64,000 nucleotides of DNA from Levilactobacillus brevis. Its GTDB lineage: Bacteria > Bacillota > Bacilli > Lactobacillales > Lactobacillaceae. The notes under the pieces were generated by a model. That model did not search any database and had not been told where the DNA came from. It worked only from the letters and a program-made list of their open reading frames with translations. Shown here in pieces: positions 1 to 64,000 of this stretch. The stretch spans positions 744,001 through 808,000 of the forward strand of contig CP079699.1 of assembly GCA_021383565.1 (NCBI GenBank), in the 5' to 3' direction. The position numbers and the translations under genes were made by a program. Within the stretch, counting starts at the first letter, position 1. Every line of letters starts with the position of its first letter.

Positions 1-1
1 T

Positions 2-283
2 GGCATTCAACTGCTGGCCACGGCCTTCACGATTGCCTTTGTGGCGGTCGTGGGCTGCGTCCTCGTCGTGGTTCTACGGCGTTTCATGCCAATGCGGGTC
101 ACGGCCGGTGAAGAGGAATTAGGCTTGGATCAAGGCGAACACGGCGAACAAGCCGATTACGCCGTGGGCTTGAGCGAACGGTTGATGGATGAACAACCGG
201 ACCAGGAGCGGTACGCCTCGGAATTCCGTGGGCAACTCCAACATCTGGACCATCCGCTCCCTAACCATGGCAATAGCCACTGA
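2..283 (+). CDS. amt: Ammonium transporter, C-terminal end (partial)
   Basis: The reading frame is open from the window edge, so only the last 93 codons are present. The fragment has one hydrophobic helix (GIQLLATAFTIAFVAVVGCVL) and then a hydrophilic tail containing RVTAGEEELGLDQGEHGE. That tail closely follows the cytoplasmic C-terminus of Amt/AmtB channels (RVxxEEExxGLDxxEHGE), the part that in the family interacts with GlnK-type PII proteins. The tail then runs about 40 residues further, rich in Asp, Glu and Gln, beyond the usual end. The family call rests on this tail alone; the pore residues lie outside the window. Confidence 0.8.
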   Translation, partial: GIQLLATAFTIAFVAVVGCVLVVVLRRFMPMRVTAGEEELGLDQGEHGEQADYAVGLSERLMDEQPDQERYASEFRGQLQHLDHPLPNHGNSH

Positions 284-413
284 GTGCGGGCGTTCGCAAA
301 AGTTAGTGACTTTATTAAGCTTGGTCAAAGTCGTTGTCGTCCACCAGAGAACCTGCTAAACTATGGATGTGGTTAGGGGCCACGTAGATTTGAATAGCTT
401 AGGGGGGAGCAAT

Positions 414-611
414 ATGAAAAAAGACACGATTGCTTTGACGGTATTAGTGATCTTGGCAGTGGGCTTCTTGAGTCTGGTGCTGGTCTTAATGAAGTCACCG
501 ATGTGGATCGCCTTTCCAGCCATCTTTGGCGGATTGGGTCTGGTCTGCTACGGGATTGATGACTTGATTGTAAAATTTAAAAATCGCGGTCACGAAGAAC
601 GCGAAGCATAA
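414..611 (+). CDS. Small two-helix membrane protein
   Basis: A 65-residue protein starting MKKDTIALTV with two hydrophobic segments (about residues 6-25 and 30-48) and a charged tail (KFKNRGHEEREA). The start is the ATG at 414, preceded by a strong AGGGGGGAG ribosome site. An in-frame ATG at 363 has no such site and would add an unlikely leader. A terminator follows directly, so this looks like a single-gene unit. The family is not recognised and no function can be assigned. Confidence 0.65.
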   Translation: MKKDTIALTVLVILAVGFLSLVLVLMKSPMWIAFPAIFGGLGLVCYGIDDLIVKFKNRGHEEREA

Positions 612-620
612 TGATTTTTA

Positions 621-649
621 AAAAGAGGCTGGCAGGCCTCTTTTTTTTG
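621..649 (+). terminator. Rho-independent terminator after the small membrane protein
   Basis: AGAGGC (624-629) pairs with GCCTCT (636-641), and the 3' arm runs straight into a run of eight T residues. Confidence 0.85.
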
Positions 650-653
650 CGCC

Positions 654-683
654 TTTACAGCGTCGGACGACCCTTGCTAAAAT
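654..683 (+). promoter_or_regulatory. Extended -10 promoter for the acyltransferase-Nudix pair
   Basis: TGCTAAAAT at 675-683 is an extended -10 element. TTTACA/TTACAG at 654-660 lies 17-18 bp upstream and can serve as the -35. The same TGCTAAAAT word occurs upstream of the FAD oxidoreductase (5147) and plsY (52851). Confidence 0.55.
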
Positions 684-709
684 GGAAACTGTAAAGGCGA
701 TGACTGTAC

Positions 710-1792
710 GTGAAAACAAAAGAATTGAATCGAGTGGCCGATGGCGGCGATTATCTCAAAATCGTTGCCTGTACGGCGGTCATGCTCCAATCCGTCCTGG
801 GCCTCGCCTGGGACTTGCCCCGGGTGGTGGCGCTGCGACCGCTGCTGTCGGGCGTGTATCTGGCCGTGAAATTTACGGCACCCGCCTTTATCTGCGGTAT
901 CTTACTCACAACGATGCGGACGACGGCCGAGCGACAACCACGGTACGGTCACTACTTGAAGCAGCAGTGGTCGGCCTTGTTTTTACCGACCATCTGCTGG
1001 ACAGCGGCCTACCTGTTGATTTTTCCGGGCTTGCAGCAGCACCACCCGTATCGAAATTGGTTGCAATTCGGCTGGCAATTTGTCAACGGCAATGCCGCAC
1101 CCCATCTGTGGTATAACACAATGATGCTGCAAATGATCCTGCTGATGCCCATGTTTTGGGCGATTCGGCGGCGGTTGCGTGGCAGACGTGCCGCCTGGGG
1201 GATTCTCAGTGTGACCACGGTGGGCTACCTGCTGTGGATGGGCTGGTATAGTCTGGCAGTTTACCCCACAGCGCGGCTTGCCGGCTGGTATCTCCTAGAC
1301 CGGGTGTTTCTGGGTTTTATACCGTACGCGATTCTCGGCATTTTGGTGTGGTACGGATGGCCGGTCATTCAGCGATATTTGCGTCGGTGGTGGTTGGTGG
1401 GCCTGCTCTTAGCCGTGGTGGCCTTACTGAGTCAATGGCGAGTCCTACTCGCGTGGCAGCTACCGATTGATCTAGGCCACACCAGCTACTATTTACCGGC
1501 GACGGTCGTCTATGATCTGGCCGTGATTGGCTTGGTTTTGGCGCTGGCCGGTAGTCAACAGACTCGACAGGCTCGTTCGCTACCAGTGATTCATCGATTA
1601 GCGGGTTATGCCTATCCGTCTTACCTGGCCAACGTGTTTTGGCTACAGGTGATCTGGCGGCTGGGCGGTGCAACACTGACCGGAATACACCCTGTACTGG
1701 GGATTATCACGTGCTATCTAGTCACGTGGATCTGGTCGTTTAGCTTTACGGCCGGGCTGACAGCCGTCTTAAATAGGAGGAAAAAACGATGA
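710..1792 (+). CDS. Acyltransferase-3 family integral membrane protein
   Basis: A 360-residue protein with about ten hydrophobic segments. It begins MKTKELNRVADGGDYLKIVACTAVMLQS, a short cytoplasmic leader and then the first helix, as in acyltransferase-3 (OafA/WecH-like) proteins that O-acylate surface polysaccharides. The region around PHLWYNTMMLQMILLMPMFW resembles the family's conserved 'HLWFL..L' helix. The start is GTG at 710, just after the promoter. The stop overlaps the next ATG by 4 bp, so it is translationally coupled to the Nudix gene. The substrate cannot be read from the sequence. Confidence 0.7.
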   Translation: MKTKELNRVADGGDYLKIVACTAVMLQSVLGLAWDLPRVVALRPLLSGVYLAVKFTAPAFICGILLTTMRTTAERQPRYGHYLKQQWSALFLPTICWTAAYLLIFPGLQQHHPYRNWLQFGWQFVNGNAAPHLWYNTMMLQMILLMPMFWAIRRRLRGRRAAWGILSVTTVGYLLWMGWYSLAVYPTARLAGWYLLDRVFLGFIPYAILGILVWYGWPVIQRYLRRWWLVGLLLAVVALLSQWRVLLAWQLPIDLGHTSYYLPATVVYDLAVIGLVLALAGSQQTRQARSLPVIHRLAGYAYPSYLANVFWLQVIWRLGGATLTGIHPVLGIITCYLVTWIWSFSFTAGLTAVLNRRKKR

Positions 1793-2253
1793 CAAGAGCG
1801 CAACCGGTAGAATTGGTCACGATGATTATGGTGACGGACCCCGCGACCGGCCGGGTCCTAGTGGAAGACAAAGTGAATGTACCCTGGAAGGCGGGACACA
1901 GTTTCCCCGGTGGTCACGTCGAAGTGGGCGAGAGTTGTGCGACCGCGGCGATACGGGAGGTCTTCGAGGAAACGGGGCTGACGTTAGCCAACGTCGACTT
2001 TTGCGGCACCTGCGAGTGGTTCGCAACCGATCGTCAGCAGCGGAAACTGGGCTTGCTCTACCGGAGCGACCAGTTTACGGGGACCATCAAGCCGAGCGCC
2101 GAGGGCCCCATCTACTGGCTTGATCCGAGCGAGCTGACCGTTGACAATAGTGCGGAGAGCTTGTTGACCCTGCTCAAAGTCTTTCGGCACGAGACGACCG
2201 CGGTGGTGAGCGATGAATGGAATGGTCCGCTGCGGCCCGATCAGGCTGAATAA
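1789..2253 (+). CDS. Nudix hydrolase (8-oxo-dGTP diphosphatase-like)
   Basis: A complete Nudix box lies at residues 42-64: G-x5-E-x7-REVFEETGL, preceded by the typical PWKAGHSFPGG. The 154-residue size fits MutT/NudA-type enzymes that hydrolyse nucleoside diphosphates linked to another moiety. The metal-binding glutamates are present. The ATG overlaps the acyltransferase stop (ATGA), so the two genes share a message. Specificity for oxidised nucleotides is inferred from similarity only. Confidence 0.85.
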   Translation: MTRAQPVELVTMIMVTDPATGRVLVEDKVNVPWKAGHSFPGGHVEVGESCATAAIREVFEETGLTLANVDFCGTCEWFATDRQQRKLGLLYRSDQFTGTIKPSAEGPIYWLDPSELTVDNSAESLLTLLKVFRHETTAVVSDEWNGPLRPDQAE

Positions 2254-2315
2254 TGGAGCTGATTTGAAAAAAGTTGTCAGGTGATTATACTGGAATTAGA
2301 CTTAAGAGGGAAGCG

Positions 2316-2666
2316 ATGAACGTGAAAGCAATTAAGGAAACACAACGCTGGTACGGGTATTTCTTCATGGGCCTGAGTGTCCTGGCTCTACTGGTCACCC
2401 TGATCATGGGGGTTGCGCCGTATCAACGCGCGCTGTTACTGACAACGGCCCTGACGTTACTGGTCTATGGCCTTACCTACGAAGCCAAGATCACCCGTAA
2501 CTGGTGGCGGAGCCTGTTGGCCGTTAGTGGCGTTGTCTTCGTGTTAGACGTGGGCATCACGCTAGCGACGTCGGCTAGTCTTTTGACGCCATTACTGAGT
2601 TTCTTGTTGCCACTGATCTTCCTGGCTATTTTGCTAGGGTATCTTCGCCGCGATATTATTCGTTAA
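2316..2666 (+). CDS. Hypothetical four-helix membrane protein
   Basis: 116 residues beginning MNVKAIKETQRWYGYFF. There are four hydrophobic stretches (about 17-36, 39-56, 64-82 and 86-107) and a basic end (GYLRRDIIR). The ATG at 2316 follows AAGAGGGAAG. An upstream in-frame start at 2274 lacks a ribosome site. It ends 2 bp before a strong terminator. The family is not recognised. Confidence 0.6.
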   Translation: MNVKAIKETQRWYGYFFMGLSVLALLVTLIMGVAPYQRALLLTTALTLLVYGLTYEAKITRNWWRSLLAVSGVVFVLDVGITLATSASLLTPLLSFLLPLIFLAILLGYLRRDIIR

Positions 2667-2668
2667 GT

Positions 2669-2709
2669 TAAAAAACGCGCTGCTAAAAATTTAGCGGCGC
2701 GTTTTTTTT
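2669..2709. terminator. Bidirectional terminator between convergent genes
   Basis: The stem AACGCGCTGCTAAA / TTTAGCGGCGCGTT is flanked by A and T runs on both sides. It ends the + strand membrane protein gene and the - strand CPBP protease gene, whose stop lies at its edge. Confidence 0.85.
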
Positions 2710-3373
2710 AGCCAAATAGCGTAACCAGAATATCCCATGTCATGTGGACGATGATGCCGGGCCATAATGAGCGGCTCTTGGCGTACAGCCACCCGAAGAG
2801 GGCACCAAGTGCGGCAACGGTAACGAGGTTGCCAATCCAAGTGGCTGGGCTCATCGCCGGAACAGTGGTGAGGTAACGGGGGATATGGAGGCAGGCGAAG
2901 GCCAGTGCTTGAATGGTATTGGCCCGTGTGAGGCTGAACTTTTTTAGTAAAACATTGAAGAAATATCCCCGGAAGAGGAATTCCTCGGCGACTCCGACGA
3001 CGAGGAAGTAGCGTCCCCAGTACTCGGGTGTAAAGCTGGGACTGATGCGCAGGCCGTGGTGGATCAGCGCAAATTCGGCTAACAGGTAAACGACAATCAC
3101 GGCCCAGATGACGTAGCCGGCCGTGAAGTGCCAGTTGGGCCGCCACTGCTCGCGAGGACTGATGGCCAGCTCCTCGGGATGGGCACGGTGTAAGAACCAG
3201 AGGGCACCGCCAACCCAGATGATGAGCTTGACGGCATCGAGGGCTAGTTCTTCCGACCACCCAGTGAGATGATGTTCGATGGGGGAATTGAGCGTTAGTT
3301 GGACAAGCAACCAGATAACCCAAAAGATCAGGACTTGTAGCGTGAAACGACGGGTGGAAATAGTTCGTGACAT
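2708..3373 (-). CDS. CPBP family intramembrane metalloprotease
   Basis: About 221 residues with several membrane spans and the signature motifs of the CAAX protease/bacteriocin-processing family: EEFLFRG (motif 1), a conserved His in FACLHIPRY (motif 2) and the C-terminal HMTWDI. In lactic acid bacteria such proteins are linked to bacteriocin self-immunity or prenyl-protein processing. No bacteriocin gene is nearby, so the role is open. The chosen start is the ATG at 3373; a GTG three codons upstream is also possible. It is divergent from the TetR regulator gene and may be its target. Confidence 0.85.
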   Translation of the reverse strand: MSRTISTRRFTLQVLIFWVIWLLVQLTLNSPIEHHLTGWSEELALDAVKLIIWVGGALWFLHRAHPEELAISPREQWRPNWHFTAGYVIWAVIVVYLLAEFALIHHGLRISPSFTPEYWGRYFLVVGVAEEFLFRGYFFNVLLKKFSLTRANTIQALAFACLHIPRYLTTVPAMSPATWIGNLVTVAALGALFGWLYAKSRSLWPGIIVHMTWDILVTLFG

Positions 3374-3471
3374 AGACGGCACTCTTTTCTAAAGTAAAGT
3401 TTATCCCTATTATAAAACTCTTGTCGGAGAGTGAATGTAAAACTTCTGTAAGGATTCAACGAGATTAATTG

Positions 3472-3535
3472 ATGTTACTACTGTTTACATATCAAGTTAA
3501 CAGTGATAACATATAAATGTAATCAGCAGTAACAT
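3472..3535 (+). promoter_or_regulatory. tetR promoter with nested inverted-repeat operator
   Basis: TTTACA (3484-3489) and TAACAT (3507-3512) are 17 bp apart and form a plausible promoter. Outer arms ATGTTACTACTG (3472-3483) and CAGCAGTAACAT (3524-3535) are reverse complements except at one position. Inner arms TTACAT (3485-3490) and ATGTAA (3517-3522) pair perfectly, and GTTAAC/GATAAC lies in the centre. This symmetry around the promoter is what an autoregulatory TetR site would look like. Confidence 0.55.
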
Positions 3536-3564
3536 CGAATGTGGACGTGGAAAGGAAGATTATC

Positions 3565-4089
3565 ATGACAGAACGCCCCTATCATCGTCAAAATTTAGCC
3601 GCAGCCATCGCGCAACAGGCCCGTCAACAATTAGAAGAGCACGGCGCAGATCAGCTGTCCCTACGGCAAATCGCCCGTTTTCTCGCCGTGACCCCAGCGG
3701 CTGTCTATCGGCATTACCCCGACAAGGCGGCCTTGCTGAATCAACTACGAGGGGATATTCAGGACGAACTTACGGCAGCGCTGCGCACCGGCGTCTTGGA
3801 CTCGGCCGACACGACGGCCATGCTACGGCAGACGGTGACCAATCTCTTAGATTATGCGACGGCTCATCCCCAAGCGATTGCCTTCATCCTGGCGGCACCG
3901 TTACCAGTGCCCCAGAGCCTGCAGACGGTCGTAACCTTGTTGGTGGCACAACGGCAATTAACGGTAGCGGTGGCGCAGATCGTCCCGGCACTGTGGACCT
4001 TCCTACTGGGGGTACTGCTACAAGCACCTGCCTCAAAAATGGATGCCAAATGGGTAACCGACCAGTTGATGAAGTTACTGGCGGCGTGA
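3565..4089 (+). CDS. TetR/AcrR family transcriptional regulator
   Basis: 174 residues with an N-terminal helix-turn-helix of TetR type (ADQLSLRQIARFLAVTPAAVYRHYPDKAALL), followed by an all-helical C-terminal ligand domain resembling TetR_C_33-type proteins. The ATG at 3565 is preceded by GGAAAGGAAG. The GTG at 3541 is a less likely start. The gene is divergent from the CPBP protease and lies behind a symmetric operator-like region, so autoregulation and control of the protease are reasonable inferences. Confidence 0.85.
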   Translation: MTERPYHRQNLAAAIAQQARQQLEEHGADQLSLRQIARFLAVTPAAVYRHYPDKAALLNQLRGDIQDELTAALRTGVLDSADTTAMLRQTVTNLLDYATAHPQAIAFILAAPLPVPQSLQTVVTLLVAQRQLTVAVAQIVPALWTFLLGVLLQAPASKMDAKWVTDQLMKLLAA

Positions 4090-4347
4090 GTGGCTGGAAA
4101 TAGATGTGATTTTAGTAAAATAAAATGTGCTGAGTAAAAATTTAGTTAAATGCTTTACCATGGCTTTTAGTAATTGAAAAAAGCGGTCAAGTAGCGCTTG
4201 GATCTTGCGCTGATTAGTCACTAATCAGTGGATAAGTCAAGTCTGAATTTGAAAAAATACTTTACTTCCTAAAAGTAAGTGATAAACTAATAAGCAACGT
4301 TACCAGTCAACCCGTCAATGATAATCAATGAAATGAGGCTGTTTAAC
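4090..4347. other. Intergenic region with no gene seen
   Basis: 258 bp, AT-rich. It holds a short dyad (GATTAGTCACTAATC, 4211-4225) but no convincing coding frame. It probably contains the promoter of the nitroreductase gene. Confidence 0.5.
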
Positions 4348-4950
4348 ATGAAAACAGAATTTCTTAAACTCGCCAAGCAACGTCGTAGTATCTATGCCCT
4401 AGGGCGTAACGTGTCCTTCTCGCAGGATGAATTGGTCGATCTGATCAAGGACAACATTAAGCAGGGGCCGTCTTCCTTCAACAACCAGACGACGCGGGCC
4501 ATCATCTTATTCGGGGATTCCCACGAAAAGCTCTGGAACATCGTTGCCGCTGCCTTGCGTAAGGTCGTTAAAGACGACGGTGCTTTTGCCAAGACCCAAG
4601 CCAAGATTAACGGGTTCAAGGCGGCCTTTGGGACGGTCCTGTTCTTCACCGAGACCAAGACGGTGAAGGAATTCGAGGAAAACTTCCCATTATATGCGGA
4701 CAACTTCCAAGACTGGTCCGAACAGTCCCAAGGAAATGCCCAGTACGCGGTCTGGACCTCGTTGGCTGAAAATGGCCTGGGGGCGAACCTCCAACACTAC
4801 AACCCACTGATCGATGACGCCGTTCGCGAGGCCTTTGATGTGCCAGCTAGCTGGCGGTTACGGGCCGAAATGGACTTCGGCTCCATCGAAGCGCCAGCCG
4901 GTGACAAGGACTACCTGGATGATAGCGAACGGTTCCGGGTGTTCAAGTAG
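4348..4950 (+). CDS. Nitroreductase family protein (FMN oxidoreductase)
   Basis: 200 residues starting MKTEFLKLAKQRRSIYALG. The N-terminal RRSIYALG loop and GPSSFNNQTTRAIILFG match the FMN-contacting regions of the HbN/Frm2-like nitroreductases, and NPLIDDAVREAFDVPASWRLRAEMDFG matches their C-terminal part. Members reduce nitro compounds, quinones or fatty-acid derivatives with NAD(P)H in the cytosol. The ATG at 4348 has a weak GAGG site. The gene stands alone and is closed by a terminator. Confidence 0.88.
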   Translation: MKTEFLKLAKQRRSIYALGRNVSFSQDELVDLIKDNIKQGPSSFNNQTTRAIILFGDSHEKLWNIVAAALRKVVKDDGAFAKTQAKINGFKAAFGTVLFFTETKTVKEFEENFPLYADNFQDWSEQSQGNAQYAVWTSLAENGLGANLQHYNPLIDDAVREAFDVPASWRLRAEMDFGSIEAPAGDKDYLDDSERFRVFK

Positions 4951-4981
4951 GCTGTGAAGTTTTAAAACGAGTTAGTGAAAA

Positions 4982-5020
4982 AGCTCAGCGTTAGGCGAAT
5001 TGCCCACGCTGAGTTTTTTT
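4982..5020 (+). terminator. Terminator after the nitroreductase
   Basis: CTCAGCGT (4984-4991) pairs with ACGCTGAG (5006-5013), followed by seven T residues. Confidence 0.9.
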
Positions 5021-5146
5021 AGTACTTTTGGTGTATTCGCGCCGTAACCCATTAATACCTCAGCACGACGACTTACCTGAAGTTAGGCCGCATTGGTGAA
5101 AAATACGTGTGCCACGGATTAACTAAGCGTTATCCCCAGCAAGGTA

Positions 5147-5155
5147 TGCTAAAAT
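5147..5155 (+). promoter_or_regulatory. Extended -10 element of the FAD oxidoreductase gene
   Basis: TGCTAAAAT lies 42 bp before the start codon. The -35 region (GCGTTA at 17 bp) is poor, as is common with extended -10 promoters. Confidence 0.45.
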
Positions 5156-5196
5156 GAAAGCTAGTTAAAACTGTTTTGATTAGGAGGTCAAGTTGC

Positions 5197-6321
5197 ATGC
5201 AAAAGAGAATTGCCATTATCGGTGGCGGGATCGTTGGAGCCACTGCAGCTTATTATTTGAGTAAATTACCAGGTAGTGAGAAGGTCAAGGTCACCCTGTT
5301 TGACGACGGTGTGGGCCAGGCTTCCAAGGCCGCCGCGGGGATTATTTCACCGTGGCTCTCCAAGCGACGGAACCAGCAATGGTACCGGCTCGCCAAGGCC
5401 GGGGCCGACCTCTATCCCGAATTGATTCACGATGCCCGTCTCGGCACGGCGGTCTATCAGCAGACCGGAACCATCGTGACGCGTGAAGATGAGGCCGATT
5501 TGGAGACCTTATTTGCCTTGGCCCAGGATCGCCGTAAGACAGCTGCTACGATGGGGGATGTCCGGACGTTAACCGCGCAGGAGGTTCAAGACCAAGTGCC
5601 CCTGTTGACGGCGCCACAGCCCGGGGTCTTGATTACCGGGGGTGCACGTGTCGATGGCGCCGCATTGGTTAACGGCTTGCTTGATCTGGCCAGTCAACGC
5701 AACCTCAAGGTCAGTCATGAGCGCGTGAAGCTCAATGCTCAGGGTCAAGTTTTGACGTCGCTGGGTGCCCGGCAATTCGATCGGGTCATCATCGCGGCTG
5801 GGGCCTGGCTCAAGGAACTCATCGCGCCGCTCGGTGTTGTGGCGGATGTGCGACCACAGAAGGGGCAACTCATCGAACTAGCGGTCAAAGATTACCCCCT
5901 GCAAGAACACATGCCGGTCGTCATGCCGGAGGGTGAACGCGACTTTGTGCCGTTTGGTCACGGTAAATTAATCGTGGGGGCTACCCATGAAAATGACGGC
6001 AAGTTCGATCTTAGCGTCAATCCCGAGGTGACGGCTGACCTGTTGGCGAGTGCGCAACGATTGGTCAAAGACGTCACGGCCGATAGCCTGACCGGTGTTC
6101 GAGTGGGGACGCGTGCCTATACCGACGACTTCGCCCCATTCTTCGGTCTGGTTCCGGAGCACGAAGACTTTCTCGTGGCTTCCGGACTAGGCTCATCCGG
6201 CTTAACTACCGGGCCTCAAATCGGAAAGTTCTTGGCCGGCTCCGCACTGTACGGGGGAACCCCCGACTGGAGTCAATACGAGAAGCCCTTGACCACCTAT
6301 TTGGCGTCTTCGGCCGAATGA
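5197..6321 (+). CDS. FAD-dependent oxidoreductase (DadA/glycine-oxidase type)
   Basis: 374 residues beginning MQKRIAIIGGGIVGATAAYYLS, the dinucleotide-binding GxGxxG loop of the DAO superfamily. The C-terminal DFAPFFGLVPEHEDFLVASGLGSSGLTTGPQIGKFLA is typical of amine and D-amino-acid oxidases (flavin contact). It probably oxidises a small amino compound; the substrate is unknown. The ATG at 5197 sits 7 bp after TAGGAGGTC. Its last 25 bp overlap the 3' end of the convergent RNase HI gene. Confidence 0.85.
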   Translation: MQKRIAIIGGGIVGATAAYYLSKLPGSEKVKVTLFDDGVGQASKAAAGIISPWLSKRRNQQWYRLAKAGADLYPELIHDARLGTAVYQQTGTIVTREDEADLETLFALAQDRRKTAATMGDVRTLTAQEVQDQVPLLTAPQPGVLITGGARVDGAALVNGLLDLASQRNLKVSHERVKLNAQGQVLTSLGARQFDRVIIAAGAWLKELIAPLGVVADVRPQKGQLIELAVKDYPLQEHMPVVMPEGERDFVPFGHGKLIVGATHENDGKFDLSVNPEVTADLLASAQRLVKDVTADSLTGVRVGTRAYTDDFAPFFGLVPEHEDFLVASGLGSSGLTTGPQIGKFLAGSALYGGTPDWSQYEKPLTTYLASSAE

Positions 6322-6704
6322 AGCGCCTGATTGGCCAGCGTGTGGGCGCCTTGGTTCTGCTTTTCGGGCACCCATTGCGTGAGCACCAATTGAAAGGGTG
6401 CCTGAGCGGCCAGTAGCGCGTCAACCGCAGATTGGTAATGTTTTGCATAATGTTTGCTTAAACTATCGTTGACAATCTGGCTATCGGTATAAAATAGAAC
6501 GGTCGTCGTGGCACAGTCGGCGCCAACCAATTTGGCTAATTCGAGAAATCCCAACCGGGCAATCTCGAACTCGGCCGCGTGATTATTGGTGGCGGTGAGC
6601 ACGTGCTTGAGCTGGGTCTGTTCGTGATCGTGAACGATCAGGATGCCCCCGGCGCTGAGCCCGCTTTGTGGCTGTGTGGCGGCATCGGTATATAAGGAAA
6701 ACAA
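6297..6704 (-). CDS. rnhA: Ribonuclease HI family protein
   Basis: 135 residues of RNase H fold. The acidic catalytic residues are recognisable in order: YTDAA (first Asp), NNHAAEFE (Glu) and FYTDSQIV (second Asp). A late ANQAL replaces the usual A-D-x-L-A box, as in YpdQ/RNase HI-like proteins of Firmicutes that lack the basic protrusion. Translation appears to start at TTG (6704), with GGAGTG just upstream. The gene is divergent from the EbsA-like gene and overlaps the FAD oxidoreductase gene tail-to-tail. Confidence 0.8.
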   Translation of the reverse strand: MFSLYTDAATQPQSGLSAGGILIVHDHEQTQLKHVLTATNNHAAEFEIARLGFLELAKLVGADCATTTVLFYTDSQIVNDSLSKHYAKHYQSAVDALLAAQAPFQLVLTQWVPEKQNQGAHTLANQALHSAEDAK

Positions 6705-6742
6705 AGAATCACTCCAATCTTTTGCGTGAGGTGTATGAAGTT

Positions 6743-7159
6743 ATGATAACCCAAGAACGACGATTTTTGTATCAACCGAATCCCGTCAGCAGCATTATTT
6801 GCTGGAGCTGGACGCTGATGGTCCTGATGGTCGGGGCCATCTTCTGGCTGGAAGTCACCCACTTTAATTGGTGGACGCTGGGCTTCTTCGCGGTCTTTGC
6901 CGTGCTGTGCTGGGGAGAGGTTCACTACCGCAACATCACCATGGCTAACGGTGTCTTGACGGTCAGCACCGTGCTGAACCATCGGCACTTGGTGATTCCG
7001 CTGGCCCACGTCAGCAGTGTTCACGTGTCACGGTATCGCATGGGGATCGTTGCCCAGGGAAAGATTTATCAATTTTTGTTGCCACGGAACTCGGCGATTG
7101 AACTGGCCGGGTTGATTCAGGCTGCCAAACCAAACGTGGCAAAGGAGGAACTGCATTGA
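6743..7159 (+). CDS. EbsA-family membrane protein
   Basis: 138 residues: a short basic N-terminus ([16 protein letters not shown]), two adjacent transmembrane helices (about 17-37 and 43-58) and a soluble C-terminal domain with a PH-like look ([30 protein letters not shown]). I take it for the EbsA family of lactobacilli and enterococci, named after an enterococcal surface-adhesion locus; the molecular role is unclear. The assignment is by recollection of sequence style, so it is moderate. It overlaps the fhs start by 4 bp and is likely co-transcribed with fhs. Confidence 0.55.
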
Positions 7160-8811
7160 GCGATATTGAAATTTCACAGGCGACGCCGCTGGAGCCCATC
7201 GAAAAGATTGCGGCGAAGGTCGGATTAACCCCCGATCAGATTGAACCTTACGGCCACACTAAGGCCAAGATTAACCTGCCGCTGGCCGGACATCATGAGT
7301 CGGGAAAATTAGTGCTGGTCACGTCGATCAACCCGACGCCGGCCGGTGAAGGCAAGTCTACGGTCGTGGTCGGTCTGGGGGATGCCATGAACCGTGCCGG
7401 ACACAAGACGGTGCTGGCCTTGCGAGAACCCTCGATGGGACCCGTCATGGGACTCAAGGGTGGCGCAACCGGTGGTGGCTACGCGCAAGTTGTTCCCATG
7501 GAAGACATTAATTTACACTTTACCGGGGACTTCCACGCGCTGACCGAGGCCCACGATACCTTAGCGGCGCTGATTGACAATCACATTCAGCAGGGCAATG
7601 AATTGCGGCTCGACCCGCGGCGCATTGTGTGGAAGCGCGTGCTGGACATCAACGACCGGGAACTGCGGCAGACGGTCATCGGCTTGGGTGGCCGAACGTC
7701 CGGTGTGCCGCGGCAGGACGGTTTTGACATCACGGTGGCCAGTGAATTAATGGCCGTGTTGTGCCTGAGTGAGGATCTCGCCGACCTGAAGCGCCGGGTC
7801 AATCGCATTTTGATTGGCTACAACGTTGATAAGGAACCCGTTACGGTGGGTGACTTGAAGGTGGGCGGCGCGATTACGTTGCTCCTGAAGGACGCTATTA
7901 AGCCGAACCTGGTCCAAACGTTGGAACACAACCCCGCCATCATTCACGGCGGTCCTTTTGCCAACATCGCCCACGGGTGTAATTCCGTGCTGGCGACGCA
8001 AACGGCGCTACAATTGGGCGACTTTGCCGTGACCGAAGCTGGCTTCGGGGCCGATCTCGGTGGCGAAAAGTTCATGGACATTAAGACACCGGTACTGGGC
8101 AAGACGCCGGACGCCGTGGTCATTGTCGCTACGGTGCGCGCCCTCAAGTATAACGGTGGTGTGAAACGCGCTGATCTGGAACAAGAAGACGTGTCCGCCT
8201 TACGGGCCGGCAGTGCGAACCTGAAACGCCACATTGCCAGCATGCAGCAGTACGGCGTGCCCGTGGTCGTGGCCATCAACCGCTTCACGAGCGATACCGA
8301 TGCCGAGATTGCGGCGTTGACGGCCGAGATTACGGCGTTAAACGTTCCCGTTGCCACCACGACCGTCTGGGCCGATGGCGGTGCGGGGGCCATGGACCTG
8401 GCCGAAAAGGTCGTAGCTGCGACCCAACGGACGAGTCACTTCAAGCGCCTCGTGCCGGAACACGCGGATCTATTGACGCAAATGACGGCGATTACTCAGA
8501 AGATTTACGGTGGGGCCAAGGTTGAATTGTCGACCAAGGCGGCCCGGCAACTGAAGACCTTCGCCAAGCAGGGTTGGGATAAACTGCCCGTCTGCATGGC
8601 TAAGACCCAGTATTCGTTGACCGATGATGCGCATCAGTTGGGGGCTCCCACGGACTTTACGATTCACGTCCGCGAGTTTGCACCACGGTTGGGGGCCGGC
8701 TTCGTCGTAGCCCTGACCGGGAACGTCTTGACCATGCCCGGCCTGCCGAAGCATCCGGCGGCCCTAGACATGGACATCGATGCCGATGGCAAAATCACGG
8801 GACTGTTCTAG
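7156..8811 (+). CDS. fhs: Formate--tetrahydrofolate ligase
   Basis: 551 residues, the family's normal length. It converts formate, THF and ATP to 10-formyl-THF in the cytosol, feeding purine and fMet synthesis. The P-loop TPAGEGKST is at residues 61-69. [33 protein letters not shown] and [15 protein letters not shown] are the family signatures. Translation starts at TTG (7156), 6 bp after AAAGGAGGAA, overlapping the upstream stop. A terminator follows. This one-carbon gene is about 13 kb from folT with its THF riboswitch. Confidence 0.97.
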
Positions 8812-8852
8812 GTGAAGCTTAGGTGTTGACAGCTACTGATAGCAAAGTTTGA

Positions 8853-8885
8853 GGAGACCGGGAGTTAAGGCGGTCTCCTTTTTTG
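8853..8885 (+). terminator. Terminator after fhs
   Basis: GGAGACC (8853-8859) pairs with GGTCTCC (8872-8878), followed by TTTTTTT. Confidence 0.9.
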
Positions 8886-8889
8886 TTAC

Positions 8890-9470
8890 CGGTCGTAGCT
8901 GAGGATTGAAAGCTAGAAAACGGCTAGAATCAGTCGTGTGACAAGGATAATAGCCATTATGATAGGGTAATCTCGTGCTGGTCGCCTTACCGTTCGCCAA
9001 ATTTGGTCTGGAACGCGGTGGGTAGGGACGGGACAAGCCAAAGCGCGGTCTTGTCCCTCGCTTTGAGCCGAAAGCCCGCGTCTCAAAGACGCCGGTTTCC
9101 AAGAGGAACACTTGGAAACCCCCACGGCTGAGACCAAATTTAGCTCACTCACGGCTACATGTGAGGTAGCCAATTATGCCGGTCGAACGTGGCCACGCCA
9201 GCGATGCCACCGCGTGTTTAGTGGTTTTCAGCCATCGTAACCGGAGACAGCCAGAGATGGAGGTAGCCGTGACAGCGGTGTTAGCTGGCGTCTTAGGTCA
9301 GCTTACAGCGCGGGACGTGTTTGGAGCCTGGCGAATTTTGCCAGGCTTCAAACCGAGCCGGAGGACCGCTTCTCAGGCCGCAGGCGGTCCCCACAGCACC
9401 GGAATCTCTGGCAGCCGCAGGTGGTGTCAATGACTCGTTTAATGGCGATAAGCTTTGTTAGCTGAACGCA
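8890..9470 (-). repeat. Dispersed repeat, copy A (candidate structured RNA)
   Basis: About 580 bp whose reverse complement aligns along nearly its whole length with 30078-30645 (copy B). A 5' portion is also shared with copy C (32588-32696). Anchors found in A and B include CCAGAGATTCCGG, GGGGACCGCCTGCGGCC, CACGTCCCGCGCTGTAAGCT, CTACCTCCATCTCTGGCTGT and GAGCTAAATTTGGTCTCAGC. No transposase or terminal inverted repeat was seen. Small frames in it (for example - strand 8913-9173) are probably by-products. Its 3' end lies against the fhs terminator, and it would be transcribed towards fhs. Confidence 0.85.
8999..9141 (-). ncRNA. Predicted multi-hairpin core of repeat copy A
   Basis: An 11-bp closing helix (AGACCAAATTT 9131-9141 with AAATTTGGTCT 8999-9009) encloses three hairpins. 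They are GGTTTCCAAG/CTTGGAAACC (9094-9103/9111-9120, 7-nt loop), GCGTCT/AGACGC (9078-9083/9087-9092) and GGGACAAG/CTTGTCCC (9030-9037/9050-9057). Copy B keeps all helices despite base changes. The family is not one I can name; RNA status is an inference from covariation. Confidence 0.5.
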
Positions 9471-9726
9471 AGTCCCTCTACTAACTACTAATGTTTTTTT
9501 CGGCCAATTTGTTGCAGTCGGGAGCCAATAAAAAATCATTTTCGTTTTCAGGGCGAATTGGTTCAGTCACTGATCAATGGACGGAATCCTTATTTCGTGG
9601 GGCTTTATCGCCGGTAGCCACGCCTAATCCGTCGGGGGATGACCGTTGTGCCCCGTGATAACTAAGCGGTTAGGTCGGGTTCTCGAACTTTTATTTCGTC
9701 CAAACCGTCAAACGCCCGGTTTTTCT
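9471..9726. other. Intergenic region upstream of lspA, no gene seen
   Basis: No coding frame or recognisable RNA element was found between repeat A and the lspA promoter. Confidence 0.5.
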
Positions 9727-9734
9727 GGTATAAT
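9727..9734 (+). promoter_or_regulatory. lspA promoter (extended -10)
   Basis: TGGTATAAT contains a perfect TATAAT at 9729-9734 with an extended TG. The -35 (CGTCAA at 17 bp) is weak. Confidence 0.6.
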
Positions 9735-9772
9735 TTTCAACAACGACTTATAGGAAAGGTGTTCCAGAAGTT

Positions 9773-10237
9773 ATGCTGATAGCTGATACCATCTTAATCA
9801 TTTGTCTGGTCGGGATTGACCAGTGGATCAAATACGCCGTGGTGGCCAACATCCCCCTCGGCGGTGAACAGAGCTTTATCCCCGGATTGGTGTCGCTGAC
9901 CCATCTGCGTAATAACGGGGCCGCCTGGAGCATCCTGCAGGGCCAAATGTGGTTCTTCGCCATCATCGCGGTGGTGGCCCTAGGCATCATGGGAGTCTTC
10001 TTCTGGCGGTACCGGAATCAAGGGGAACACTGGCCGGAAGAATTGGGCTTAGCGCTCATGATGGCCGGCACCATCGGGAACTTTATCGATCGTCTGACGC
10101 AAGGTTACGTGGTTGATATGTTCCAACTGGACTTTATTAATTTTCCGATTTTTAACTTTGCCGACAGTTGTTTAACGGTCGGTGTGATATTTATTGCGAT
10201 CGGGGTCTTTCTCGCCGATCGTCGGGAGGCACAGTAA
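9773..10237 (+). CDS. lspA: Lipoprotein signal peptidase (SPase II)
   Basis: 154 residues with four membrane helices. It removes signal peptides from prolipoproteins at the membrane after lipidation. The two catalytic aspartates are D106 in GTIGNFIDRL and D131 in FNFADSCL; the HLRNNGAAWSIL loop (44-55) is also conserved. The ATG at 9773 follows AGGAAAGGTG at slightly long spacing. The stop overlaps the next start (TAATG), so lspA and the pseudouridine synthase gene form one operon, the usual pairing in Firmicutes. Confidence 0.97.
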   Translation: MLIADTILIICLVGIDQWIKYAVVANIPLGGEQSFIPGLVSLTHLRNNGAAWSILQGQMWFFAIIAVVALGIMGVFFWRYRNQGEHWPEELGLALMMAGTIGNFIDRLTQGYVVDMFQLDFINFPIFNFADSCLTVGVIFIAIGVFLADRREAQ

Positions 10238-11160
10238 TGCAGATAGAAGATTTTACCGTTCAGAAGACGGCACGCTTAGACAAGCTGGTCGCCGAAACGG
10301 TCCCTACCATTTCGCGGTCACAGGCCAAGGGGGCCATCGAGGCCGGTCAGATTACGATCGACGGCCAAGTGGCCAAACCCAAGGATAAGCCGGCCGTGGG
10401 CGCTCAGATTCATATTGAGTTGCCCGACCCGCAGCCGATTGACCTGACGCCGGAGAACATTCCCTTAGACATCGTCTACGAGGACGATGACGTCATCGTG
10501 GTGAACAAGCCTCAGGGGATGGTCGTCCATCCCGCACCGGGCCATCCCAACCATACGCTGGTGAATGCCCTGTTGTACCACAGCCCGCTGTCGAGCATTA
10601 ACGGGACGTTGCGGCCCGGAATTGTTCACCGAATCGATAAGGACACCTCGGGCCTCCTGATGGTCGCCAAGAACGACCACGCCCACCAGAGCTTGTCGGC
10701 CCAGTTGCAGGCCAAGACCAACCTCCGCGAATACGTGGCGATCGTCCACGGCAATTTTAAGGAAGAAGAGGGCGTGATTCGCGCGCCACTTGGTCGGTCG
10801 CCCAAGGACCGCAAGAAGCAGGCGGTCGTGGCCGATGGTCGGCCGGCCGTCACCCATTTCCGGGTGTTGGAGCGCTATGGCACCTATACCCTGATTGCCT
10901 GCCGGTTAGAGACCGGGCGGACCCACCAGATTCGGGTGCACATGGCCTACATCAATCATCCGGTCGCCGGTGACCCCTTATACGGGCCCAAGAAGACGCT
11001 CAAGGGTGAGGGCCAGTTTTTACACGCCCGCGAGTTGGGCTTTGTTCAGCCCACGACGGGGAAGCAATTGGACTTCACGGCGCCGGTTCCCGCGCATTTT
11101 ATGGCGGTTGTGAAGAAACTACGCCGTGAGGCCGGATTACCAGTTGACAAAGCAATTTAG
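10237..11160 (+). CDS. RluD-type 23S rRNA pseudouridine synthase
   Basis: 307 residues: an N-terminal S4 RNA-binding domain (RLDKLVAETVPTISRSQAKGAIEAGQITIDG, about 13-43) and an RluA/RluD catalytic domain with HRIDKDTSGL at 131-140 (D134 is the nucleophile position). RTHQIRVHMAYINHPVAGDPLYG is the second signature. It isomerises uridines in large-subunit rRNA. The start is the ATG at 10237, overlapping the lspA stop by one base. This is the B. subtilis ylyB position next to lspA and ahead of pyrR. Confidence 0.95.
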   Translation: MQIEDFTVQKTARLDKLVAETVPTISRSQAKGAIEAGQITIDGQVAKPKDKPAVGAQIHIELPDPQPIDLTPENIPLDIVYEDDDVIVVNKPQGMVVHPAPGHPNHTLVNALLYHSPLSSINGTLRPGIVHRIDKDTSGLLMVAKNDHAHQSLSAQLQAKTNLREYVAIVHGNFKEEEGVIRAPLGRSPKDRKKQAVVADGRPAVTHFRVLERYGTYTLIACRLETGRTHQIRVHMAYINHPVAGDPLYGPKKTLKGEGQFLHARELGFVQPTTGKQLDFTAPVPAHFMAVVKKLRREAGLPVDKAI

Positions 11161-11208
11161 GTTTTTTATGCTAAACGTACGAGATAAGCGGGTTTGCCGG
11201 TAGCTAGA

Positions 11209-11251
11209 CGGGCGGGTTTCTTCACCAGATTTTGCCGAAGAAACCGGCCCG
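11209..11251 (+). promoter_or_regulatory. Hairpin in the pyrR leader (terminator or attenuator)
   Basis: CGGGCGGGTTTCTTC (11209-11223) pairs with GAAGAAACCGGCCCG (11237-11251), 14 of 15 pairs. It is followed only by a short TTT, so it is a weak terminator at best. It lies between rluD-type and pyrR, where pyr operons carry PyrR-controlled attenuators. I could not find the usual PyrR-binding loop consensus. Confidence 0.45.
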
Positions 11252-11274
11252 TTTCCTGCACATGAACGCCGTGA

Positions 11275-11829
<555 letters not shown>

Positions 11830-11853
11830 ACTTGATAAAGGGGCCGATTTAGC

Positions 11854-12930
11854 ATGGCAAAACGCTATTTGATTTTAGAAGACGGCTCGGCCTACGCCGG
11901 TGAGGGATTTGGTGCTGGCGCCACTACGAGCGGAGAAGTCATTTCCAACTTAAATCTTTTAGGCTATCAGGAAACGATTACCGATCAAATTTATCACAAC
12001 CAAATCATTATCTTTGCCCAACCGGCCATTGGCAATGTGGGGATTAACCACGATAGTTATGAATCCATTCTGCCAACGGCCAAGGGGATGGTGGTGCGCG
12101 ACGTCACCAACATCTCGACCAATCGTTTGTCGCGGCTGTCGCTGGACGAGTTTCTCCAGCAGCACAACATCCCCGGTATCAGTGGGATCGACACGCGGCA
12201 CTTGGTTCGCAAATTGCGCAAGATGGCGGGACCGGTCAAGGGGAGTATCGTGGATGTCGCAGACGCTCACGCCTTTGACCAGTTGAATGCCACGGTGCTG
12301 ACGAATCGCCAGGTCGATCAGGTCGCCACGCCCAAGCCGTATCCCAACCCGGATACCGGGAAGAACGTGGTGGTGATTGACTTTGGTCTGAAGCACGGGA
12401 TCTTACGGCAATTGTCGGAGCGCCGGTGTAACGTCACGGTCCTGCCGTGGACGGCTAGCGCCCAGGATGTCTTGAACCTCGACCCGGACGGCGTTTTATT
12501 GTCGACGGGACCGGGCTCGCCGCTCGATTTAGGCGAGGACGTTCTAGAGATGATTCGCACGGTTCAAGCGGAGATTCCGCTGTTTGCGATTGGCCTAGGA
12601 CACGAATTGTTTGCCCTGGCCAATGGGGCACAACTGGAGGCCTTGCCGGTGGAGTATCACGGCAGTAGCCATCCCATTCGCCGGATCATCACCAACGATA
12701 TCATTTACGCGACGCAGGGTCAGGGGTACGCGGTGATCGCTAAGTCGATTGACCGGGACCGCCTGATTACGACCTACGTGGACCTGATCAACGGGACCGT
12801 TCAGGGATTGCGCCACCGGGACTACCCGGCATTTTCCGTGCAGTTCTTTGCGGACGGTGCCCCAGGTCCTCACGAGAGTCGCGACCTATTCGATGAATTC
12901 ATGGAAGCTATGACAGCACGGGAGGGATAA
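11854..12930 (+). CDS. carA: CarA-like protein with degenerate glutaminase site
   Basis: 358 residues, normal length for the carbamoyl-phosphate synthase small subunit. The N-terminal domain (LILEDGSAYAGEGFG; GISGIDTRHLVRKLR) and the class I amidotransferase fold are recognisable. The catalytic positions are changed. Canonical GICLGHQ is AIGLGHE (245-251), so the nucleophilic Cys is Gly247. Canonical QYHPEASPGPH is QFFADGAPGPH (330-340), so catalytic His is Phe332 and Glu is Asp334. It should not hydrolyse glutamine. It keeps an open frame and is coupled to carB. Confidence 0.9.
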   Translation: MAKRYLILEDGSAYAGEGFGAGATTSGEVISNLNLLGYQETITDQIYHNQIIIFAQPAIGNVGINHDSYESILPTAKGMVVRDVTNISTNRLSRLSLDEFLQQHNIPGISGIDTRHLVRKLRKMAGPVKGSIVDVADAHAFDQLNATVLTNRQVDQVATPKPYPNPDTGKNVVVIDFGLKHGILRQLSERRCNVTVLPWTASAQDVLNLDPDGVLLSTGPGSPLDLGEDVLEMIRTVQAEIPLFAIGLGHELFALANGAQLEALPVEYHGSSHPIRRIITNDIIYATQGQGYAVIAKSIDRDRLITTYVDLINGTVQGLRHRDYPAFSVQFFADGAPGPHESRDLFDEFMEAMTAREG

Positions 12931-12933
12931 GGC

Positions 12934-15507
12934 TTGCAGAACTTGGATGACTTACAAAAAGTTTTGATCATTGGGAGTGGTCCGACGGAGATTGGCCACG
13001 AGACCGAGCTGGACAGCGCCACGGTACAGATCATCACGAACTTTAAAAAACACGGGGTGCGGACGCTCGTGATTGACAACAATCCCTTCTCCGTGGCCTT
13101 AGAAGAGATTCAACCCACCAATATGTACATTCAGGCGGTCACCACCGCCAACGTCCGACACATCATTGAGCGGGACCAGCCAGACGCCATTCTGCCAACA
13201 CTTGGTGGATTACTGGGCGTGCGGATTACCCAAGAGTTAATTGAAAGCGGCGACATTGGCCGGTTTGGCATTACTATTCTGGGGATGCCCGCGACCACGG
13301 TGCGCCAGATTAATAATCCAGCGGCCCTGAACAGTACACTTAAAGAGATTCACGAACCGGTGATTGAGGCCAAGGTCGTCGCGACGGAAGACGAAGCATT
13401 GGGGCTGGTCGAATCGATTGGTTTTCCGCTGATCGTCAAGCCGGTAGCCCCACGGCTGGATACGAACCGCACGATTTGTGAAAATGTGGACGACATGTTG
13501 GACGCGTTGGGACAGGGCTTCTCCCAGTCGCGATTTGACCAGTGCACGTTGGAACGTAGTGTCGTGGGGTATAAGGAAATCGAGATGATTGCGGTCCGCG
13601 ACGTGGCGGATACCCGGATTCTGATTGCCGGCCTCGAGAACGTCGATCCAATTGGGATTCATTCCGGGGATTCCATCGTCGTGACGCCCCCACAGACCCT
13701 CAACGATCGGGAGTATCAGGACCTACGGGATGCTACTTTTCGGGTGGCCACTGAGCTGGACGTAGTCGGGGTCATTCACATTCACTTTGCCCTTAATCCC
13801 GATAACCAACACTTCTACGTGACCAAGATTGCGCCGTACTTCACGCGTGGCGTGGCCCTGGCTGCCCGGACCACCGGGTATCCGCTGGCCTTCGTGGTCG
13901 GCGGTTTACTGCTGGGGCAGCGACTGGTCGACATCAAGTTGCCGAGTCGCTTTATCAAGCAGACGGCCATCATGGAGCCCAGTATTGACCACGTGAGCGT
14001 GCGGATTCCCATCTGGCCCTTCCAGGAGATTCCGGATGCCGACCAGCATTTGGACACGGTCATGAAGGCCGTGGGGTCGACCATCGGCATTGGCCGGTCG
14101 GTCGAAGAGGCCATGTTAAAGTCGGTCCGGAGCTCGCAGTTCTCGCCCCGAGACGTCCTACCCAGTGTCAGCAATCTCACCGATGGGGAAATGATTAGCC
14201 AGCTGATTCACCCACTGGCCAACCGCATTCTCGTCTTGATTGAAGCCCTGCGGCGGGGATACGATCCCGACGAACTGAGCGAATTGACCAAGATTGATAA
14301 TTTCTACTTCGTTAAGCTCCAGCATCTGTTGAAGATTGAAAAACGCATCAAGGAAAATCCCTTGGACGTGGAGACGTTGCGGGTTGCCCGGTACTACGGT
14401 TTCGGGGACGGCATGATTGCCCGCATCTGGCAGACGGATACGGCCGCCATTCGACAATTGTCGGCCGAGGCGGCCATTCAGCCGACCTACAAGATGATTG
14501 AACCCACGGCCGGGGAATTCGATGAACACGCCAGCGGTTATTACAGCACCTTCGAGTACGAGAACGAAAGCGAACCCCTGGGCGACCGGACGGCGTTAGT
14601 TCTGGGCCGCGGAGGCAACCAACTGGGGCCGAACACGGCGGCGGAGTATTTCACCACCGAGATGCTCAAGCAGTTAAAACGTGCCGGTTTCCACACCATC
14701 CTGATGAACACCAATCCGAACGCAATTGGCATAGCACCGGAGTTCACGGATAAACAGTATGTGGACCCCATTCAACTGGGTGACGTGCTCAACGTGATTA
14801 AGGTGGAGCACCCGGACATCGTGATCGTGCCAGGGAATCGTCATTATTTAACGCGGGAGCTAAGCAAGCTGAATCTGAACTTGCACGTCTTGCCACCGGA
14901 CCAAGAGATCGGCCAACCCCAACCCAAGCGTGCGACCATCGGCGTCAGCCTATTCGTGCACGAACAACATAAGATTGCGGTGGGGGTCATGGACATGATT
15001 GCCCCGGGGATGAATCAAGACATCGCCCAGGTCACGGCCTTTCGGATGCCCGCGGAACTTCCGAAGGCCGATCGGTTGCGCCTGGTCGAACAGGCCAAGC
15101 AGGCCGTTAGCGAGCATCAACTGACGGGGATGGTCCAGATTCTCTTTGCCCCGAAGACCACGACCGGTAAGCAGCTGGAAGTGGTCGGTGTACGGCCAAC
15201 CCGGTTGACCGAGATGGCCTTCTTAAGCAAGGTCACCGGCATCAACTGGGTGCGCATGCTGACGCGGCAACACATCGGGACCTTGGATGATGCCGAGCTA
15301 AGTGCGGTCAAGATTGACTTGAATAGCCAGCGGGTAGCATTGATGAACGCGGTCTTCCCGTTCCGCCAACTCCACGTCCTGAACCGACCGGGGACCACGG
15401 ATCAGGAAATGGGCGCCACGATTGCCTTTGGATCGAGTGAGGCGTTGACTCTCAGCAATCTGAGTGATACCGAACAGCTGGATAAGATTATCAACCGGAC
15501 GATTTAG
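12934..15507 (+). CDS. carB: CarB-like protein, both ATP-grasp sites degenerate, MGS domain absent
   Basis: 857 residues against about 1,060 in normal large subunits. Family relationship is clear (MEPSIDHVSVRIPIWPF; YYSTFEYENESEP; FLSKVTG). In the first ATP-grasp the Gly-rich loop TMGGSGGG is replaced by VAPRLDTNR (171-179), and the metal motif E-M-N-P-R by K-I-A-P-Y (298-302). In the second half about 100 residues of ATP-grasp are missing and E-V-N-P-R reads G-V-R-P-T (752-756). The C-terminal allosteric domain is absent. It starts at TTG (12934), 3 bp after the carA stop. Confidence 0.9.
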   Translation: MQNLDDLQKVLIIGSGPTEIGHETELDSATVQIITNFKKHGVRTLVIDNNPFSVALEEIQPTNMYIQAVTTANVRHIIERDQPDAILPTLGGLLGVRITQELIESGDIGRFGITILGMPATTVRQINNPAALNSTLKEIHEPVIEAKVVATEDEALGLVESIGFPLIVKPVAPRLDTNRTICENVDDMLDALGQGFSQSRFDQCTLERSVVGYKEIEMIAVRDVADTRILIAGLENVDPIGIHSGDSIVVTPPQTLNDREYQDLRDATFRVATELDVVGVIHIHFALNPDNQHFYVTKIAPYFTRGVALAARTTGYPLAFVVGGLLLGQRLVDIKLPSRFIKQTAIMEPSIDHVSVRIPIWPFQEIPDADQHLDTVMKAVGSTIGIGRSVEEAMLKSVRSSQFSPRDVLPSVSNLTDGEMISQLIHPLANRILVLIEALRRGYDPDELSELTKIDNFYFVKLQHLLKIEKRIKENPLDVETLRVARYYGFGDGMIARIWQTDTAAIRQLSAEAAIQPTYKMIEPTAGEFDEHASGYYSTFEYENESEPLGDRTALVLGRGGNQLGPNTAAEYFTTEMLKQLKRAGFHTILMNTNPNAIGIAPEFTDKQYVDPIQLGDVLNVIKVEHPDIVIVPGNRHYLTRELSKLNLNLHVLPPDQEIGQPQPKRATIGVSLFVHEQHKIAVGVMDMIAPGMNQDIAQVTAFRMPAELPKADRLRLVEQAKQAVSEHQLTGMVQILFAPKTTTGKQLEVVGVRPTRLTEMAFLSKVTGINWVRMLTRQHIGTLDDAELSAVKIDLNSQRVALMNAVFPFRQLHVLNRPGTTDQEMGATIAFGSSEALTLSNLSDTEQLDKIINRTI

Positions 15508-15542
15508 TCGGTTGGCGGCTTAATTTAAAATTGTATCTAACA

Positions 15543-15582
15543 AAAAGCATCTCCTCAATGTGAAATGAGGGGATGCTTTTTA
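15543..15582. terminator. Bidirectional terminator between carB and rqcH
   Basis: AAAAGCATC-CCTCA / TGAGG-GATGCTTTTT, with A and T runs on both sides, serving the convergent genes. Confidence 0.88.
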
Positions 15583-15613
15583 GTTTAGCCATTAGTTGTA
15601 ACTAGCAATTAAG

Positions 15614-17323
15614 CTAGTTATCGGCCATTTTTTCGACCAGCGCGCTTTCCGGCGTCACGTAAACCGTGCGTTGGCCAGTGAAAATAACGTAGCCAGGCTT
15701 GGCGCCGTTGGGCTTGTGCAGCCGTTTAACGGGCAGGTAGTCCACGGGCACGTTGCTGGACTCACGGCCCTTGGAGAAGTAGGCGGCCAGGTTGGCGGCC
15801 TCCAGAATCGTGGCCTCGCTGGGATGGTCGGCGTGAATGATCACGTGTGATCCCGGCATGTCCTTGACGTGGAGCCAAATATCGGTGCGCTTGGCGGTGT
15901 GGAGACTCAACTGGTCATTTTGCAGGTTGTTCTTCCCCACGGAAATCTTGGTGCCATCGCTAGCGGTGAACCGATCGGGCTTGCTGACCTTTTGCCGACG
16001 TTGCTTCTTATTCTTTTTCTGATGGTCGTGATCACGGAGGTAACCGCCTTGTTGGAGTTCGAGTCGAATGTCGACCAGGTCCTTAGGCGCAGCCAGTTCG
16101 ATCTGGGCCATGATGTTGGTGAAGTAATCGACGTCGGCCTGCGTGATCTTCAACTGCTCGTTCACGTAGGTGACGGCGTTCTTGGCCTTTTGGTACCACT
16201 TGAAGTACTTCTGTGCGTTTTGATTCGGTGAAAGCTGGTTACTGAGCTGGATCTTAAGTGGTTTATTCTCGTCGTAGAAGTTCGGCAGAGACACCGACGT
16301 TTGCCCGCGTTCCACCTGATTCAGGTAGGTCGTCAAGATTTCACCCTTGATACGGTACTCGTCGGCGTTCTCCGTCTCGGCGAGGGTCCGCTGGAGCTTC
16401 TTGAGCTTGTTGCGGTTCTTCTTCAGTTCATTACGCACGACGCGAATCAGGACGCTTCCTTGCTGCTGAACACGGTCGCGTTCGGCCTTGTCCTGGTAGT
16501 AGGTGTCGAGCAGTTCGCTAAGCGTGGCTGCGGCCTGCTGCTGGCCATCGGTCGGGTAAGGAAAGGCGGTAAAGCTGGTCTTGCCCTTAGGAGAGATGGT
16601 CAGCGTGGGTTGGGGATCATCGAAGCCAGCGAAAAATTCCGTGAAGTGTTTTGGCGCATCGCCGGGTTCGTGAAGGGCACTGGCCAGGGCCGCCGCGGTG
16701 TCCTTGCCGAGACCCTGGTACTGGTGCTGAAGCGTCTGGGCCAGCACTTCACGGTTAGGGAAGTCGCGTAACGTCTGCGTGAGGTCCGCCTGGGGTCCGG
16801 CAAAGGGATCGGCGAGGTCCTGCTTCGGTGGATTGATGTACTGGGCACCCGGGAGTAAGAGCCGATACCGGTTCTGATCGGAACCGACGTGCTTGATGGC
16901 GTCTAGAATTTTCTGACTGGCGCTGTCCACTAGAATGACGTTACTGTGGCGTGCCATGATTTCAATAATCAAGAGGAGCTCTTGTTGGTCCCCCAGTTCG
17001 TTGCGGGAGGTAAAGTGGAGGTGAACGACCCGGTCGTTAGCGACCTGGGTGATTCCCTTGAGAATGGCGCCTTGGAGGTATTTCCGCAGAATCATGGTAA
17101 AGTTGGTGGGAACGGGCGGATTGACGTAAGGAATCTGCGTCACTTGAATCCGCGCGTAGGTCGGGTTGGCCGATAGGAGAATTGGATAATTATGGCTGTT
17201 GGCCCGAATCGTCAGGACGACTTCATTGTCGTAGGGCTGGTTAATCTTGCTAACCCGGCCAGTCGTTAGATGACGACTGAGTTCCTGAACCATTGCATGG
17301 GTAAAGGATCCGTCAAATGACAT
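15614..17323 (-). CDS. rqcH: Rqc2/NEMF homolog RqcH (fibronectin-binding protein A family)
   Basis: 569 residues with the NFACT-N domain (MSFDGSFTHAMVQELSRHLTTGRVSKINQPYDNEVVL), a central coiled-coil (around KAERDRVQQQGSVLIRVVRNELKKNRNKLKKLQ) and the NFACT-R domain (TASDGTKISVGKNNLQNDQLSLHTAKRTDIWLHVKDMPGSHVII). RqcH recruits Ala-tRNA to stalled 50S subunits and adds alanine tails. Older annotations call it fibronectin-binding protein. Length is normal and it is monocistronic behind the bidirectional terminator. Confidence 0.93.
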   Translation of the reverse strand: MSFDGSFTHAMVQELSRHLTTGRVSKINQPYDNEVVLTIRANSHNYPILLSANPTYARIQVTQIPYVNPPVPTNFTMILRKYLQGAILKGITQVANDRVVHLHFTSRNELGDQQELLLIIEIMARHSNVILVDSASQKILDAIKHVGSDQNRYRLLLPGAQYINPPKQDLADPFAGPQADLTQTLRDFPNREVLAQTLQHQYQGLGKDTAAALASALHEPGDAPKHFTEFFAGFDDPQPTLTISPKGKTSFTAFPYPTDGQQQAAATLSELLDTYYQDKAERDRVQQQGSVLIRVVRNELKKNRNKLKKLQRTLAETENADEYRIKGEILTTYLNQVERGQTSVSLPNFYDENKPLKIQLSNQLSPNQNAQKYFKWYQKAKNAVTYVNEQLKITQADVDYFTNIMAQIELAAPKDLVDIRLELQQGGYLRDHDHQKKNKKQRRQKVSKPDRFTASDGTKISVGKNNLQNDQLSLHTAKRTDIWLHVKDMPGSHVIIHADHPSEATILEAANLAAYFSKGRESSNVPVDYLPVKRLHKPNGAKPGYVIFTGQRTVYVTPESALVEKMADN

Positions 17324-17567
17324 AAAAACAACACCTTTCTAACACATTATTTTTTATAAGAAGACGCGATCATGTTCAGTGCTAGCGTGGGGACCCGAAC
17401 ACCTCATGGTTGGGGATCCGGCAACACGCAGCTGATTTCACCGTTAAAAACGACACAACTTAAAGTATACCGGCCCAGTGGCGGAAGTGCAAAGAAGTTT
17501 CCTTGGAATCGGAGGAATTCGGGCGTAAAACTTGTCATCAAATTGACTTGTGATTAGCAACCAAATC

Positions 17568-17582
17568 GTTGTACAATACAAC
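17568..17582 (+). promoter_or_regulatory. marR promoter with palindromic operator
   Basis: GTTGTA-CAA-TACAAC is a perfect inverted repeat and contains the -10-like TACAAT. TTGTGA lies 18 bp upstream as a possible -35. A palindrome on the -10 just before marR suggests autorepression. Confidence 0.6.
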
Positions 17583-17600
17583 CAAAAGGAGTGAGGGCAA

Positions 17601-18032
17601 ATGAAATCCAGTTTAGCGGCGTTAATGGCCATCAATAAAGTACAACAAACGTTGCTGCAACGGATGACCAAGCAACATCATCTGACCGTATCCGAGTGGC
17701 AGCTACTCGACCATATCGGGGGCGGTGAGAACACCCAAGAAATTCTTGCCCAGAAAACCAAGTTGGACACCTCGACACTGAGTCGCCAACTCAAGGGCCT
17801 CGTGGCCAAAGAAATGGTGACCAAGAAAGCAATTGGGCGGGATAAACGTCAGTTAGTCTATACAATAACTGATAATGGCACGGAAACGGCCGCAACGATC
17901 AATTCGGCTTTTGAGGCGTTATCCGATGATGTCTTTGAACACTGGTCAACCGATGAACGCAATTTATTACAGATATTATTGAACCGGCTCGATAAAAGTA
18001 TGGACCGGCAACGCACCGTTAAGGAACCATAA
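17601..18032 (+). CDS. MarR family transcriptional regulator
   Basis: 143 residues with a winged helix-turn-helix: TVSEWQLLDHIGGGENTQEILAQKTKLDTSTLSRQLKGLVAKEMVTKKAIGRDKRQLVYTITDNG. The wing DKRQLVYTIT is the MarR signature. AAAGGAGTGAGG precedes the ATG. It is followed closely by the phosphodiesterase and MFS genes, which may be its regulon. Confidence 0.9.
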   Translation: MKSSLAALMAINKVQQTLLQRMTKQHHLTVSEWQLLDHIGGGENTQEILAQKTKLDTSTLSRQLKGLVAKEMVTKKAIGRDKRQLVYTITDNGTETAATINSAFEALSDDVFEHWSTDERNLLQILLNRLDKSMDRQRTVKEP

Positions 18033-18058
18033 GGGCGTTTAAGCATAAGGAGTGAGTC

Positions 18059-19366
18059 ATTATTCAGCAGAGATTAGTCGTCATTTCGTTAGATGCAATG
18101 GGTAGTCGTGACCTGGATGAACACTTAGAAGAGCTGCCGAACTTGCGGCGGTTAGTGGTCACGGGGACCCGAGTGCGTCGCGTACGGGGCATTTATCCCA
18201 CGCTCACGTACCCATCCCACACCACGATCATCACCGGACAGTATCCGGCGGTTCATGGGATTGTCAACAACACGAAGTTACAACCACAGCGCCAGTCACC
18301 CGATTGGTATTGGTACCAGCGCGACGTTAAGGTGCCAACGCTCTATGATTTGGTGCGGCAACAACACCAGAAGACAGCGGCGTTCCTGTGGCCCGTCACG
18401 GCTGGGAGTAAGATTACCTATAATTTAGCGGAGATCTTTCCCAATCGGATCTGGACCAATCAAGTATTGGTCTCATTAAAGGCTAGCAGTCCGGCCTTTC
18501 TCTTACGGATGAATCAAAAGTATGGGCATCTGCGGCGCGGCATTCAACAGCCAGAGCTCGATGACTTCATTACGGCCTGCGCGGTAGACACCATTGTCCA
18601 CAAGAAGCCGACGCTGACGCTGATTCATCTGGTCGACATGGACAGCATGCGGCACCGTTACGGGGTTCGGTCCCCGGAGGCCATGGCGGCCCTGAAGCGC
18701 CTAGACGCGCGGGTCGGTAAGCTCATTGACGCGACCATTGCGGCCGGTACCTTTGCGGCGACCAACTTTGCCGTTTTGGGCGACCACTATCAGATTAACG
18801 TGGACCACATGATTCATTTGAACCAGGCCTTTGCTAAACGTGGCTGGTTAACGGCCACGGAACAGGGCACGGTCAAACACGACTGGCACGTCTGGGCCAA
18901 GTCTTGCGACGGCAGTACCTACGTTTATACGCGTAATTTTGCGGATACCAAGAACTTGGAACGCTTGTTGACGGAGACACCGGGCGTGGCCAAGGTCATC
19001 TCGGGTGCGGCTGCGGCCAAGCGCGGCGCCGATCCGCACTGTCAATTCATGGTCGAGGCCCAGGCCGGGTATTACTTTACCGACGAGACCCAGCGTCCAG
19101 CTGTCGTTGAAGCGGTCGATCCCAACAGTCTGGGGCAACCGGACCGCTATCACGGGGTCCACGGCTACGATCCAGACAAGCCCGATTACTTTACCACGCT
19201 GGTGCTGAATGGTCCGGCCATTAAGCCCAACGAAACGATTGCCGAGGCGCGACTGATTGATGAGGCGCCGACCTTTGCCAAGTTATTGAATGTTCAGTTT
19301 CCAGAGGCTCTTCCTGGACATGCCCTGACGGCAGCGTTTAAGGAGGGTTATGATGAAGCTAAATAA
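18059..19366 (+). CDS. Alkaline-phosphatase superfamily phosphodiesterase, ATT start
   Basis: Nucleotide pyrophosphatase/phosphodiesterase-type protein of about 435 residues. LVVISLDAMG carries the metal-binding Asp, YPTLTYPSHTTIITGQYPAVHGI carries the nucleophile Thr region, and LIHLVDMDSMRHRYG, VLGDHYQ and YHGVHGYDPD carry later metal ligands. The first ATG (18098) falls after the essential Asp. The only start codons between the AAGGAG site (18047-18052) and that Asp are ATT at 18059 or 18062, so I place the start there. It overlaps the MFS gene by 17 bp. Confidence 0.8.
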   Translation: MIQQRLVVISLDAMGSRDLDEHLEELPNLRRLVVTGTRVRRVRGIYPTLTYPSHTTIITGQYPAVHGIVNNTKLQPQRQSPDWYWYQRDVKVPTLYDLVRQQHQKTAAFLWPVTAGSKITYNLAEIFPNRIWTNQVLVSLKASSPAFLLRMNQKYGHLRRGIQQPELDDFITACAVDTIVHKKPTLTLIHLVDMDSMRHRYGVRSPEAMAALKRLDARVGKLIDATIAAGTFAATNFAVLGDHYQINVDHMIHLNQAFAKRGWLTATEQGTVKHDWHVWAKSCDGSTYVYTRNFADTKNLERLLTETPGVAKVISGAAAAKRGADPHCQFMVEAQAGYYFTDETQRPAVVEAVDPNSLGQPDRYHGVHGYDPDKPDYFTTLVLNGPAIKPNETIAEARLIDEAPTFAKLLNVQFPEALPGHALTAAFKEGYDEAK

Positions 19367-20600
19367 GGAACAGTGGAGTTGGGTCTTCTATGATTGGGCC
19401 AATTCCGGTTACGGCATCATTGTCACCACGGCGGTGCTCCCCATTTACTTCAAGGGCGTGGCCCAGAGTAGTGGAGTCACGGCGGCCAACGCCACGGCCT
19501 ACTGGGGGTATGCCAATAGTTTTGGGACGTTACTCGTTGCGCTTCTGGCACCATTTCTCGGGGCACTGGCGGATTATCAGGGGTATAAGAAACGCCTGCT
19601 GACGGGGTTTGCCAGCCTGGGGATGGTCATGACGCTGGGGTTAGCGCTTCTGCCGTCCTCACAGTGGCAGTGGCTGCTATTTATTTATATTCTATCGATT
19701 CTCGGCTATTCAGGTGGGAACCTGTTCTATGATAGTTTTCTGACCGACGTCAGTGACGACCGGCAGATGGATCGGCTCTCGAGTGTCGGGTACGGCTTCG
19801 GCTACCTGGGGGGTGTGATTGCCTTTGTCCTCTTCATGGTCTTGCAATTCACGCACGGCTTTGGTCAGCTCTCCAGTCTGGGCGTCGCGCGGTGGGGCTT
19901 TGCCCTAGCCGCGGTCTGGTGGATCGTGTTCTACGTTCCCTTCCAGCGTAATGTTCATCAGCGCCACGCCTTGGACAAGACACAGGCCCCGCTACGGCAG
20001 AGCTGGCACCGGGTCTGGCAAACGATTCGCCATCTGCGGCAACACAAATACTTAGCTTGGTTTTTAATTGCCTACTTCTGTTACATTGACGGGGTCGACA
20101 CCATCTTTACCATGGCCACCTCGATCGGGTTGGACATTGGGATTAACAGTACCACATTGATTATGGTGCTACTGGTGGTTCAACTGGTGGCCTTTCCGTT
20201 CTCCATCTTCTACGGGTGGTTGGCGGGCAAGACTAGCACGCGAACGGGGATTCTAATCGCCATCGTGGTCTACCTGCTAATCTGTCTGGATGCCCTGAAC
20301 CTAAAGACGACCACCGATTTCTGGATTCTGGCCGTGCTGGTCGGGACCAGCCAAGGAGGGATTCAGGCGTTGTCTCGGTCCTACTTCGGGCGGTTAGTCC
20401 CCAAGGAACGGTCGAGTGAGTTCTTCGGTTTTTACAACATTTTAGGGAAATTTTCCGCCGTGCTCGGGCCAATTCTGGTCGGCGTGGTTACGCAAATGAC
20501 CGGACAATCGCGGATTGGCGCGGCTTCATTGTCGATTCTGTTTGTCATTGGGTTAATTATTTTCCTAACAATTCCCCGAGCAGCCGTGGACAAATCCTAG
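19350..20600 (+). CDS. MFS transporter, UMF1/Atg22-like family
   Basis: 416 residues, about 12 membrane helices. The N-terminal WVFYDWANSGYGIIVTTAVLPIYF is the hallmark of the UMF1 family, with the DYQGYKKRLL loop after helix 2. Substrates are unknown in bacteria. The gene starts inside the end of the phosphodiesterase gene (GGAGGGTTATG), so it is co-translated with it. Together they suggest hydrolysis of a phosphorylated compound and movement of a product. Confidence 0.85.
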   Translation: MMKLNKEQWSWVFYDWANSGYGIIVTTAVLPIYFKGVAQSSGVTAANATAYWGYANSFGTLLVALLAPFLGALADYQGYKKRLLTGFASLGMVMTLGLALLPSSQWQWLLFIYILSILGYSGGNLFYDSFLTDVSDDRQMDRLSSVGYGFGYLGGVIAFVLFMVLQFTHGFGQLSSLGVARWGFALAAVWWIVFYVPFQRNVHQRHALDKTQAPLRQSWHRVWQTIRHLRQHKYLAWFLIAYFCYIDGVDTIFTMATSIGLDIGINSTTLIMVLLVVQLVAFPFSIFYGWLAGKTSTRTGILIAIVVYLLICLDALNLKTTTDFWILAVLVGTSQGGIQALSRSYFGRLVPKERSSEFFGFYNILGKFSAVLGPILVGVVTQMTGQSRIGAASLSILFVIGLIIFLTIPRAAVDKS

Positions 20601-20789
20601 TCGTGTTGCGTGATTTATGGTATTCTAGTTTCTGAAACTTAATTTGTGTCTGGATGGCAGACGTTTTTTAGAAGTTAGAGGCGTTGTGCGCACGGACCAG
20701 TCTGGACGTGTGCGGGACGTGGTGGGGATGCTCGCCACTAGCCTCAGTCACGCAGTAAATAAAAGATAATTAAAAGTGGGGGTATAAAC
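20601..20789. other. Intergenic region upstream of the DegV gene
   Basis: GTCTGGATGGCAGAC followed by GTTTTTT (about 20648-20668) looks like a short terminator for the MFS operon. CGCACG...CGTGTGCG near 20697-20725 is a second dyad. No gene was seen. Confidence 0.45.
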
Positions 20790-21656
20790 ATGAAGATTGC
20801 TGTGGTCACCGATAGTACCAGCTATTTGTCCGCAGAAGAGGTCGAGCGGTATCAAATTCACGTTGTACCAATTCCGGTGATCATTGATGGTCGCTCCTAT
20901 GATGAAGATGTTGATATTACCACGAGCGAATTTTACGAACGGTTACGCAACTCTAAGTCCTTTCCCAGCACGTCACAGCCACCCTTGGGCGAGATGATCA
21001 ATCTTTACGATCATTTGGCCGAAGAGGGCTATGACGCGGTGATTAGTATTCATCTGGCTAGCACGATCTCGGGTTTTGTCAACCAGCTAAAGGCGTTAGC
21101 GCCGACGATTGAAAACATCAAGGTGATTCCTTACGATTCGCAGATCACCGTTAAATTAATGGGGTATCTGGCCATTGAAGCGTCACGGATGGCGGCGAAG
21201 GGTGCCGATCCCGATGAGATTATTGCTCGGTTAGACGACTTGCGGTCGACGATTGGGGAGTATTTCGTGGTCGATGACTTACAAAACTTGGTACGGGGCG
21301 GTCGATTGTCCAACGCTTCCGGATTCATCGGCAGCGTCTTACGCATTAAGCCATTATTGACATTCGACGATGAGACCCATGAAATTGTGGCCTTTGAAAA
21401 GGTGCGGTCACGTAAGAAGGCGCTAGCCCGGGTGGAAGACCTCTTTGTTGAGGCCCAAGCCAAGGTGGACTATCCGCTACGTGCGCTGGTCATCGACGCC
21501 AACGATCCCGAGGGTGGTCAGACCTGGGCCAATAAGATTGCAACCCAGTATCCCGAGATTCCGGTGGAACGGTCCTACTTTGGGCCGGTTATCGGGACAC
21601 ACTTGGGAGAAAAGGCCTTGGCTTTGGCCTGGCTAAAAGATTTTGATCGCGCGTAA
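20790..21656 (+). CDS. DegV family fatty-acid-binding protein
   Basis: 288 residues beginning MKIAVVTDSTSYL, the DegV signature. Further conserved blocks are FPSTSQPPLGEM, ISIHLASTISGF, DSQ and VDDLQNLVRGGRLS. Related FakB proteins bind a fatty acid and present it to the kinase FakA, so incorporation of exogenous fatty acids is the probable role. FakA is not in the window. GTGGGGG precedes the ATG. Confidence 0.92.
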   Translation: MKIAVVTDSTSYLSAEEVERYQIHVVPIPVIIDGRSYDEDVDITTSEFYERLRNSKSFPSTSQPPLGEMINLYDHLAEEGYDAVISIHLASTISGFVNQLKALAPTIENIKVIPYDSQITVKLMGYLAIEASRMAAKGADPDEIIARLDDLRSTIGEYFVVDDLQNLVRGGRLSNASGFIGSVLRIKPLLTFDDETHEIVAFEKVRSRKKALARVEDLFVEAQAKVDYPLRALVIDANDPEGGQTWANKIATQYPEIPVERSYFGPVIGTHLGEKALALAWLKDFDRA

Positions 21657-21710
21657 CGCGTGCATCTCCAATCGGGTTATGGTAAGCTAGTTGCTGTAAT
21701 TAAAATTTAC

Positions 21711-21821
21711 GGAGTAGGAAATAAAGCGTCAAGTGCCAGTGGAACGCAATGTGAACGCCGGACGAAGGGCAATTGGCCCGCGATTTTATTTCCGCATTGG
21801 CCGCAGCGATGTGGCAACTCC
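21711..21821 (+). ncRNA. THF (folate) riboswitch
   Basis: The segment follows the THF riboswitch pattern. P1 is GGAGT at 21711 with ACTCC ending at 21821. GCGTCAAGTG follows a short helix, then CGAAGGGC and GCGATTTTATTTCCGCATTGG as the conserved 3' core. It lies directly before folT, with the folT ribosome site TTAGGAG only 2 bp beyond P1, so ligand binding probably masks translation initiation. This is the class's usual gene association. Confidence 0.85.
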
Positions 21822-21829
21822 CTTAGGAG

Positions 21830-22372
21830 ATGTCTGAATTGAAGATGACGGTAGATTCTCGGCTGCCTAAGCTGAGTACGTTGAGTTTGGTCACCATGGG
21901 CCTGTTGATGGCGTTACAATTGGTGATCAAGAGTTTTTCGGTGGGACCAGCCTTCCTGAAGTTTAGCTTCACGTTCCTGGTCGCCGCGTTGATTGCCCGG
22001 TTGTTTGGTCCCTGGTGGGGGATGATGACGGCCGCGGTCGTTGACGTGATTGGGACTCTGATGTCGGGTGGTCCGTTCTTTCTGGGATTCACGTTGTCGG
22101 CGGTACTCGGCTCACTGATTTACGCCTTGTTCCTGTATCGGCAGCCGGCGAGTTGGTCGCGGTTGATCATCGCTCAGGTGATCATCTCAGTGGTGGTTAA
22201 CGCGCTGCTGAACACGTTGTGGGTGGCGATCATGTACAAGACCCCATTCTGGGGATTGTTGCCGATACGGCTCTTAAAACAGGGAATTATGACCCCGATT
22301 CAGGTGGTCTTACTCTATCTGCTCTTCAAGAGTCACGTTGTTGCCCTGATTCAGCAACGGTTAAAACTTTAA
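21830..22372 (+). CDS. folT: Folate ECF transporter S component
   Basis: 180 residues, six hydrophobic helices. The sequence LKFSFTFLVAALIARLFGPWWGMMTAAVVDVIGTLMSGGPFFLGFTLSAVLGSLIYALFLY matches the folate/pantothenate-type S components that bind the vitamin and dock on the shared EcfAA'T module (not in the window). The riboswitch upstream strongly supports folate. Translation starts at ATG 21830. Confidence 0.92.
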   Translation: MSELKMTVDSRLPKLSTLSLVTMGLLMALQLVIKSFSVGPAFLKFSFTFLVAALIARLFGPWWGMMTAAVVDVIGTLMSGGPFFLGFTLSAVLGSLIYALFLYRQPASWSRLIIAQVIISVVVNALLNTLWVAIMYKTPFWGLLPIRLLKQGIMTPIQVVLLYLLFKSHVVALIQQRLKL

Positions 22373-22381
22373 ATTAAAAGC

Positions 22382-22420
22382 AAGCACCATTTCGGCGGTA
22401 GCGTCGGGGTGGTGCTTTTC
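22382..22420 (+). terminator. Terminator after folT
   Basis: AAGCACCA...TGGTGCTTTT with an inner CGGCG/CGTCG extension and a T run. Confidence 0.85.
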
Positions 22421-22654
22421 CTTGGGGTCAATTAGGCGAGATTAAATAAATTACTTTAACTTGTGACATTCACCAAACACCCTCGACCGCCACAACGACC
22501 AACCAACAACTTAAACATCAACTCGTCACTAGGGAGAGTTTGTTTACTACCTGAACCCTTAACTTTTTCTATTGAATCGGGGATTTTGCTTGTGTCCCGT
22601 TGAAATTTCAGTTATAACAAGAATTGACGAGGTGCCATTTCGGGGAGGATTTCT

Positions 22655-23092
22655 ATGAAACAGCTACTACAGCTTTATGATAAATACAAGAGTGTCATTG
22701 CCTACCTGTTCTTCGGGGGATTGACGACGTTAGTTAACCTGGTCGTGTTCTTTGTGACCGCTAGCATGTGGCACTGGAACTACCAAATTGGGACGGCCGT
22801 GGCGTGGTTCGTGTCGGTGCTGTTCGCCTATCTGACCAACCGGGTGTGGGTCTTCCATTCCCATTTCACGACGTTTGGCGCTCTGGGCCGCGAGATTGTG
22901 ACGTTCTTCTCGGTACGGGCCGTCACATTGATTATGGATGAAGGCATCATGTGGATTGGGGTCTCGTTATTATCGCAAAACGAGATGTTGACCAAATTGG
23001 TTGACCAGGTTGTCGTGGTTCTGGCCAATTACTTCTTCAGTAAATGGTTCGTCTTTCGCAAGACTAAAGCCGCTTCGTCAATGAATGACTAA
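22655..23092 (+). CDS. GtrA family membrane protein
   Basis: 145 residues with four transmembrane helices. The opening KYKSVIAYLFFGGLTTLVNLVVFF and YLTNRVWVFHS are characteristic of GtrA/DPMS flippase-like proteins involved in transferring lipid-linked sugars for cell-surface glycosylation. GGGGAGGATTTCTATG gives a clear start. Its own terminator seems to have been displaced: the hairpin at 29987-30023 would lie right behind it if the segment 23141-29984 were removed. Confidence 0.88.
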   Translation: MKQLLQLYDKYKSVIAYLFFGGLTTLVNLVVFFVTASMWHWNYQIGTAVAWFVSVLFAYLTNRVWVFHSHFTTFGALGREIVTFFSVRAVTLIMDEGIMWIGVSLLSQNEMLTKLVDQVVVVLANYFFSKWFVFRKTKAASSMND

Positions 23093-23140
23093 AGCTTAAT
23101 TGGAATTGTTCGCAGTTCTTGAAAATGATGAAATAAAAAT

Positions 23141-24569
23141 GGCTCTTTGTCAACCGGTGTTGATGGGGAGAATTTGAGAGGTTCAATTCACTTACGAATT
23201 GGGCCTCTTTTTTGGACCCGGATATTAAATTCAATCTGTATTCTATAGTGGAAGTTGGTCCAGTTGCGGTAGCCGTAAGCGGTGCGTTTGATCTGTTTAA
23301 TTTTACGGTTCACACCCTCAATTGGACCGTTGGAGAGTGAACAGGTTGTCATGTTCTTGATGAATTGCTTTTTATGAATAAAGGTTTTGATGGTTGTTAG
23401 AAGTTGAGGACTAACGTTCTAGACTTCTCCTAAGGCCTTAATAAAAGCTGTATAGTCACGGTTACGAATAGCTTCTACGAGGCCATGGGCTGAGAAGTAA
23501 GTACGTGTGAGAACTTCACTTAGGCTTAGACCTTTCGAAACAAGTTGTTCTTGTGTGTAATGGTCTTTGAGGTGCGAAAACCACTGGGTTTTACTCTTCT
23601 CAAGGTCCTCGCTCATCAGATATAGCCGCCAGTAATACTTGAAAATACGGTACTCAGGGGTATCTTTGGGGAAGCGTTTCATCACCTGTACGCGAGTCTG
23701 GTTCAATGACCTTAAAGTCATCTGAACCAAGTGAAAATTATCGGCGATGATGATAGCGTTTGGGAAGATGGCATGAATGATTGATTGGTATTGAGAGTTG
23801 AAGTCCATGACGATTTGGGTGACCATTTCCCGGTTCTTCAAGTCATAGTGATTCAAGAAAAATTCTTTGATTTCTTTGTTCTTTCGTCCTGGTAAAATAG
23901 CGACGAGATCATGTTTTTGAGCGTCAATGGCGATAAAGCTCATTTGATTACCTGTAGATCGAAATTCATCAATGCATAGGGAGACTGGTAGACCATTGTA
24001 GGCAGGTTGAGTCTGCTTACCCAATGCAGCTAACTGGCGGCTTACAGTGTTGGTTGAGACGTTATATTGCGAGGCAATGCTAGCCATTGTCCGATCTTCG
24101 GTTAGACTTCTGGTAATGCCATGTAGGACGTTCCGCGAAATCTGATGTTGGCCTTCTACGACGGTGGTTTGTGCCATCTGAGTATGACCGCAGTGTTTAC
24201 AGAGAAAGCGTTGTTTCCGTAAGATTAATAGGGCCGTCCGTTCGCTAATATTGGGAATCCTAATATTGACGGTCTTAAAGCCATTCTTAACGACTTCATG
24301 TTTGCCACATCGTGGGCAAACGCTAAGGGTGTATGAAAGGTCCGCGTAAATGCGCAGAGCATCGCGTGACTCATCTAGGACCCTAAAGTTCTTAACATTT
24401 TGGTCTTTAATTTGTAGAAGATTTCTTGTAAACTGTTCTTGGGACATGTTGTCATTCTCACTTTCAATTGGTTTTAGTCGACTATTTTGCTGTGGGGCAG
24501 TGTGTCCCTTTTATTATACAAAAAATGATGTCGACAGATTTCTCTATCAACACCAAATATCATAGAACC
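23141..24569 (-). mobile_element. ISL3 family element, copy 1 (inactive)
   Basis: Imperfect terminal inverted repeats: GGCTCTTTGTCAACCGGTGT at the left, and GGTTCTATGATATTTGGTGT as the reverse complement of the right end. The single transposase gene runs on the - strand and is broken by one stop codon. Flanking octamers differ (ATAAAAAT left, GCTGGCGA right). Confidence 0.85.
23191..24447 (-). pseudogene. ISL3 transposase with one in-frame TAG
   Basis: The first part (342 codons, starting MSQEQFTRNLLQIKD) has the ISL3 zinc-finger (CPRCGKHEVV...CKHCG), an HTH and the DDE-domain block DEFRSTGNQMSFIAID, with VMDFNSQYQSIIHAIFPNAIIIADNFHLVQ. It stops at TAG after ALGEV (23419-23421). The same frame continues NVSPQLLTTIKTF through SNGPIEGVNRKIKQIKRTAYGYRNW to the normal C-terminus near 23191. 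A CAG-to-TAG change is the simplest cause. Confidence 0.85.
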
Positions 24570-24743
24570 GCTGGCGATGATGATCAAGAAGCAGTGATCC
24601 TCAAACAAATTATCGACACCTACGTGACAAGAAACAGTGATTTATGGCGAGTCGCCGAATGGCTTAATACGGATTACAGCACAAGCAAATTTAAGCAAAT
24701 CGAGATGACACTACGAAATCAAATACTCGATCAGACCAAGTAA
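24570..24743 (+). pseudogene. C-terminal fragment of an unknown gene cut by IS copy 1
   Basis: The frame is open from the IS boundary and ends at 24743. It encodes DDDQEAVILKQIIDTYVTRNSDLWRVAEWLNTDYSTSKFKQIEMTLRNQILDQTK, a helical, charged, plausible C-terminus. Any ATG upstream lies inside the IS end and is probably accidental. A terminator follows, supporting a genuine former gene. The family is not recognised. Confidence 0.5.
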
Positions 24744-24749
24744 CGCAAA

Positions 24750-24793
24750 TATGCCTAACTCAACCTCACTGTTGAATTAGGCATATTTTTGTA
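24750..24793 (+). terminator. Terminator after the truncated gene
   Basis: ATATGCCTAA-TCAA / TTGA-TTAGGCATAT followed by TTTTTG. The A-rich left side may also serve the - strand tautomerase gene. Confidence 0.85.
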
Positions 24794-24809
24794 CAAACCA
24801 TGCTTCTAT

Positions 24810-25211
24810 CTAGTCAGCGTCACCCGTCACGTAACGATACTCTTGTGTCTTCCCGCCATAACCCCAACTCTCGGAAGCGACATCTTGTAATACAACATAG
24901 CTGGTCGTCGCGACTTTAGGGAACAGCTTAACCATTTCTTCAAATGTTGCTTTCACGAATGCGGCCTTATCATCTCTGGAGTTAGTTGCTTCCGTAATCT
25001 TGATCTCGACAAAGAAGCTCGTTTCGCCAATCTCACATAGTGCGTGACCACCGATAAACCAATCTTCGGGCTTTGTAAAATGAACATCGACTGCTGCGGC
25101 GCTGGCATTCTTGCCAAGCTTCTCAACGGCTAGCTTCGTTAACATCGTAGCCACCTGCTGTGAAGTGACGTCTTGCGTAGCACTGGCGATTCGAACGCGT
25201 AAATATGGCAT
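24810..25211 (-). CDS. Tautomerase (4-OT/MIF superfamily) protein
   Basis: 133 residues beginning MPYLRVRIA. After Met removal Pro1 would be the catalytic base, as in the superfamily. TTSYVVLQDVASESWGYGGKTQEYR is the typical C-terminal block of longer tautomerase-family proteins. The substrate is unknown. It is divergent from a LysR regulator gene with dyads in the 119-bp gap, a common arrangement that suggests LysR control. Confidence 0.8.
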   Translation of the reverse strand: MPYLRVRIASATQDVTSQQVATMLTKLAVEKLGKNASAAAVDVHFTKPEDWFIGGHALCEIGETSFFVEIKITEATNSRDDKAAFVKATFEEMVKLFPKVATTSYVVLQDVASESWGYGGKTQEYRYVTGDAD

Positions 25212-25282
25212 CTGACAATTCCTCCTGTCTAACTTAGTTGCTTACGGGGTTAGTATATCGAGAATCTCACGTAGCGCCTATT

Positions 25283-25305
25283 ATCAGATTGTGATATGGT
25301 AATCA
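25283..25305. promoter_or_regulatory. Overlapping dyads between tautomerase and LysR genes
   Basis: ATCAGATTGTGAT (25283-25295) and TGATATGGTAATCA (25292-25305) overlap in the divergent promoter region. They fit the spacing of LysR-type boxes. Confidence 0.4.
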
Positions 25306-25330
25306 TAAAAAGTGATAGGTGGCTATGTCC

Positions 25331-26074
25331 ATGCAACTACAAGACTTAGAGATCTACGTGAACCTCTACCAACAACGCTCAATCAACGGCGTCGCACGAC
25401 TGATGGGTTTTGCCCAATCAAACATCACCGCGAGGCTCAAAGCTATCGAGAAAGAATTTGGTGTCGCGTTGTTTACACGCAGTTATCAAGGACTCACACC
25501 GACGAATAGCGGTGCGCTGTTCTATGATTATGCCCAGTCAGTCTTGAATGCGACTGACGCGGTTAGAACGCGCATGATTGCAACCAAGGTACAGAAGCAG
25601 CACATCATCATGTCCGAGCTACTCTTTCCGCTGTTGACAGCCCAACAGGAGCGTTATTCGCTGACCGATAATACCTTCGAGCTTCTAAGCTCCACAGACA
25701 TGCTTGAAATCTCGGATACGAGGGCGAACCTAGTTGTCACCTATGCCAACTTTAAAAATCCGGCGTATCAGGAAATTGCCCGGAACTACTTGAACGCAGC
25801 CTTCCTGATCGACGCAAACAATGACAGCCGAACGCTGCCACTGCTGGTAAATAGTGACCATCATTGTCCATTCCGAATGAGAACGCTGCGGTACGCTCAC
25901 CACGATCTGGCTAGGGTCGAAGAAATCAATTCTTGGGACAGTATCATTAGCCTGGTAAAAAACGGGAAAGGTGTTGCCCTTTTACCTGAATATCTGATTG
26001 AAAGCGAAGGACTGAAACACGCTGACCACCAGCGGCGATTCCGAGTTCCCTATGCAACCTATCGACTGATATAA
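25331..26074 (+). CDS. LysR family transcriptional regulator
   Basis: 247 residues. The N-terminal HTH reads MQLQDLEIYVNLYQQRSINGVARLMGFAQSNITARLKAIEKEFGVALFTRSYQGLTPTNSG, typical LysR. The effector domain is shorter than usual (family about 290-300) and ends soon after GVALLPEYLIE. AGGTGG lies 8 bp before the ATG at 25331; ATG 25325 and GTG 25319 are in frame but too close to it. It is probably the regulator of the divergent tautomerase gene. Confidence 0.82.
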   Translation: MQLQDLEIYVNLYQQRSINGVARLMGFAQSNITARLKAIEKEFGVALFTRSYQGLTPTNSGALFYDYAQSVLNATDAVRTRMIATKVQKQHIIMSELLFPLLTAQQERYSLTDNTFELLSSTDMLEISDTRANLVVTYANFKNPAYQEIARNYLNAAFLIDANNDSRTLPLLVNSDHHCPFRMRTLRYAHHDLARVEEINSWDSIISLVKNGKGVALLPEYLIESEGLKHADHQRRFRVPYATYRLI

Positions 26075-26385
26075 GCTAGATTTACCTAATCGTCTTACGA
26101 CGTACTTGCCTCATCGGGGTGGCCCGCCGGGTTCGTCATCAGCGGCAGAATAGTAATCACGGAAATATAGCGTACAGTATCAAATGGCAGACACAACGTC
26201 CATTGCGATAGTGCGTTGCTTTTAACCGGATTTATCTACCGGCACAGTGACAGTCATGCTACCTTGTGCCACCGAAATTAGCTGAAATGATGGATTAACC
26301 GGGAATCCACATTATATTTCCGGTTGCTACAAGCCGCGTCGTATCAAGGATCTACCCGGTGTTCGGACATGATTTTTTTACTTTA
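26075..26385. other. Intergenic region with no supported gene
   Basis: The + strand is empty. On the - strand a 46-codon open stretch ends near 26095 (including LPFDTVRYISVITILPLMTNPAGHPDEAS). It has no start and could be a gene remnant or chance. Confidence 0.4.
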
Positions 26386-26574
26386 CTACCCCCCTGTTAG
26401 ATACTGGGGGTATTTGGCGGCCGGCTGACGCCGGCCGCCGTTTGCTCGCGCTTGCGCCTTTCGTGCTGCACGGCGCGCGCGGCAAACGCGGGGACACAAA
26501 TAGCGATTGCCGTGGCTGTCGGTAATCGCTTGGTTAGTTTTCTTGGATGATTTGCTGGCACAGAGCTGGCACAC
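26386..26574 (-). CDS. Small Cys-rich, Arg-rich protein (possible zinc ribbon)
   Basis: 62 residues: MCQLCASKSSKKTNQAITDSHGNRYLCPRVCRARRAARKAQARANGG and a Pro/Arg tail. CxxC (2-5) and CxxxC (27-31) could bind zinc, followed by a very basic helix suited to RNA or DNA. The start would be GTG at 26574 with a poorly placed GGAG, so the true start is uncertain. A perfect 10-bp GC-only hairpin (26416-26439) lies in its 3' part. No family is recognised; it may not be expressed. Confidence 0.4.
   Translation of the reverse strand: MCQLCASKSSKKTNQAITDSHGNRYLCPRVCRARRAARKAQARANGGRRQPAAKYPQYLTGG
26416..26439. repeat. Perfect GC-only inverted repeat
   Basis: GGCGGCCGGC - TGAC - GCCGGCCGCC: ten consecutive G/C pairs with a 4-nt loop and no T tract. 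It is unlike its surroundings. Confidence 0.7.
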
Positions 26575-26664
26575 TCCATAGCAAATTCAGTGTTTTTAGG
26601 TCTTCTCTGTTGGTACAATAATACCGTTAAATCGCAATTCTTGTGTCAATCACAGGATAGGGTT

Positions 26665-26680
26665 GTTTTCACGTGAAACA
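26665..26680. other. parS-like palindrome
   Basis: GTTTTCACGTGAAACA matches the ParB-binding consensus TGTTTCACGTGAAACA at 14 of 16 positions and contains the perfect palindrome TTTCACGTGAAA. It lies just beyond the thioesterase stop. No parAB genes are in the window. Confidence 0.3.
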
Positions 26681-26681
26681 A

Positions 26682-27206
26682 TTACATCGGCCACGGTGAG
26701 GAGACCGTAACGTGGGCATTTAACCCGCGTTGCTCCACCCGGCGCTCCTTGCGTTGGGCCGTTCGTTTGGCATAGCCGGCACAGATGTAGCGCTGCTCGG
26801 CGGTGACGGGCACCATATCAGGCAATGGGTCGCTGGCCGTGGGGTCTTCGATCACGTAGGTAATGAAGCAGGTGTAGCCGACAAAGCGCTCGCCGGTCGT
26901 GAGGTTCTCGCCAATGATTTTGACGAAGACCTCCAGTGACCGCGTCCCCGTACCGGTCACGTAGGCTTCTAAGAACATGGAGTCGTCCAAGTGAAACGGC
27001 CGCAGAAAGCTGACGTGGTCGAAGGAAGCCGTCACCACGGTCTTGTGGGTCAAACGAACGGCCACCACGTAGGCACTGTCGTCGACCAGCGAGAGAATCT
27101 TACCACCAAAGACCGAGTCATGTTCGTTTAAGTCTGGCTGAAACACCCGGTGGCTGGTCACGATAAGCGTGGCATTGCAGGAAACGGGCGCTAGTTGATT
27201 TGTCAA
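26682..27206 (-). CDS. Acyl-CoA thioesterase (hotdog fold)
   Basis: 174 residues. DLNEHDSVFGGKILSLVDDSAYVVAVRLTHKTVVTASFDHVSFLRPFHLDD is the hotdog core of the YkhA/YciA-like thioesterases that cleave acyl-CoA in the cytosol. I choose TTG at 27206 because GAGGTGA lies 5 bp before it and family members begin in this way. Upstream ATGs (27224, 27239, 27305) lack ribosome sites. The basic C-terminal tail is longer than usual. Confidence 0.82.
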   Translation of the reverse strand: MTNQLAPVSCNATLIVTSHRVFQPDLNEHDSVFGGKILSLVDDSAYVVAVRLTHKTVVTASFDHVSFLRPFHLDDSMFLEAYVTGTGTRSLEVFVKIIGENLTTGERFVGYTCFITYVIEDPTASDPLPDMVPVTAEQRYICAGYAKRTAQRKERRVEQRGLNAHVTVSSPWPM

Positions 27207-27381
27207 AAAGGTCACCTCATTCATTTTTTCTGATCCCATTCTAACAGAGTCCCTGAAAAAACGGCGACATAAATAGTAAGTTACGGGTTTATTAATTTTT
27301 CGCAATATCTGAGTAAAATGCTGCGGTCAACGCGACGAGCTTTGCTATACTGTGGGTAAATTAGCAAGTAGGGGTGTTAGC

Positions 27382-28474
27382 ATGATCTATCATGGCGAAC
27401 CGTTGGACTTGATGCCAACGCTAGATTTGGCGGAAACGTATCCGTTACTCGAGTGTACACTGAGTTTGACGCACCCCATTGACGTGGCTCGGTTGAAGAC
27501 CGCGATTGCCACGACACAAACGGTGGTCCCACAGGTGTTGGGTCGCTACAATTTACGTTGGAATCGATTTTAAGTCGAGGCCAACGCTTTGGACCAGGTC
27601 ATCGAAGAGTTTACAGCCGCCCACGACCCAGGTCGCGCGGCGTTAGACGTCTTGGCCGGTTCCCAACTCAAGATTCAAGTTCTCCACCATCCCGACTACG
27701 ACGCCTTGCGCTTGTCGATGAGTCGGCTATTGACGGATGGTGAGGGGTTCAAACACTACCTGTACCTGCTCGCCGCGGCCTATGATGGCCAGGACTTGGC
27801 GAACTTTACCAATGAGCGGAGCGTGCGCAAAATCTTGGCCCACCTCCGCCATCCCCATCGGGCGTTGCCCACGTTGAATGGCAATTCCGATGAGACCTTC
27901 CCGCGTTTACAAGGGGATGTCCACCACCACCGCGGCGAGGCCACGATTCCGCGGGTCGTCAGTCGCCGCTTACGCCAGCGGACCCAAGCGGAAAACGTGA
28001 CCATGAACGCCGTGCTGTTGTCGGCCTACGCGTTGGCGCTGTTTGCCTTGACCGGTGAAAGTCGATTAATCATCCCGTATCAAGTGGATCTGCGGTTGCA
28101 CGGGCCGGTCGTAGCCACCAACGTGGTCCAGGTCGCCAATCTGACTAGCGAGATGCCGATTCCCATCACTGTCCAGGCCGGTGACCAACTGGCCGACGTG
28201 GTCCAGCGGACGCAAGCGACCATTAGTCAGTTGCGCGATGAACTGGCCTATTTGCCACCACTAGTCGAGCTCAACCGAATGAGTCGCGCGTTGCCACCGC
28301 AGTTGGTACGGCGCCTACCGGACGATGCCGCATTTCCAGCTGACCGTTAGCGTGTACCACGACGCGTGGACGCTGGCCTTTCGCATGTTGGGGTCAGAAC
28401 CCGACTACCAGCTGGGCATTAAGATTTTGAAAAACGTCGTCGCCCAGCTGACGCAGTGGGGCCGCGGCCGTTAA
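27382..28474 (+). pseudogene. Condensation-domain-like protein, broken
   Basis: One gene in pieces. Codons 1-63 (MIYHGEPLDLMPTLDLAETYPLLECTLSL) end at TAA (27571-27573). The same frame resumes VEANALDQVIEEFTAAHDPG to about 28310. A frameshift near 28310-28325 then gives HFQLTVSVYHDAWTLAFRMLGSEPDYQLGIKILKNVV and a stop at 28474. The xLLTDGEGF block stands where condensation and alcohol-acetyltransferase-like proteins have HHxxxDGxG, here without the His pair. Probably non-functional. Confidence 0.65.
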
Positions 28475-28551
28475 CGCCACGGCTTAGTGTTGGGTGATGC
28501 TGGTAACGCGTCACCTAACACCACGCAATGTTGTAAAGACAGACAAACAAA

Positions 28552-29984
28552 GGCTCTTTGTCAACGGCTGTTGATGAATAGCTTTATGAGAAATCAATTC
28601 ACTTACGAATTGGTTTCTTTTTTTCGACTTTGATTGTAAATTCAATTCGAATCCTTGTGTAAAAATGCGACCAGTTCCGATAACCATATGCGGTCCGTTT
28701 TATTTGCTTGATCTTGCGATTAACGCCCTCTACTGGGCCATTCGAGTGTTTACTTGCCATCATATTTTTGATAAGTGTTAAATGCTTGCGGTAAGTTTTA
28801 ATGGTTTCTTCAAGTTGAGGACTGACTGTTCCCGGATTGTTTAAAAACTTGATGAATCGGCCATAGTCTCGTTGACGTAAGGCATCTACAAGACCATGGG
28901 CAATAAAATAAGTGTGTTGGAAAACTGGATCAATTTCTAATCCCTTAGTAACGAATCGTTCCTGAGTGAACCAATCTTTTAAATGCGCAAACCATTGTGG
29001 TTTGCGTTTTTCTAAGTCATGGTATGACTTTAAAAACAATCGCCAGTTAGGCTTTAAAATGCGATATTCACTCGTATCCTTAGCGAAGCGATGCATTAAT
29101 TGGACCCGAGTTTGATTAAGTGCATTTAGGCCCATCTAAACTAAATGAAAGTTATCGGCGACAATTTTAGCATTGGGAAACAGTTCATGAATGACGGATT
29201 GATATTGAGCATTAAAGTCCATAACGACTTCTTTAACGCGGTTACGTTCTTGTTTTGAGTAGTTTCCAGTGAAATGTTTCTTAATACTTTTATTGAGGCG
29301 ATCTGGTAAGACAGAAACCAAGCGATGTGATTGACCATCAACTGCGATGAAACTCATTTGGACCCCAGTTGACCGAAATTCATCAAAACAAAGGACGGTT
29401 GGTAAGGTTGTTAAAGCAGTCTTAGTTTGGATTGCCAGTTTTTCAATAATTCGATTGACCGCCACAGGTGAAATATTCAATTCCTCTGCGATATCAGTGA
29501 TACTGCGGTCTTTATTTAAGCGAAGAATAATCATCCTATTTGTATCTTCGGAAATTTGACAGTGCGGTTTAACCAGTGTCGTTTGAGCGCTAAAAGTATG
29601 CATACAGGTTTTACAACGGTAACGCTGTTTAGCCAGTCTTAGGATGACTGGACGTTCCTTAACGGGAGGAATATGAACGTTGATTAGATTAGTACCAAAA
29701 CGGACTACTGGCGCTTGACCACAAAGTGGGCAAGTACCCAATGGATAGGTCAATTTAGCATAGATAAGCTGCTTTTCGGGATCTGAGTTATCAATATGAG
29801 TACACGTGATATTTGGGTCTTGGATTTGTAGGATATTTTCGATAGAATGTTCTTGGGACATAATTCTCACTTGCCTTTACTTTTACTTTGGTCGGTACTG
29901 GTGGTGCATTTGAGGATGTGTCCTTTTATTTTACAAAAAAATTGGCGTCGATGGAATGCCATCAACACCAAATATTGTAGAGCC
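28552..29984 (-). mobile_element. ISL3 family element, copy 2 (inactive)
   Basis: Terminal inverted repeats: GGCTCTTTGTCAACGGCTGT at the left, and GGCTCTACAATATTTGGTGT as the reverse complement of the right end. It is related to but clearly distinct from copy 1. Flanking octamers differ (CAAACAAA left, ATAAAAAT right). Confidence 0.85.
28599..29870 (-). pseudogene. ISL3 transposase with one in-frame TAG
   Basis: The N-terminal 244 codons (MRIMSQEHSIENILQIQDPNI, zinc finger CPLCGQ...CKTC, DEFRSTGVQMSFIAVD, VMDFNAQYQSVIHELFPNAKIVADNFHLV) end at TAG. The next codon continues in the same frame, MGLNALNQTRVQLMHRF, to the normal end KVEKKKPIRK. Copy 1 has HLVQM at this spot, so CAG to TAG is likely. 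Without readthrough the protein is truncated after most of its catalytic core. Confidence 0.85.
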
Positions 29985-29986
29985 AT

Positions 29987-30023
29987 AAAAATCACGCTAT
30001 CTCTCGGGAGGGCGTGATTTTTT
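29987..30023 (+). terminator. Strong terminator right of IS copy 2, probably that of gtrA
   Basis: ATCACGC (29991-29997) pairs with GCGTGAT (30012-30018), followed by TTTTTT. It begins within the ATAAAAAT word shared with the left edge of the inserted segment. Confidence 0.85.
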
Positions 30024-30045
30024 GTGCGCTTATTTTGATAACTAA

Positions 30046-30645
30046 AGGTTGAAAGGTCGCGAACGCGCTCTAGACCCCAGCTGGTAAGGGTTGTCACCAT
30101 TAAACTAGACATCAATACCACCTACGGCTACCAGAGATTCCGGCGCTGTGGGGACCGCCTGCGGCCTGAGAAGCGGTCCTCCGGCTCGGTTTGAAGCCTG
30201 ACAAGAATCGCAGTCTCCAAACACGTCCCGCGCTGTAAGCTAACTCAGAACGTCAGCTAACACCGCTGTCACGGCTACCTCCATCTCTGGCTGTCTCCGG
30301 TTACGATGGTTGAAAACCACTAAACGCGCGGGACATCGCTGGTGTGACCGTGTTTGGCCAGTTTAATTGGGTACACCTCAGGAAGCCGTGAGTGAGCTAA
30401 ATTTGGTCTCAGCCGTGGGATTTTCCAAGTGTCCTACTTGGAAAATGGCGTCTTTGAGACGCGGGCTGACGGCTCAAAGCGAGGAAAAAGACCGTTCTTT
30501 GGCTTTTCCCGTCCTGCCCACCGCGATCCAGACCAAATTTGGCGAACGGTAAGGCGGCCAGCACGCGACTAGCATATTATAATGGGTGGTATCCTTGTCA
30601 CACTAAGGATTTTAGCTGTTTTTTAACTTGCAACCTTTAGTTGAT
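30046..30645 (+). repeat. Dispersed repeat, copy B (candidate structured RNA)
   Basis: Full-length partner of copy A (8890-9470), here on the + strand. Its first about 100 bp also match copy C in reverse, including CCCCAGCTGGTAAG (C has the same word). Divergence from A is spread over the whole length. The + strand frame 30367-30552 shares residues with the A frame (VSELNLVSAVG) but differs mainly where base pairs co-vary. No protein motif, transposase or terminal repeat was seen. Confidence 0.85.
30399..30540 (+). ncRNA. Predicted multi-hairpin core of repeat copy B
   Basis: The closing helix AAATTTGGTCT (30399-30409) / AGACCAAATTT (30530-30540) encloses three hairpins. They are ATTTTCCAAG/CTTGGAAAAT (30420-30429/30437-30446), GCGTCT/AGACGC (30448-30453/30457-30462) and GGAAAAAG/CTTTTCCC (30483-30490/30503-30510, one A-C mismatch). 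Relative to copy A three base pairs changed on both sides and one changed on one side only. Confidence 0.5.
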
Positions 30646-30766
30646 AATTCAGGTGGGAAATGCTTTCGTGATTAATCCGATTTTTCGGTAGTTTTTAGCC
30701 AAATCCTGCAACAAAATCGCCGTAAATTACATTAGTAATAAGTAGGGCGGTTGGTTACAGCGAAGC
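30646..30766. other. Short gap between repeat B and the VanZ-like gene
   Basis: AT-rich, no gene or clear terminator seen. Confidence 0.4.
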
Positions 30767-31282
30767 TCAAGCCACGGCGCGCTGCTGGCGTTGTTGCCGA
30801 TGGTGACCGCGAAGACGATAAAAGACGGCTACGGCGGCACCACCGATGAGGATTCCCAGTGCGTTAGCCAGCACATCGTTGATATCACTGCTACGGTTAA
30901 TCAGCCAATGTTGCGAAAGGATGTACTGCATGGTTTCAATACTACTGCCGGCGAAGAGGCCGAACAGGCCAACCCCCAACAGGGGAAGTTTGGGCGCTAG
31001 CCATTTTAAAAGTAGACCCAATGGCAGAGTTAGTAGAATATTTTCTGCGAAGCCGAGATTAAAGAGGTCGAGTTGCGTGAGGTTCACGCGGCCAAAACCG
31101 GCAGGCATGACGTAGATGCTGATACCAGAAATTGAAATCGGTGTAAAGAGAATTGCGCCTAATCCGGTTAGATAGGCTAGAGTGAGCAGGGCGAACCACC
31201 GGTGTTTACGCATGGTGGTGACAATCAACAGGCCACTTAAGCAGGCCATAAGGAAGATAATTAATAGGGGTTCCCAGCGCAT
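30767..31282 (-). CDS. VanZ-like family membrane protein
   Basis: 171 residues with five hydrophobic segments. The order AYLTGLGAILFTPI ... VNLTQLDLFNLGFAENILLTLPLGLLLKWLAPK ... SSIETMQYILSQHWLINRSSDINDVLANALGILIGG is the VanZ pattern, with the conserved E-x-x-Q and D-I-N-D-V-x-x-N elements. VanZ itself confers low-level teicoplanin resistance; most homologs have no known role. GGAGGTGATTCG precedes the ATG. It stands alone. Confidence 0.88.
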   Translation of the reverse strand: MRWEPLLIIFLMACLSGLLIVTTMRKHRWFALLTLAYLTGLGAILFTPISISGISIYVMPAGFGRVNLTQLDLFNLGFAENILLTLPLGLLLKWLAPKLPLLGVGLFGLFAGSSIETMQYILSQHWLINRSSDINDVLANALGILIGGAAVAVFYRLRGHHRQQRQQRAVA

Positions 31283-31657
31283 CGAATCACCTCCGTGAGA
31301 TGCGAAGTACTTAAACGGTCGTTCAACATGCTTCTAGACTAACGCATAATTGGGCAACTAGGGAGATTCTGGCCTGGGTTTTAAGGTTTCTTTGGGGCTT
31401 TAGCAAATTCATAAGGTCTTCGCCCAAGAAAGGTCACATTTTCAACGCGTTGCCGAGATTAAAGGGCGACAAGCTATCACTGACGTGTTTGACCAGTCTA
31501 CCAGGAGGGAAAGCATAGCGATTTCGCGACAAAGCCTGTCGTTGAGCATTTTAGAAACATCGTATCGCCGTATAAATAAATTTGTAAGACGGCCGCTTTG
31601 GTGAACGTGATTGAATCTGCTAAAGTTAAAGACAGAGATTAAACGAGGGGGAATTCG
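31283..31657. other. Intergenic region, no gene supported
   Basis: 375 bp between divergent genes. The - strand frame 31442-31663 has no ribosome site or family resemblance. A dyad CGATTTCGCGACAAAGCCTGTCG lies near 31518. Promoters for both neighbours must lie here. Confidence 0.45.
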
Positions 31658-32572
31658 ATGCAACGATGGTTAACGTGGCCGGTATTCTATGAACTAACGG
31701 AGATTTACACGGCGCCCTTAAATATCATGTGGTTCGTGTTGGGCGTTGCAATCGCCCAGTTTCATTTGGGCGTGGTGAATTGGGGCAATGTTGGATTGTG
31801 TCTCGTCACGGTCTTTATCTTCGATCTGGCCGTCAATGTCTCAGACAACTATTATGATTACCGTCATGCGCATGATCGGATAGATTACGCGCAGAAGACC
31901 AATCCAGTGGGACGTCTACAGTTGCCGGTGGCCGGTGTTGGCTACCTCGCCATTAGTCTGTACACCGTAGCGCTTTTGCCGGGAATCTGGTTGGTCTGGC
32001 GAACCGGCTGGTTGGTTCTTCTACTGGGCGCATTGGGGTACGCCATTGGCATCTTCTACACGGCGGGTCCTCGGCCGATTAATGCCACGCCATTCTGTGA
32101 AACGGTGGTGGCACTGTCGATTGCCTTTCTGATTCAGTTGACCTGCGTGGTGGTCTCAACGTACGGTCAACGCCCATTGACTTGGCAGACGGTGGGGATT
32201 ACCTTCTTGTTGTGTTTGCCGCTCACGCTGATCTTCTTTACGCTCCAGTTGGCTAATAACACGGCGGACCGGGAAGAAGATATTCGCAACCGACGCTATA
32301 CGTTGGCTTATTACTTGGGCCAGGCCGGCGCCGTTAAATTAATTCAAGCCTTACTGATTATTGGCAGTCTATGGCCCCTGGTCAATGTGGTCTTACGGAT
32401 TGCGCCCTGGAGCACCGGTTACGTGGCCCTCCTGTTGCCAGCAATGTGGTGGGGTATGCGGCCCTTCTTTAAGGTGCAGGACAAGCAGAAAACTTTTATG
32501 ACCACGGTCAAGAGTGCGTCGCTCTTCTTCATCGCATACCCGGTGCTTTTTGTAGCGGGTGCTTGGTTTTAG
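31658..32572 (+). CDS. UbiA family prenyltransferase (MenA-like)
   Basis: 304 residues, about eight membrane helices. The first Asp-rich motif appears as NVSDNYYDYRHAHD and the second as NNTADREEDIRNRRYTLAYYLG, both needed for Mg-diphosphate binding. The closest overall look is 1,4-dihydroxy-2-naphthoate polyprenyltransferase, the membrane step of menaquinone synthesis. No other men gene is near, so UbiA family is the safe call. GAGGGGGAATTCG precedes the ATG. Confidence 0.82.
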   Translation: MQRWLTWPVFYELTEIYTAPLNIMWFVLGVAIAQFHLGVVNWGNVGLCLVTVFIFDLAVNVSDNYYDYRHAHDRIDYAQKTNPVGRLQLPVAGVGYLAISLYTVALLPGIWLVWRTGWLVLLLGALGYAIGIFYTAGPRPINATPFCETVVALSIAFLIQLTCVVVSTYGQRPLTWQTVGITFLLCLPLTLIFFTLQLANNTADREEDIRNRRYTLAYYLGQAGAVKLIQALLIIGSLWPLVNVVLRIAPWSTGYVALLLPAMWWGMRPFFKVQDKQKTFMTTVKSASLFFIAYPVLFVAGAWF

Positions 32573-32587
32573 ACCGGTGAAGTGGCC

Positions 32588-32696
32588 AGACAGCGTCGGA
32601 ATCTCTGGCAGCCGCTGGTGTGATTTTGATAACTCATTTAATGGCGATAAGTCTTACCAGCTGGGGCTGGAGCGTGTTTGCAAGCTCTCAACTTTT
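32588..32696 (-). repeat. Dispersed repeat, copy C (5' fragment)
   Basis: About 110 bp, reversed relative to copy B. It shares GGAATCTCTGGCAGCCGC and TTTAATGGCGATAAG with copy A, and CTTACCAGCTGGGG with copy B. The homology stops where the first GC-rich hairpin would begin. It lies between the UbiA gene and the WxL-cluster terminator. Confidence 0.75.
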
Positions 32697-32710
32697 CGTT
32701 TAAAAATAGT

Positions 32711-32760
32711 CAAAAAAAACGATCGTGCAAGCTGAGGTCAACTTACGCGATCGTTTTAAA
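32711..32760 (-). terminator. Terminator of the WxL cluster
   Basis: AACGATCG (32718-32725) pairs with CGATCGTT (32748-32755). On the - strand the stem is followed by eight T residues. Confidence 0.88.
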
Positions 32761-32771
32761 TCCTATGTTGA

Positions 32772-34235
32772 TTAACTAGGTGCTACTGACAGTGTCCAAG
32801 TGACGGTGCTCTGGTAGTCGCCAGCCGTTATCTCGGGGTCGGCAGCAAACGTCAATTGGCTATCGGTAACGTCGAAGTCCTGACCATCGTAGTCGCTGGA
32901 CGTGTAGATCTTGGTTGCGGTGTTGGTAGCTGGAATGTTCTGATCCAGCCGTGATGTTGGGTCAGAGAGGTCAAGAATCACGGCGCTAAGCTGGCCATTG
33001 TCGCCATCACTGAGCGTGAAGGGCGCTAAGCTAGCGGTCAAGGTCCAGTCGCCACCGGTTTCTCGACTATCCATAACAGACAATTCACCGTTGTTATTGC
33101 CGTCGTAGTTACTGCCGCTGGTGACTTCATCCAAGTTCTCCAGCGTGGTATCGCTACGAATGACCGAGGCGACATCGGTGCTACCGAAGTTGAAGTTAGG
33201 AACCGCCGTCAGGGCTAACAGACCACTCTTGTTGACGGTCAGGAGTGCCGCGTTGGTATTGACCGATTTGGTACTCCCGTTAACCGTGTAGTTCAACGTG
33301 GCGTAGTACGACGTGCCGTTGTCACCACCGACAGTGGTTTTGCTGACGGTGTAACTGGTCGAAGTCGAATTCAGCGCGGTGGTTGTGCCATCGTCGACCT
33401 TGTACCAGTTCGCAACGGTCATCCCCTCGGGCAGATTCTTCAGGGTGAACGTGGCGTCACTACCTTCGTTGACGGTAACGTTTTGCAAGGCGCCGACGAC
33501 AATCTTAGTGGAATCGCTGTGACCATTACTCGTCCCGGTGATGGTGACGGTGCCATGATCATCAGCCGTTCCGTCGAGATTACTGGAGGCGCTGGTTGCG
33601 GTGACATCCCCGTAGGCGTCCACCGAGGCTAACCCGGGATTACTGCTGGTCCACGTGATGGGGTCAGTCGCGGTATCTGGGGTTAACGTTGCATGAACGG
33701 TAGTTTCCTCACCATTATACAGGGCGTTACTGTCGGCAGAGACCTGAATATCCGTAGTCGGAACCCGGTCAGGCGTCACGGTAACCGTGGCGATTCGCGA
33801 CCATTCGTTGTAGAAGAGGCCAATCCCGGTGAAGTCATATTCACATTGAAACATGAGCGGCGTGGCCTTGGTTACTTCCGGGGCGGTAAAGGTATACGTT
33901 GTGCTATTGGTGCCGACCGTCTGGTAGGTACTGCCACCATCGGTAGACTCCCACCAGACGTACTTCCGACTACCGAGGGGGTTGGTAGCCGCTTCCAGAA
34001 TGTTCCGCGTCCCTTTGGCAGACAGCGTCACACTGTGGCCGGCAACGACATTTGAATCAATAGGTTGTTGCGTAAAACCACCCGCAAGGTTAATGCCTAA
34101 GATCGACGTCGGAGGCGATGTTGGTGTTTGCGGGGCCGTACTGGCCGCTTGTGCCGTCGGGCTGACAGCTAGCCAGCCTACTAGCACGGCGACCCCAACG
34201 AGTAATCCCCGTAAGATTCGTTCCCAATTTCGCAT
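32772..34235 (-). CDS. WxL-domain surface protein with Ig-like repeats
   Basis: 487 residues. There is a signal peptide (hydrophobic 10-29, AQA-A cleavage near 30), then an Ig-like region, a BIG2-like domain (DIQVSADSNALYNGEETTVHATLTP...ITWTSSNPGLASVD) and a second Ig-like segment. The C-terminal WxL domain has DWTLTASL and the terminal VTWTLSVAPS. WxL domains bind peptidoglycan non-covalently and display the protein on the wall. It is third in a three-gene unit, 15 bp from the DUF916 gene, and ends at the terminator. Confidence 0.9.
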   Translation of the reverse strand: MRNWERILRGLLVGVAVLVGWLAVSPTAQAASTAPQTPTSPPTSILGINLAGGFTQQPIDSNVVAGHSVTLSAKGTRNILEAATNPLGSRKYVWWESTDGGSTYQTVGTNSTTYTFTAPEVTKATPLMFQCEYDFTGIGLFYNEWSRIATVTVTPDRVPTTDIQVSADSNALYNGEETTVHATLTPDTATDPITWTSSNPGLASVDAYGDVTATSASSNLDGTADDHGTVTITGTSNGHSDSTKIVVGALQNVTVNEGSDATFTLKNLPEGMTVANWYKVDDGTTTALNSTSTSYTVSKTTVGGDNGTSYYATLNYTVNGSTKSVNTNAALLTVNKSGLLALTAVPNFNFGSTDVASVIRSDTTLENLDEVTSGSNYDGNNNGELSVMDSRETGGDWTLTASLAPFTLSDGDNGQLSAVILDLSDPTSRLDQNIPATNTATKIYTSSDYDGQDFDVTDSQLTFAADPEITAGDYQSTVTWTLSVAPS

Positions 34236-34250
34236 AATGAATTCCCCCTG

Positions 34251-35369
34251 TTACGACTTCGAATGAGATTGTGCCTCGTCTGTCGGCTTAGTCAGCGTTA
34301 CGGTATCGTTCAACTCCGATTCCGGCGTGTCCTCGTCGCGTGAACGGCGCTTGCCTAACCAGTAAGCCAAGCCGATCAACAACAAGACCAGCAGGAGTGC
34401 TAAGAGTAACCAGATCCACCAGTTATTCGGCGTCTTATCCGAGTGAATTAACGCATTGTGAGTTTCGGAAGCCTTGGACGTCAATGTAAATGGACGACTA
34501 AAGTTCCAGACTCGTTTGTCACTGGTGATGTGTAACTTCAACGTATATTGACCAGCGGCAATTCGGGACTTTCCCAGGCCAACGGGGAGATTGAACCAAC
34601 TATTTGGCGCCATTGACCCGTTCTTCCACGACTGTGTTAAGACTTGCTTACCTGTGTGGGTACGCAGGATACGTGCCTGAATCTGCATGTTGCCGAAGAG
34701 GGCTGGTGTGAGATTACGCAACTTAGCCAAGACTTTGGGTTGGCCATTTTGCGTTTTAACCGCAACATCGGCTAGCTTGAGATTGATCGGCAGTATCTGG
34801 TTGGGTTGACACCACAAGGACACCGCGGTGACCTCCGCGTAACGATTCTGCAGGGTAAAGTTACTGTTAGAGGATGACGGACTGGCGTTAGGGTCAGTGA
34901 CGAAGAGTCCACCGAGCACTTGCCCCGTGAAGCCACCCGCGGGAATCCGCGTCGTAAACGTGACCGTTTTACCTTGATGAGCCGCCAGATGCAACGTTAC
35001 AGGGCCCGACGTCATGTCAGTAAACGTGGTCTGAGCGGACGGATCCGTGCGATTCGAAGGAACATAAACGGCGTGTCCGGTATCCGCAGTTGTCGCGTTC
35101 ACCGGAATGACTTTGAGCGTCCGTGCCGACTTGGTTGGGTTTTCGACGGCCAGTTTGAGAACCTGTGTACCACCGGGTTGGACCTTTAGATCAAAGTAAT
35201 CGGCTTTAGCCGATACCTGATTCTTGGGGAGCAACGGAATGGACGCAAAGTTCGTGCTTCCAGGCTGATCGGACTGAGCGGCCTTCGCCGTAATCGGCGA
35301 ACCACCTCCCAGTAAACTGACGAGAGCCAGAAACGCAACGAGCCACCACTTAAACCTGTTCAAATTCAT
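34251..35369 (-). CDS. DUF916/DUF3324 cell-surface protein (WxL-interacting protein)
   Basis: 372 residues: signal peptide (about 7-28), DUF916 domain (ADYFDLKVQPGGTQVLKLAVENPTKSARTLKVIPVNATTADTG), DUF3324 domain (NRYAEVTAVSLWCQPNQILPINLKLADVAVKTQNGQPKVLAKLRN), one transmembrane helix (about 322-342) and a charged cytoplasmic tail. These proteins pair with WxL proteins and peptidoglycan. The ATG at 35369 has AAAGGTGG 8 bp upstream. It is the middle gene of the cluster. Confidence 0.92.
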   Translation of the reverse strand: MNLNRFKWWLVAFLALVSLLGGGSPITAKAAQSDQPGSTNFASIPLLPKNQVSAKADYFDLKVQPGGTQVLKLAVENPTKSARTLKVIPVNATTADTGHAVYVPSNRTDPSAQTTFTDMTSGPVTLHLAAHQGKTVTFTTRIPAGGFTGQVLGGLFVTDPNASPSSSNSNFTLQNRYAEVTAVSLWCQPNQILPINLKLADVAVKTQNGQPKVLAKLRNLTPALFGNMQIQARILRTHTGKQVLTQSWKNGSMAPNSWFNLPVGLGKSRIAAGQYTLKLHITSDKRVWNFSRPFTLTSKASETHNALIHSDKTPNNWWIWLLLALLLVLLLIGLAYWLGKRRSRDEDTPESELNDTVTLTKPTDEAQSHSKS

Positions 35370-35410
35370 TGTCAGCACCACCTTTAGTCAATCATCTAGT
35401 CATCAAAAAG

Positions 35411-36133
35411 TTATGAAGCAGGCGTTGCGGTCGGCGCATCTTGTAATGCCCAGTAGAGCGTCGCATCATAAGTCCCGGCAGAAATCGTGTTTTGTTTACC
35501 AATAGTCAGATTAGTCTGAGCATTGGTAGTGGCACTGTTACTGCCTTCACCGGACTTAGCAGCGGCTGTCCACAACGTAGAAGGACTCGTGATCCAGCCA
35601 TTCGTGACCGTCCCTTGAGTGAGGGCGACGCTGGTTGGTGCGGCAGTAGCCGTGTTATCCATGGCCTCTGGCGTAAAGTCCAGAGCTAACGTTGCGCTAT
35701 CAACGGTTGACGTTCCAGAAGTGAAGGGACCCATCCCAACGGTTAATGACCAGCCGGCATGATCACCACGATAGTCCGTAACGTTCAAAGCACCGGTGTT
35801 ATTCCCATCATAGCCGGTCCCACCAGTAGTGGAGCCAGTCGCGATTGGCAACTTAGCACCGTCCGTGGCAACGTCCTTAACAGTCGTGCTCCCCAGGAAA
35901 ACGTTAGGTACCGCATTCAACGTTAACATCCCTGGTGTCACTGAGAATTCGGCGTTAGACATCGCCTCGGCGTTACTGGTACCATCAGCGACATATCCCG
36001 TAGAAACCGTCGTTAAGTTACTGGTCGCGGTCCCAGGACCAGCCGCCTTAACCACTAGTGGGGATAAGCCCAATACTAAAGCAACAACAGCAAGACTACT
36101 GCCGGCACGATTAATAAACTTCTTGATCCGCAT
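35411..36133 (-). CDS. WxL-domain surface protein
   Basis: 240 residues. A signal peptide (MRIKKFINRAGSSLAVVALVLGLSPLVVKAA) precedes a single WxL domain: GMLTLNAVPNVFLGSTTVKDV, DHAGWSLTVGMGPF and the terminal YDATLYWALQDAPTATPAS, where the second WxL motif reads YWAL. It is a small secreted WxL protein heading the three-gene cluster. Ser, Thr and Ala dominate the rest. GGAGGAATTATT lies before the ATG. Confidence 0.9.
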   Translation of the reverse strand: MRIKKFINRAGSSLAVVALVLGLSPLVVKAAGPGTATSNLTTVSTGYVADGTSNAEAMSNAEFSVTPGMLTLNAVPNVFLGSTTVKDVATDGAKLPIATGSTTGGTGYDGNNTGALNVTDYRGDHAGWSLTVGMGPFTSGTSTVDSATLALDFTPEAMDNTATAAPTSVALTQGTVTNGWITSPSTLWTAAAKSGEGSNSATTNAQTNLTIGKQNTISAGTYDATLYWALQDAPTATPAS

Positions 36134-36493
36134 AATAATTCCTCCAATCTAATTGTGCCACGCTAAGATTGGCTAACTGGATGTCGTAAGCTCCACGCGG
36201 TTAGCCTTGAACAACATTTTTAGTTGCTTGCTTAAGTGACCATTTCCCTCTCTGCAACTCTATAGTAGCAGGGTCCACTAAGTAGTCATGACCAATTAGC
36301 TTGTTTTGCGATGTCTGTATACTAACCGCTAATAGTGAGATGTTGATTTTGACATTGATGGCTAATCGTCACCACTAGCGATGTGGGGCATTTGTTGTGC
36401 GGGGAAGCTAATCACACTGCGTCCTATACGACAAAAGCGGCCCTGACTTGCCGTCACGGTCGCTTCATCTGGAATGAAATTTAGGTTAGTCGC
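36134..36493. other. Promoter side of the WxL cluster, no gene
   Basis: AAGCGGCC...GGTCGCTT (36435-36463) is a dyad whose - strand side ends in TTTT and may terminate the small gene at 36494. The remaining sequence holds no coding frame. Confidence 0.45.
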
Positions 36494-36637
36494 TCACCGA
36501 TTATGCCGATAAATCCAGTAGAGACCACCCAGTAGAAGGCCGACTAATAGGGCCCGAATTCCCCAGCCAATCAGCCAGAGAATCGTGACTAGGGTGAGAA
36601 TGTGATCCCAGTTAGTTGCGAGCGTGACGACTAGCAA
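36494..36637 (-). CDS. 47-residue membrane protein, TTG start
   Basis: A short frame: LLVVTLATNWDHILTLVTILWLIGWGIRALLVGLLLGGLYWIYRHNR (first residue read as Met). Two hydrophobic helices are followed by a basic end, a typical small membrane protein layout. GAAAGGAAG lies 8 bp before the TTG at 36637. It begins 32 bp after the SRPBCC gene on the same strand and is probably co-transcribed. Function is unknown. Confidence 0.55.
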   Translation of the reverse strand: MLVVTLATNWDHILTLVTILWLIGWGIRALLVGLLLGGLYWIYRHNR

Positions 36638-36669
36638 TGGTCGGACTTCCTTTCTATGATCGTCTCATC

Positions 36670-37092
36670 TTAATCCGCGGGTGTGAATGCCGCCGCAATG
36701 GTGACTAAACGCTGGAGGTTCCGGGCGAAGGCCTGTTTGGCAATGGGCGCCAATAGGCCGAGGGGCACGTGGCGTTTAATTGCTTCTTCCACTTGGAGAA
36801 TCTCCGTCAGCGTGGTCTGATCTGCTCCCTGATGTAGCGTAAAGCGGAGGTGGTAGGCGAGTTGGCCTTCGCTACTCTGGTAGATCACCTGGTCGGCCGT
36901 CGTCGTGAGGGTGACCCGTTCGTGGACGTTGAGGGCCGGCGGACGGCGGGTGATGAGGAAGTCGGCATTGTCCGGCGTTACCCGGGTAATTGCGGGATTC
37001 CACAAAGGTAGTTTCTCCGGTTGGGTCAGGACGGTGCGTAACCGATCGGCAGAGATAGAAGCAGTGATGGTGTTTTGAAAAAGTGTGTTCAT
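36670..37092 (-). CDS. SRPBCC (START-like) domain protein
   Basis: 140 residues. The pattern ITASISADRLRTVLTQPEKLPLWNPAITRV followed by strand-rich segments and a long C-terminal helix (AIKRHVPLGLLAPIAKQAFARNLQRLVTIA) fits the polyketide cyclase/Bet v 1-like ligand-binding fold. The ligand is unknown. AAGGAGGCC precedes the ATG. It lies 77 bp beyond the stop of the broken rgg gene, which may once have controlled it. Confidence 0.75.
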   Translation of the reverse strand: MNTLFQNTITASISADRLRTVLTQPEKLPLWNPAITRVTPDNADFLITRRPPALNVHERVTLTTTADQVIYQSSEGQLAYHLRFTLHQGADQTTLTEILQVEEAIKRHVPLGLLAPIAKQAFARNLQRLVTIAAAFTPAD

Positions 37093-37169
37093 GAAAAAAG
37101 GCCTCCTTAATTTGGATGGCCTTACTGTACCTGATTATCGCGGACGGTGATAATCAGGATTCTGATAAT

Positions 37170-37947
37170 TTAAAATTTTTCCGGAACGGCCTCGTGAAAA
37201 AGAGTAGAGAGAAAGTGCTGCTTCTGCCGGGCCTCAGCCGCTTCATTCTCCCGACCGGCCTGTTCCGCAATCTCGGCGATCAGCCGGTAACAGTTTGCCA
37301 GCATGTAAGGGGAATTATGGTCAGTAATGAACCGAATGCCGGTCAGTAACCGGTCGGTGGCGCGTGCGGGATCTTGCGACCAGTAGGCGGTCAGCGCCGC
37401 TAAGTAAAAGAGGATGTTTTGATTTTCTTCGTAGGGCACCTGATCAAGTTGGGTCAGGGCCTGTTCCGTGAGTTGTTGGGCGCTACGGGTTAAGTGTCGC
37501 TTGGCCTTAACCGTGGCCAGCGAAGCGAGTGCCAGCCGCGTGAGGGTCGTGAGTTGCCGGGACGGGGCCATATCGGCAGCAAACTGCAGGTTTTGTTGGG
37601 CAACGCTGATGTCGGTCTCACTATGCAGCTGCGCCACCCCGAGGTAATAGTAGTAGGCCTGGGTTTGCGCATCCGTGGTGACGGCGGCTAGCGTTGTGGG
37701 GGCCAGAAGAAAATCGCGCAGCTCTTGGTAGCGGTGCTGGTTACAGAGGGTTTGCAGGTGGGCGTTTAACGCGTCATCCCCACTGATGGCAAAGTCATTG
37801 GCGAGGCTAATCTCGGCTAGGGAGATGTCTAACCGGCGACACAGGGCCACGAGTAACTTGGCATTGGGCGCAGATGCCGGTCGCTACTGTAGCTCGGGAC
37901 AGGCCTTGACGTTTGCGAACCTGCTTGAGTGTGGTGCCAAGTGACAT
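37170..37947 (-). pseudogene. Rgg/GadR/MutR-type regulator with a broken HTH
   Basis: The start (ATG 37947, after AGGAGGACA) reads MSLGTTLKQVRKRQGLSRATVATGICA, the first helices of an Rgg HTH. The frame then fails. From about 37880 a different frame reads NAKLLVALCRRLDISLAEISLANDF and the whole Rgg C-terminal helical repeat domain to the stop at 37170. About 15-20 residues around the recognition helix (normally a FLSRIERGE-like block) are missing. The protein should not bind DNA. Confidence 0.75.
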
Positions 37948-38229
37948 GACATTGTCCTCCTAAACGAATTAGGTTGGCTTAAATGTACCGATTCGTGACG
38001 GAGATTACCAGTGATTTGCCCCCGAACCATCAAATTCCGACGATGGTTACCCGACAGATACGACCGCCTGCCATTTTCGGTCGCGTTAGGTCTTCGCTTG
38101 ATGGTGGGGGCCAGATTGCGGCGGTAATCAGGGCCCTTTTCGATGACGACGTGAAAGAATCTTGGATTTGGCTCCCACCTGGACCGCAAAGTCGGGTAGT
38201 ATAGAGGTAAAAGAAAGTGGGGGTGTACC

Positions 38230-38880
38230 ATGTTAAAAGATGATCAGATTGTTTGGGCGATTCATCAGATGGAAGCGGAGATGGGGCCGGTGGGGCCGTC
38301 GTTGGATTCGCGGACACCATTTCAATACTTAATCTCGGTGATTCTGAGCGCGCAGGCGACGGATGTTTCCGTCAATAAGGTGACGCCGGTGCTGTTTGCG
38401 AAGTATCCCAACCCGCAAGACTTAATGGATGCGGATGTGACCGACGTGGAGGGAATCATCAAGAGTGTCGGCCTCTTTCACAATAAGGCCCGTAATATCA
38501 TTAAGACGGCCCGGATCGTCCACGAGGAGCTCAACGACGTCGTGCCGACCGACCGTAAAGGCATCATGGCCTTGCCGGGTGCCGGGCGGAAGACAGCTAA
38601 CGTGGTGTTGAGCGACGTCTTTGCCCAGCCGACGTTTGCGGTGGATACCCACGTTTCCGCCATTTCCAAGCGGTTGCACTTCGTCGATCAGACCGCATCC
38701 CCACTGCAGGTGGAAAAAAAGATTGTCAGTGTGTTAAAGCCGGCAGAACTCCATCAAGCGCACCACACGATGATTGAATTTGGTCGAAAATACTCGATGA
38801 AGCTGACGCCGGAGAAGGAAGTTTGCCAACTAATCAAGGATTGTGACCGGCTGAATGAAGAGAACGAAGGATTAGCGTAA
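38230..38880 (+). CDS. nth: Endonuclease III without the iron-sulfur cluster
   Basis: 216 residues with the HhH-GPD core. LPGAGRKTANVVL holds the catalytic Lys121 and FAVDTHV the catalytic Asp139. It is a bifunctional glycosylase/AP lyase for oxidised pyrimidines. The C-terminal 4Fe-4S loop (C-x6-C-x2-C-x5-C) is absent: after EFGRKYSMKLTPEKE only C199 and C205 remain. GTGGGGGTG precedes the ATG. The phosphoesterase gene follows 13 bp downstream. Confidence 0.93.
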   Translation: MLKDDQIVWAIHQMEAEMGPVGPSLDSRTPFQYLISVILSAQATDVSVNKVTPVLFAKYPNPQDLMDADVTDVEGIIKSVGLFHNKARNIIKTARIVHEELNDVVPTDRKGIMALPGAGRKTANVVLSDVFAQPTFAVDTHVSAISKRLHFVDQTASPLQVEKKIVSVLKPAELHQAHHTMIEFGRKYSMKLTPEKEVCQLIKDCDRLNEENEGLA

Positions 38881-38893
38881 AGGAAGCGTGCGC

Positions 38894-39697
38894 ATGACGT
38901 ATACATTTATTGGGGATATTCACTCGGCAGCGGATGATTTGGACGTACTCCTCCACGCCAGCGACCTGCAGAACAGTCGCCTCATCTTTCTCGGCGATTA
39001 TGCGGATGGTCTGGCATTTCGAACAGGAACGGATCAGCCGAGTCCCATCGCGCCGCTGGCCGCGTTAGAGCTGATTATGGAGCGCGTTAACCACCACGGG
39101 GACGTTGCGCTTCTCGGCAATCACGATGATTTTTGGGTTCAGACGGCCCGCGGTGATGATCTGAGTTATCAGATTTGGCGGTTAAATGGTGGGGCGAAAA
39201 CTTGGCGTAAGTTGGGGATTCGCTCCAGTAATCCAGCTGTCGTGGCGACGGCACTCAATGCGGAGCCGTTACGGCGCTACACGGAATTTTTAGCGCATCT
39301 GCCACTGACTTGGGAGCGGCCACACCTGTTGGCGGTGCATGCCGGCTTGAATTGGGATTATCCGCTCGCTCAGCAGGTGCGTGACGATCTGATGTGGATT
39401 CGTGATGACTATTACTTTGACCACCATCACAAGTGGCATCGCAACCTGACGAATAAGGTGATTGTGACCGGCCACACGCCAGTTCAGGCGCTAACGACGA
39501 CGGGCTACGGCTTCGTGAAGATGCAGGCGGATGTGCAAGACACGCCGCGCTACCTGATTGATGCGGGTAGCCGATCGGGCGCGGCTAACGGTGGCATCTT
39601 TGCCCTGACGTTGACCGAGACCGGCGAAGTGGTTGCCATGAATTGGGTGATTGAAGGACAGCTCTATGACGGTACCGCGCCGCATTTGCTGGGATAA
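38894..39697 (+). CDS. Metallophosphoesterase (Ser/Thr phosphatase-like)
   Basis: 267 residues beginning MTYTFIGDIHSAADDL. The calcineurin-type motifs appear in order: GDIH, IFLGDYAD (GDxxD), LLGNHDD (GNH[DE]), AVHAGL and VTGHTPVQ (GH). They bind the di-metal centre. Substrates may be phosphoproteins or Ap4A-like nucleotides. The ATG at 38894 suits AAAGGAAGC; the GTG at 38888 lies too close to it. It is probably co-transcribed with nth. Confidence 0.88.
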   Translation: MTYTFIGDIHSAADDLDVLLHASDLQNSRLIFLGDYADGLAFRTGTDQPSPIAPLAALELIMERVNHHGDVALLGNHDDFWVQTARGDDLSYQIWRLNGGAKTWRKLGIRSSNPAVVATALNAEPLRRYTEFLAHLPLTWERPHLLAVHAGLNWDYPLAQQVRDDLMWIRDDYYFDHHHKWHRNLTNKVIVTGHTPVQALTTTGYGFVKMQADVQDTPRYLIDAGSRSGAANGGIFALTLTETGEVVAMNWVIEGQLYDGTAPHLLG

Positions 39698-39772
39698 ACG
39701 AAAACGACAAGCACATGGTCAACTTAGTTATACGGGCTTTAGGTTGAAGATAATGATTAGGAGTGGTGGAAT

Positions 39773-39931
39773 ATGGAAACGACTATTCGAAAGATTGGTA
39801 ATTCAGTGGGCGCAATTATTCCTAGTGAACTTAACGCTGAGGCTGGAGACAAGTACAAGATTGTCAAGATAGATGATACCTTTGTACTGACACCATTGCG
39901 GAATCACTTATTCGCTAAGGAAGCTGACTGA
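39773..39931 (+). CDS. MazE/AbrB-type antitoxin truncated by an in-frame TGA
   Basis: The product is METTIRKIGNSVGAIIPSELNAEAGDKYKIVKIDDTFVLTPLRNHLFAKEAD (52 residues), a complete AbrB/SpoVT swapped-hairpin DNA-binding domain. After TGA (39929-39931) the same frame continues VGFRDSISKEDREWDAGQN and stops at TAA 39989-39991, overlapping the toxin ATG. Related antitoxins have Trp here (TGG), so TGG to TGA is likely. The lost tail is the part that wraps the toxin in MazEF pairs. Confidence 0.75.
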   Translation: METTIRKIGNSVGAIIPSELNAEAGDKYKIVKIDDTFVLTPLRNHLFAKEAD

Positions 39932-39990
39932 GTTGGCTTTCGGGATAGTATTTCTAAAGAAGATCGAGAGTGGGACGCGGGTCAGAACTA

Positions 39991-40317
39991 ATGTATATTC
40001 CAGCGCAGGGGGATTGGGTCTATATTAATTTTGATCCATCGATCGGGCCTGAAATTCGAAAACGGCGGCCGGGTTTAGTTGTCAGTAAAAATGCATTTAA
40101 TAAGTTAACTGGCTTCTGTTTGATTTGTCCAATTACCAGTACTCATCGGGCATTTGGCACCTACGTTACCATCGCAAATCCCCGTGAAATTTTGGAAGAA
40201 GTAGTGACACATCAGCTTAGATCAGTGGATTTCGAACGTAGAAATTTAGACTTCATCGAACGCTGTGACCCGGTGACGTGGGCTAAAGTCATTGCGACAA
40301 TGGATCAGTTTATTTAG
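39991..40317 (+). CDS. mazF: MazF/PemK-type toxin
   Basis: 108 residues. MYIPAQGDWVYINFDPSIGPEIRKRRPGLVVSKNAFNKLTGFCLICPITST contains the MazF core: the GDxVxxxFxPxxGxE loop, the catalytic Arg in KRRPGLVVS and the CPIT strand with the conserved Thr. MazF-type toxins cut single-stranded mRNA at short motifs. The frame is intact and starts within the original antitoxin stop (TAATG). Whether it is active beside a truncated antitoxin is the open question. Confidence 0.85.
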   Translation: MYIPAQGDWVYINFDPSIGPEIRKRRPGLVVSKNAFNKLTGFCLICPITSTHRAFGTYVTIANPREILEEVVTHQLRSVDFERRNLDFIERCDPVTWAKVIATMDQFI

Positions 40318-40390
40318 GTCACTCGTGAAGCCTGGATTTTAGACAATAAATAGTCAATGGGGATCGCAAGGCAAAGTAATTGTATAAATG

Positions 40391-40428
40391 AAAAGCTCTC
40401 AAGGATGGAATGCCTTGGGAGCTTTTAC
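40391..40428. terminator. Bidirectional terminator between mazF and xerS
   Basis: AAAAGCTC-CAAGG / CCTTG-GAGCTTTT, with A and T runs on both sides. Confidence 0.88.
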
Positions 40429-40436
40429 ACTAATTA

Positions 40437-41501
40437 TTACATTTTTTCCAAGCCCTGCCGCTGTTCCTCATCAATGATGTGCGTGTACAGTCCCGTGGCG
40501 CTGGTCGAGTTCTGGCCGAGCTGGGTGGCCACGAGTTGCTCGTTCTTGGTGGCCAGGTAGAGTTTGGACGCCAGGGTATGTCGGAGCTTATGGGGCGTTA
40601 TCCGGACCTTAAAGGCCGCCGAGTACTTGGCCACCATCTTTTCCATGGAATTGGCCTGTAGCCGTGAAGCCTGACCACGATAACTGCTGAGAAATAGGGC
40701 GCGGTCGCTACTGAGCGCGTGGTAAGTAGCTTCGCGATGGTCGACGTAGTCCTGAATGTATGGCAGCGTCCACGGGGCAATTGGGACGGTGTCACGCTGA
40801 CCACCCTTACGAATCACGCCAATTGTCCCGGTCTTGAGATTCAGATGCCGCAGGTCGGCGTTGGCCGCTTCAGAGACCCGCAAACCACTACCGAGTAGCA
40901 AGGCGTTGATCGCCAGGTCCCGGCGTTTATCGCGATGGAAGTAACGTTTCTTAGCCGGCGACAGGAGTGCCTCGTACTTCTGATCAATGAAGTCCAGATA
41001 CTCGTGATCGGTGTTGCCCAGCATCAACTTGGTCTTGAGATTGGCTGCGCGCGTGGCGTAGGTCTCGCTGGTGCGGACCAGAGCGATCTTATGCATGACG
41101 TTGCGGTCGAAGTAGGCTTCACCGTTGTCGTCTTCGGTATCTTCAGTTAGGTATTTGAAGAGCGAGGAGAGGGCGTTGAGCGACCGATTGATTGTGGGGT
41201 GCGTGCGACTACCAGGAGCGCCCGTTAATTTGGTCTGGTTCAGTAGGGCCGACTTATACAACTCCACGGTTTCTTTCTTTAACGTTGCTAGGACCTGAAT
41301 GTCAATATCGGCAGGGCGCGTAGCGGGGGTCAAGCCTTCGCTGATTAGCCAATTGAAGAAGCGGCGAAACTCCGTCAGGTATTGGTATAGGGTGGCCGGT
41401 GACAAGGGAATCGTGGCCTTGGCCTGATAGTATTCTTGGACGTACCAGGGCGCAATGGCCAATTCTTCGTCGATTAATTTTAAGTAGTGCTGCTTTTCCA
41501 T
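40437..41501 (-). CDS. xerS: Tyrosine recombinase XerS
   Basis: 354 residues from MEKQHYLKLIDEELAIAPWYVQEYYQAKATIPLSPATLYQYLTEFRRFFNWL, the long N-terminus typical of XerS. The catalytic set is present: Arg in GSGLRVSEA, Lys in VIRKGGQRD, HKLRH (His-x-x-Arg), GQNS in the second His region and Tyr in TGLYTHI. XerS alone resolves chromosome dimers at difSL in streptococci, lactococci and some lactobacilli. A XerC is also present (56665). GGAGGCCACTTCT leads to the ATG. Confidence 0.88.
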   Translation of the reverse strand: MEKQHYLKLIDEELAIAPWYVQEYYQAKATIPLSPATLYQYLTEFRRFFNWLISEGLTPATRPADIDIQVLATLKKETVELYKSALLNQTKLTGAPGSRTHPTINRSLNALSSLFKYLTEDTEDDNGEAYFDRNVMHKIALVRTSETYATRAANLKTKLMLGNTDHEYLDFIDQKYEALLSPAKKRYFHRDKRRDLAINALLLGSGLRVSEAANADLRHLNLKTGTIGVIRKGGQRDTVPIAPWTLPYIQDYVDHREATYHALSSDRALFLSSYRGQASRLQANSMEKMVAKYSAAFKVRITPHKLRHTLASKLYLATKNEQLVATQLGQNSTSATGLYTHIIDEEQRQGLEKM

Positions 41502-42438
41502 AGAAGTGGCCTCCAAACGTATGTTCTCATCAACTATGATACCGGGGAAACGAAAAATTAGCAAGTCCCCCGCCTAAATTTTAGATACTATTATCTTTAA
41601 AATATTTGTTTTAATGAAAATAGTTGCTTAAATGATTTGCCTAGAGGTCTAGCTACTTAAATACTGACAGGCCATTTGACCGTTATTAGGTAGTGGAAAC
41701 ACTGGTCTAGCGGCGTTTAACGTTATCTTCTTTAGATTCATCGTATCGATTGGCTACTGGTAGCAAACGCCGGTACAGCAATGTTTATAGCGTATCTAAA
41801 CCTGAACTTGAAATCCGCGTTGCAAGGCCCAATCTGCGCCATTTTTTAGTTACGAGCCTCATCTGAATTACTTAGGATGGTCCAATCGCGTGAGCAACTT
41901 CTAAGCAGCACCGCTAGCTACTGTGCACACGAGCCCACGCCAAATAAAGTAATGATCGGTCCCATCAAGCAGTCGATTTGCTAGCAGCTAAAATAGCAAC
42001 GGTTACCGGTTAGCCACTGAGTAACCAGTCCTAAACGGTCATTTTAGACGTTGATTCTAAGCACACGTTCAGCGATTAGATGGAGACCTGACCACGAGAT
42101 TAACGTAGAATGCGCCTCAAAATTAAGCTAAATTCATCTAATCTTGTGTATGGCGACGGTAACTGGCGAAGCGGTGAGCTCACTAGTTGCTGCGCCGAGA
42201 ACGCCTGACAAAAAATCTCGCTGCAACTCTTAGATGGTCATCGTCGTTTTACTTTCAACGAATCAGGCAGTCGACGAAGTTAGCGTCTGCTGACCAAACG
42301 TCGCGAATAAATGTTGCAACAAGTCAAAGCGGAATGGGGGCACCACCAAATACGGGAAGAAAGTTATTTCATTCTCTACTTTACATAATATATATTATCG
42401 AAAGTAGAGTTTAAACCAAAAAAATTAGGTCTAAACGC
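41502..42438. other. About 940 bp without a supported gene
   Basis: Both strands are full of stops. The frame 42187-42414 has no ribosome site or family resemblance. GATTAGATG (42074-42082) and CATCTAATC (42135-42143) form a 9-bp dyad. A difSL-like site was looked for next to xerS but not convincingly found. The right edge is the IS30-type insertion. Confidence 0.5.
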
Positions 42439-42453
42439 CAATCACAACTTTTC

Positions 42454-43649
42454 CCCAATTGTCAAATCAAGTGCAACACAGGACAGTAAGGCGTAAGCAT
42501 AACCGGATGCATGTTCTTGAAGACCTGTGTTTTGAAGACCTGGGCGGCGCTAGCATAGCCCAGGGATTTACGTAAGCGATGGTTAAGTGCGTTTTGAATG
42601 GCTTGGATCGTTGGTAGATCAAAGTTCTTGAGAGAGATGCCCTTCGGAATGTACTCACGGATGAGACCGTTGAGATTCTCATTAGACCCTCGTTCAGAGG
42701 GCGTATAAGGATGAGCGAAGTAAACTTTGGTTCCTTGGACCTGATCTAGCTCGGCAAATTCACTGCCATTGTCAAATGTGATTGACTGGAAGTTCTTAGG
42801 ACCATAGGCCGTAATGACCCCTTGAAGTGCCTGGCGGCAAGTGTCAGCGTGGTAGTCAGGAATCTTAACGATGATTTCAAAACGACTGACACGCTCGGTT
42901 AATGTCATCAGTGCGGGCTCGCTAGCAACCCGCTTGCCCTTAACTAGGTCTCCTTCCCAGTCACCCACCAAGATGCGTTGGTCGACGATAGCTTGTCGCT
43001 CATCGATTGAGCTACCCAATATCTTCTTATTCTTTCGGGAGCGAGTTCGACGAGTGCTCTTTACTCGGCGACGAAGCTTGACTGGTAAATCAGCGTTACA
43101 GAGGTCGAGATAACCTAAATCAATGTACCGATAAACCGTGGGGTCGATGGACACGGCTTGTCCGGATAAAGTTGATGGAATCGGTGGACGAAGCTATCGA
43201 CACTATCGACTCTAATCTTGGTTTTGAGTGCTTGGACTAACAGCTTGAAGAAGAGCCAGCAACGCTTTAGTAAACCCTTAGAATGGCATTTAAGGCGGTC
43301 TTTTTCATAGACAGCCTGTCCTGCTTCAGCAAAATATTGATAGTATGGCAGATAGTCGGAGTTAAGCTGGCGAACCGTGCCACGCTTGATTTCGCGTGAG
43401 ATAGTACTGGGATTTCGATGAAGATTACGAGCAATTTGGCGAACAGATTGGTGGTCCTTCAAGAACGCTTCAATTTGGCCACGCTCTTCGGCAGAGAGTT
43501 GTTGGTAAGTAATGGTAGTGGTATGATTTGACTGGGTCATGGAGATACCTCTTTCTTTTTGGTTTGGTCGCTTAAAAGTATAGGTCTCCATGGCCTATTT
43601 GTTTACCCTTAATGTCTTAAGGGGTGTTGCACTTCAATTTTAAATCGGG
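42454..43649 (-). mobile_element. IS30 family element with 15-bp flanking direct repeats
   Basis: Terminal inverted repeats: left CCCAATTGTCAAATCAAGTG and, as reverse complement of the right end, CCCGATTTAAAATTGAAGTG, both then CAACAC. CAATCACAACTTTTC is repeated exactly at 42439-42453 and 43650-43664. The transposase is on the - strand and frameshifted. Confidence 0.85.
42462..43540 (-). pseudogene. IS30 transposase, frameshifted
   Basis: The N-terminal part starts at ATG 43540 (MTQSNHTTTITYQQLSAEERGQIEAFLKDHQSVRQIARNLHRNPSTISREIKRGT), the IS30 HTH. It leaves the frame at PCPSTP (about 43150). The other frame continues TVYRYIDLGYLDL through the DDE region (GDWEGDLVKGK, SITFDNGSEFA, PYTPSERGSNENLNGLIREYIPKG). 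A one-base loss in a run of C residues explains it. Programmed slippage is not usual for IS30. Confidence 0.85.
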
Positions 43650-43699
43650 CAATCACAACTTTTCAGTCACTGGTACGCTAGACCTAATTTCTGTAAAAT

Positions 43700-44152
43700 T
43701 TAGTCGCTAACTGTTATTCGTTGCAACTGTGTTAAAATTTGCCGCGTGATTGGCGTCAGCTGTTCTGGCAACGCATTTAACGAAAAATATTTAGCCACAC
43801 TGGTTTCCGTTTGATCGGCGCGTAAGTTGCCAGTCGCCGTGAGCTGATATACGACGGTCACGGAATCAATCTGGTCGCCGTTGGGATATGTGTACTGCAT
43901 ACCCGTACCGCTGACCACCGTCAGCAATTTTGGTTGCTGGCCGATCAATCCCGTTTCCTCATGGAGCTCACGACTGGCGGTCGTCGCAAGATCTTCCGCA
44001 AGTTCCTTGGAACCGGCCGGCAAGCCCCAGAGCTGGTTATCCGTGCGCTTAACCAATAAGAGTTGCTGCGCCGTAATCACCACGGCTGCCGCACCAACCA
44101 CAATCAACGGTTGTGATCCAATCTTTTGCCGTAACTCTAAAACGTAGCCCAT
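43700..44152 (-). CDS. Nudix hydrolase
   Basis: 150 residues. The Nudix box at 47-69 is complete: G-x5-E-x7-RELHEETGL. The N-terminal MGYVLELRQKIGSQPLIVVGAAAVVI is common to small Nudix proteins of lactobacilli annotated as ADP-ribose or nucleotide pyrophosphatases. The substrate is not predictable. It is the last gene of a same-strand run with msrA and msrB but has a 47-bp gap from msrA. Confidence 0.85.
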   Translation of the reverse strand: MGYVLELRQKIGSQPLIVVGAAAVVITAQQLLLVKRTDNQLWGLPAGSKELAEDLATTASRELHEETGLIGQQPKLLTVVSGTGMQYTYPNGDQIDSVTVVYQLTATGNLRADQTETSVAKYFSLNALPEQLTPITRQILTQLQRITVSD

Positions 44153-44199
44153 ACTGCGTCACCATCCTTTATGGTTAATTGTAACGCACGATAAGACAG

Positions 44200-44715
44200 T
44201 TAGGCTTGCCAATTTCTTTGAATGAAGTCCTGCCGACCGCCCATTTCCTCAACCTGGTAGCGAAATGGATTCTTACGGTAAAAGTCTTGATGTTCCTCTT
44301 CGGCGGGATAGAATGGCTGGGCGTCCGCAATCGTAGTGACGATCGGCGCGTCAAACTGGCCACTAGCCGCGAGTTTAGTCTTCGATGCCGTTGCAATCTG
44401 CCGCTGTTCCGGACTATTCACGTAAATGACCGGCCGGTAGCTGTCACCACGATCCTGAAATTGGCCGCTGGCATCGGTTGGATCGGTTTGCCGCCAGTAG
44501 ATCTCAACGAGCTGAGCATAGCTAATGATGGCCGGGTCAAAGGTAATCTTCACGGCCTCGGTGTGGCCCGTCGTATGACTAGCGACTTCGGCGTACGTGG
44601 GATTGACGGTGTGCCCACCGGTGTAACCGGAAACCACCGATTCGATGCCCGGTTGCGTGTCGAACGGCTGAACCATGCACCAGAAACACCCGCCGGCAAA
44701 AATTGCTGTCTCCAT
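44200..44715 (-). CDS. msrA: Peptide-methionine (S)-S-oxide reductase
   Basis: 171 residues. GGCFWC (8-13) carries the catalytic Cys10. [34 protein letters not shown] is the family signature. It reduces the S epimer of methionine sulfoxide in oxidised proteins. AAGGGGGACTTCGTAAA lies before the ATG. It is 17 bp after msrB, with which it forms an oxidative repair operon. Confidence 0.96.
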
Positions 44716-44732
44716 TTTACGAAGTCCCCCTT

Positions 44733-45179
44733 TTATTTCTGTTCAGGAAAGAGCTGTCCAAAGTCATGGTAGCCCTGTGCTTCTAACTCGTTGGCCGGAA
44801 TAAACTTCAGTGCGGCCGAGTTAATGCAGTAGCGTAAGCCCCCCGCTTCTTTCGGGCCATCGTTAAAGACGTGACCCAGATGGGAATGGGCGTCCGAACT
44901 CCGGACTTCTTGACGCACCATACCAAACGAATGGTCCGTGTTCTCCTTAACATTAGCGGCATCGATTGGCTTGGTGAAGGACGGCCACCCACAACCCGCG
45001 TCGTATTTATCTGTTGAACTGAAGAGTGGTTGACCACTCACCACGTCCACGTAAATACCGGGTTCATAGAAGGCATCGTACTTACCGGTAAAGGCCGGTT
45101 CCGTCGCGGCCTTCTGGGTAACTGCGTATTCTTCGGCGGTGAGTCGCGCCTTTAAATCTGCTGAATCTTCTTGTTTCAT
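44733..45179 (-). CDS. msrB: Peptide-methionine (R)-S-oxide reductase
   Basis: 148 residues. [20 protein letters not shown] and [34 protein letters not shown] are the MsrB core with catalytic Cys118. The CxxC zinc pairs are absent, as in the zinc-free subgroup. It reduces the R epimer of methionine sulfoxide. The ATG at 45179 follows GGAGGAATTCGA. First gene of msrB-msrA. Confidence 0.95.
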
Positions 45180-45353
45180 TCGAATTCCTCCAATCGATTG
45201 CACACAATCTTTAACACTCTCTAGTTTAAGACTCTTACGCCAAAAGGCAACTAATTTGCCTAACTGACTCAGTACATGAAGGTCTCAGCCTTTGACCGGA
45301 CCAGTCACGTACCGCCTCAACTTGACGGTTACCAACTGTTTTGGTCACTCATT

Positions 45354-45390
45354 CAAAAAGCGCCGACCCACACTGGATCGACGCTTGTCT
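45354..45390 (-). terminator. Terminator after the matrixin-like protease gene
   Basis: On the - strand AGCG-CGA...TCG-CGCT pairs and is followed by TTTTT (45354-45358). Confidence 0.7.
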
Positions 45391-45411
45391 TCTATTGAGC
45401 TGATTAGCTGG

Positions 45412-45990
45412 CTAGCTGGCTTGCCCAGCTGGTGTTTGGTAACGCGCCTTGACCCCGTTAATGTCGACCTGTTGAATGCCGACCGAACGGTTCTCGTAGT
45501 ACATCACGCTATGCTTGGATGGGTTGTGAGCGAGACCCATAGCATGTCCTAATTCATGTTCTGCCACGTGTAAATCGTATGAGCGAGAGTAGCCGTAGCT
45601 GTGGAGCAAGGATGGGTTGAGTTCGGAACTAATCTTGACGAAATAATCCCGGCGTGCCCAATACTCCGTTAACCCGACGTCTTTACCCAATTGCTTCGCC
45701 TGACTAGCCGAAGCCGTCGACAGCTTAATCTGCGCCGACTTGGCGGGGGCTAACTTAAAGTCAAAGGCCCCGGTCTTGTTCCAGGCTTTGACCGCTGATC
45801 GCCAAATCCGTTGATAGTAAGCGGACTTGGTCGTGATCGCGTAAGTGGCGTGATCCTGTGCAAATCTTTCAGGTCCAAACGGTGTAGTGGCGGCTGCCAA
45901 TGCCACGGCACCACCAACTTGGCTGACAAAAAGACCGATCGCAATCAGCGCAATTACGATTCTTCGATACCAAGCATTTCTTCTTGTCAT
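45412..45990 (-). CDS. Matrixin-family secreted zinc metalloprotease
   Basis: 192 residues. A basic start and hydrophobic helix (11-33) act as signal peptide or anchor. The zinc site HELGHAMGLAH (145-155) is the HExxHxxGxxH of metzincins, followed by the Met-turn SVMYY (161-165). AAVKAWNKTG-like SAVKAWNKTGAFDFKLAP is also matrixin-like. It probably cleaves extracellular or wall proteins. It is monocistronic. Confidence 0.88.
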   Translation of the reverse strand: MTRRNAWYRRIVIALIAIGLFVSQVGGAVALAAATTPFGPERFAQDHATYAITTKSAYYQRIWRSAVKAWNKTGAFDFKLAPAKSAQIKLSTASASQAKQLGKDVGLTEYWARRDYFVKISSELNPSLLHSYGYSRSYDLHVAEHELGHAMGLAHNPSKHSVMYYENRSVGIQQVDINGVKARYQTPAGQAS

Positions 45991-46075
45991 GCAAATTCCC
46001 TCTCTCTTATCAGAGGAAAATGCCTGACGGCTACCATCGACCCGTATTATATCCGGAGCGCAAAAAAGTTGCGAT

Positions 46076-46116
46076 AAAAACGCCCCGCGAAGTTAAGGTT
46101 TCTTCGCGGAGCGTCA
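46076..46116 (-). terminator. Terminator after ppaC
   Basis: CGCCCCGCGAA / TTCGCGGAGCG with one mismatch, with TTTTT on the - strand side. Confidence 0.85.
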
Positions 46117-46138
46117 AAATTATTGTAAATTAACCGAA

Positions 46139-47068
46139 TTAAGCGTTAAAAGCGTCAGTCAATGGTGGCACAACTTGCTTCTTCCGGGAAACGACACCAG
46201 GCAGGCTTGCGCGGTTAGCGGCCAGCTTCGTGTTAAAGGCCTTTTCGACCACGTCCTTAGGTTCGCCGGCAACGATCATTTCAGAGTCGCTGTTTAAGAC
46301 GTTGGTTGCCAAGGTAATGAACAGATCGTAACCGTCAGCGGCGATTTCGGCGTTCATTTCCTTTTCCAACCCGGCTTGCCGAGAGATCACGTCATCTAGG
46401 TCAACCGTGTTGATTTGGCCAATCCGGACACTGTGACCACTCATGTCGAAGGACTTAGCGTCGCCGTCGATCAATTCCTTGTCGCTCTTAGCGGCCAAGT
46501 TCGTGCCGGCCTTCAGCATGGCAATGCCGTAGCTTTGAACGTCAATATCGGCGATTTCGGCCAAGGCCCGTACGGCTTCGCGGTCCTTATCGGTCGTGGT
46601 TGGGGACTTCAGCAACAACGTATCGGAAATGATAGCGGATAACATCAAGCCCGCTAACTTAGCTGGGATTTCAATCTTAGCTTCGTCAAACATTTCCGTC
46701 AGGACGGTGCTGACACAGCCCACTGGTTCGGCCCGGTAGTACAGCGGTGAATCCGTGTGGAAGTTCGCAATCCGGTGATGGTCCACCACGAAAGTGACCT
46801 GCACCTTGTCGAGGTCACTAACACTTTGTTGGGCTTCGTTGTGGTCCACCAACATGACTTGGTCAACTTCGTTTGAAGCCGTCTTGATGACCCGAGGAGC
46901 GGGTTCGTCAAAGTGGTTCAACACGTAGTTGGTTTCCATGTTGGGTTCACCCAAGGCAACGGCTTCAACGTCGTAGCCCTTTTGGGTTTGGAGGTAGGCA
47001 AAGGCCTTAGCTGCCACGATGGCATCCGTATCAGGATTTTGGTGACCGAAAATTAACGCTTTACTCAT
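46139..47068 (-). CDS. ppaC: Manganese-dependent inorganic pyrophosphatase
   Basis: 309 residues starting [25 protein letters not shown]. The DHH-family ligands are [17 protein letters not shown] and [10 protein letters not shown], with [10 protein letters not shown] near the C-terminus as the substrate loop. This family II enzyme hydrolyses PPi from biosynthesis. AAGGAGTTTTTTACTC precedes the ATG. Normal length, single-gene unit, downstream of a LysR gene on the same strand. Confidence 0.97.
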
Positions 47069-47102
47069 GAGTAAAAAACTCCTTTAATCAATAATTTTAA
47101 GT

Positions 47103-48062
47103 TTATTTGTTACGCAATTGTTTGAGGCGCGAGATGTAATCGTCGGTGTGGAGATAGTGATCAAACTGCGCAAGGAAGTGACTGATTCGCGGAATCTCCG
47201 CCTTGCCCTTGCGGAAAACAAAGGCTAAATCAAAGCGAATATTGGGCTCGAAGTGGGCCGTCCACGTTTGGGGCAAGTCGTCTTGACCCACCATAAACGA
47301 GTTCGGTAACGCCGTCGATGCTCCCGTTTGCATGGAGAAATGCAGGAGCTGTGTCGGTGTCGTGAAGTTAGCGACGCCCTTAGGAAAATCAGCCAATTGG
47401 TTTTTGTAGGCCTCGTGAATGGTCTGGTTCAGATAGTACCCGTCCGGATACATCGCCCACACGTTTTCCGTGGTGTCCTTGAACTTGATCCGGTGTTTCT
47501 TGGCCAGTTTTTCATCGTGGTGAATGAACAACAGGTCGTCCGAGATAATCTTCTTGGACTCGTACGGTTTCCAATTCTTAATAGAATCATCCGGGAGATA
47601 CATGATGGCCAAGTCAATCTTGTTGTTTTCCAACCGTTCCCAAATTTCTTTCCGCGTGAGCATGTGGAAGGAAATCTTGAGTTCTGGGTTGTTTTGGTAG
47701 GACAAGATGGCGAAGTCCTCAAAGACCGCGTCCTCCATCGAGGCCAACAGCCCAATGTTAATTTCACCCTGGGTGGCACTCGTGGACTGCTGAATCTCAT
47801 CGGTTGCCTGATTCAAAATCGCATAAATTTTATGCGTGGCGTCCAACATGGTGTAGCCCGCGTCCGATAAGCGCAGTTTCTTCCCCACTGAGTAGAAGAG
47901 CGGTGCCCCCACCGTTCGTTCTAGCTTCTTGATCTGTTGGGTCAAAGCTGGTTGAGTGATTCCCAAAATTTGAGCAGCTTGCGTGTAATTCATGGTTTCT
48001 GCAAGCTGCAGGAAATATGTCAGGGTTTTTGAAGAAAAAATACTTTCTTGTTTCGTCTTCAT
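47103..48062 (-). CDS. LysR family transcriptional regulator
   Basis: 319 residues. The HTH lies at SKTLTYFLQLAETMNYTQAAQILGITQPALTQQIKKLERTVGAPLFYSVGKKLRLSDAG, followed by a full periplasmic-binding-like effector domain. The ATG at 48062 is preceded by AAGGAGTAAATTGCGG; the upstream ATG at 48110 lacks a site. It lies 34 bp ahead of ppaC on the same strand. The target and ligand are unknown. Confidence 0.9.
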   Translation of the reverse strand: MKTKQESIFSSKTLTYFLQLAETMNYTQAAQILGITQPALTQQIKKLERTVGAPLFYSVGKKLRLSDAGYTMLDATHKIYAILNQATDEIQQSTSATQGEINIGLLASMEDAVFEDFAILSYQNNPELKISFHMLTRKEIWERLENNKIDLAIMYLPDDSIKNWKPYESKKIISDDLLFIHHDEKLAKKHRIKFKDTTENVWAMYPDGYYLNQTIHEAYKNQLADFPKGVANFTTPTQLLHFSMQTGASTALPNSFMVGQDDLPQTWTAHFEPNIRFDLAFVFRKGKAEIPRISHFLAQFDHYLHTDDYISRLKQLRNK

Positions 48063-48211
48063 CCGCAATTTACTCCTTATGACTGGCGTGACGAACCGTC
48101 TAGCCGACATGACGTCAGCCTAATAGTAACTATTAATCTCTATAATAGGCTGTTTTGAATGAAAGCGCAACGATTACCGCTCGCAAATCCGCTCGCCGAT
48201 CACCGACTAAT

Positions 48212-50659
48212 CTAGTCGAGAACCAGTTCGGTTGGTTTGACGCGCAGGGAGACCGGTGTGCCTTCCACGTCCGTATCGACGACAAACGAGCCGTTGGAGT
48301 AACGTCCACTCAGCGGGTGTTCCGTTGGCAAGACGTCGTGCGTCCGTTCGCGGCTGGTCATGATTTCCAGCGGCGGATTGCCGGCCGGAATAGTCATGAA
48401 GTCAACGACGCGGTGCGGATCACGTTTTAATTCACGCAGGACCAGCACGCCCCGTCGAGCCCGACTGGTAACGGAAAGTTCCTTCATCGCCAAGCGCTTG
48501 AAGCCCCCACGCTGGGTAATCATGGCAATGGTATCGGTGTCGGTGACCAGTGCGAGGTTGACCACCTCGTCATCGTCGCGCAGATCCATCGACCGCACCC
48601 CAGTCGTCCGGGCACCGTTGACGGAGACCTCATCGACCGGATAGCGTAGCGCGTACCCGTTCTTAGAAATCAGCAGGATGCCTTGGTCAACGGGTTCGGT
48701 CAGGTAGGCCACGTGAACGACGCGGGCATCGTCATGCTTGAGCTTTTCGTAGACGGCTGCCCGGCTCTTGTACGTCCGACCAGGTGTCAGATCGCTAAAG
48801 GCGGTCTGCTTGACGTAGCCATCACTGGTGGCGATCAGGAAGCGACCCGGTTCCTTCAACGACTTAAAGGCAAAGGTCGCGACGATTTCTTCATCGCTGG
48901 CTAAGCCAATCGTTTGGGAAATGTGTTCCCCGGTTTCCTTCCACTTCACATCACTGATCTCATGGACTGGCCGGTAAATCAGATTCCCCTTGCTGGTAAA
49001 CATCATCAGGTGGTCAAGGGTGCTGAGTTTCTCCATGAAGATGGGATAATCCTCGTCTTTCAAACCGTTGTCTTCGGGATCGGAGGCCGTGTACGACCGG
49101 ACGCCAGAACGCTTCAGATATCCGTCATGACTGACCAGTACCACGACTTCTTCGTCGGCAACCGTGACCGTCGTCTTGATCTTCAAGTCCTCGATTTGGT
49201 CCTGAATCTCGGTTCGCCGCGGGTTCCGGTAAGTCTTGGCAACTTCCTTGAGTTCTTTGCGGAGAACCGCATTTAACGTCTTGGGTTCGGCCAAAATCTT
49301 GTGGTCCTGTTCGATGGCCGCCGACAGCTTGTCGGATTCGGCCTGCAACTGAGTCACATCGGTATTGGTCAACCGGTAGAGCTGCAGGGCCACGATGGCG
49401 TCTGCTTGCTTTTCCGAGAAGTCATAATCTTTGACCAGGTTGTCGCGGGCATCGCGGCGATCTTTACTGGCGCGAATGGTGGCAATCACTTGGTCCAAGA
49501 TGGACAGTGCCTTGATTAACCCAACGACGATGTGTTGTCGGTCCAAGGCCTTCTGTAGCTCGTACTTGGTCCGTTTGGTAATGACGTCTCGTTGATGTTC
49601 AAGGTAGGCCGTCAAAATGGTCTTCAAGCCCACGTGTTCGGGACGCATGTGATTGATGGCGACCATGTTGAAGTTATAAGTAATCTGTAGTTCGGTATTC
49701 TTAAACAGGTAGTTCAAGACTCCCTGAGCATCGGCATCGCGTTTCAATTCGATGGCGATCCGCAGGCCGTCTCTATCCGTTTCGTCTCGGACTTCGGCGA
49801 GGCCTTCAACCTTCTTGTTCAGACGAATTTCGTCAATCTTCTTGACCAGTTGGGCCTTGTTGACTTCATAGGGAATCTCGGTCACGATAATCTGGCTCTT
49901 GCTGCCCCGGAGCGGCTCGATGGCCGTCTTCGAACGGACGACTACCCGACCACGGCCCGTCTCGTAGGCCTTAACGATGCCGTCTTTTCCTTGAATGATG
50001 CCGCCCGTTGGAAAGTCAGGCCCCTGAACAAAGGACATCAGTTCTTCCAAGGTAGCCTTGGGATGGCTGAGCAGGTAGACCAGCGCGTCCACGACCTCGC
50101 CCAAGTTGTGTGGCGGAATCTCCGTGGCGTAACCGGCGGAGATCCCGGTGGACCCGTTGACTAAGAGGTTGGGAAAACGCGCTGGTAAAACGGTGGGTTC
50201 GTACTCGGTGTCATCGAAGTTCAGAACCATTTCAACCGTGTCCTTGTCGATGTCTCGTAGCATTTCCCCCGCAAGCTTACTGAGTCGGGCTTCCGTGTAC
50301 CGCATGGCGGCCGCCGGATCACCGTCCATTGACCCGTTGTTCCCGTGCATCTCGACTAAGGGTTCGCGAACCTTCCAGTCCTGACTCATCCGGGTTAAGG
50401 CCTCGTAAATGGAGCTGTCACCGTGGGGGTGAAAGTTCCCCATGACGTTACCGACGGACTTCGCCGACTTGCGGAAGCCCTTGTCGTAGGTGTTGCCGTC
50501 CTTGTTCATGGCAAATAAAATCCGGCGCTGAACGGGTTTGAGCCCGTCGCGAATATCGGGCAGGGCCCGCTCCTGGATGATGGACTTGGAATACCGGCCG
50601 AACCGGTCGCCCATGACTTCTTCCAGAGTTAATTCTTGAATATTTTGTCCTTCACTCAC
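48212..50659 (-). CDS. parC: DNA topoisomerase IV subunit A
   Basis: 815 residues. The breakage-reunion domain has MHGNNGSMDGDPAAAMRYTEARLSK (quinolone region followed by the active-site Tyr context). The C-terminal half has the GyrA-like beta-pinwheel repeats. LEEVMGDRFGRYSKSIIQERALPDIRDGLKPVQRRILFAM is the conserved start. With ParE it decatenates daughter chromosomes. It begins 23 bp after parE. Confidence 0.97.
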   Translation of the reverse strand: MSEGQNIQELTLEEVMGDRFGRYSKSIIQERALPDIRDGLKPVQRRILFAMNKDGNTYDKGFRKSAKSVGNVMGNFHPHGDSSIYEALTRMSQDWKVREPLVEMHGNNGSMDGDPAAAMRYTEARLSKLAGEMLRDIDKDTVEMVLNFDDTEYEPTVLPARFPNLLVNGSTGISAGYATEIPPHNLGEVVDALVYLLSHPKATLEELMSFVQGPDFPTGGIIQGKDGIVKAYETGRGRVVVRSKTAIEPLRGSKSQIIVTEIPYEVNKAQLVKKIDEIRLNKKVEGLAEVRDETDRDGLRIAIELKRDADAQGVLNYLFKNTELQITYNFNMVAINHMRPEHVGLKTILTAYLEHQRDVITKRTKYELQKALDRQHIVVGLIKALSILDQVIATIRASKDRRDARDNLVKDYDFSEKQADAIVALQLYRLTNTDVTQLQAESDKLSAAIEQDHKILAEPKTLNAVLRKELKEVAKTYRNPRRTEIQDQIEDLKIKTTVTVADEEVVVLVSHDGYLKRSGVRSYTASDPEDNGLKDEDYPIFMEKLSTLDHLMMFTSKGNLIYRPVHEISDVKWKETGEHISQTIGLASDEEIVATFAFKSLKEPGRFLIATSDGYVKQTAFSDLTPGRTYKSRAAVYEKLKHDDARVVHVAYLTEPVDQGILLISKNGYALRYPVDEVSVNGARTTGVRSMDLRDDDEVVNLALVTDTDTIAMITQRGGFKRLAMKELSVTSRARRGVLVLRELKRDPHRVVDFMTIPAGNPPLEIMTSRERTHDVLPTEHPLSGRYSNGSFVVDTDVEGTPVSLRVKPTELVLD

Positions 50660-50682
50660 GAAATATGTGCTCCTTTCACCGG

Positions 50683-52659
50683 TTAGTTATCCGTTGGTTC
50701 TGCCGGTTCCGAAGCTTCCAGCAGACTGGTGTTATCGTCTTCCAGTGTGAATTGGACATTGTTTTCAATCCACTTCCGGCGCGGTTCGACCTTATCACCC
50801 ATGAGTGTGGTGACCCGACGTTCGGCCAAAGCGGCATCATCGATTTGAACCCGAATCAGCGTTCGCTTGTCAGGGTCCATGGTGGTATCCCACAGCTGTT
50901 CGGCGTCCATTTCACCCAACCCCTTGAACCGTTGGAGATTGTAGCCGTGTTTGGCAATCTTCTTGGTCTTCTGGTCGAGTTCGTCGTTGGTCCAGGCGTA
51001 TTCGATGGTCGACTTCTTGCCGGTCGTCTTGATCCGGTACAACGGTGGCAGGGCGATGTAGACGCGCCCGGCATCAATCATTGGCCGCATGTACTTGTAG
51101 AAGAAGGTGAGCAACAGAATCTGGATGTGCGCACCATCATCATCGGCATCGGTCATGATAATAATCTTATCGTAGTTGGCATCTTCAATGTTAAACTCGG
51201 CGCCAACCCCCGCACCAATGGTGTAGATCATGGTGCTGATTTCTTCGTTCTTCATAATATCGGGCAGCTTGGCCTTCTCGGTGTTCAAGACCTTCCCCCG
51301 TAACGGCAGGATGGCTTGAAACTTCCGGTTACGGCCTTGCTTAGCGGACCCGCCGGCGGAATCCCCTTCGACCAGGAACAGTTCGTTCTTCGCCGAATTC
51401 TTGGATTGCGCGGGAGTCAATTTACCGGACAATAGACGCTCGTGCTTCTTGTGGCGCTTACCATTACGGCTCTCATCGCGGGCCTTGCGCGCAGCTTCAC
51501 GGGCTTGACGGGCCTGAGTCGACTTGCGAATCAACATCTTCCCGAAGTCCCCGTTTTCCATGAGGTAGTAACCAAGTTGTTCGCTGATAATACTATCCAC
51601 GGTGGCCCGAGCTTCTGGCGTCCCCAACTTTTCCTTGGTCTGGCCTTCGAATTGCAGCAGGTTTTCCGGAATCCGTAAGGAAATCACGGCAGATAAGCCT
51701 TCTCGCACGTCGGTCCCTTCCAGATTCTTATCGCGATCCTTCAGCAGACCCACCTTACGGGCATATTCATTGAAGGCCTTGGTCCAGCCACTCCGCATGC
51801 CGACCTCGTGGGTCCCACCGTCCTTGGTGCGTACGTTGTTGACGAAGGAAAGCAGGTTTTCCGTGTATCCGTCGTTGTATTGGGCGGCCACTTCGACCTC
51901 GATGCCATCCTTCTTGCCGTCAAAGTACATGACGTCACCGAGGGTATCCTTGTCTTCGTTCAGATAACTCACAAATTCCTTGATACCGTCTTCAAAATGG
52001 TACTCTTCGGCCTTCTCCTGACCCTCGCGTTCGTCAGTCAGCGTAATCTTGACGCCTTTCAACAGGAAGGCGGATTCACGCAGGCGTTCCGACAACGTGC
52101 CAAAGTTGTAGACGGTCGTGGTGAAGATTTGACTGTCCGGTTTGAAGGTGATCGTGGTCCCGTTATGAGCCCGCGTCTTGCCCTTCTTTTCCAGCGTGCC
52201 CTGGGGATGGCCCCCCTTGGCAAATTTTTCTTGATAACGCACGCCATCGCGGACGATGGTGACGGTCAAAGAACTCGACAGTGCGTTGACCACGGAGGCC
52301 CCCACACCGTGCAGCCCACCGGAAGTCTTGTAGCCGCCTTGGCCAAATTTACCCCCGGCGTGTAGCACCGTCAAAATGACTTCGGGTGTCGGTAGCCCAG
52401 AAGCGTGCATACCCACTGGCATACCCCGGCCGTGGTCGACGACCGTAATACTGTTGTCCTGGTGGATGGTAACGTTGATTTCCTTACCGTACCCGGCCAG
52501 TGCTTCATCAACGGCATTATCGACAATTTCATAGACCAGGTGGTGAAGCCCCCGGCCGTCAGTGGAGCCGATATACATCCCAGGACGTTTACGGACAGCT
52601 TCCAATCCCTCCAAGACTTGAATAGAGGAATCGTCATATTTAGGTTGTGCTTTCGCCAT
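50683..52659 (-). CDS. parE: DNA topoisomerase IV subunit B
   Basis: 658 residues. The GHKL ATPase region includes YIGSTDGRGLHHLVYEIVDNAVDEALAG and DHGRGMPVGMHASGLPTPEVILTVLHAGGKFGQGGYKTSGGLHGVGASVVNALS. The TOPRIM region includes LVEGDSAGGSAKQGRNRKFQAILPLRGK and the metal-binding ITDADDDGAHI-type block (MTDADDDGAHI). Length is normal. It heads the parE-parC operon. Confidence 0.97.
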   Translation of the reverse strand: MAKAQPKYDDSSIQVLEGLEAVRKRPGMYIGSTDGRGLHHLVYEIVDNAVDEALAGYGKEINVTIHQDNSITVVDHGRGMPVGMHASGLPTPEVILTVLHAGGKFGQGGYKTSGGLHGVGASVVNALSSSLTVTIVRDGVRYQEKFAKGGHPQGTLEKKGKTRAHNGTTITFKPDSQIFTTTVYNFGTLSERLRESAFLLKGVKITLTDEREGQEKAEEYHFEDGIKEFVSYLNEDKDTLGDVMYFDGKKDGIEVEVAAQYNDGYTENLLSFVNNVRTKDGGTHEVGMRSGWTKAFNEYARKVGLLKDRDKNLEGTDVREGLSAVISLRIPENLLQFEGQTKEKLGTPEARATVDSIISEQLGYYLMENGDFGKMLIRKSTQARQAREAARKARDESRNGKRHKKHERLLSGKLTPAQSKNSAKNELFLVEGDSAGGSAKQGRNRKFQAILPLRGKVLNTEKAKLPDIMKNEEISTMIYTIGAGVGAEFNIEDANYDKIIIMTDADDDGAHIQILLLTFFYKYMRPMIDAGRVYIALPPLYRIKTTGKKSTIEYAWTNDELDQKTKKIAKHGYNLQRFKGLGEMDAEQLWDTTMDPDKRTLIRVQIDDAALAERRVTTLMGDKVEPRRKWIENNVQFTLEDDNTSLLEASEPAEPTDN

Positions 52660-52830
52660 GCGTAAGTCCCCTTTACTTTTACTAGTTTCGAATTAACTTT
52701 ACGATACCCTTTAGTTTACCGCAATGCGAACATATGTTCAAATGAATCGTTTAAATCGCATGGGGCGGGTTTTCAGTAACCACATTATCATACCACAGGA
52801 AACCAAAAACTGACCAGTTTCCTGATATAA

Positions 52831-52859
52831 TTGGCGGAACGGCTAAAACATGCTAAAAT
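52831..52859 (+). promoter_or_regulatory. plsY promoter
   Basis: TTGGCG (52831-52836), a 17-bp spacer and TAAAAT (52854-52859) with an extended TG make a good sigma-A promoter. Confidence 0.65.
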
Positions 52860-52933
52860 ATAGAGCAGCTTATTAGTGGCGGCCGTCACGTCTTCAGTGA
52901 TGGCCGCCGGGAGAAAGAGCGGAGGAATGACGT

Positions 52934-53557
52934 GTGAAATTAATTGGGTTACTCATTGTGGCCTACCTCCTCGGGGCTATTCCAAATGGCGTCTGGGTGG
53001 GGAAGACCTTCTTCCATACCGACATTCGGCAATCCGGCTCCGGGAATATTGGGACGACCAATACCTACCGGGTGCTGGGGCCATATGCCGGGACGGTCGT
53101 AATGGTCCTCGATATTGCCAAGGGAACCGTGGCAACCTTACTGCCAACCTGGGGTCACGTGACCACGGTGTTGGGCACGGCGACCCCCCTACTGTTCGGC
53201 TTGTTTGCCGTACTGGGGCATACCGTATCGGTCTTTGACCACTTCAAGGGTGGCAAGGCCGTCGCCACGTCGGCGGGGATGCTGCTGGCCTACAATCCTA
53301 TTATGTTTGTGATTGCGGCTGGGCTGTGGGTCAGCCTGATCTACTGGACCAGCATGGTTAGTTTGGCCAGCATGATTGCCTTCTCGCTGATTACGGTGAT
53401 TTCACTGGGCTTTCACGACTGGTACCTGACCGGGATTGCGTTGGTTCTGACGATCTTCGTCTTTTACCGCCATCGGACCAACATCAAGCGGATCAAGAAT
53501 GGAACGGAATCCCTGGTGCCGTTCGGTCACGGCTATCAAAAGCGTCAAGCTAAATAA
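52934..53557 (+). CDS. plsY: Glycerol-3-phosphate acyltransferase PlsY
   Basis: 207 residues, five to seven membrane helices. The three PlsY motifs are seen: SGSGNIGTTNTYRVLG (motif 1), HTVSVFDHFKGGKAVATSAGMLL (motif 2) and RHRTNIKRIKNGTESLV (motif 3). It transfers an acyl group from acyl-phosphate to glycerol-3-phosphate, the first step of phospholipid synthesis. Translation starts at GTG (52934) after GCGGAGGAATGAC. It is divergent from parE and has its own promoter and terminator. Confidence 0.96.
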   Translation: MKLIGLLIVAYLLGAIPNGVWVGKTFFHTDIRQSGSGNIGTTNTYRVLGPYAGTVVMVLDIAKGTVATLLPTWGHVTTVLGTATPLLFGLFAVLGHTVSVFDHFKGGKAVATSAGMLLAYNPIMFVIAAGLWVSLIYWTSMVSLASMIAFSLITVISLGFHDWYLTGIALVLTIFVFYRHRTNIKRIKNGTESLVPFGHGYQKRQAK

Positions 53558-53567
53558 GGACACGGAA

Positions 53568-53603
53568 GGCTCTCAACGACATTTGTCGCTGGGAGCCCTT
53601 TTT
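53568..53603 (+). terminator. Terminator after plsY
   Basis: GGCTCTCAACGAC / GTCGCTGGGAGCC with a 4-nt loop, followed by TTTTT. Confidence 0.88.
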
Positions 53604-53622
53604 AATGGCGTGCGTCTCGATT

Positions 53623-54498
53623 CTAGAAATACGTGATGGCGTAGGCCGCCTTAAACGTGTCCTGACCGGCCAGCGTCTGGATGGCCACCTTGCTGGTCAG
53701 GTCACCCGTTGCCTGAACGTCATCGGCCAGTCCCCACCACGGTTCCAAGCAGACGAACGGTGCCTGCTTAGGGTACGGTGACCAGATGCCGAGGTACGGT
53801 GCCGCCACCGTCAAAGCGATGCCGTGGTCGTCGGCCGGTGTGCTTAGCATGACCGTGGTCTCGTGGCTGTCGAGCGTCAATACCTGCGCGTCGTGGTCGA
53901 ATAGGTCGTGCTGTAAGGCCAGTGGCTGTGTCAGATCCAGTGGCACACTGTGGGTCGTATCGCTATACGGTCCCACCAGCGGGACGCGTTGATAGGTCTT
54001 CTTAGGTGAAACGGTGACGTGGTAGTCGGTAAAGTCGGCCGGTGCCCCACCAAACGGTACATTGAATCCGGGATGGGCCCCAAACGAAAAGACCATGGGT
54101 GCGGTCGTCGGATTGGTCACGGTCGCACTGACCTTGAGCTGATGGTCAACCAACTCGTAGGACAGCGTCAAGATAAAGTCCTGCGGGTACAGGGCCTTGG
54201 TCTGGTCGTCGGCCGCCAGTTCGAAGCTCGCCTGAGTCGTCGTCTGGTCAATCACGGTAAACGTTCGGTCACGAGCAAAGCCGTGTTGCGTCAGATGATA
54301 GGTTTGCCCGTTTAGCCGGTACTGGTTGTCCTGCAGCCGACCGACGATGGGAAAGAGAATCGGTGCGTGCCGTCCCCAGTAGGCCTTATCGGCTTGCCAC
54401 ATATATTCCAGACCACTCTCGTTATCCTTGACGCTGGTTAATTCCGCGCCCAACGGGTTAATCTGGACCGTCAGATAATCATTCTTCAACGTAATCAT
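53623..54498 (-). CDS. Aldose 1-epimerase family protein (LacX-like)
   Basis: 291 residues. NPLGAELTSVKDNESGLEYMWQADKAYWGRHAPILFPIVGRLQDNQYRLNGQTYHLTQHGFARD is the LacX/YeaD-like galactose mutarotase pattern, with HGFAR carrying a catalytic His. GAHPGFNVPF carries the second His and CLEPWWGLAD the Glu. It interconverts sugar anomers, possibly phosphorylated ones. Start ATG 54498 after GGGAGGATTTTTG; GTG 54501 is also possible. Confidence 0.9.
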   Translation of the reverse strand: MITLKNDYLTVQINPLGAELTSVKDNESGLEYMWQADKAYWGRHAPILFPIVGRLQDNQYRLNGQTYHLTQHGFARDRTFTVIDQTTTQASFELAADDQTKALYPQDFILTLSYELVDHQLKVSATVTNPTTAPMVFSFGAHPGFNVPFGGAPADFTDYHVTVSPKKTYQRVPLVGPYSDTTHSVPLDLTQPLALQHDLFDHDAQVLTLDSHETTVMLSTPADDHGIALTVAAPYLGIWSPYPKQAPFVCLEPWWGLADDVQATGDLTSKVAIQTLAGQDTFKAAYAITYF

Positions 54499-54677
54499 CA
54501 CAAAAATCCTCCCACTTTAAACCTGCGATTGTTCGGTTGGTACGGTTACCACCGGAAATGTTGCCAACCGTGACTGCCGGACACCTGTCGCCAGTTGCTT
54601 CGGTTATTGTCTTATCATTCATCATACCGTATTCGCCACAAAAGGGCCAAGACAACCGTCCTGACCCTCACATCTGT

Positions 54678-56090
54678 TTATAGGATGTACCGGGATAAGT
54701 CCTTGTTCTGGACGATATCGCCGATCTTATCGTTGACGTAACTTTCGGTAATCGTGACATCGCCGGTCCCCATGTCAGGCCCCTCGTAGAGCAGGTCTTC
54801 CAGGAGCTTTTCTAGGACGGTTTGTAACCGCCGTGCCCCGATGTTTTGGTTCTCGTGGTTCAGTTCGAAGGCCAGTTCGGCAATCCGTTCAATTGCTTCC
54901 ATGGTAAACGTCACTTTAACGTTGTCGGTGCCAATCAGTGCGATGTATTGCTTGATTAAGGCATTGTTGGGTTCCGTCAGGATTCGCACGAAGTCTTGCT
55001 TGCTAAGGTCGTTTAATTCCACCCGGATTGGGAACCGGCCTTGCAGTTCGGCAATGAGGTCGCTTGGCTTGGATTCGGCAAAGGCCCCCGCCGCGATGAA
55101 CAGAATGTGGTCGGTATCAATCGTCCCGTACTTGGTCTTGACCTGCGTCCCTTCAACAATTGGCAGGATGTCGCGTTGAACCCCTTCACGGGAAACGTCG
55201 CCGCTATTTTGGCCGCTACCTTTGGTGATCTTGTCGATTTCATCGAGGAAGATAATCCCGGTGTTTTCGGCCCGCTTGATGGCGTCGTGGTTGATGTCGG
55301 CATTGTTGACCAGCTTTTCAGATTCTTCGCTGACCAGGATTTCCCGAGCTTCGGCTACCGTGACGGTCCGCTTAATCCGCTTCTTCGGCATGATGGCGCC
55401 CAACGTATCGTTGAGATCGATCCCCATCTGGCCCAGCATATTGTTGTCCGTGGCGTTGGCCTGTTGCGGGTCGTCCATCTCAATTTCAACGGTGTGGTTC
55501 TCCAGTAACCCTTGGTTGAGTTGCTCCGTCAAGGATAACCGTTCGTTACGAATCTCGTCGGTGACTTCTTCCTGTTCGTTCGGTGCGCTTGGCATCTGGC
55601 CGTTTTGCATCTGGGAGAACATGTTCATCATGTTGGCGAAGTCGTTGTTGTTCTTGTTTTCCTTTTTCTTAGCCGGTGCCAGTAACTTGACCAGGCGCTT
55701 GTTGGCCGCTTGGGTGGCGTCGGTCCGAACGTTCTTAAATTGGTCCTGCTTCTCCATGGCAACGGAGACTTCAACTAAGTCGCGGACCATGGATTCTACG
55801 TCCCGGCCGACGTAACCAACTTCGGTAAACTTGCTGGCTTCGACCTTGGTGAAAGGCGCGTGAACAATCTTAGCTAACCGGCGGGCAATTTCCGTCTTCC
55901 CGACCCCGGTTGGTCCAATCATCAGCATGTTTTTCGGGGAGATTTCCTCCTGCATGCTAGCGTCCAGTTGCATCCGCCGGTAACGGTTCCGTAAGGCAAT
56001 GGCGATGGCCTTCTTAGCTTCATCCTGGCCAATGACGTATTGGTCCAGTAAGCCGACAATCTCTTTAGGTGTTTTATTAATGGCGTCCAC
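54678..56090 (-). CDS. hslU: ATP-dependent protease ATPase subunit HslU (ClpY)
   Basis: 470 residues. KTPKEIVGLLDQYVIGQDEAKKAIAIALRNRYRR is the start signature, MIGPTGVGKTEIARRLAK the Walker A and IIFLDEIDKI the Walker B. A middle I-domain rich in Asn, Gln and Met follows, then RFPIRVEL and GARRLQTVLEKLLEDLLYEG as sensor regions. It unfolds substrates for HslV. It lies 17 bp after hslV. Confidence 0.97.
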   Translation of the reverse strand: MDAINKTPKEIVGLLDQYVIGQDEAKKAIAIALRNRYRRMQLDASMQEEISPKNMLMIGPTGVGKTEIARRLAKIVHAPFTKVEASKFTEVGYVGRDVESMVRDLVEVSVAMEKQDQFKNVRTDATQAANKRLVKLLAPAKKKENKNNNDFANMMNMFSQMQNGQMPSAPNEQEEVTDEIRNERLSLTEQLNQGLLENHTVEIEMDDPQQANATDNNMLGQMGIDLNDTLGAIMPKKRIKRTVTVAEAREILVSEESEKLVNNADINHDAIKRAENTGIIFLDEIDKITKGSGQNSGDVSREGVQRDILPIVEGTQVKTKYGTIDTDHILFIAAGAFAESKPSDLIAELQGRFPIRVELNDLSKQDFVRILTEPNNALIKQYIALIGTDNVKVTFTMEAIERIAELAFELNHENQNIGARRLQTVLEKLLEDLLYEGPDMGTGDVTITESYVNDKIGDIVQNKDLSRYIL

Positions 56091-56107
56091 TGTACAGTCC
56101 TCCAGTA

Positions 56108-56650
56108 CTAAAGTTCTTCAGAAATAACGTTTTCGTTGGTAAAGATATCGATACCACCGGCAATATGAATGGCGCTCTCGGCAATTTCCTTGGCGCTCAT
56201 GTCCTTGGCGTGGTGGTGTAAGGCCGTGGCAGCGGCTAAGGCAAAGTTACCACCGGAACCGATGGCGAGAATATCGTCGTCGGGCGCGATGACTTCACCG
56301 GAACCAGAAACCAATAGCATTTCGTCCTTGTCCATGACGATCAATAGGGCTTCTAGCTTCTGTAAGGCTTGGTCGGAACGCCACTGCTTGGCTAATTCGA
56401 CGGCGGCTCGTTGCAGATTCCCACTGTATTCGTTGAGTTGTCCTTCGAATTTTTCTTCAAGGTTAAAGGCGTCGGCAACACTGCCGGCAAAACCCACGAC
56501 GACTTGGTTGTTGTAGATCCGCCGAATCTTGTGGGCGGTCCCCTTCATGATAACTTTTTCGCCCATCGTGACCTGTCCGTCACCGGCCATTGCGTTGTGA
56601 CCGTTGTGCCGAACCGCACAGATGGTCGTTGCTTCAAATTTTACTGGCAT
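56108..56650 (-). CDS. hslV: ATP-dependent protease subunit HslV (ClpQ)
   Basis: 180 residues. [30 protein letters not shown] has the proteasome-like TTI catalytic start at Thr8, so a short propeptide (MPVKFEA) would have to be removed. In E. coli only Met precedes it; B. subtilis has a comparable extension. [16 protein letters not shown] is the other family block. It forms the peptidase chamber of HslUV. Gene order xerC-hslV-hslU is as in other Firmicutes. Confidence 0.96.
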
Positions 56651-56664
56651 AGTTGAACCTCTCC

Positions 56665-57597
56665 TTATGATTGTGTCGTGTGATTCTGATCTTCAGTTGC
56701 CCGCGGGAAGAACTGGCGATAGTCGCGTTGCAGGTGTTCTCGCGTGACGTGTGTATAAATTTGCGTGGTCGACAGGCTACTGTGGCCCAGTAGCTCCTGG
56801 ACCGACCGTAAGTCTGCCCCGTTGTTCAAGAGATGCGTGGCAAACGTGTGCCGGAGCATGTGGGGATGAATCTCGCTGGTGAGGCTACTGCGTTTGATGA
56901 TCTGGTTCAGCAAGTAGGTCACGCCAGCTGGGGTCAGTTGACCACCGTGGGCGTTGATGAAGGCGAAGTCGTGGTGCTGCTGATAACGCGTCATCAGTGG
57001 CGTTCGTGCCGTTGTGAAATAGGTGGCTAGGGCGTCGCTGGCGTAGTGGCCAAACGGCACGTAGCGCTCCTTATTGCCCTTCCCGTGAATCAACATGATC
57101 CGGTTGTCAAAGTCAATGTCATGCAGGGTGAGGTTGACGCACTCGCTGACCCGAATGCCCGTACCGTAGAGCACCTCGAGCACCGCCGAATCCCGGGTCG
57201 CCAACTGCTGGTTGGGATTGCCCGCGGCGGCCGTAAACAGTGCGGTCATTTCCCGCTCGTAGAAGAATCGTGGCAAATGACTCTGATGGTGCTTGAGCTG
57301 AACGTAGGCGAATGGGTCGTCCGTGGCCAGCCCGTTACTCATCAAGAAACTGTAGAATGACCGCAGCGTTGAGAGCTTCCGCGCGATACTGGTTCGCGCG
57401 TAGTGATGGTCATAAAGGTTACTGAGATAGACCTCCACGTCTAGCTGGTCAATCTGCGTCCAGGGCTTCTCCCCGCCGTTGTCGCGTAGGAACTGGCTGA
57501 ATTCGGCCAGGTCTTCTTGATAGGCTTTGACGGTTTCGGGTGAGTATTGCCGCTCCCCCTGCAGATACGTCATAAATTGTTCGACTGCTGAAGCCAC
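56665..57597 (-). CDS. xerC: Tyrosine recombinase XerC
   Basis: 310 residues. The N-terminal SAM-like core-binding domain ([33 protein letters not shown]) is followed by the catalytic domain: Arg in [12 protein letters not shown], Lys in [39 protein letters not shown] (His, Tyr). Start GTG 57597 has AGGAGG 8 bp upstream; the GTG at 57606 overlaps that site. The genome thus has both XerS and a XerC, the latter in its usual place before hslV. Confidence 0.92.
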
Positions 57598-57765
57598 GGC
57601 GGTCACCTCCTGTACGTGTTAATGCTAGCAAACGCGGTCTAAAAACTCAACTAACTCATCAAAAATGTGTTCGGGTGGGACTACCTGTCGAAATGAGCCG
57701 GCATAGACCGTGTTGGGGGCAAGAACGATTCTGAACGTCAATGCTCACCACTCGAATCGTATTTA

Positions 57766-59245
57766 GGTTCTAAAATATCTGTTGTTGGTAATCAACTTAA
57801 TTGGTTACTGGCAGCGGATATTTTTGTATACTGTATAGAGTAAAAATGGGTACAAAAAAGGGATATAGTCGCAGATCTATGTCCATCCACTACCACATTT
57901 CAAGAGAAAGAAAGTGACTATATCCTATGTCCAATGATACTAAAATTATTCTGGGGATAAAAGACCCTAATATCAAAAAACTGAAAATAATGAATCCCTT
58001 AGAAGTAAAGGGACCACTCAAGGTACAGGCACTTTTAGACTACCGTCCAAAAGCTTGTCCTAAATGTGGCGTTTTGAACCAGAAGAGCATTATCAAATAC
58101 GGTTGGCGTTGGACCACGGTTAAACTCCCACAAGCCGTTGAACGAGACGTTAAACTTCACCTTGAAAAACGTAATTTCAAGTGTAAGCAATGCCATCAAT
58201 ACTTTCTGGCAGAAACGTCGTTGGTTCAGCGAAACCACACCATCTCTAACGTCAGCCGGATCTCGTGTTTAGTAAAGCTCAGTGAGACGGTTTCAATGCG
58301 GCATATCGCAAACGAATTAAACATTTCGAGTACGAGTGTTTTACGAATCATGCGTAGCTACCAACCGGATATTAAGACAAATTACAGCTGGTTGCCAGCA
58401 GTTATTAATATGGATGAAGTCAAGTCTACCAAAGATGCCAAAGGTGCAATGAGCTTTGTCTTTATGGACGGTATGCGAAACGAATTTATCGATATCCTTG
58501 AATCACGAACCCTGTATGATCTCGAAAAATACTTCAATCGATATACTAAGGCTGCGCGAGAAGGCGTGAAAATCATTGTGACAGATATGAATTACACGTA
58601 TCCGCAATTGACAGAAACCGTTTTTCCAAACGCGATTGTGGTAACCGATAGGTTCCACATCGTGAGTTCTATAATGCGTGGTTTCAATCGTGTGAGAGTT
58701 CGTATAATGAAGTCCTATGCCAATTCAAATATCAAACATAAGATCTTAAAACGATACTGGAAACTACTCTTAAAACCTAATGAAAAGCTGAACTTCAACG
58801 CCTATCATAATTTCACTCATCTCTCAGGAATTAATACTGAGAATAGTACGGTCGATTACATTCTCAGCTTCAATGATGAATTACGCCAAGCGTATGAGCT
58901 TTTACAGACCGTTCGGCGAGCCGTCAAGTATCGTCACACGTCCAAACTAGTAACCATTCTAGACAAGAAGAATGATTACTCCGAAGAGCTTGAAACACCG
59001 TTAAATACGTTGAGAGAACACCAAGAATCTGTGTACAATGCGCTAAAATACAATTATTCTAATGGACCAATGGAAGGTATCAATAATAAAATCAAAGTAA
59101 TCAAGCGAGTCAGCTACGGATTCGGTTGTTTTAGTAGCTTTAGATTAAGGATTCATCTAGTATTCGGAATTAAAAAGGCTGCCTAATCATAATACGATTA
59201 GGCAACCTCAGACAGCCGATTACCAACAACAGTTGACAAAGAGCC
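57766..59245 (+). mobile_element. ISL3 family element, copy 3 (intact)
   Basis: Ends GGTTCTAAAATATCTGTTGT (left) and, reverse complemented, GGCTCTTTGTCAACTGTTGT (right). A perfect 8-bp target duplication CGTATTTA flanks it (57758-57765 and 59246-59253). One intact transposase gene. It sits between topA and xerC. Confidence 0.95.
57927..59186 (+). CDS. ISL3 family transposase
   Basis: 419 residues, full length and uninterrupted. The N-terminal zinc finger is CPKCGVLNQ...CKQCHQYF, then an HTH (SMRHIANELNISSTSVLRIM). The DDE domain has VINMDEVKS and IVTDMNYTYPQLTETVFPNAIVVTDRFHIV, and the C-terminal SNGPMEGINNKIKVIKRVSYGFG holds the conserved Glu. It is distinct from the two decayed copies at 23 kb and 28 kb. 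The intact gene and exact duplication suggest a recent arrival. Confidence 0.95.
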   Translation: MSNDTKIILGIKDPNIKKLKIMNPLEVKGPLKVQALLDYRPKACPKCGVLNQKSIIKYGWRWTTVKLPQAVERDVKLHLEKRNFKCKQCHQYFLAETSLVQRNHTISNVSRISCLVKLSETVSMRHIANELNISSTSVLRIMRSYQPDIKTNYSWLPAVINMDEVKSTKDAKGAMSFVFMDGMRNEFIDILESRTLYDLEKYFNRYTKAAREGVKIIVTDMNYTYPQLTETVFPNAIVVTDRFHIVSSIMRGFNRVRVRIMKSYANSNIKHKILKRYWKLLLKPNEKLNFNAYHNFTHLSGINTENSTVDYILSFNDELRQAYELLQTVRRAVKYRHTSKLVTILDKKNDYSEELETPLNTLREHQESVYNALKYNYSNGPMEGINNKIKVIKRVSYGFGCFSSFRLRIHLVFGIKKAA

Positions 59246-59270
59246 CGTATTTACCACGCGTCTTGGTCCC

Positions 59271-59305
59271 AAAAAGAGCCCGAAATCCAAGGATCTCAGG
59301 CTCCA
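59271..59305 (-). terminator. Terminator after topA
   Basis: On the - strand GAGCCTGAGATCC-TT-GGATTTCGGGCTC is followed by TTTTT. Confidence 0.85.
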
Positions 59306-59319
59306 TCACGATTAATTTT

Positions 59320-61431
59320 TTATTTCTGCGGGGCTTCTTCGTAGTCGCCATTTGGACAAACGATCTGAACGCCGCCGCGAATCTTCTTGGCCACCAGGTA
59401 GTGACCATCCTTTGGACAATCACGACCGACTGGCTTGTCCCATGACACGAAGTCACAGTCCGGATAACGGGAACACCCGTAGAAAATCCGATTCTTCTTG
59501 GACTTCCGTTCGATAACCTGACCCTTATGGCAAACGGGGCAAGTTACGCCGATTTCCTTCACGATTGGTTTCGTGTTCCGGCAATCAGGGAAGCGTGAGC
59601 AGGCGTAGAACTTACCGTAACGGCCCATCTTGATGACCATTGGGGCACCGCAGATGTCACAGTCAAAGCCCGCAGGTTCATCTCGAATTTGAATCTTTTC
59701 GATGGCGTCTTCGGCGTGAGCCACTTCGGTAGAGAATGGCTTGTAGAAGTTATCGATGACCTTGACCCAATCCTGCTTACCCTCTTCTACGCCGTCCAAT
59801 TCGCCTTCAAGGTCGGCCGTGAAGCCAACGTCGACGATATCGGGGAAGTAGTCCTTGATGATCTTGTCGACGATCTCCCCTAGTTCGGTGGGTTCGAAGC
59901 GCCGGCCGACCAACTTGACGTAGTAACGCCGTTGAATCGTGTCTAGCGTTGGCGCGTAGGTGGATGGCCGCCCCACACCATTTTCTTCCAGCGCCTTAAT
60001 CAGGTTGGCTTCGGAATACCGTGCAGGCGGCTGCGTGAAGTGTTGGGCCGGATCGGTCTTGGCCAACTTAACTTGGTCGCCAATCTCAAGGTCGGGTAAG
60101 AGATTATCCTTTTCCTTTCCGTCCTTGTAAATCTTCAGGAATCCTTCGAACTTCATCTTCGATCCGTTAGCTCGGAACGTCACGCCATTTTGTTCCAACG
60201 TCACGGCCATGGTATCCATGACGGCATTGGTCATTTGGCTCGCGACGAAGCGGTTCCAAATGAGCTGGTAGAGCCGGAACTGATCCTTGTTTAACCGTTC
60301 TTTCAGGCTGGCCGGTGTCCGGAAGACCGAGGTTGGTCGGATGGCTTCGTGGGCATCCTGCGCGCCTTCTGGCAACTTACCCTTGATGGGTTTGGTGGCG
60401 GCGTATTCAGCACCGTATTTCTCGTGAATAAAGGTGGAGGCCTCATGCTTGGCGATGCTAGAAATCCGGGTGGAGTCGGTCCGCATATAGGTAATGAGCC
60501 CCTGCGTGCCTTCCTTGCCCAAGTTAATTCCTTCATACAGCTGTTGGGCGGCCATCATGGTCTTCCGAGTCCGGAAGTTCAGCTTACGGTTGGCGTCCTG
60601 TTGCATGGAACTCGTGGTAAATGGCGGTTGCGGCGAGCGCTTTCGTTCCTTACGTACCACGTTGGTGATGTCAAAGTCACCCTGCTTATCGAGTTTGGCC
60701 AAGACATCTTGCACGGCAGCGTTATCCTTTAGACCCGCCTTCTTGCCGTTAAGGCCGTAGAAGTTGGCACCAAACGTATGACGAGACTTCTTGAAGTCGG
60801 CGTCGATCGTCCAGTACTCTTCGGGCTGGAACGCCTTAATTTCGTTTTCCCGTTGAAGGATCAAAGACAGCGCGATCGATTGTACCCGACCGGCACTCAG
60901 ACCCTTCTTAACCTTCTTCCACAGCAGTGGCGAGATGGAATACCCGACTAACCGATCTAAGATCCGCCGTGCTTGTTGGGCGTTGACCAGATTCATGTCG
61001 ATGGACCGCGGTGTCTTAAAGGCTTCCTTGACCGCGTCCTTGGTAATTTCGTTAAACGTTACCCGGTTCTTGTCGTTCACGTCCAAATTGAGGATGTGGG
61101 CCAGGTGCCAGGCAATCGATTCCCCCTCACGGTCGGGGTCAGATGCCAGGTAGACGGCCTTGGCCTTTTTAGCCTCGGATCGCAAACCCTTGATGACATC
61201 GCCCTTACCACGAATGGAAATGTAGTGTGGATCGTAGTTGTTATCGAAGTCGATCCCCATCGAACTCTTAGGTAAATCTCTGACGTGGCCGAGACTAGGC
61301 ACAACCTTGTAGGTGTGGCCTAAATATTTTTCAATCGTCTTGGCTTTAGCCGGTGATTCCACGATAACTAATTTTTTTTGCGGTTTCCGCCGCTTTTTCG
61401 TACTAGCTTTCGCTTTTGTCTTAGTCGGCAA
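59320..61431 (-). CDS. topA: DNA topoisomerase I
   Basis: 703 residues. The N-terminal TOPRIM domain ([33 protein letters not shown]) and the active-site Tyr in [12 protein letters not shown] are present. Three C-terminal zinc-ribbon segments follow: [56 protein letters not shown] and [24 protein letters not shown], the last with only two Cys. It relaxes negative supercoils. It follows dprA. Confidence 0.97.
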
Positions 61432-61563
61432 ATCACATTACTCCCTCGGTGGGTAGACCGCAAAGACCCGTTACGCGCGAGCCCTCACGTCTACGTACTT
61501 GTTTTTACGACGAACGCGTTGTTCGTTAATTTTTCACTATAATCCCACTCATCGTATTTCAAG

Positions 61564-62457
61564 TTAGGGTAACTTGTCAACTAAAAGTTCTTCCATTATA
61601 TGTTCAGAATTCAAGATTGGTTTCGCCCCAGCGAGAATTAATTCATTGGTTCCTACCGAATTTTTCCCGTCGATCGTTCCGGGTACGGCCAGGACATTGC
61701 GATTTTCCTGCAGGGCAATATTGGCCGTAATCAGGCTCCCAGAGCGGTGAGCGGCCTCAATGACCAGAACACTCTGCGCTAAGCCGGCAATAATACGGTT
61801 ACGCTCCGGAAAATGGTGACGAGCTCCCGGCGTCCCCCACGGATACTCCGATAAAATTAATTGTTGGTGCGCTAAAGTTTTCATTAAATCTCGGTTTGCC
61901 GCCGGGTAGCAGGTATCCAAGCCGGTACCAATCACGGCAATCGTGGTGCCGCGGTGAGCCAGCGCCACCTGATGGGTCAGCGTATCCACGCCTTGCGCCA
62001 GGCCGGAAACTAGACACACCCGCTGCTCAACGATGGTTGGTAACAGTAAGCGCATGGCCCGTAACGCGTAGTCCGTGGGATGTCGCGAGCCAACGACGGC
62101 CAGCTGTGGAGCCTTTAGTCGGCGTAAATCGCCTAAGAAATACAGTGCTAGCGGTGGCGCGTAGGTCTCACGAAGTTGTTCAGGATAGGCTGCGTCAGCA
62201 ATCGTGAGGCACCCGCTGTGGGTCAAATTTTCCGTCACGGTATCGTTGGTTTCGCGACTGAACAGGTCGAGCTGTAAGGCGGCCGTTACCGTGTCGTTTA
62301 GCCCCAGATCATCCGCCAGTTGGGTGACCACGGTTGAATCCACGATCTGAATCTCGGGATGAATCAATAGCCAGCGCCAGCACGCATTGGCCGTGCGTTG
62401 GCCGACGCCCCGCACCAAGTTTATCCGCATGAAAAAATCACGAAGTGTCAGTTGCAT
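61564..62457 (-). CDS. dprA: DNA processing protein DprA
   Basis: 297 residues. The Rossmann-like DNA-binding core includes AVVGSRHPTDYALRAM, LVSGLAQGVDTLTHQVAL, TIAVIGTGLDTCYPAANRDL, EYPWGTPGARHHFPERNRIIAGLAQSVLVIEAAHRSGSLITANIALQENRNVLAVPGTI and GTNELI. It loads RecA on incoming single-stranded DNA. The gene order rnhB-dprA-topA is standard. Start ATG 62457 after AGGAGGTTGTTGTG. Confidence 0.95.
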   Translation of the reverse strand: MQLTLRDFFMRINLVRGVGQRTANACWRWLLIHPEIQIVDSTVVTQLADDLGLNDTVTAALQLDLFSRETNDTVTENLTHSGCLTIADAAYPEQLRETYAPPLALYFLGDLRRLKAPQLAVVGSRHPTDYALRAMRLLLPTIVEQRVCLVSGLAQGVDTLTHQVALAHRGTTIAVIGTGLDTCYPAANRDLMKTLAHQQLILSEYPWGTPGARHHFPERNRIIAGLAQSVLVIEAAHRSGSLITANIALQENRNVLAVPGTIDGKNSVGTNELILAGAKPILNSEHIMEELLVDKLP

Positions 62458-62496
62458 CACAACAACCTCCTAGTCTCTTTAAGACTAACTCCGTGA

Positions 62497-63282
62497 TTAA
62501 GCGTTGATTATTTTTTGAACGGGCGAAAAAGTTTTACGGTGAATGGGCGTGACGCCACGATCGGCTAAGCCAGCTAGGTGTTCGGCCGTGCCGTAGCCCG
62601 CGTTATGCTTGAAGCCATACCCCGGGTAGAGCCGGTCGTAGGTGTCCATCAGGTGGTCCCGATAGACCTTGGCTACGATACTGGCAGCGGCTACGCTGGC
62701 GCTCTTGGCATCGCCCTTGATTAGCCGAGTCTGCGGGAGGTCGACGGGAATCTGCATGGCATCCACAATCAGGTGTTGTGGGGCCACACCAAGACCGAGA
62801 ACGGCCCGCTGCATGGCGACCCGCGTTGCCTGGTAAATATTAATCTGGTCAATCAGATCACTACTACCGATACCCACACTGACGGCCGTTGCTTGTGCCA
62901 GGATCAGGGGGTAAAGTCGTTCACGTTCCTTGGGGGTGAGCTGTTTAGAGTCGTTGACCAATGGAATATCGAAATTCTCGGGGAGAATCACCGCACTGGT
63001 CACCACCGGTCCGGCAAGTGGTCCCCGCCCGACTTCGTCAATCCCAGCGACCAGCTTACCAGCCGCCCAGAGATCACGTTCGTAGTGGAGACGCTCCTGG
63101 AAGGCCCGCTCAGCGGCTATCTGCTTGTCTAAGCGCCGTTTAATCTGCTTCAGGAGCTGCTGGGCTCCTTTCCGCGAATCGGCCGCTAACGCAACGAGAC
63201 GCGGGTCAGCAGGGTCAGTCACATCACTCAGATCTTGCTTCAAACTGGCGAGGCTCGGTTGCTTACTGCTCACGGGAATCAC
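62497..63282 (-). CDS. rnhB: Ribonuclease HII
   Basis: 261 residues. VAGIDEVGRGPLAGPVVTSAVILP carries the catalytic Asp and Glu, LIVDAMQIP the third Asp, and KGDAKSASVAAASIVAKVYRD is the RNase HII block. It removes RNA primers and misinserted ribonucleotides. The start is GTG at 63282 or the GTG three codons later (63273). It overlaps the end of ylqF by about 20 bp, so the two are coupled. Confidence 0.95.
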   Translation of the reverse strand: MIPVSSKQPSLASLKQDLSDVTDPADPRLVALAADSRKGAQQLLKQIKRRLDKQIAAERAFQERLHYERDLWAAGKLVAGIDEVGRGPLAGPVVTSAVILPENFDIPLVNDSKQLTPKERERLYPLILAQATAVSVGIGSSDLIDQINIYQATRVAMQRAVLGLGVAPQHLIVDAMQIPVDLPQTRLIKGDAKSASVAAASIVAKVYRDHLMDTYDRLYPGYGFKHNAGYGTAEHLAGLADRGVTPIHRKTFSPVQKIINA

Positions 63283-64000
63283 CAGCCAATGGTTCCCGGT
63301 CCAGTGTAAAGCCGCCTAACTTCTTCCGCCGGGCATCCAGAATCAAGCGTTCACTGGCCCGTTCGTAGTCGTCGCGCATACCAACTTTTTCGGTAATTTT
63401 TAGCAACAGATCGACGTCGCTCAGGTCGAGGTCGGCTTCACTGAGGTGATACCGTTCCAGTAATGCCGGTGCGTGGTATTGCCGGAAGAAACTTAGCGCG
63501 TATAGGGCCACGTCGTCCTTGGCGTAGAGTTTTTCCTTGATGGCACCGGTCAGGGCCAATTTTTGCGCCGTCACTTGGTCCTTGAACTTCGGCCAGAGAA
63601 TCCCGGGGGTATCCAGCAGTTCTAGATGATTACTGGACCGTAACCACTGCTGTCCCTTGGTAACACCGGGGGTATCTCCGACCTGTGCGGCCTTGCGTTT
63701 GACCAGGTGATTTAGCAACGTGGATTTCCCGACGTTGGGCACGCCGACCGTCATGGCACGCATTGGCCGTTCCTTCAAGCCCTTGGCCTGTTCGGCGGCG
63801 AGCTTGTCAGCCAGAATGCCCAGCGCAATCTTGGTAATCTGCTTAGGGGTAACATTGGCCCGTGAGTCGATGGCGATGGCCGCCTGCTGCTGATCACGGT
63901 AATAATTGAGCCAAGCCGCCGTTTGCTGCGGATCAGCCAGGTCCTTCTTGGTTAAAATAACTAAATGCGGCTTGTGTTGCGCAATCCGCGCGACCTCGGG
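63263..64000 (-). CDS. ylqF: Ribosome biogenesis GTPase YlqF/RbgA (partial)
   Basis: The 5' end lies beyond the window; 245 codons are present. The circularly permuted GTPase order is seen: TKKDL (G4) first, then SRANVTPKQI (G5), GVPNVGKSTLLN (G1), GDTPGVTKGQQW (G2) and LLDTPGILWPKF (G3). A C-terminal RNA-binding helical domain follows. RbgA helps late 50S assembly. It is followed by overlapping rnhB, the usual order in Firmicutes. Confidence 0.95.
   Translation of the reverse strand, partial: PEVARIAQHKPHLVILTKKDLADPQQTAAWLNYYRDQQQAAIAIDSRANVTPKQITKIALGILADKLAAEQAKGLKERPMRAMTVGVPNVGKSTLLNHLVKRKAAQVGDTPGVTKGQQWLRSSNHLELLDTPGILWPKFKDQVTAQKLALTGAIKEKLYAKDDVALYALSFFRQYHAPALLERYHLSEADLDLSDVDLLLKITEKVGMRDDYERASERLILDARRKKLGGFTLDREPLAGDSREQ

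Follow-up and report, generated by a model that had tools for sequence, protein, structure and literature searches.

Bacterial MITEs are usually regarded as relics, and their insides as unimportant. The known families include QMITE1 and QMITE2 with their sRNAs, BOX, RUP and SPRITE, and some bacterial MITEs were reported as sources of sRNAs, according to PMC10969869. REPINs are described in PMC3116915 as REP doublets linked to RAYT tyrosine transposases, in which the doublet forms a hairpin. The large, ornate, structured non-coding RNAs GOLLD, ROOL and OLE are a further point of comparison, and the name of GOLLD also refers to Lactobacillales (PMC12286853).

The repeat in the window (the whole stretch of 64,000 nucleotides analysed) is an element of about 600 bp with terminal inverted repeats (TIRs) of about 16 bp and target-site duplications (TSDs) of 7-8 bp. 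Like the bacterial MITEs covered in PMC10969869, it is short, intergenic and without a coding frame, and it carries TIRs and direct repeats (7-9 bp in QMITE2). Unlike those MITEs, it encloses two homologous RNA units whose strong covariation is shared across genera, while the arms and the linker drift. With the REPINs of PMC3116915 it shares two inverted copies of a structured unit with a spacer, and an extragenic, dispersed and non-autonomous character. However, its units are about 165 nt long and multi-branched, fold singly, and lie inside TIRs with 7-8-bp duplications, and it is set apart from REPINs by unit size and branching as well as by the TIR and TSD flanks. As a putative non-coding RNA it is also large, ornate and structured like GOLLD, ROOL and OLE, but differs from these RNAs by its approximately 165 nt per unit, its many dispersed copies, its location inside a transposable element and the lack of a gathering-score match.

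When the window was compared with Rfam, the only match at gathering score was a THF riboswitch, and none fell on the repeat. Permissive scans of 27 stretches against the 4227 models of Rfam 15, which presumably include GOLLD, ROOL and HEARO, gave a few weak overlaps with units (e.g., L465, E 0.1, 23.4 bits vs. 44) and none at gathering score. This was in agreement with the first-pass annotation of this DNA, which had been unable to assign the repeat to a named family. In open-licence papers there was no recognisable description of the element, and the TIR letters gave an unrelated match only. We consider it probable that the repeat is a non-autonomous MITE-type element of Lactobacillaceae, the only cargo of which is a head-to-head pair of paralogous structured RNA units of about 165 nt with a putative 3'-end role.

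Anatomy, copies and distribution

Copy 2 is a full-length element of 599 bp (30042-30640, plus strand), defined by its TIRs and TSD. The left TIR (30042-30057, plus) and the right TIR (30625-30640, minus) were located by a TIR search, and the direct repeat TTGATAA adjoins them on both sides (30035-30041 and 30641-30647), although terminal repeats had been reported as absent. Between them lie unit A at 30125-30296 (sense minus; cmsearch model R2, E 2.2e-33), a poorly conserved linker at 30297-30389, and unit B at 30390-30549 (sense plus; model R1, E 8.1e-46). Copy 1 (8899-9470, minus strand) is 86% identical to copy 2, which bears out the earlier view of 8890-9470 and 30078-30645 as diverged copies of one element. 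Its right end is intact, with the TIR at 8899-8916 (minus) adjoining a terminator-like hairpin (8853-8884, by eye) downstream of an FTHFS gene named from Pfam, while the left end near 9470 is eroded and its TIR was not found. In this copy, unit B occupies 8990-9150 (sense minus; R1, E 3.6e-45) and unit A 9245-9417 (sense plus; R2, E 3.6e-36). A truncated copy was identified by sequence match at 32590-32699; it was rightly seen as a fragment (32588-32696), but its strand is minus, and it comprises the left arm and roughly 25-30 bases from the start of unit A.

The interior of the element thus consists of two structured units of about 165 nt each on opposite strands. They are homologous, since the unit-B model R1 matches unit A on the other strand with E about 1e-6 (9244-9418 in copy 1, E 7.6e-7; 30124-30297 in copy 2, E 3.6e-6), and the head-to-head arrangement was found in 30 of 31 pairs of adjacent units. 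This arrangement replaces the single RNA of about 580 nt on one strand that the first-pass annotation had proposed. The closed domain it described, in which an 11-bp helix encloses three hairpins, is real and corresponds to unit B. The GC-rich hairpins noticed upstream form the homologous unit A, which folds better on the opposite strand. Its other suggestion, a mobile RNA-like element, came close to the TIR- and TSD-bounded element with structured units observed here.

The count of three copies was too low. In the genome of the window (G000, a Levilactobacillus), at least 40 places match the query wholly or in part, among the 40 scored out of 166 first-look candidates, and additional places match the left end only or the unit-B part only (40 scored in each search). 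The unit model matched 47 of 201 genomes of Lactobacillaceae, belonging to 10 of 40 genera. In an order-wide search, 12 of 295 genomes matched, and all 12 were within Lactobacillaceae. The full query had no match in plasmid and phage collections, nor did a core 19-mer in viral contigs.

The main alignment contains the 67 cores, out of 100 copies, that passed the core anchors; the other 33 were left out. Identity between species in these cores was 57% in the linker compared to 83% in either unit. The best conserved part of this element is its inside, unlike the usual view of MITEs.

Ends, duplications and mobility

The termini of the element are CTRAAGGTTGMAAG ends. Ends of the CTRAAGGTTGAAAGYT type were found at 67 sites in G000 at up to 1 mismatch, compared to 0 for the reversed-pattern control. 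Directly bordering the TIRs, exact TSDs of 6 bp or more were present in 11 of 20 testable copies (of 40 in G000), compared to about 3% in a shuffle control whose shuffles still contained true pairs. In relatives, such duplications occurred in 10 of 17 testable copies (of 60), while mismatched pairs from the same set gave 0 of 4790. Moreover, in two of the 24 loci from other genera (L448 and L468) this TIR recurs and is bordered by exact duplications of 8 bp. Some copies have internal deletions, many are truncated, and at site 1 of the window the element is absent in G007, G009 and G015.

No coding frame was detected, in line with the reported lack of a protein motif: the longest stop-free run was 80.8 codons vs. 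88.4 in shuffled sequences (67 cores), and indels in the cores did not come in threes (276 of 1180). A transposase with the ends of the element was not found in the TIR list of G000 (up to 1 mismatch), and the TIR-pair search of this genome gave no parent IS. Only one pair of facing TIRs in this list was separated by 0.8-3 kb (812023/814145), and it belongs to a copy of the element that an rve-type IS has interrupted. Of 20 stretches around lone TIR sites, 18 showed a match to the element outside the TIR as well, while L253 and L258 matched at a TIR alone. The broken ISL3-type element adjoining copy 2 was considered as a parent and rejected, because its ends (by eye) begin with GGCTCT, not CTAAAGG.

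Conserved structure and retention at orthologous sites

In the 67 aligned cores, which were not fitted to a model, 94,395 column pairs were ranked by covariation, and each of the 8 highest fell inside the consensus structure. The two strongest of these belong to the third-hairpin stem of unit B, which had already been compared between the two long copies. In 24 loci from seven other genera, compensatory changes on both sides were found at 47 of 51 base pairs. In this second alignment, which was fitted to the model and leans towards it, 95.5% of the cells were paired vs. 62.9% after shuffling, and the covariation was 0.767, while shuffling gave 0.182 and slid structures did not exceed 0.108. 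Long-range helices covary too (helix 1), and a sequence-only model recovered 22 of the 24 loci. Together with the strand polarity described below, these results strongly support that selection acted on structure, as had been supposed. Since the fold is preserved across several genera, the RNA modules very probably have some function.

To what extent the units stay in place can be seen in two close species (G001 and G008). Of 15 orthologous loci, 10 have retained unit A with 90-95% identity, and pooled over these 10 loci the unit was 92.2% identical, compared to 86.1% for the 60 nt to the left and 77.4% for the 60 nt to the right. At the remaining five loci it was lost, replaced or partly missing (38-75%), and over all 15 loci unit A (82.4%) was not above the left 60 nt (84.1%), but above the right 60 nt (68.2%). 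The change rate at orthologous sites was 0.041 for paired and 0.151 for unpaired positions. Gene conversion was rejected as the source of the core similarity, as the other full-length G001 copies shared about 70-77% identity with the query unit, compared to the 90-95% between orthologs (10 of 15); partial G001 copies reached up to 85%. In L. tujiorum, the cores of 7 copies were 80.5% alike beside neighbouring arms at chance level.

At sites shared by distant species, the orientation of the element was the same in 9 rows and opposite in 9 rows, and long core comparisons were no more alike than random pairs, which indicates a high turnover. Four of 20 core comparisons there beat every random pair, these being local matches of 174-181 nt set against full-length ones.

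It is conceivable, but on balance unlikely, that the units serve the element itself as a guide, scaffold or cis-acting RNA for the transposase, with no benefit to the host and with selection among copies for mobility. The recurrence of conserved units and TIRs across genera beside drifting arms and linker is consistent with this, as are the copies of some species with good TIRs and intact duplications. However, mobility alone does not predict the upkeep of sessile copies, and both the L. tujiorum cores and the retained orthologous sites, where paired positions change less than unpaired ones, point to such upkeep. The units constitute an RNA family without an Rfam match that has tens of copies in G000 and is partly kept in place.

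Strand polarity and gene context

Unit A folded with better energy on the minus strand in 67 of 67 cores, and unit B on the plus strand in 59 of 67. The tree events WC>GU and WC>AC (plus-strand letters) were 30 and 73 in unit A and 39 and 23 in unit B (Fisher p 4e-5), while the RNase P control gave 59:8. The first per-species figures pooled both units and carried little information, and the count was repeated per unit. In all 7 species, unit A then had more A-C than G-U (plus letters), and G-U exceeded A-C in unit B in 5 of 7; no G-U excess was seen for unit B in G000 (7 vs. 9) and G017 (6 vs. 7). Changes in unit A between close species (26:7) agreed in direction with the tree events, and the other genera gave 74 GU and 21 AC in an alignment biased to GU. 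Judged by folding energy and by the G-U/A-C asymmetry, the two units each have a sense strand of their own.

In the pooled whole core, G-U and A-C were equally rare (97 vs. 122 of 6793 cells). This seemed strand-neutral and was at first taken as a sign of structure acting as DNA, namely a cruciform or single-stranded hairpins, or of stems kept by hairpin-templated correction in replication. Splitting by unit reversed the reading, because the pooled symmetry is the sum of two units with opposite polarity. Furthermore, long-range helices such as helix 1 covary as well, and templated correction would not maintain sequence identity between copies. A DNA-level role is thus improbable, and the case indicates that opposite strand polarity can be hidden by pooled covariation. 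Typical MITE features such as the TIRs, the TSDs, the numerous truncated copies and the internal deletions would fit an ordinary neutral MITE that folds through descent from an inverted duplication and is conserved by recent spread only. This very improbable explanation is, however, already contradicted by the compensated pairs in other genera, by the difference between units and linker, and by the lower rate of change at paired than at unpaired orthologous positions.

In the favoured reading of a MITE-type element with RNA cargo, a transposase acting in trans would move the element, and the units would work as RNA. With one unit per strand, transcripts entering from either flanking gene would each contain one unit in its correct fold, and the orientation of the insertion would not matter. 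In our view, the folded unit may act at mRNA 3' ends, where it could stabilise or insulate converging gene ends; this would account for the tolerance and retention of the element at such places. The flanking genes were convergent for 18 of 40 copies, and a convergent context was found in 29 of 59 cases vs. 40 of 274 background pairs. Many copies lie behind terminators (by eye), so that read-through may be weak. We put forward only tentatively, and with somewhat more doubt than belief, the wider proposal of a Lactobacillaceae-wide class of protein-less transposable elements with a divergent paralogous pair of structured RNAs, one per direction of transcription, of which host genomes would have taken up dozens of copies to serve converging genes as 3'-end elements irrespective of orientation. 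The delivery of a structured RNA to many gene ends at once by a mobile element can be tested on this case.

In G000, the right-hand gene was on the minus strand in 31 of 40 copies. An orientation bias in this genome was not firm, as the co-directional genes were 13 vs. 5 there and 13 vs. 11 elsewhere. Promoter-like scores of the linker were barely above those of shuffles (0.21 and 0.18 vs. 0.14 and 0.11), and a promoter-like excess of 0.42 vs. 0.10 was seen in the right arms of 31 copies from G000, but these share ancestry.

Distribution and mobility of the element

Both long copies (about 8899-9470, minus strand, and 30042-30640, plus strand) and the fragment reported for the window by the first-pass annotation were confirmed where it had placed them. 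The annotation had proposed a single RNA of about 580 nt or a mobile RNA-like element; the element holds two structured units of about 165 nt on opposite strands, which in copy 2 are unit A (30125-30296, minus) and unit B (30390-30549, plus). Units and linker form the core, and arms connect it to the terminal inverted repeats (TIRs). The annotation had matched the repeat to no named family, and the window scan and permissive scans of Rfam also placed none on it at gathering score.

With a 586-base copy as the query, 48 whole or partial matches were found at 40 places in the window's genome, G000 (2.68 Mb; 40 of 166 first-look candidates scored), and queries of the left end alone or the unit B part alone added further partial copies. 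A DNA search of 40 genomes gave matches in 18, namely G000 and 17 of its 23 congeners, and in none of the 16 genomes of other families. A 21-base core motif occurred in at least 120 stretches in GTDB 220 (one genome per species), and all of the 80 matches listed belonged to Levilactobacillus or 'Lactobacillus sp. HBUAS51381'. The covariance model of unit B, R1 (built from 39 sequences), matched 47 of 201 genomes in the family, which we take from the genus name to be Lactobacillaceae. These represented 10 of 40 genera including that of the window, in some of which every match was weak (E near 1e-4). Order-wide, 12 of 295 genomes matched, none from outside this family. Filtering in both searches was strict, with 10-14 candidates scored in each genome, so that weak copies may escape. 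The element is old and widespread.

At their ends the copies carry inverted repeats of the type CTRAAGGTTGAAAGYT, found at 67 sites in G000 with at most one mismatch (control, 0). Ends were recognisable on both sides in 20 of the 40 G000 copies, and in 11 of these 20 the borders showed an exact direct repeat, 6 bp or longer (7 or 8 bp in ten); the rate was about 3% in shuffles that still included the true pairs. Six relatives contributed 60 copies; both ends were present in 17, of which 10 had a duplication, compared with 0 of 4790 mismatched border pairs. Of 24 loci in other genera, three had both ends, two of them with an exact 8-bp duplication. Moreover, the window's first site was empty in three genomes (G007, G009 and G015), with the same flanking genes 161-254 bp apart; in L. 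tujiorum (G011), the 486 bp between these genes had no match to the element. These results indicated that the repeat is a transposable element. In its mobility it belongs to a known class, the MITEs, with TIRs and target-site duplications, and its frames were not coding-like.

TIR sites and facing pairs of ends in G000 revealed no autonomous partner; the sole facing pair, 2.1 kb apart, delimits a copy split by an IS. This IS (L256:351-2043) measures about 1.7 kb and contains two transposase frames, with HTH_Tnp_1 and rve domains. In the window, a degraded ISL3-family element lies at about 28552-29981, some 60 bp from copy 2, with its transposase in two minus-strand frames (28599-29135 and 29136-29870) and ends that by eye start GGCTCT. 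The right arms of G000 and G017 copies, and window 30570-30583, showed by eye a recurrent ATTATAAT palindrome and a GTGACA motif, which may represent a promoter or a site for the transposase; in G000 copies, inward-reading promoter-like scores of the right arm were above shuffles. In another genus, locus L468 (G229) carried a 271-bp element bounded by TIR-like ends and an 8-bp duplication (TTAAAAAT), in which one unit was detected; it may be an ancestral form or a reduced one.

Structure, polarity and homology of the two units

The main alignment comprised 67 complete cores from seven species, out of 100 copies in hand. In an APC-corrected G-test, the top 8 of 94,395 column pairs all fell within the RNAalifold structure, as did 19 of the top 80; the remainder presumably reflect shared ancestry. 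Over the whole core, G-U and A-C mismatches were equally infrequent (97 and 122 of 6793 cells), compared with 59 and 8 for RNase P RNA read in the sense direction (30 of 40 sequences found; the alignment ran antisense, as inferred from match strands). This symmetry changed once the core was split by unit. In all 67 cores the minus strand gave the better fold of unit A (core columns 0-178); for unit B (columns 272-432) the plus strand did so in 59 of the 67. Tree events from Watson-Crick to G-U and to A-C, in plus-strand letters, numbered 30 and 73 in unit A and 39 and 23 in unit B (Fisher p 3.8e-5). By species, A-C exceeded G-U for unit A in 7 of 7 and G-U exceeded A-C for unit B in 5 of 7; in G000 and G017, G-U in unit B was slightly lower (7 vs 9 and 6 vs 7), and even there folding energy favored the plus strand (17 of 18 and 12 of 13).

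R1 also detected unit A on the opposite strand of both window copies (E 7.6e-7 and 3.6e-6) and in five more loci (E 8.8e-8 to 2e-5), with a marginal match in an eighth, L350 (E 0.025). Unit B matches aside, the remaining hits had E of at least 1.8. These matches show units A and B to be homologous. Between species, the units were 83% identical and the linker 57%. Among 31 neighboring pairs of units separated by less than 700 nt, 30 were minus-plus, with both units directed outward, and one was minus-minus. In other genera all 14 two-unit loci were minus-plus (four, L445-L448, also count among the 31), and 10 loci had a single unit. One locus (L383, G001) held three units, minus, minus and plus, which suggests tandem growth of the array.

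The 24 loci of other genera (seven genera, 38 matches) were chosen from the better R1 matches. Both-side changes were seen at 47 of 51 base pairs, 95.5% of cells were paired vs 62.9% when shuffled, and covariation was 0.767 vs 0.182 (slid structures, at most 0.108); this alignment was fitted to the model, and the counts lean towards it. A sequence-only model recovered 22 of the 24 loci.

Retention and turnover at individual sites

In L. tujiorum (7 copies), cores were 80.5% alike within the genome and the adjoining 60-nt arms were at the level of shuffled sequence. From 38 loci each of the close species G001 and G008, 15 orthologous pairs were obtained. A single alignment spanned the element in 10, and exactly these had a unit A that was 90-95% identical; pooled, they gave 92.2% for unit A, 86.1% for the left 60 nt (partly gene) and 77.4% for the right 60 nt (linker side). 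In the other five, unit A was 38-75% identical, that is lost, replaced or partly missing, and all 15 together gave 82.4, 84.1 and 68.2%. The query unit shared about 70-77% identity with other full-length G001 copies. Among pairs at least 85% identical, changes per site were 0.041 at paired and 0.151 at unpaired positions. Single changes at base pairs were 26 A-C vs 7 G-U in plus letters, an excess that equals G-U on the minus strand, and the same substitutions were less skewed in unpaired columns. These patterns support selection on an RNA fold at the level of single sites, accompanied by losses.

More distant species gave 18 shared-site rows, which are not independent (three further rows, a locus matched to itself, were dropped); the orientation agreed in 9 of the 18 and was opposite in 9. 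Long core comparisons were no more alike than random pairs, and four short local matches (174-181 nt) were more alike. Given both orientations and the random-level similarity of long cores, copies turn over across longer times.

Gene context and possible role

By a simple frame caller, the nearest genes were convergent at 18 of 40 G000 copies, and at 29 of 59 sites kept from 80 named loci vs 40 of 274 neighboring gene pairs at those loci. Co-directional cases gave no firm orientation (13 vs 5 in G000, 13 vs 11 at the named loci). A terminator-like hairpin stood within tens of bases before many copies (by eye, uncounted).

Because each strand carries one unit, transcription from either side would yield one correctly folded unit, and the element's effect would be alike in either insertion orientation. 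At the 3' ends of genes, its simplest function might be to protect or insulate mRNA ends; for REP repeats, mRNA stabilization and termination are suggested in one source (PMC3733652). The main rival is that the RNA serves the element's own movement. Two divergent promoters between the units are argued against by the short linker (32-56 nt in 9 of the 14 loci with two units in other genera; these nine share one genus) and by the little promoter signal in the Levilactobacillus linker.

The closest precedents that the cited sources offer are MITE-derived sRNAs, mentioned in a MITE review (PMC10969869), and REPINs, which are inverted doublets (PMC3116915). The literature search and Rfam gave no precedent for a head-to-head RNA pair, with covariation and common to several genera, as the conserved inside of a MITE-type element. 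Elsewhere in the window, a tetrahydrofolate riboswitch (Rfam RF01831) was found at 21708-21805 on the plus strand (77.5 bits).
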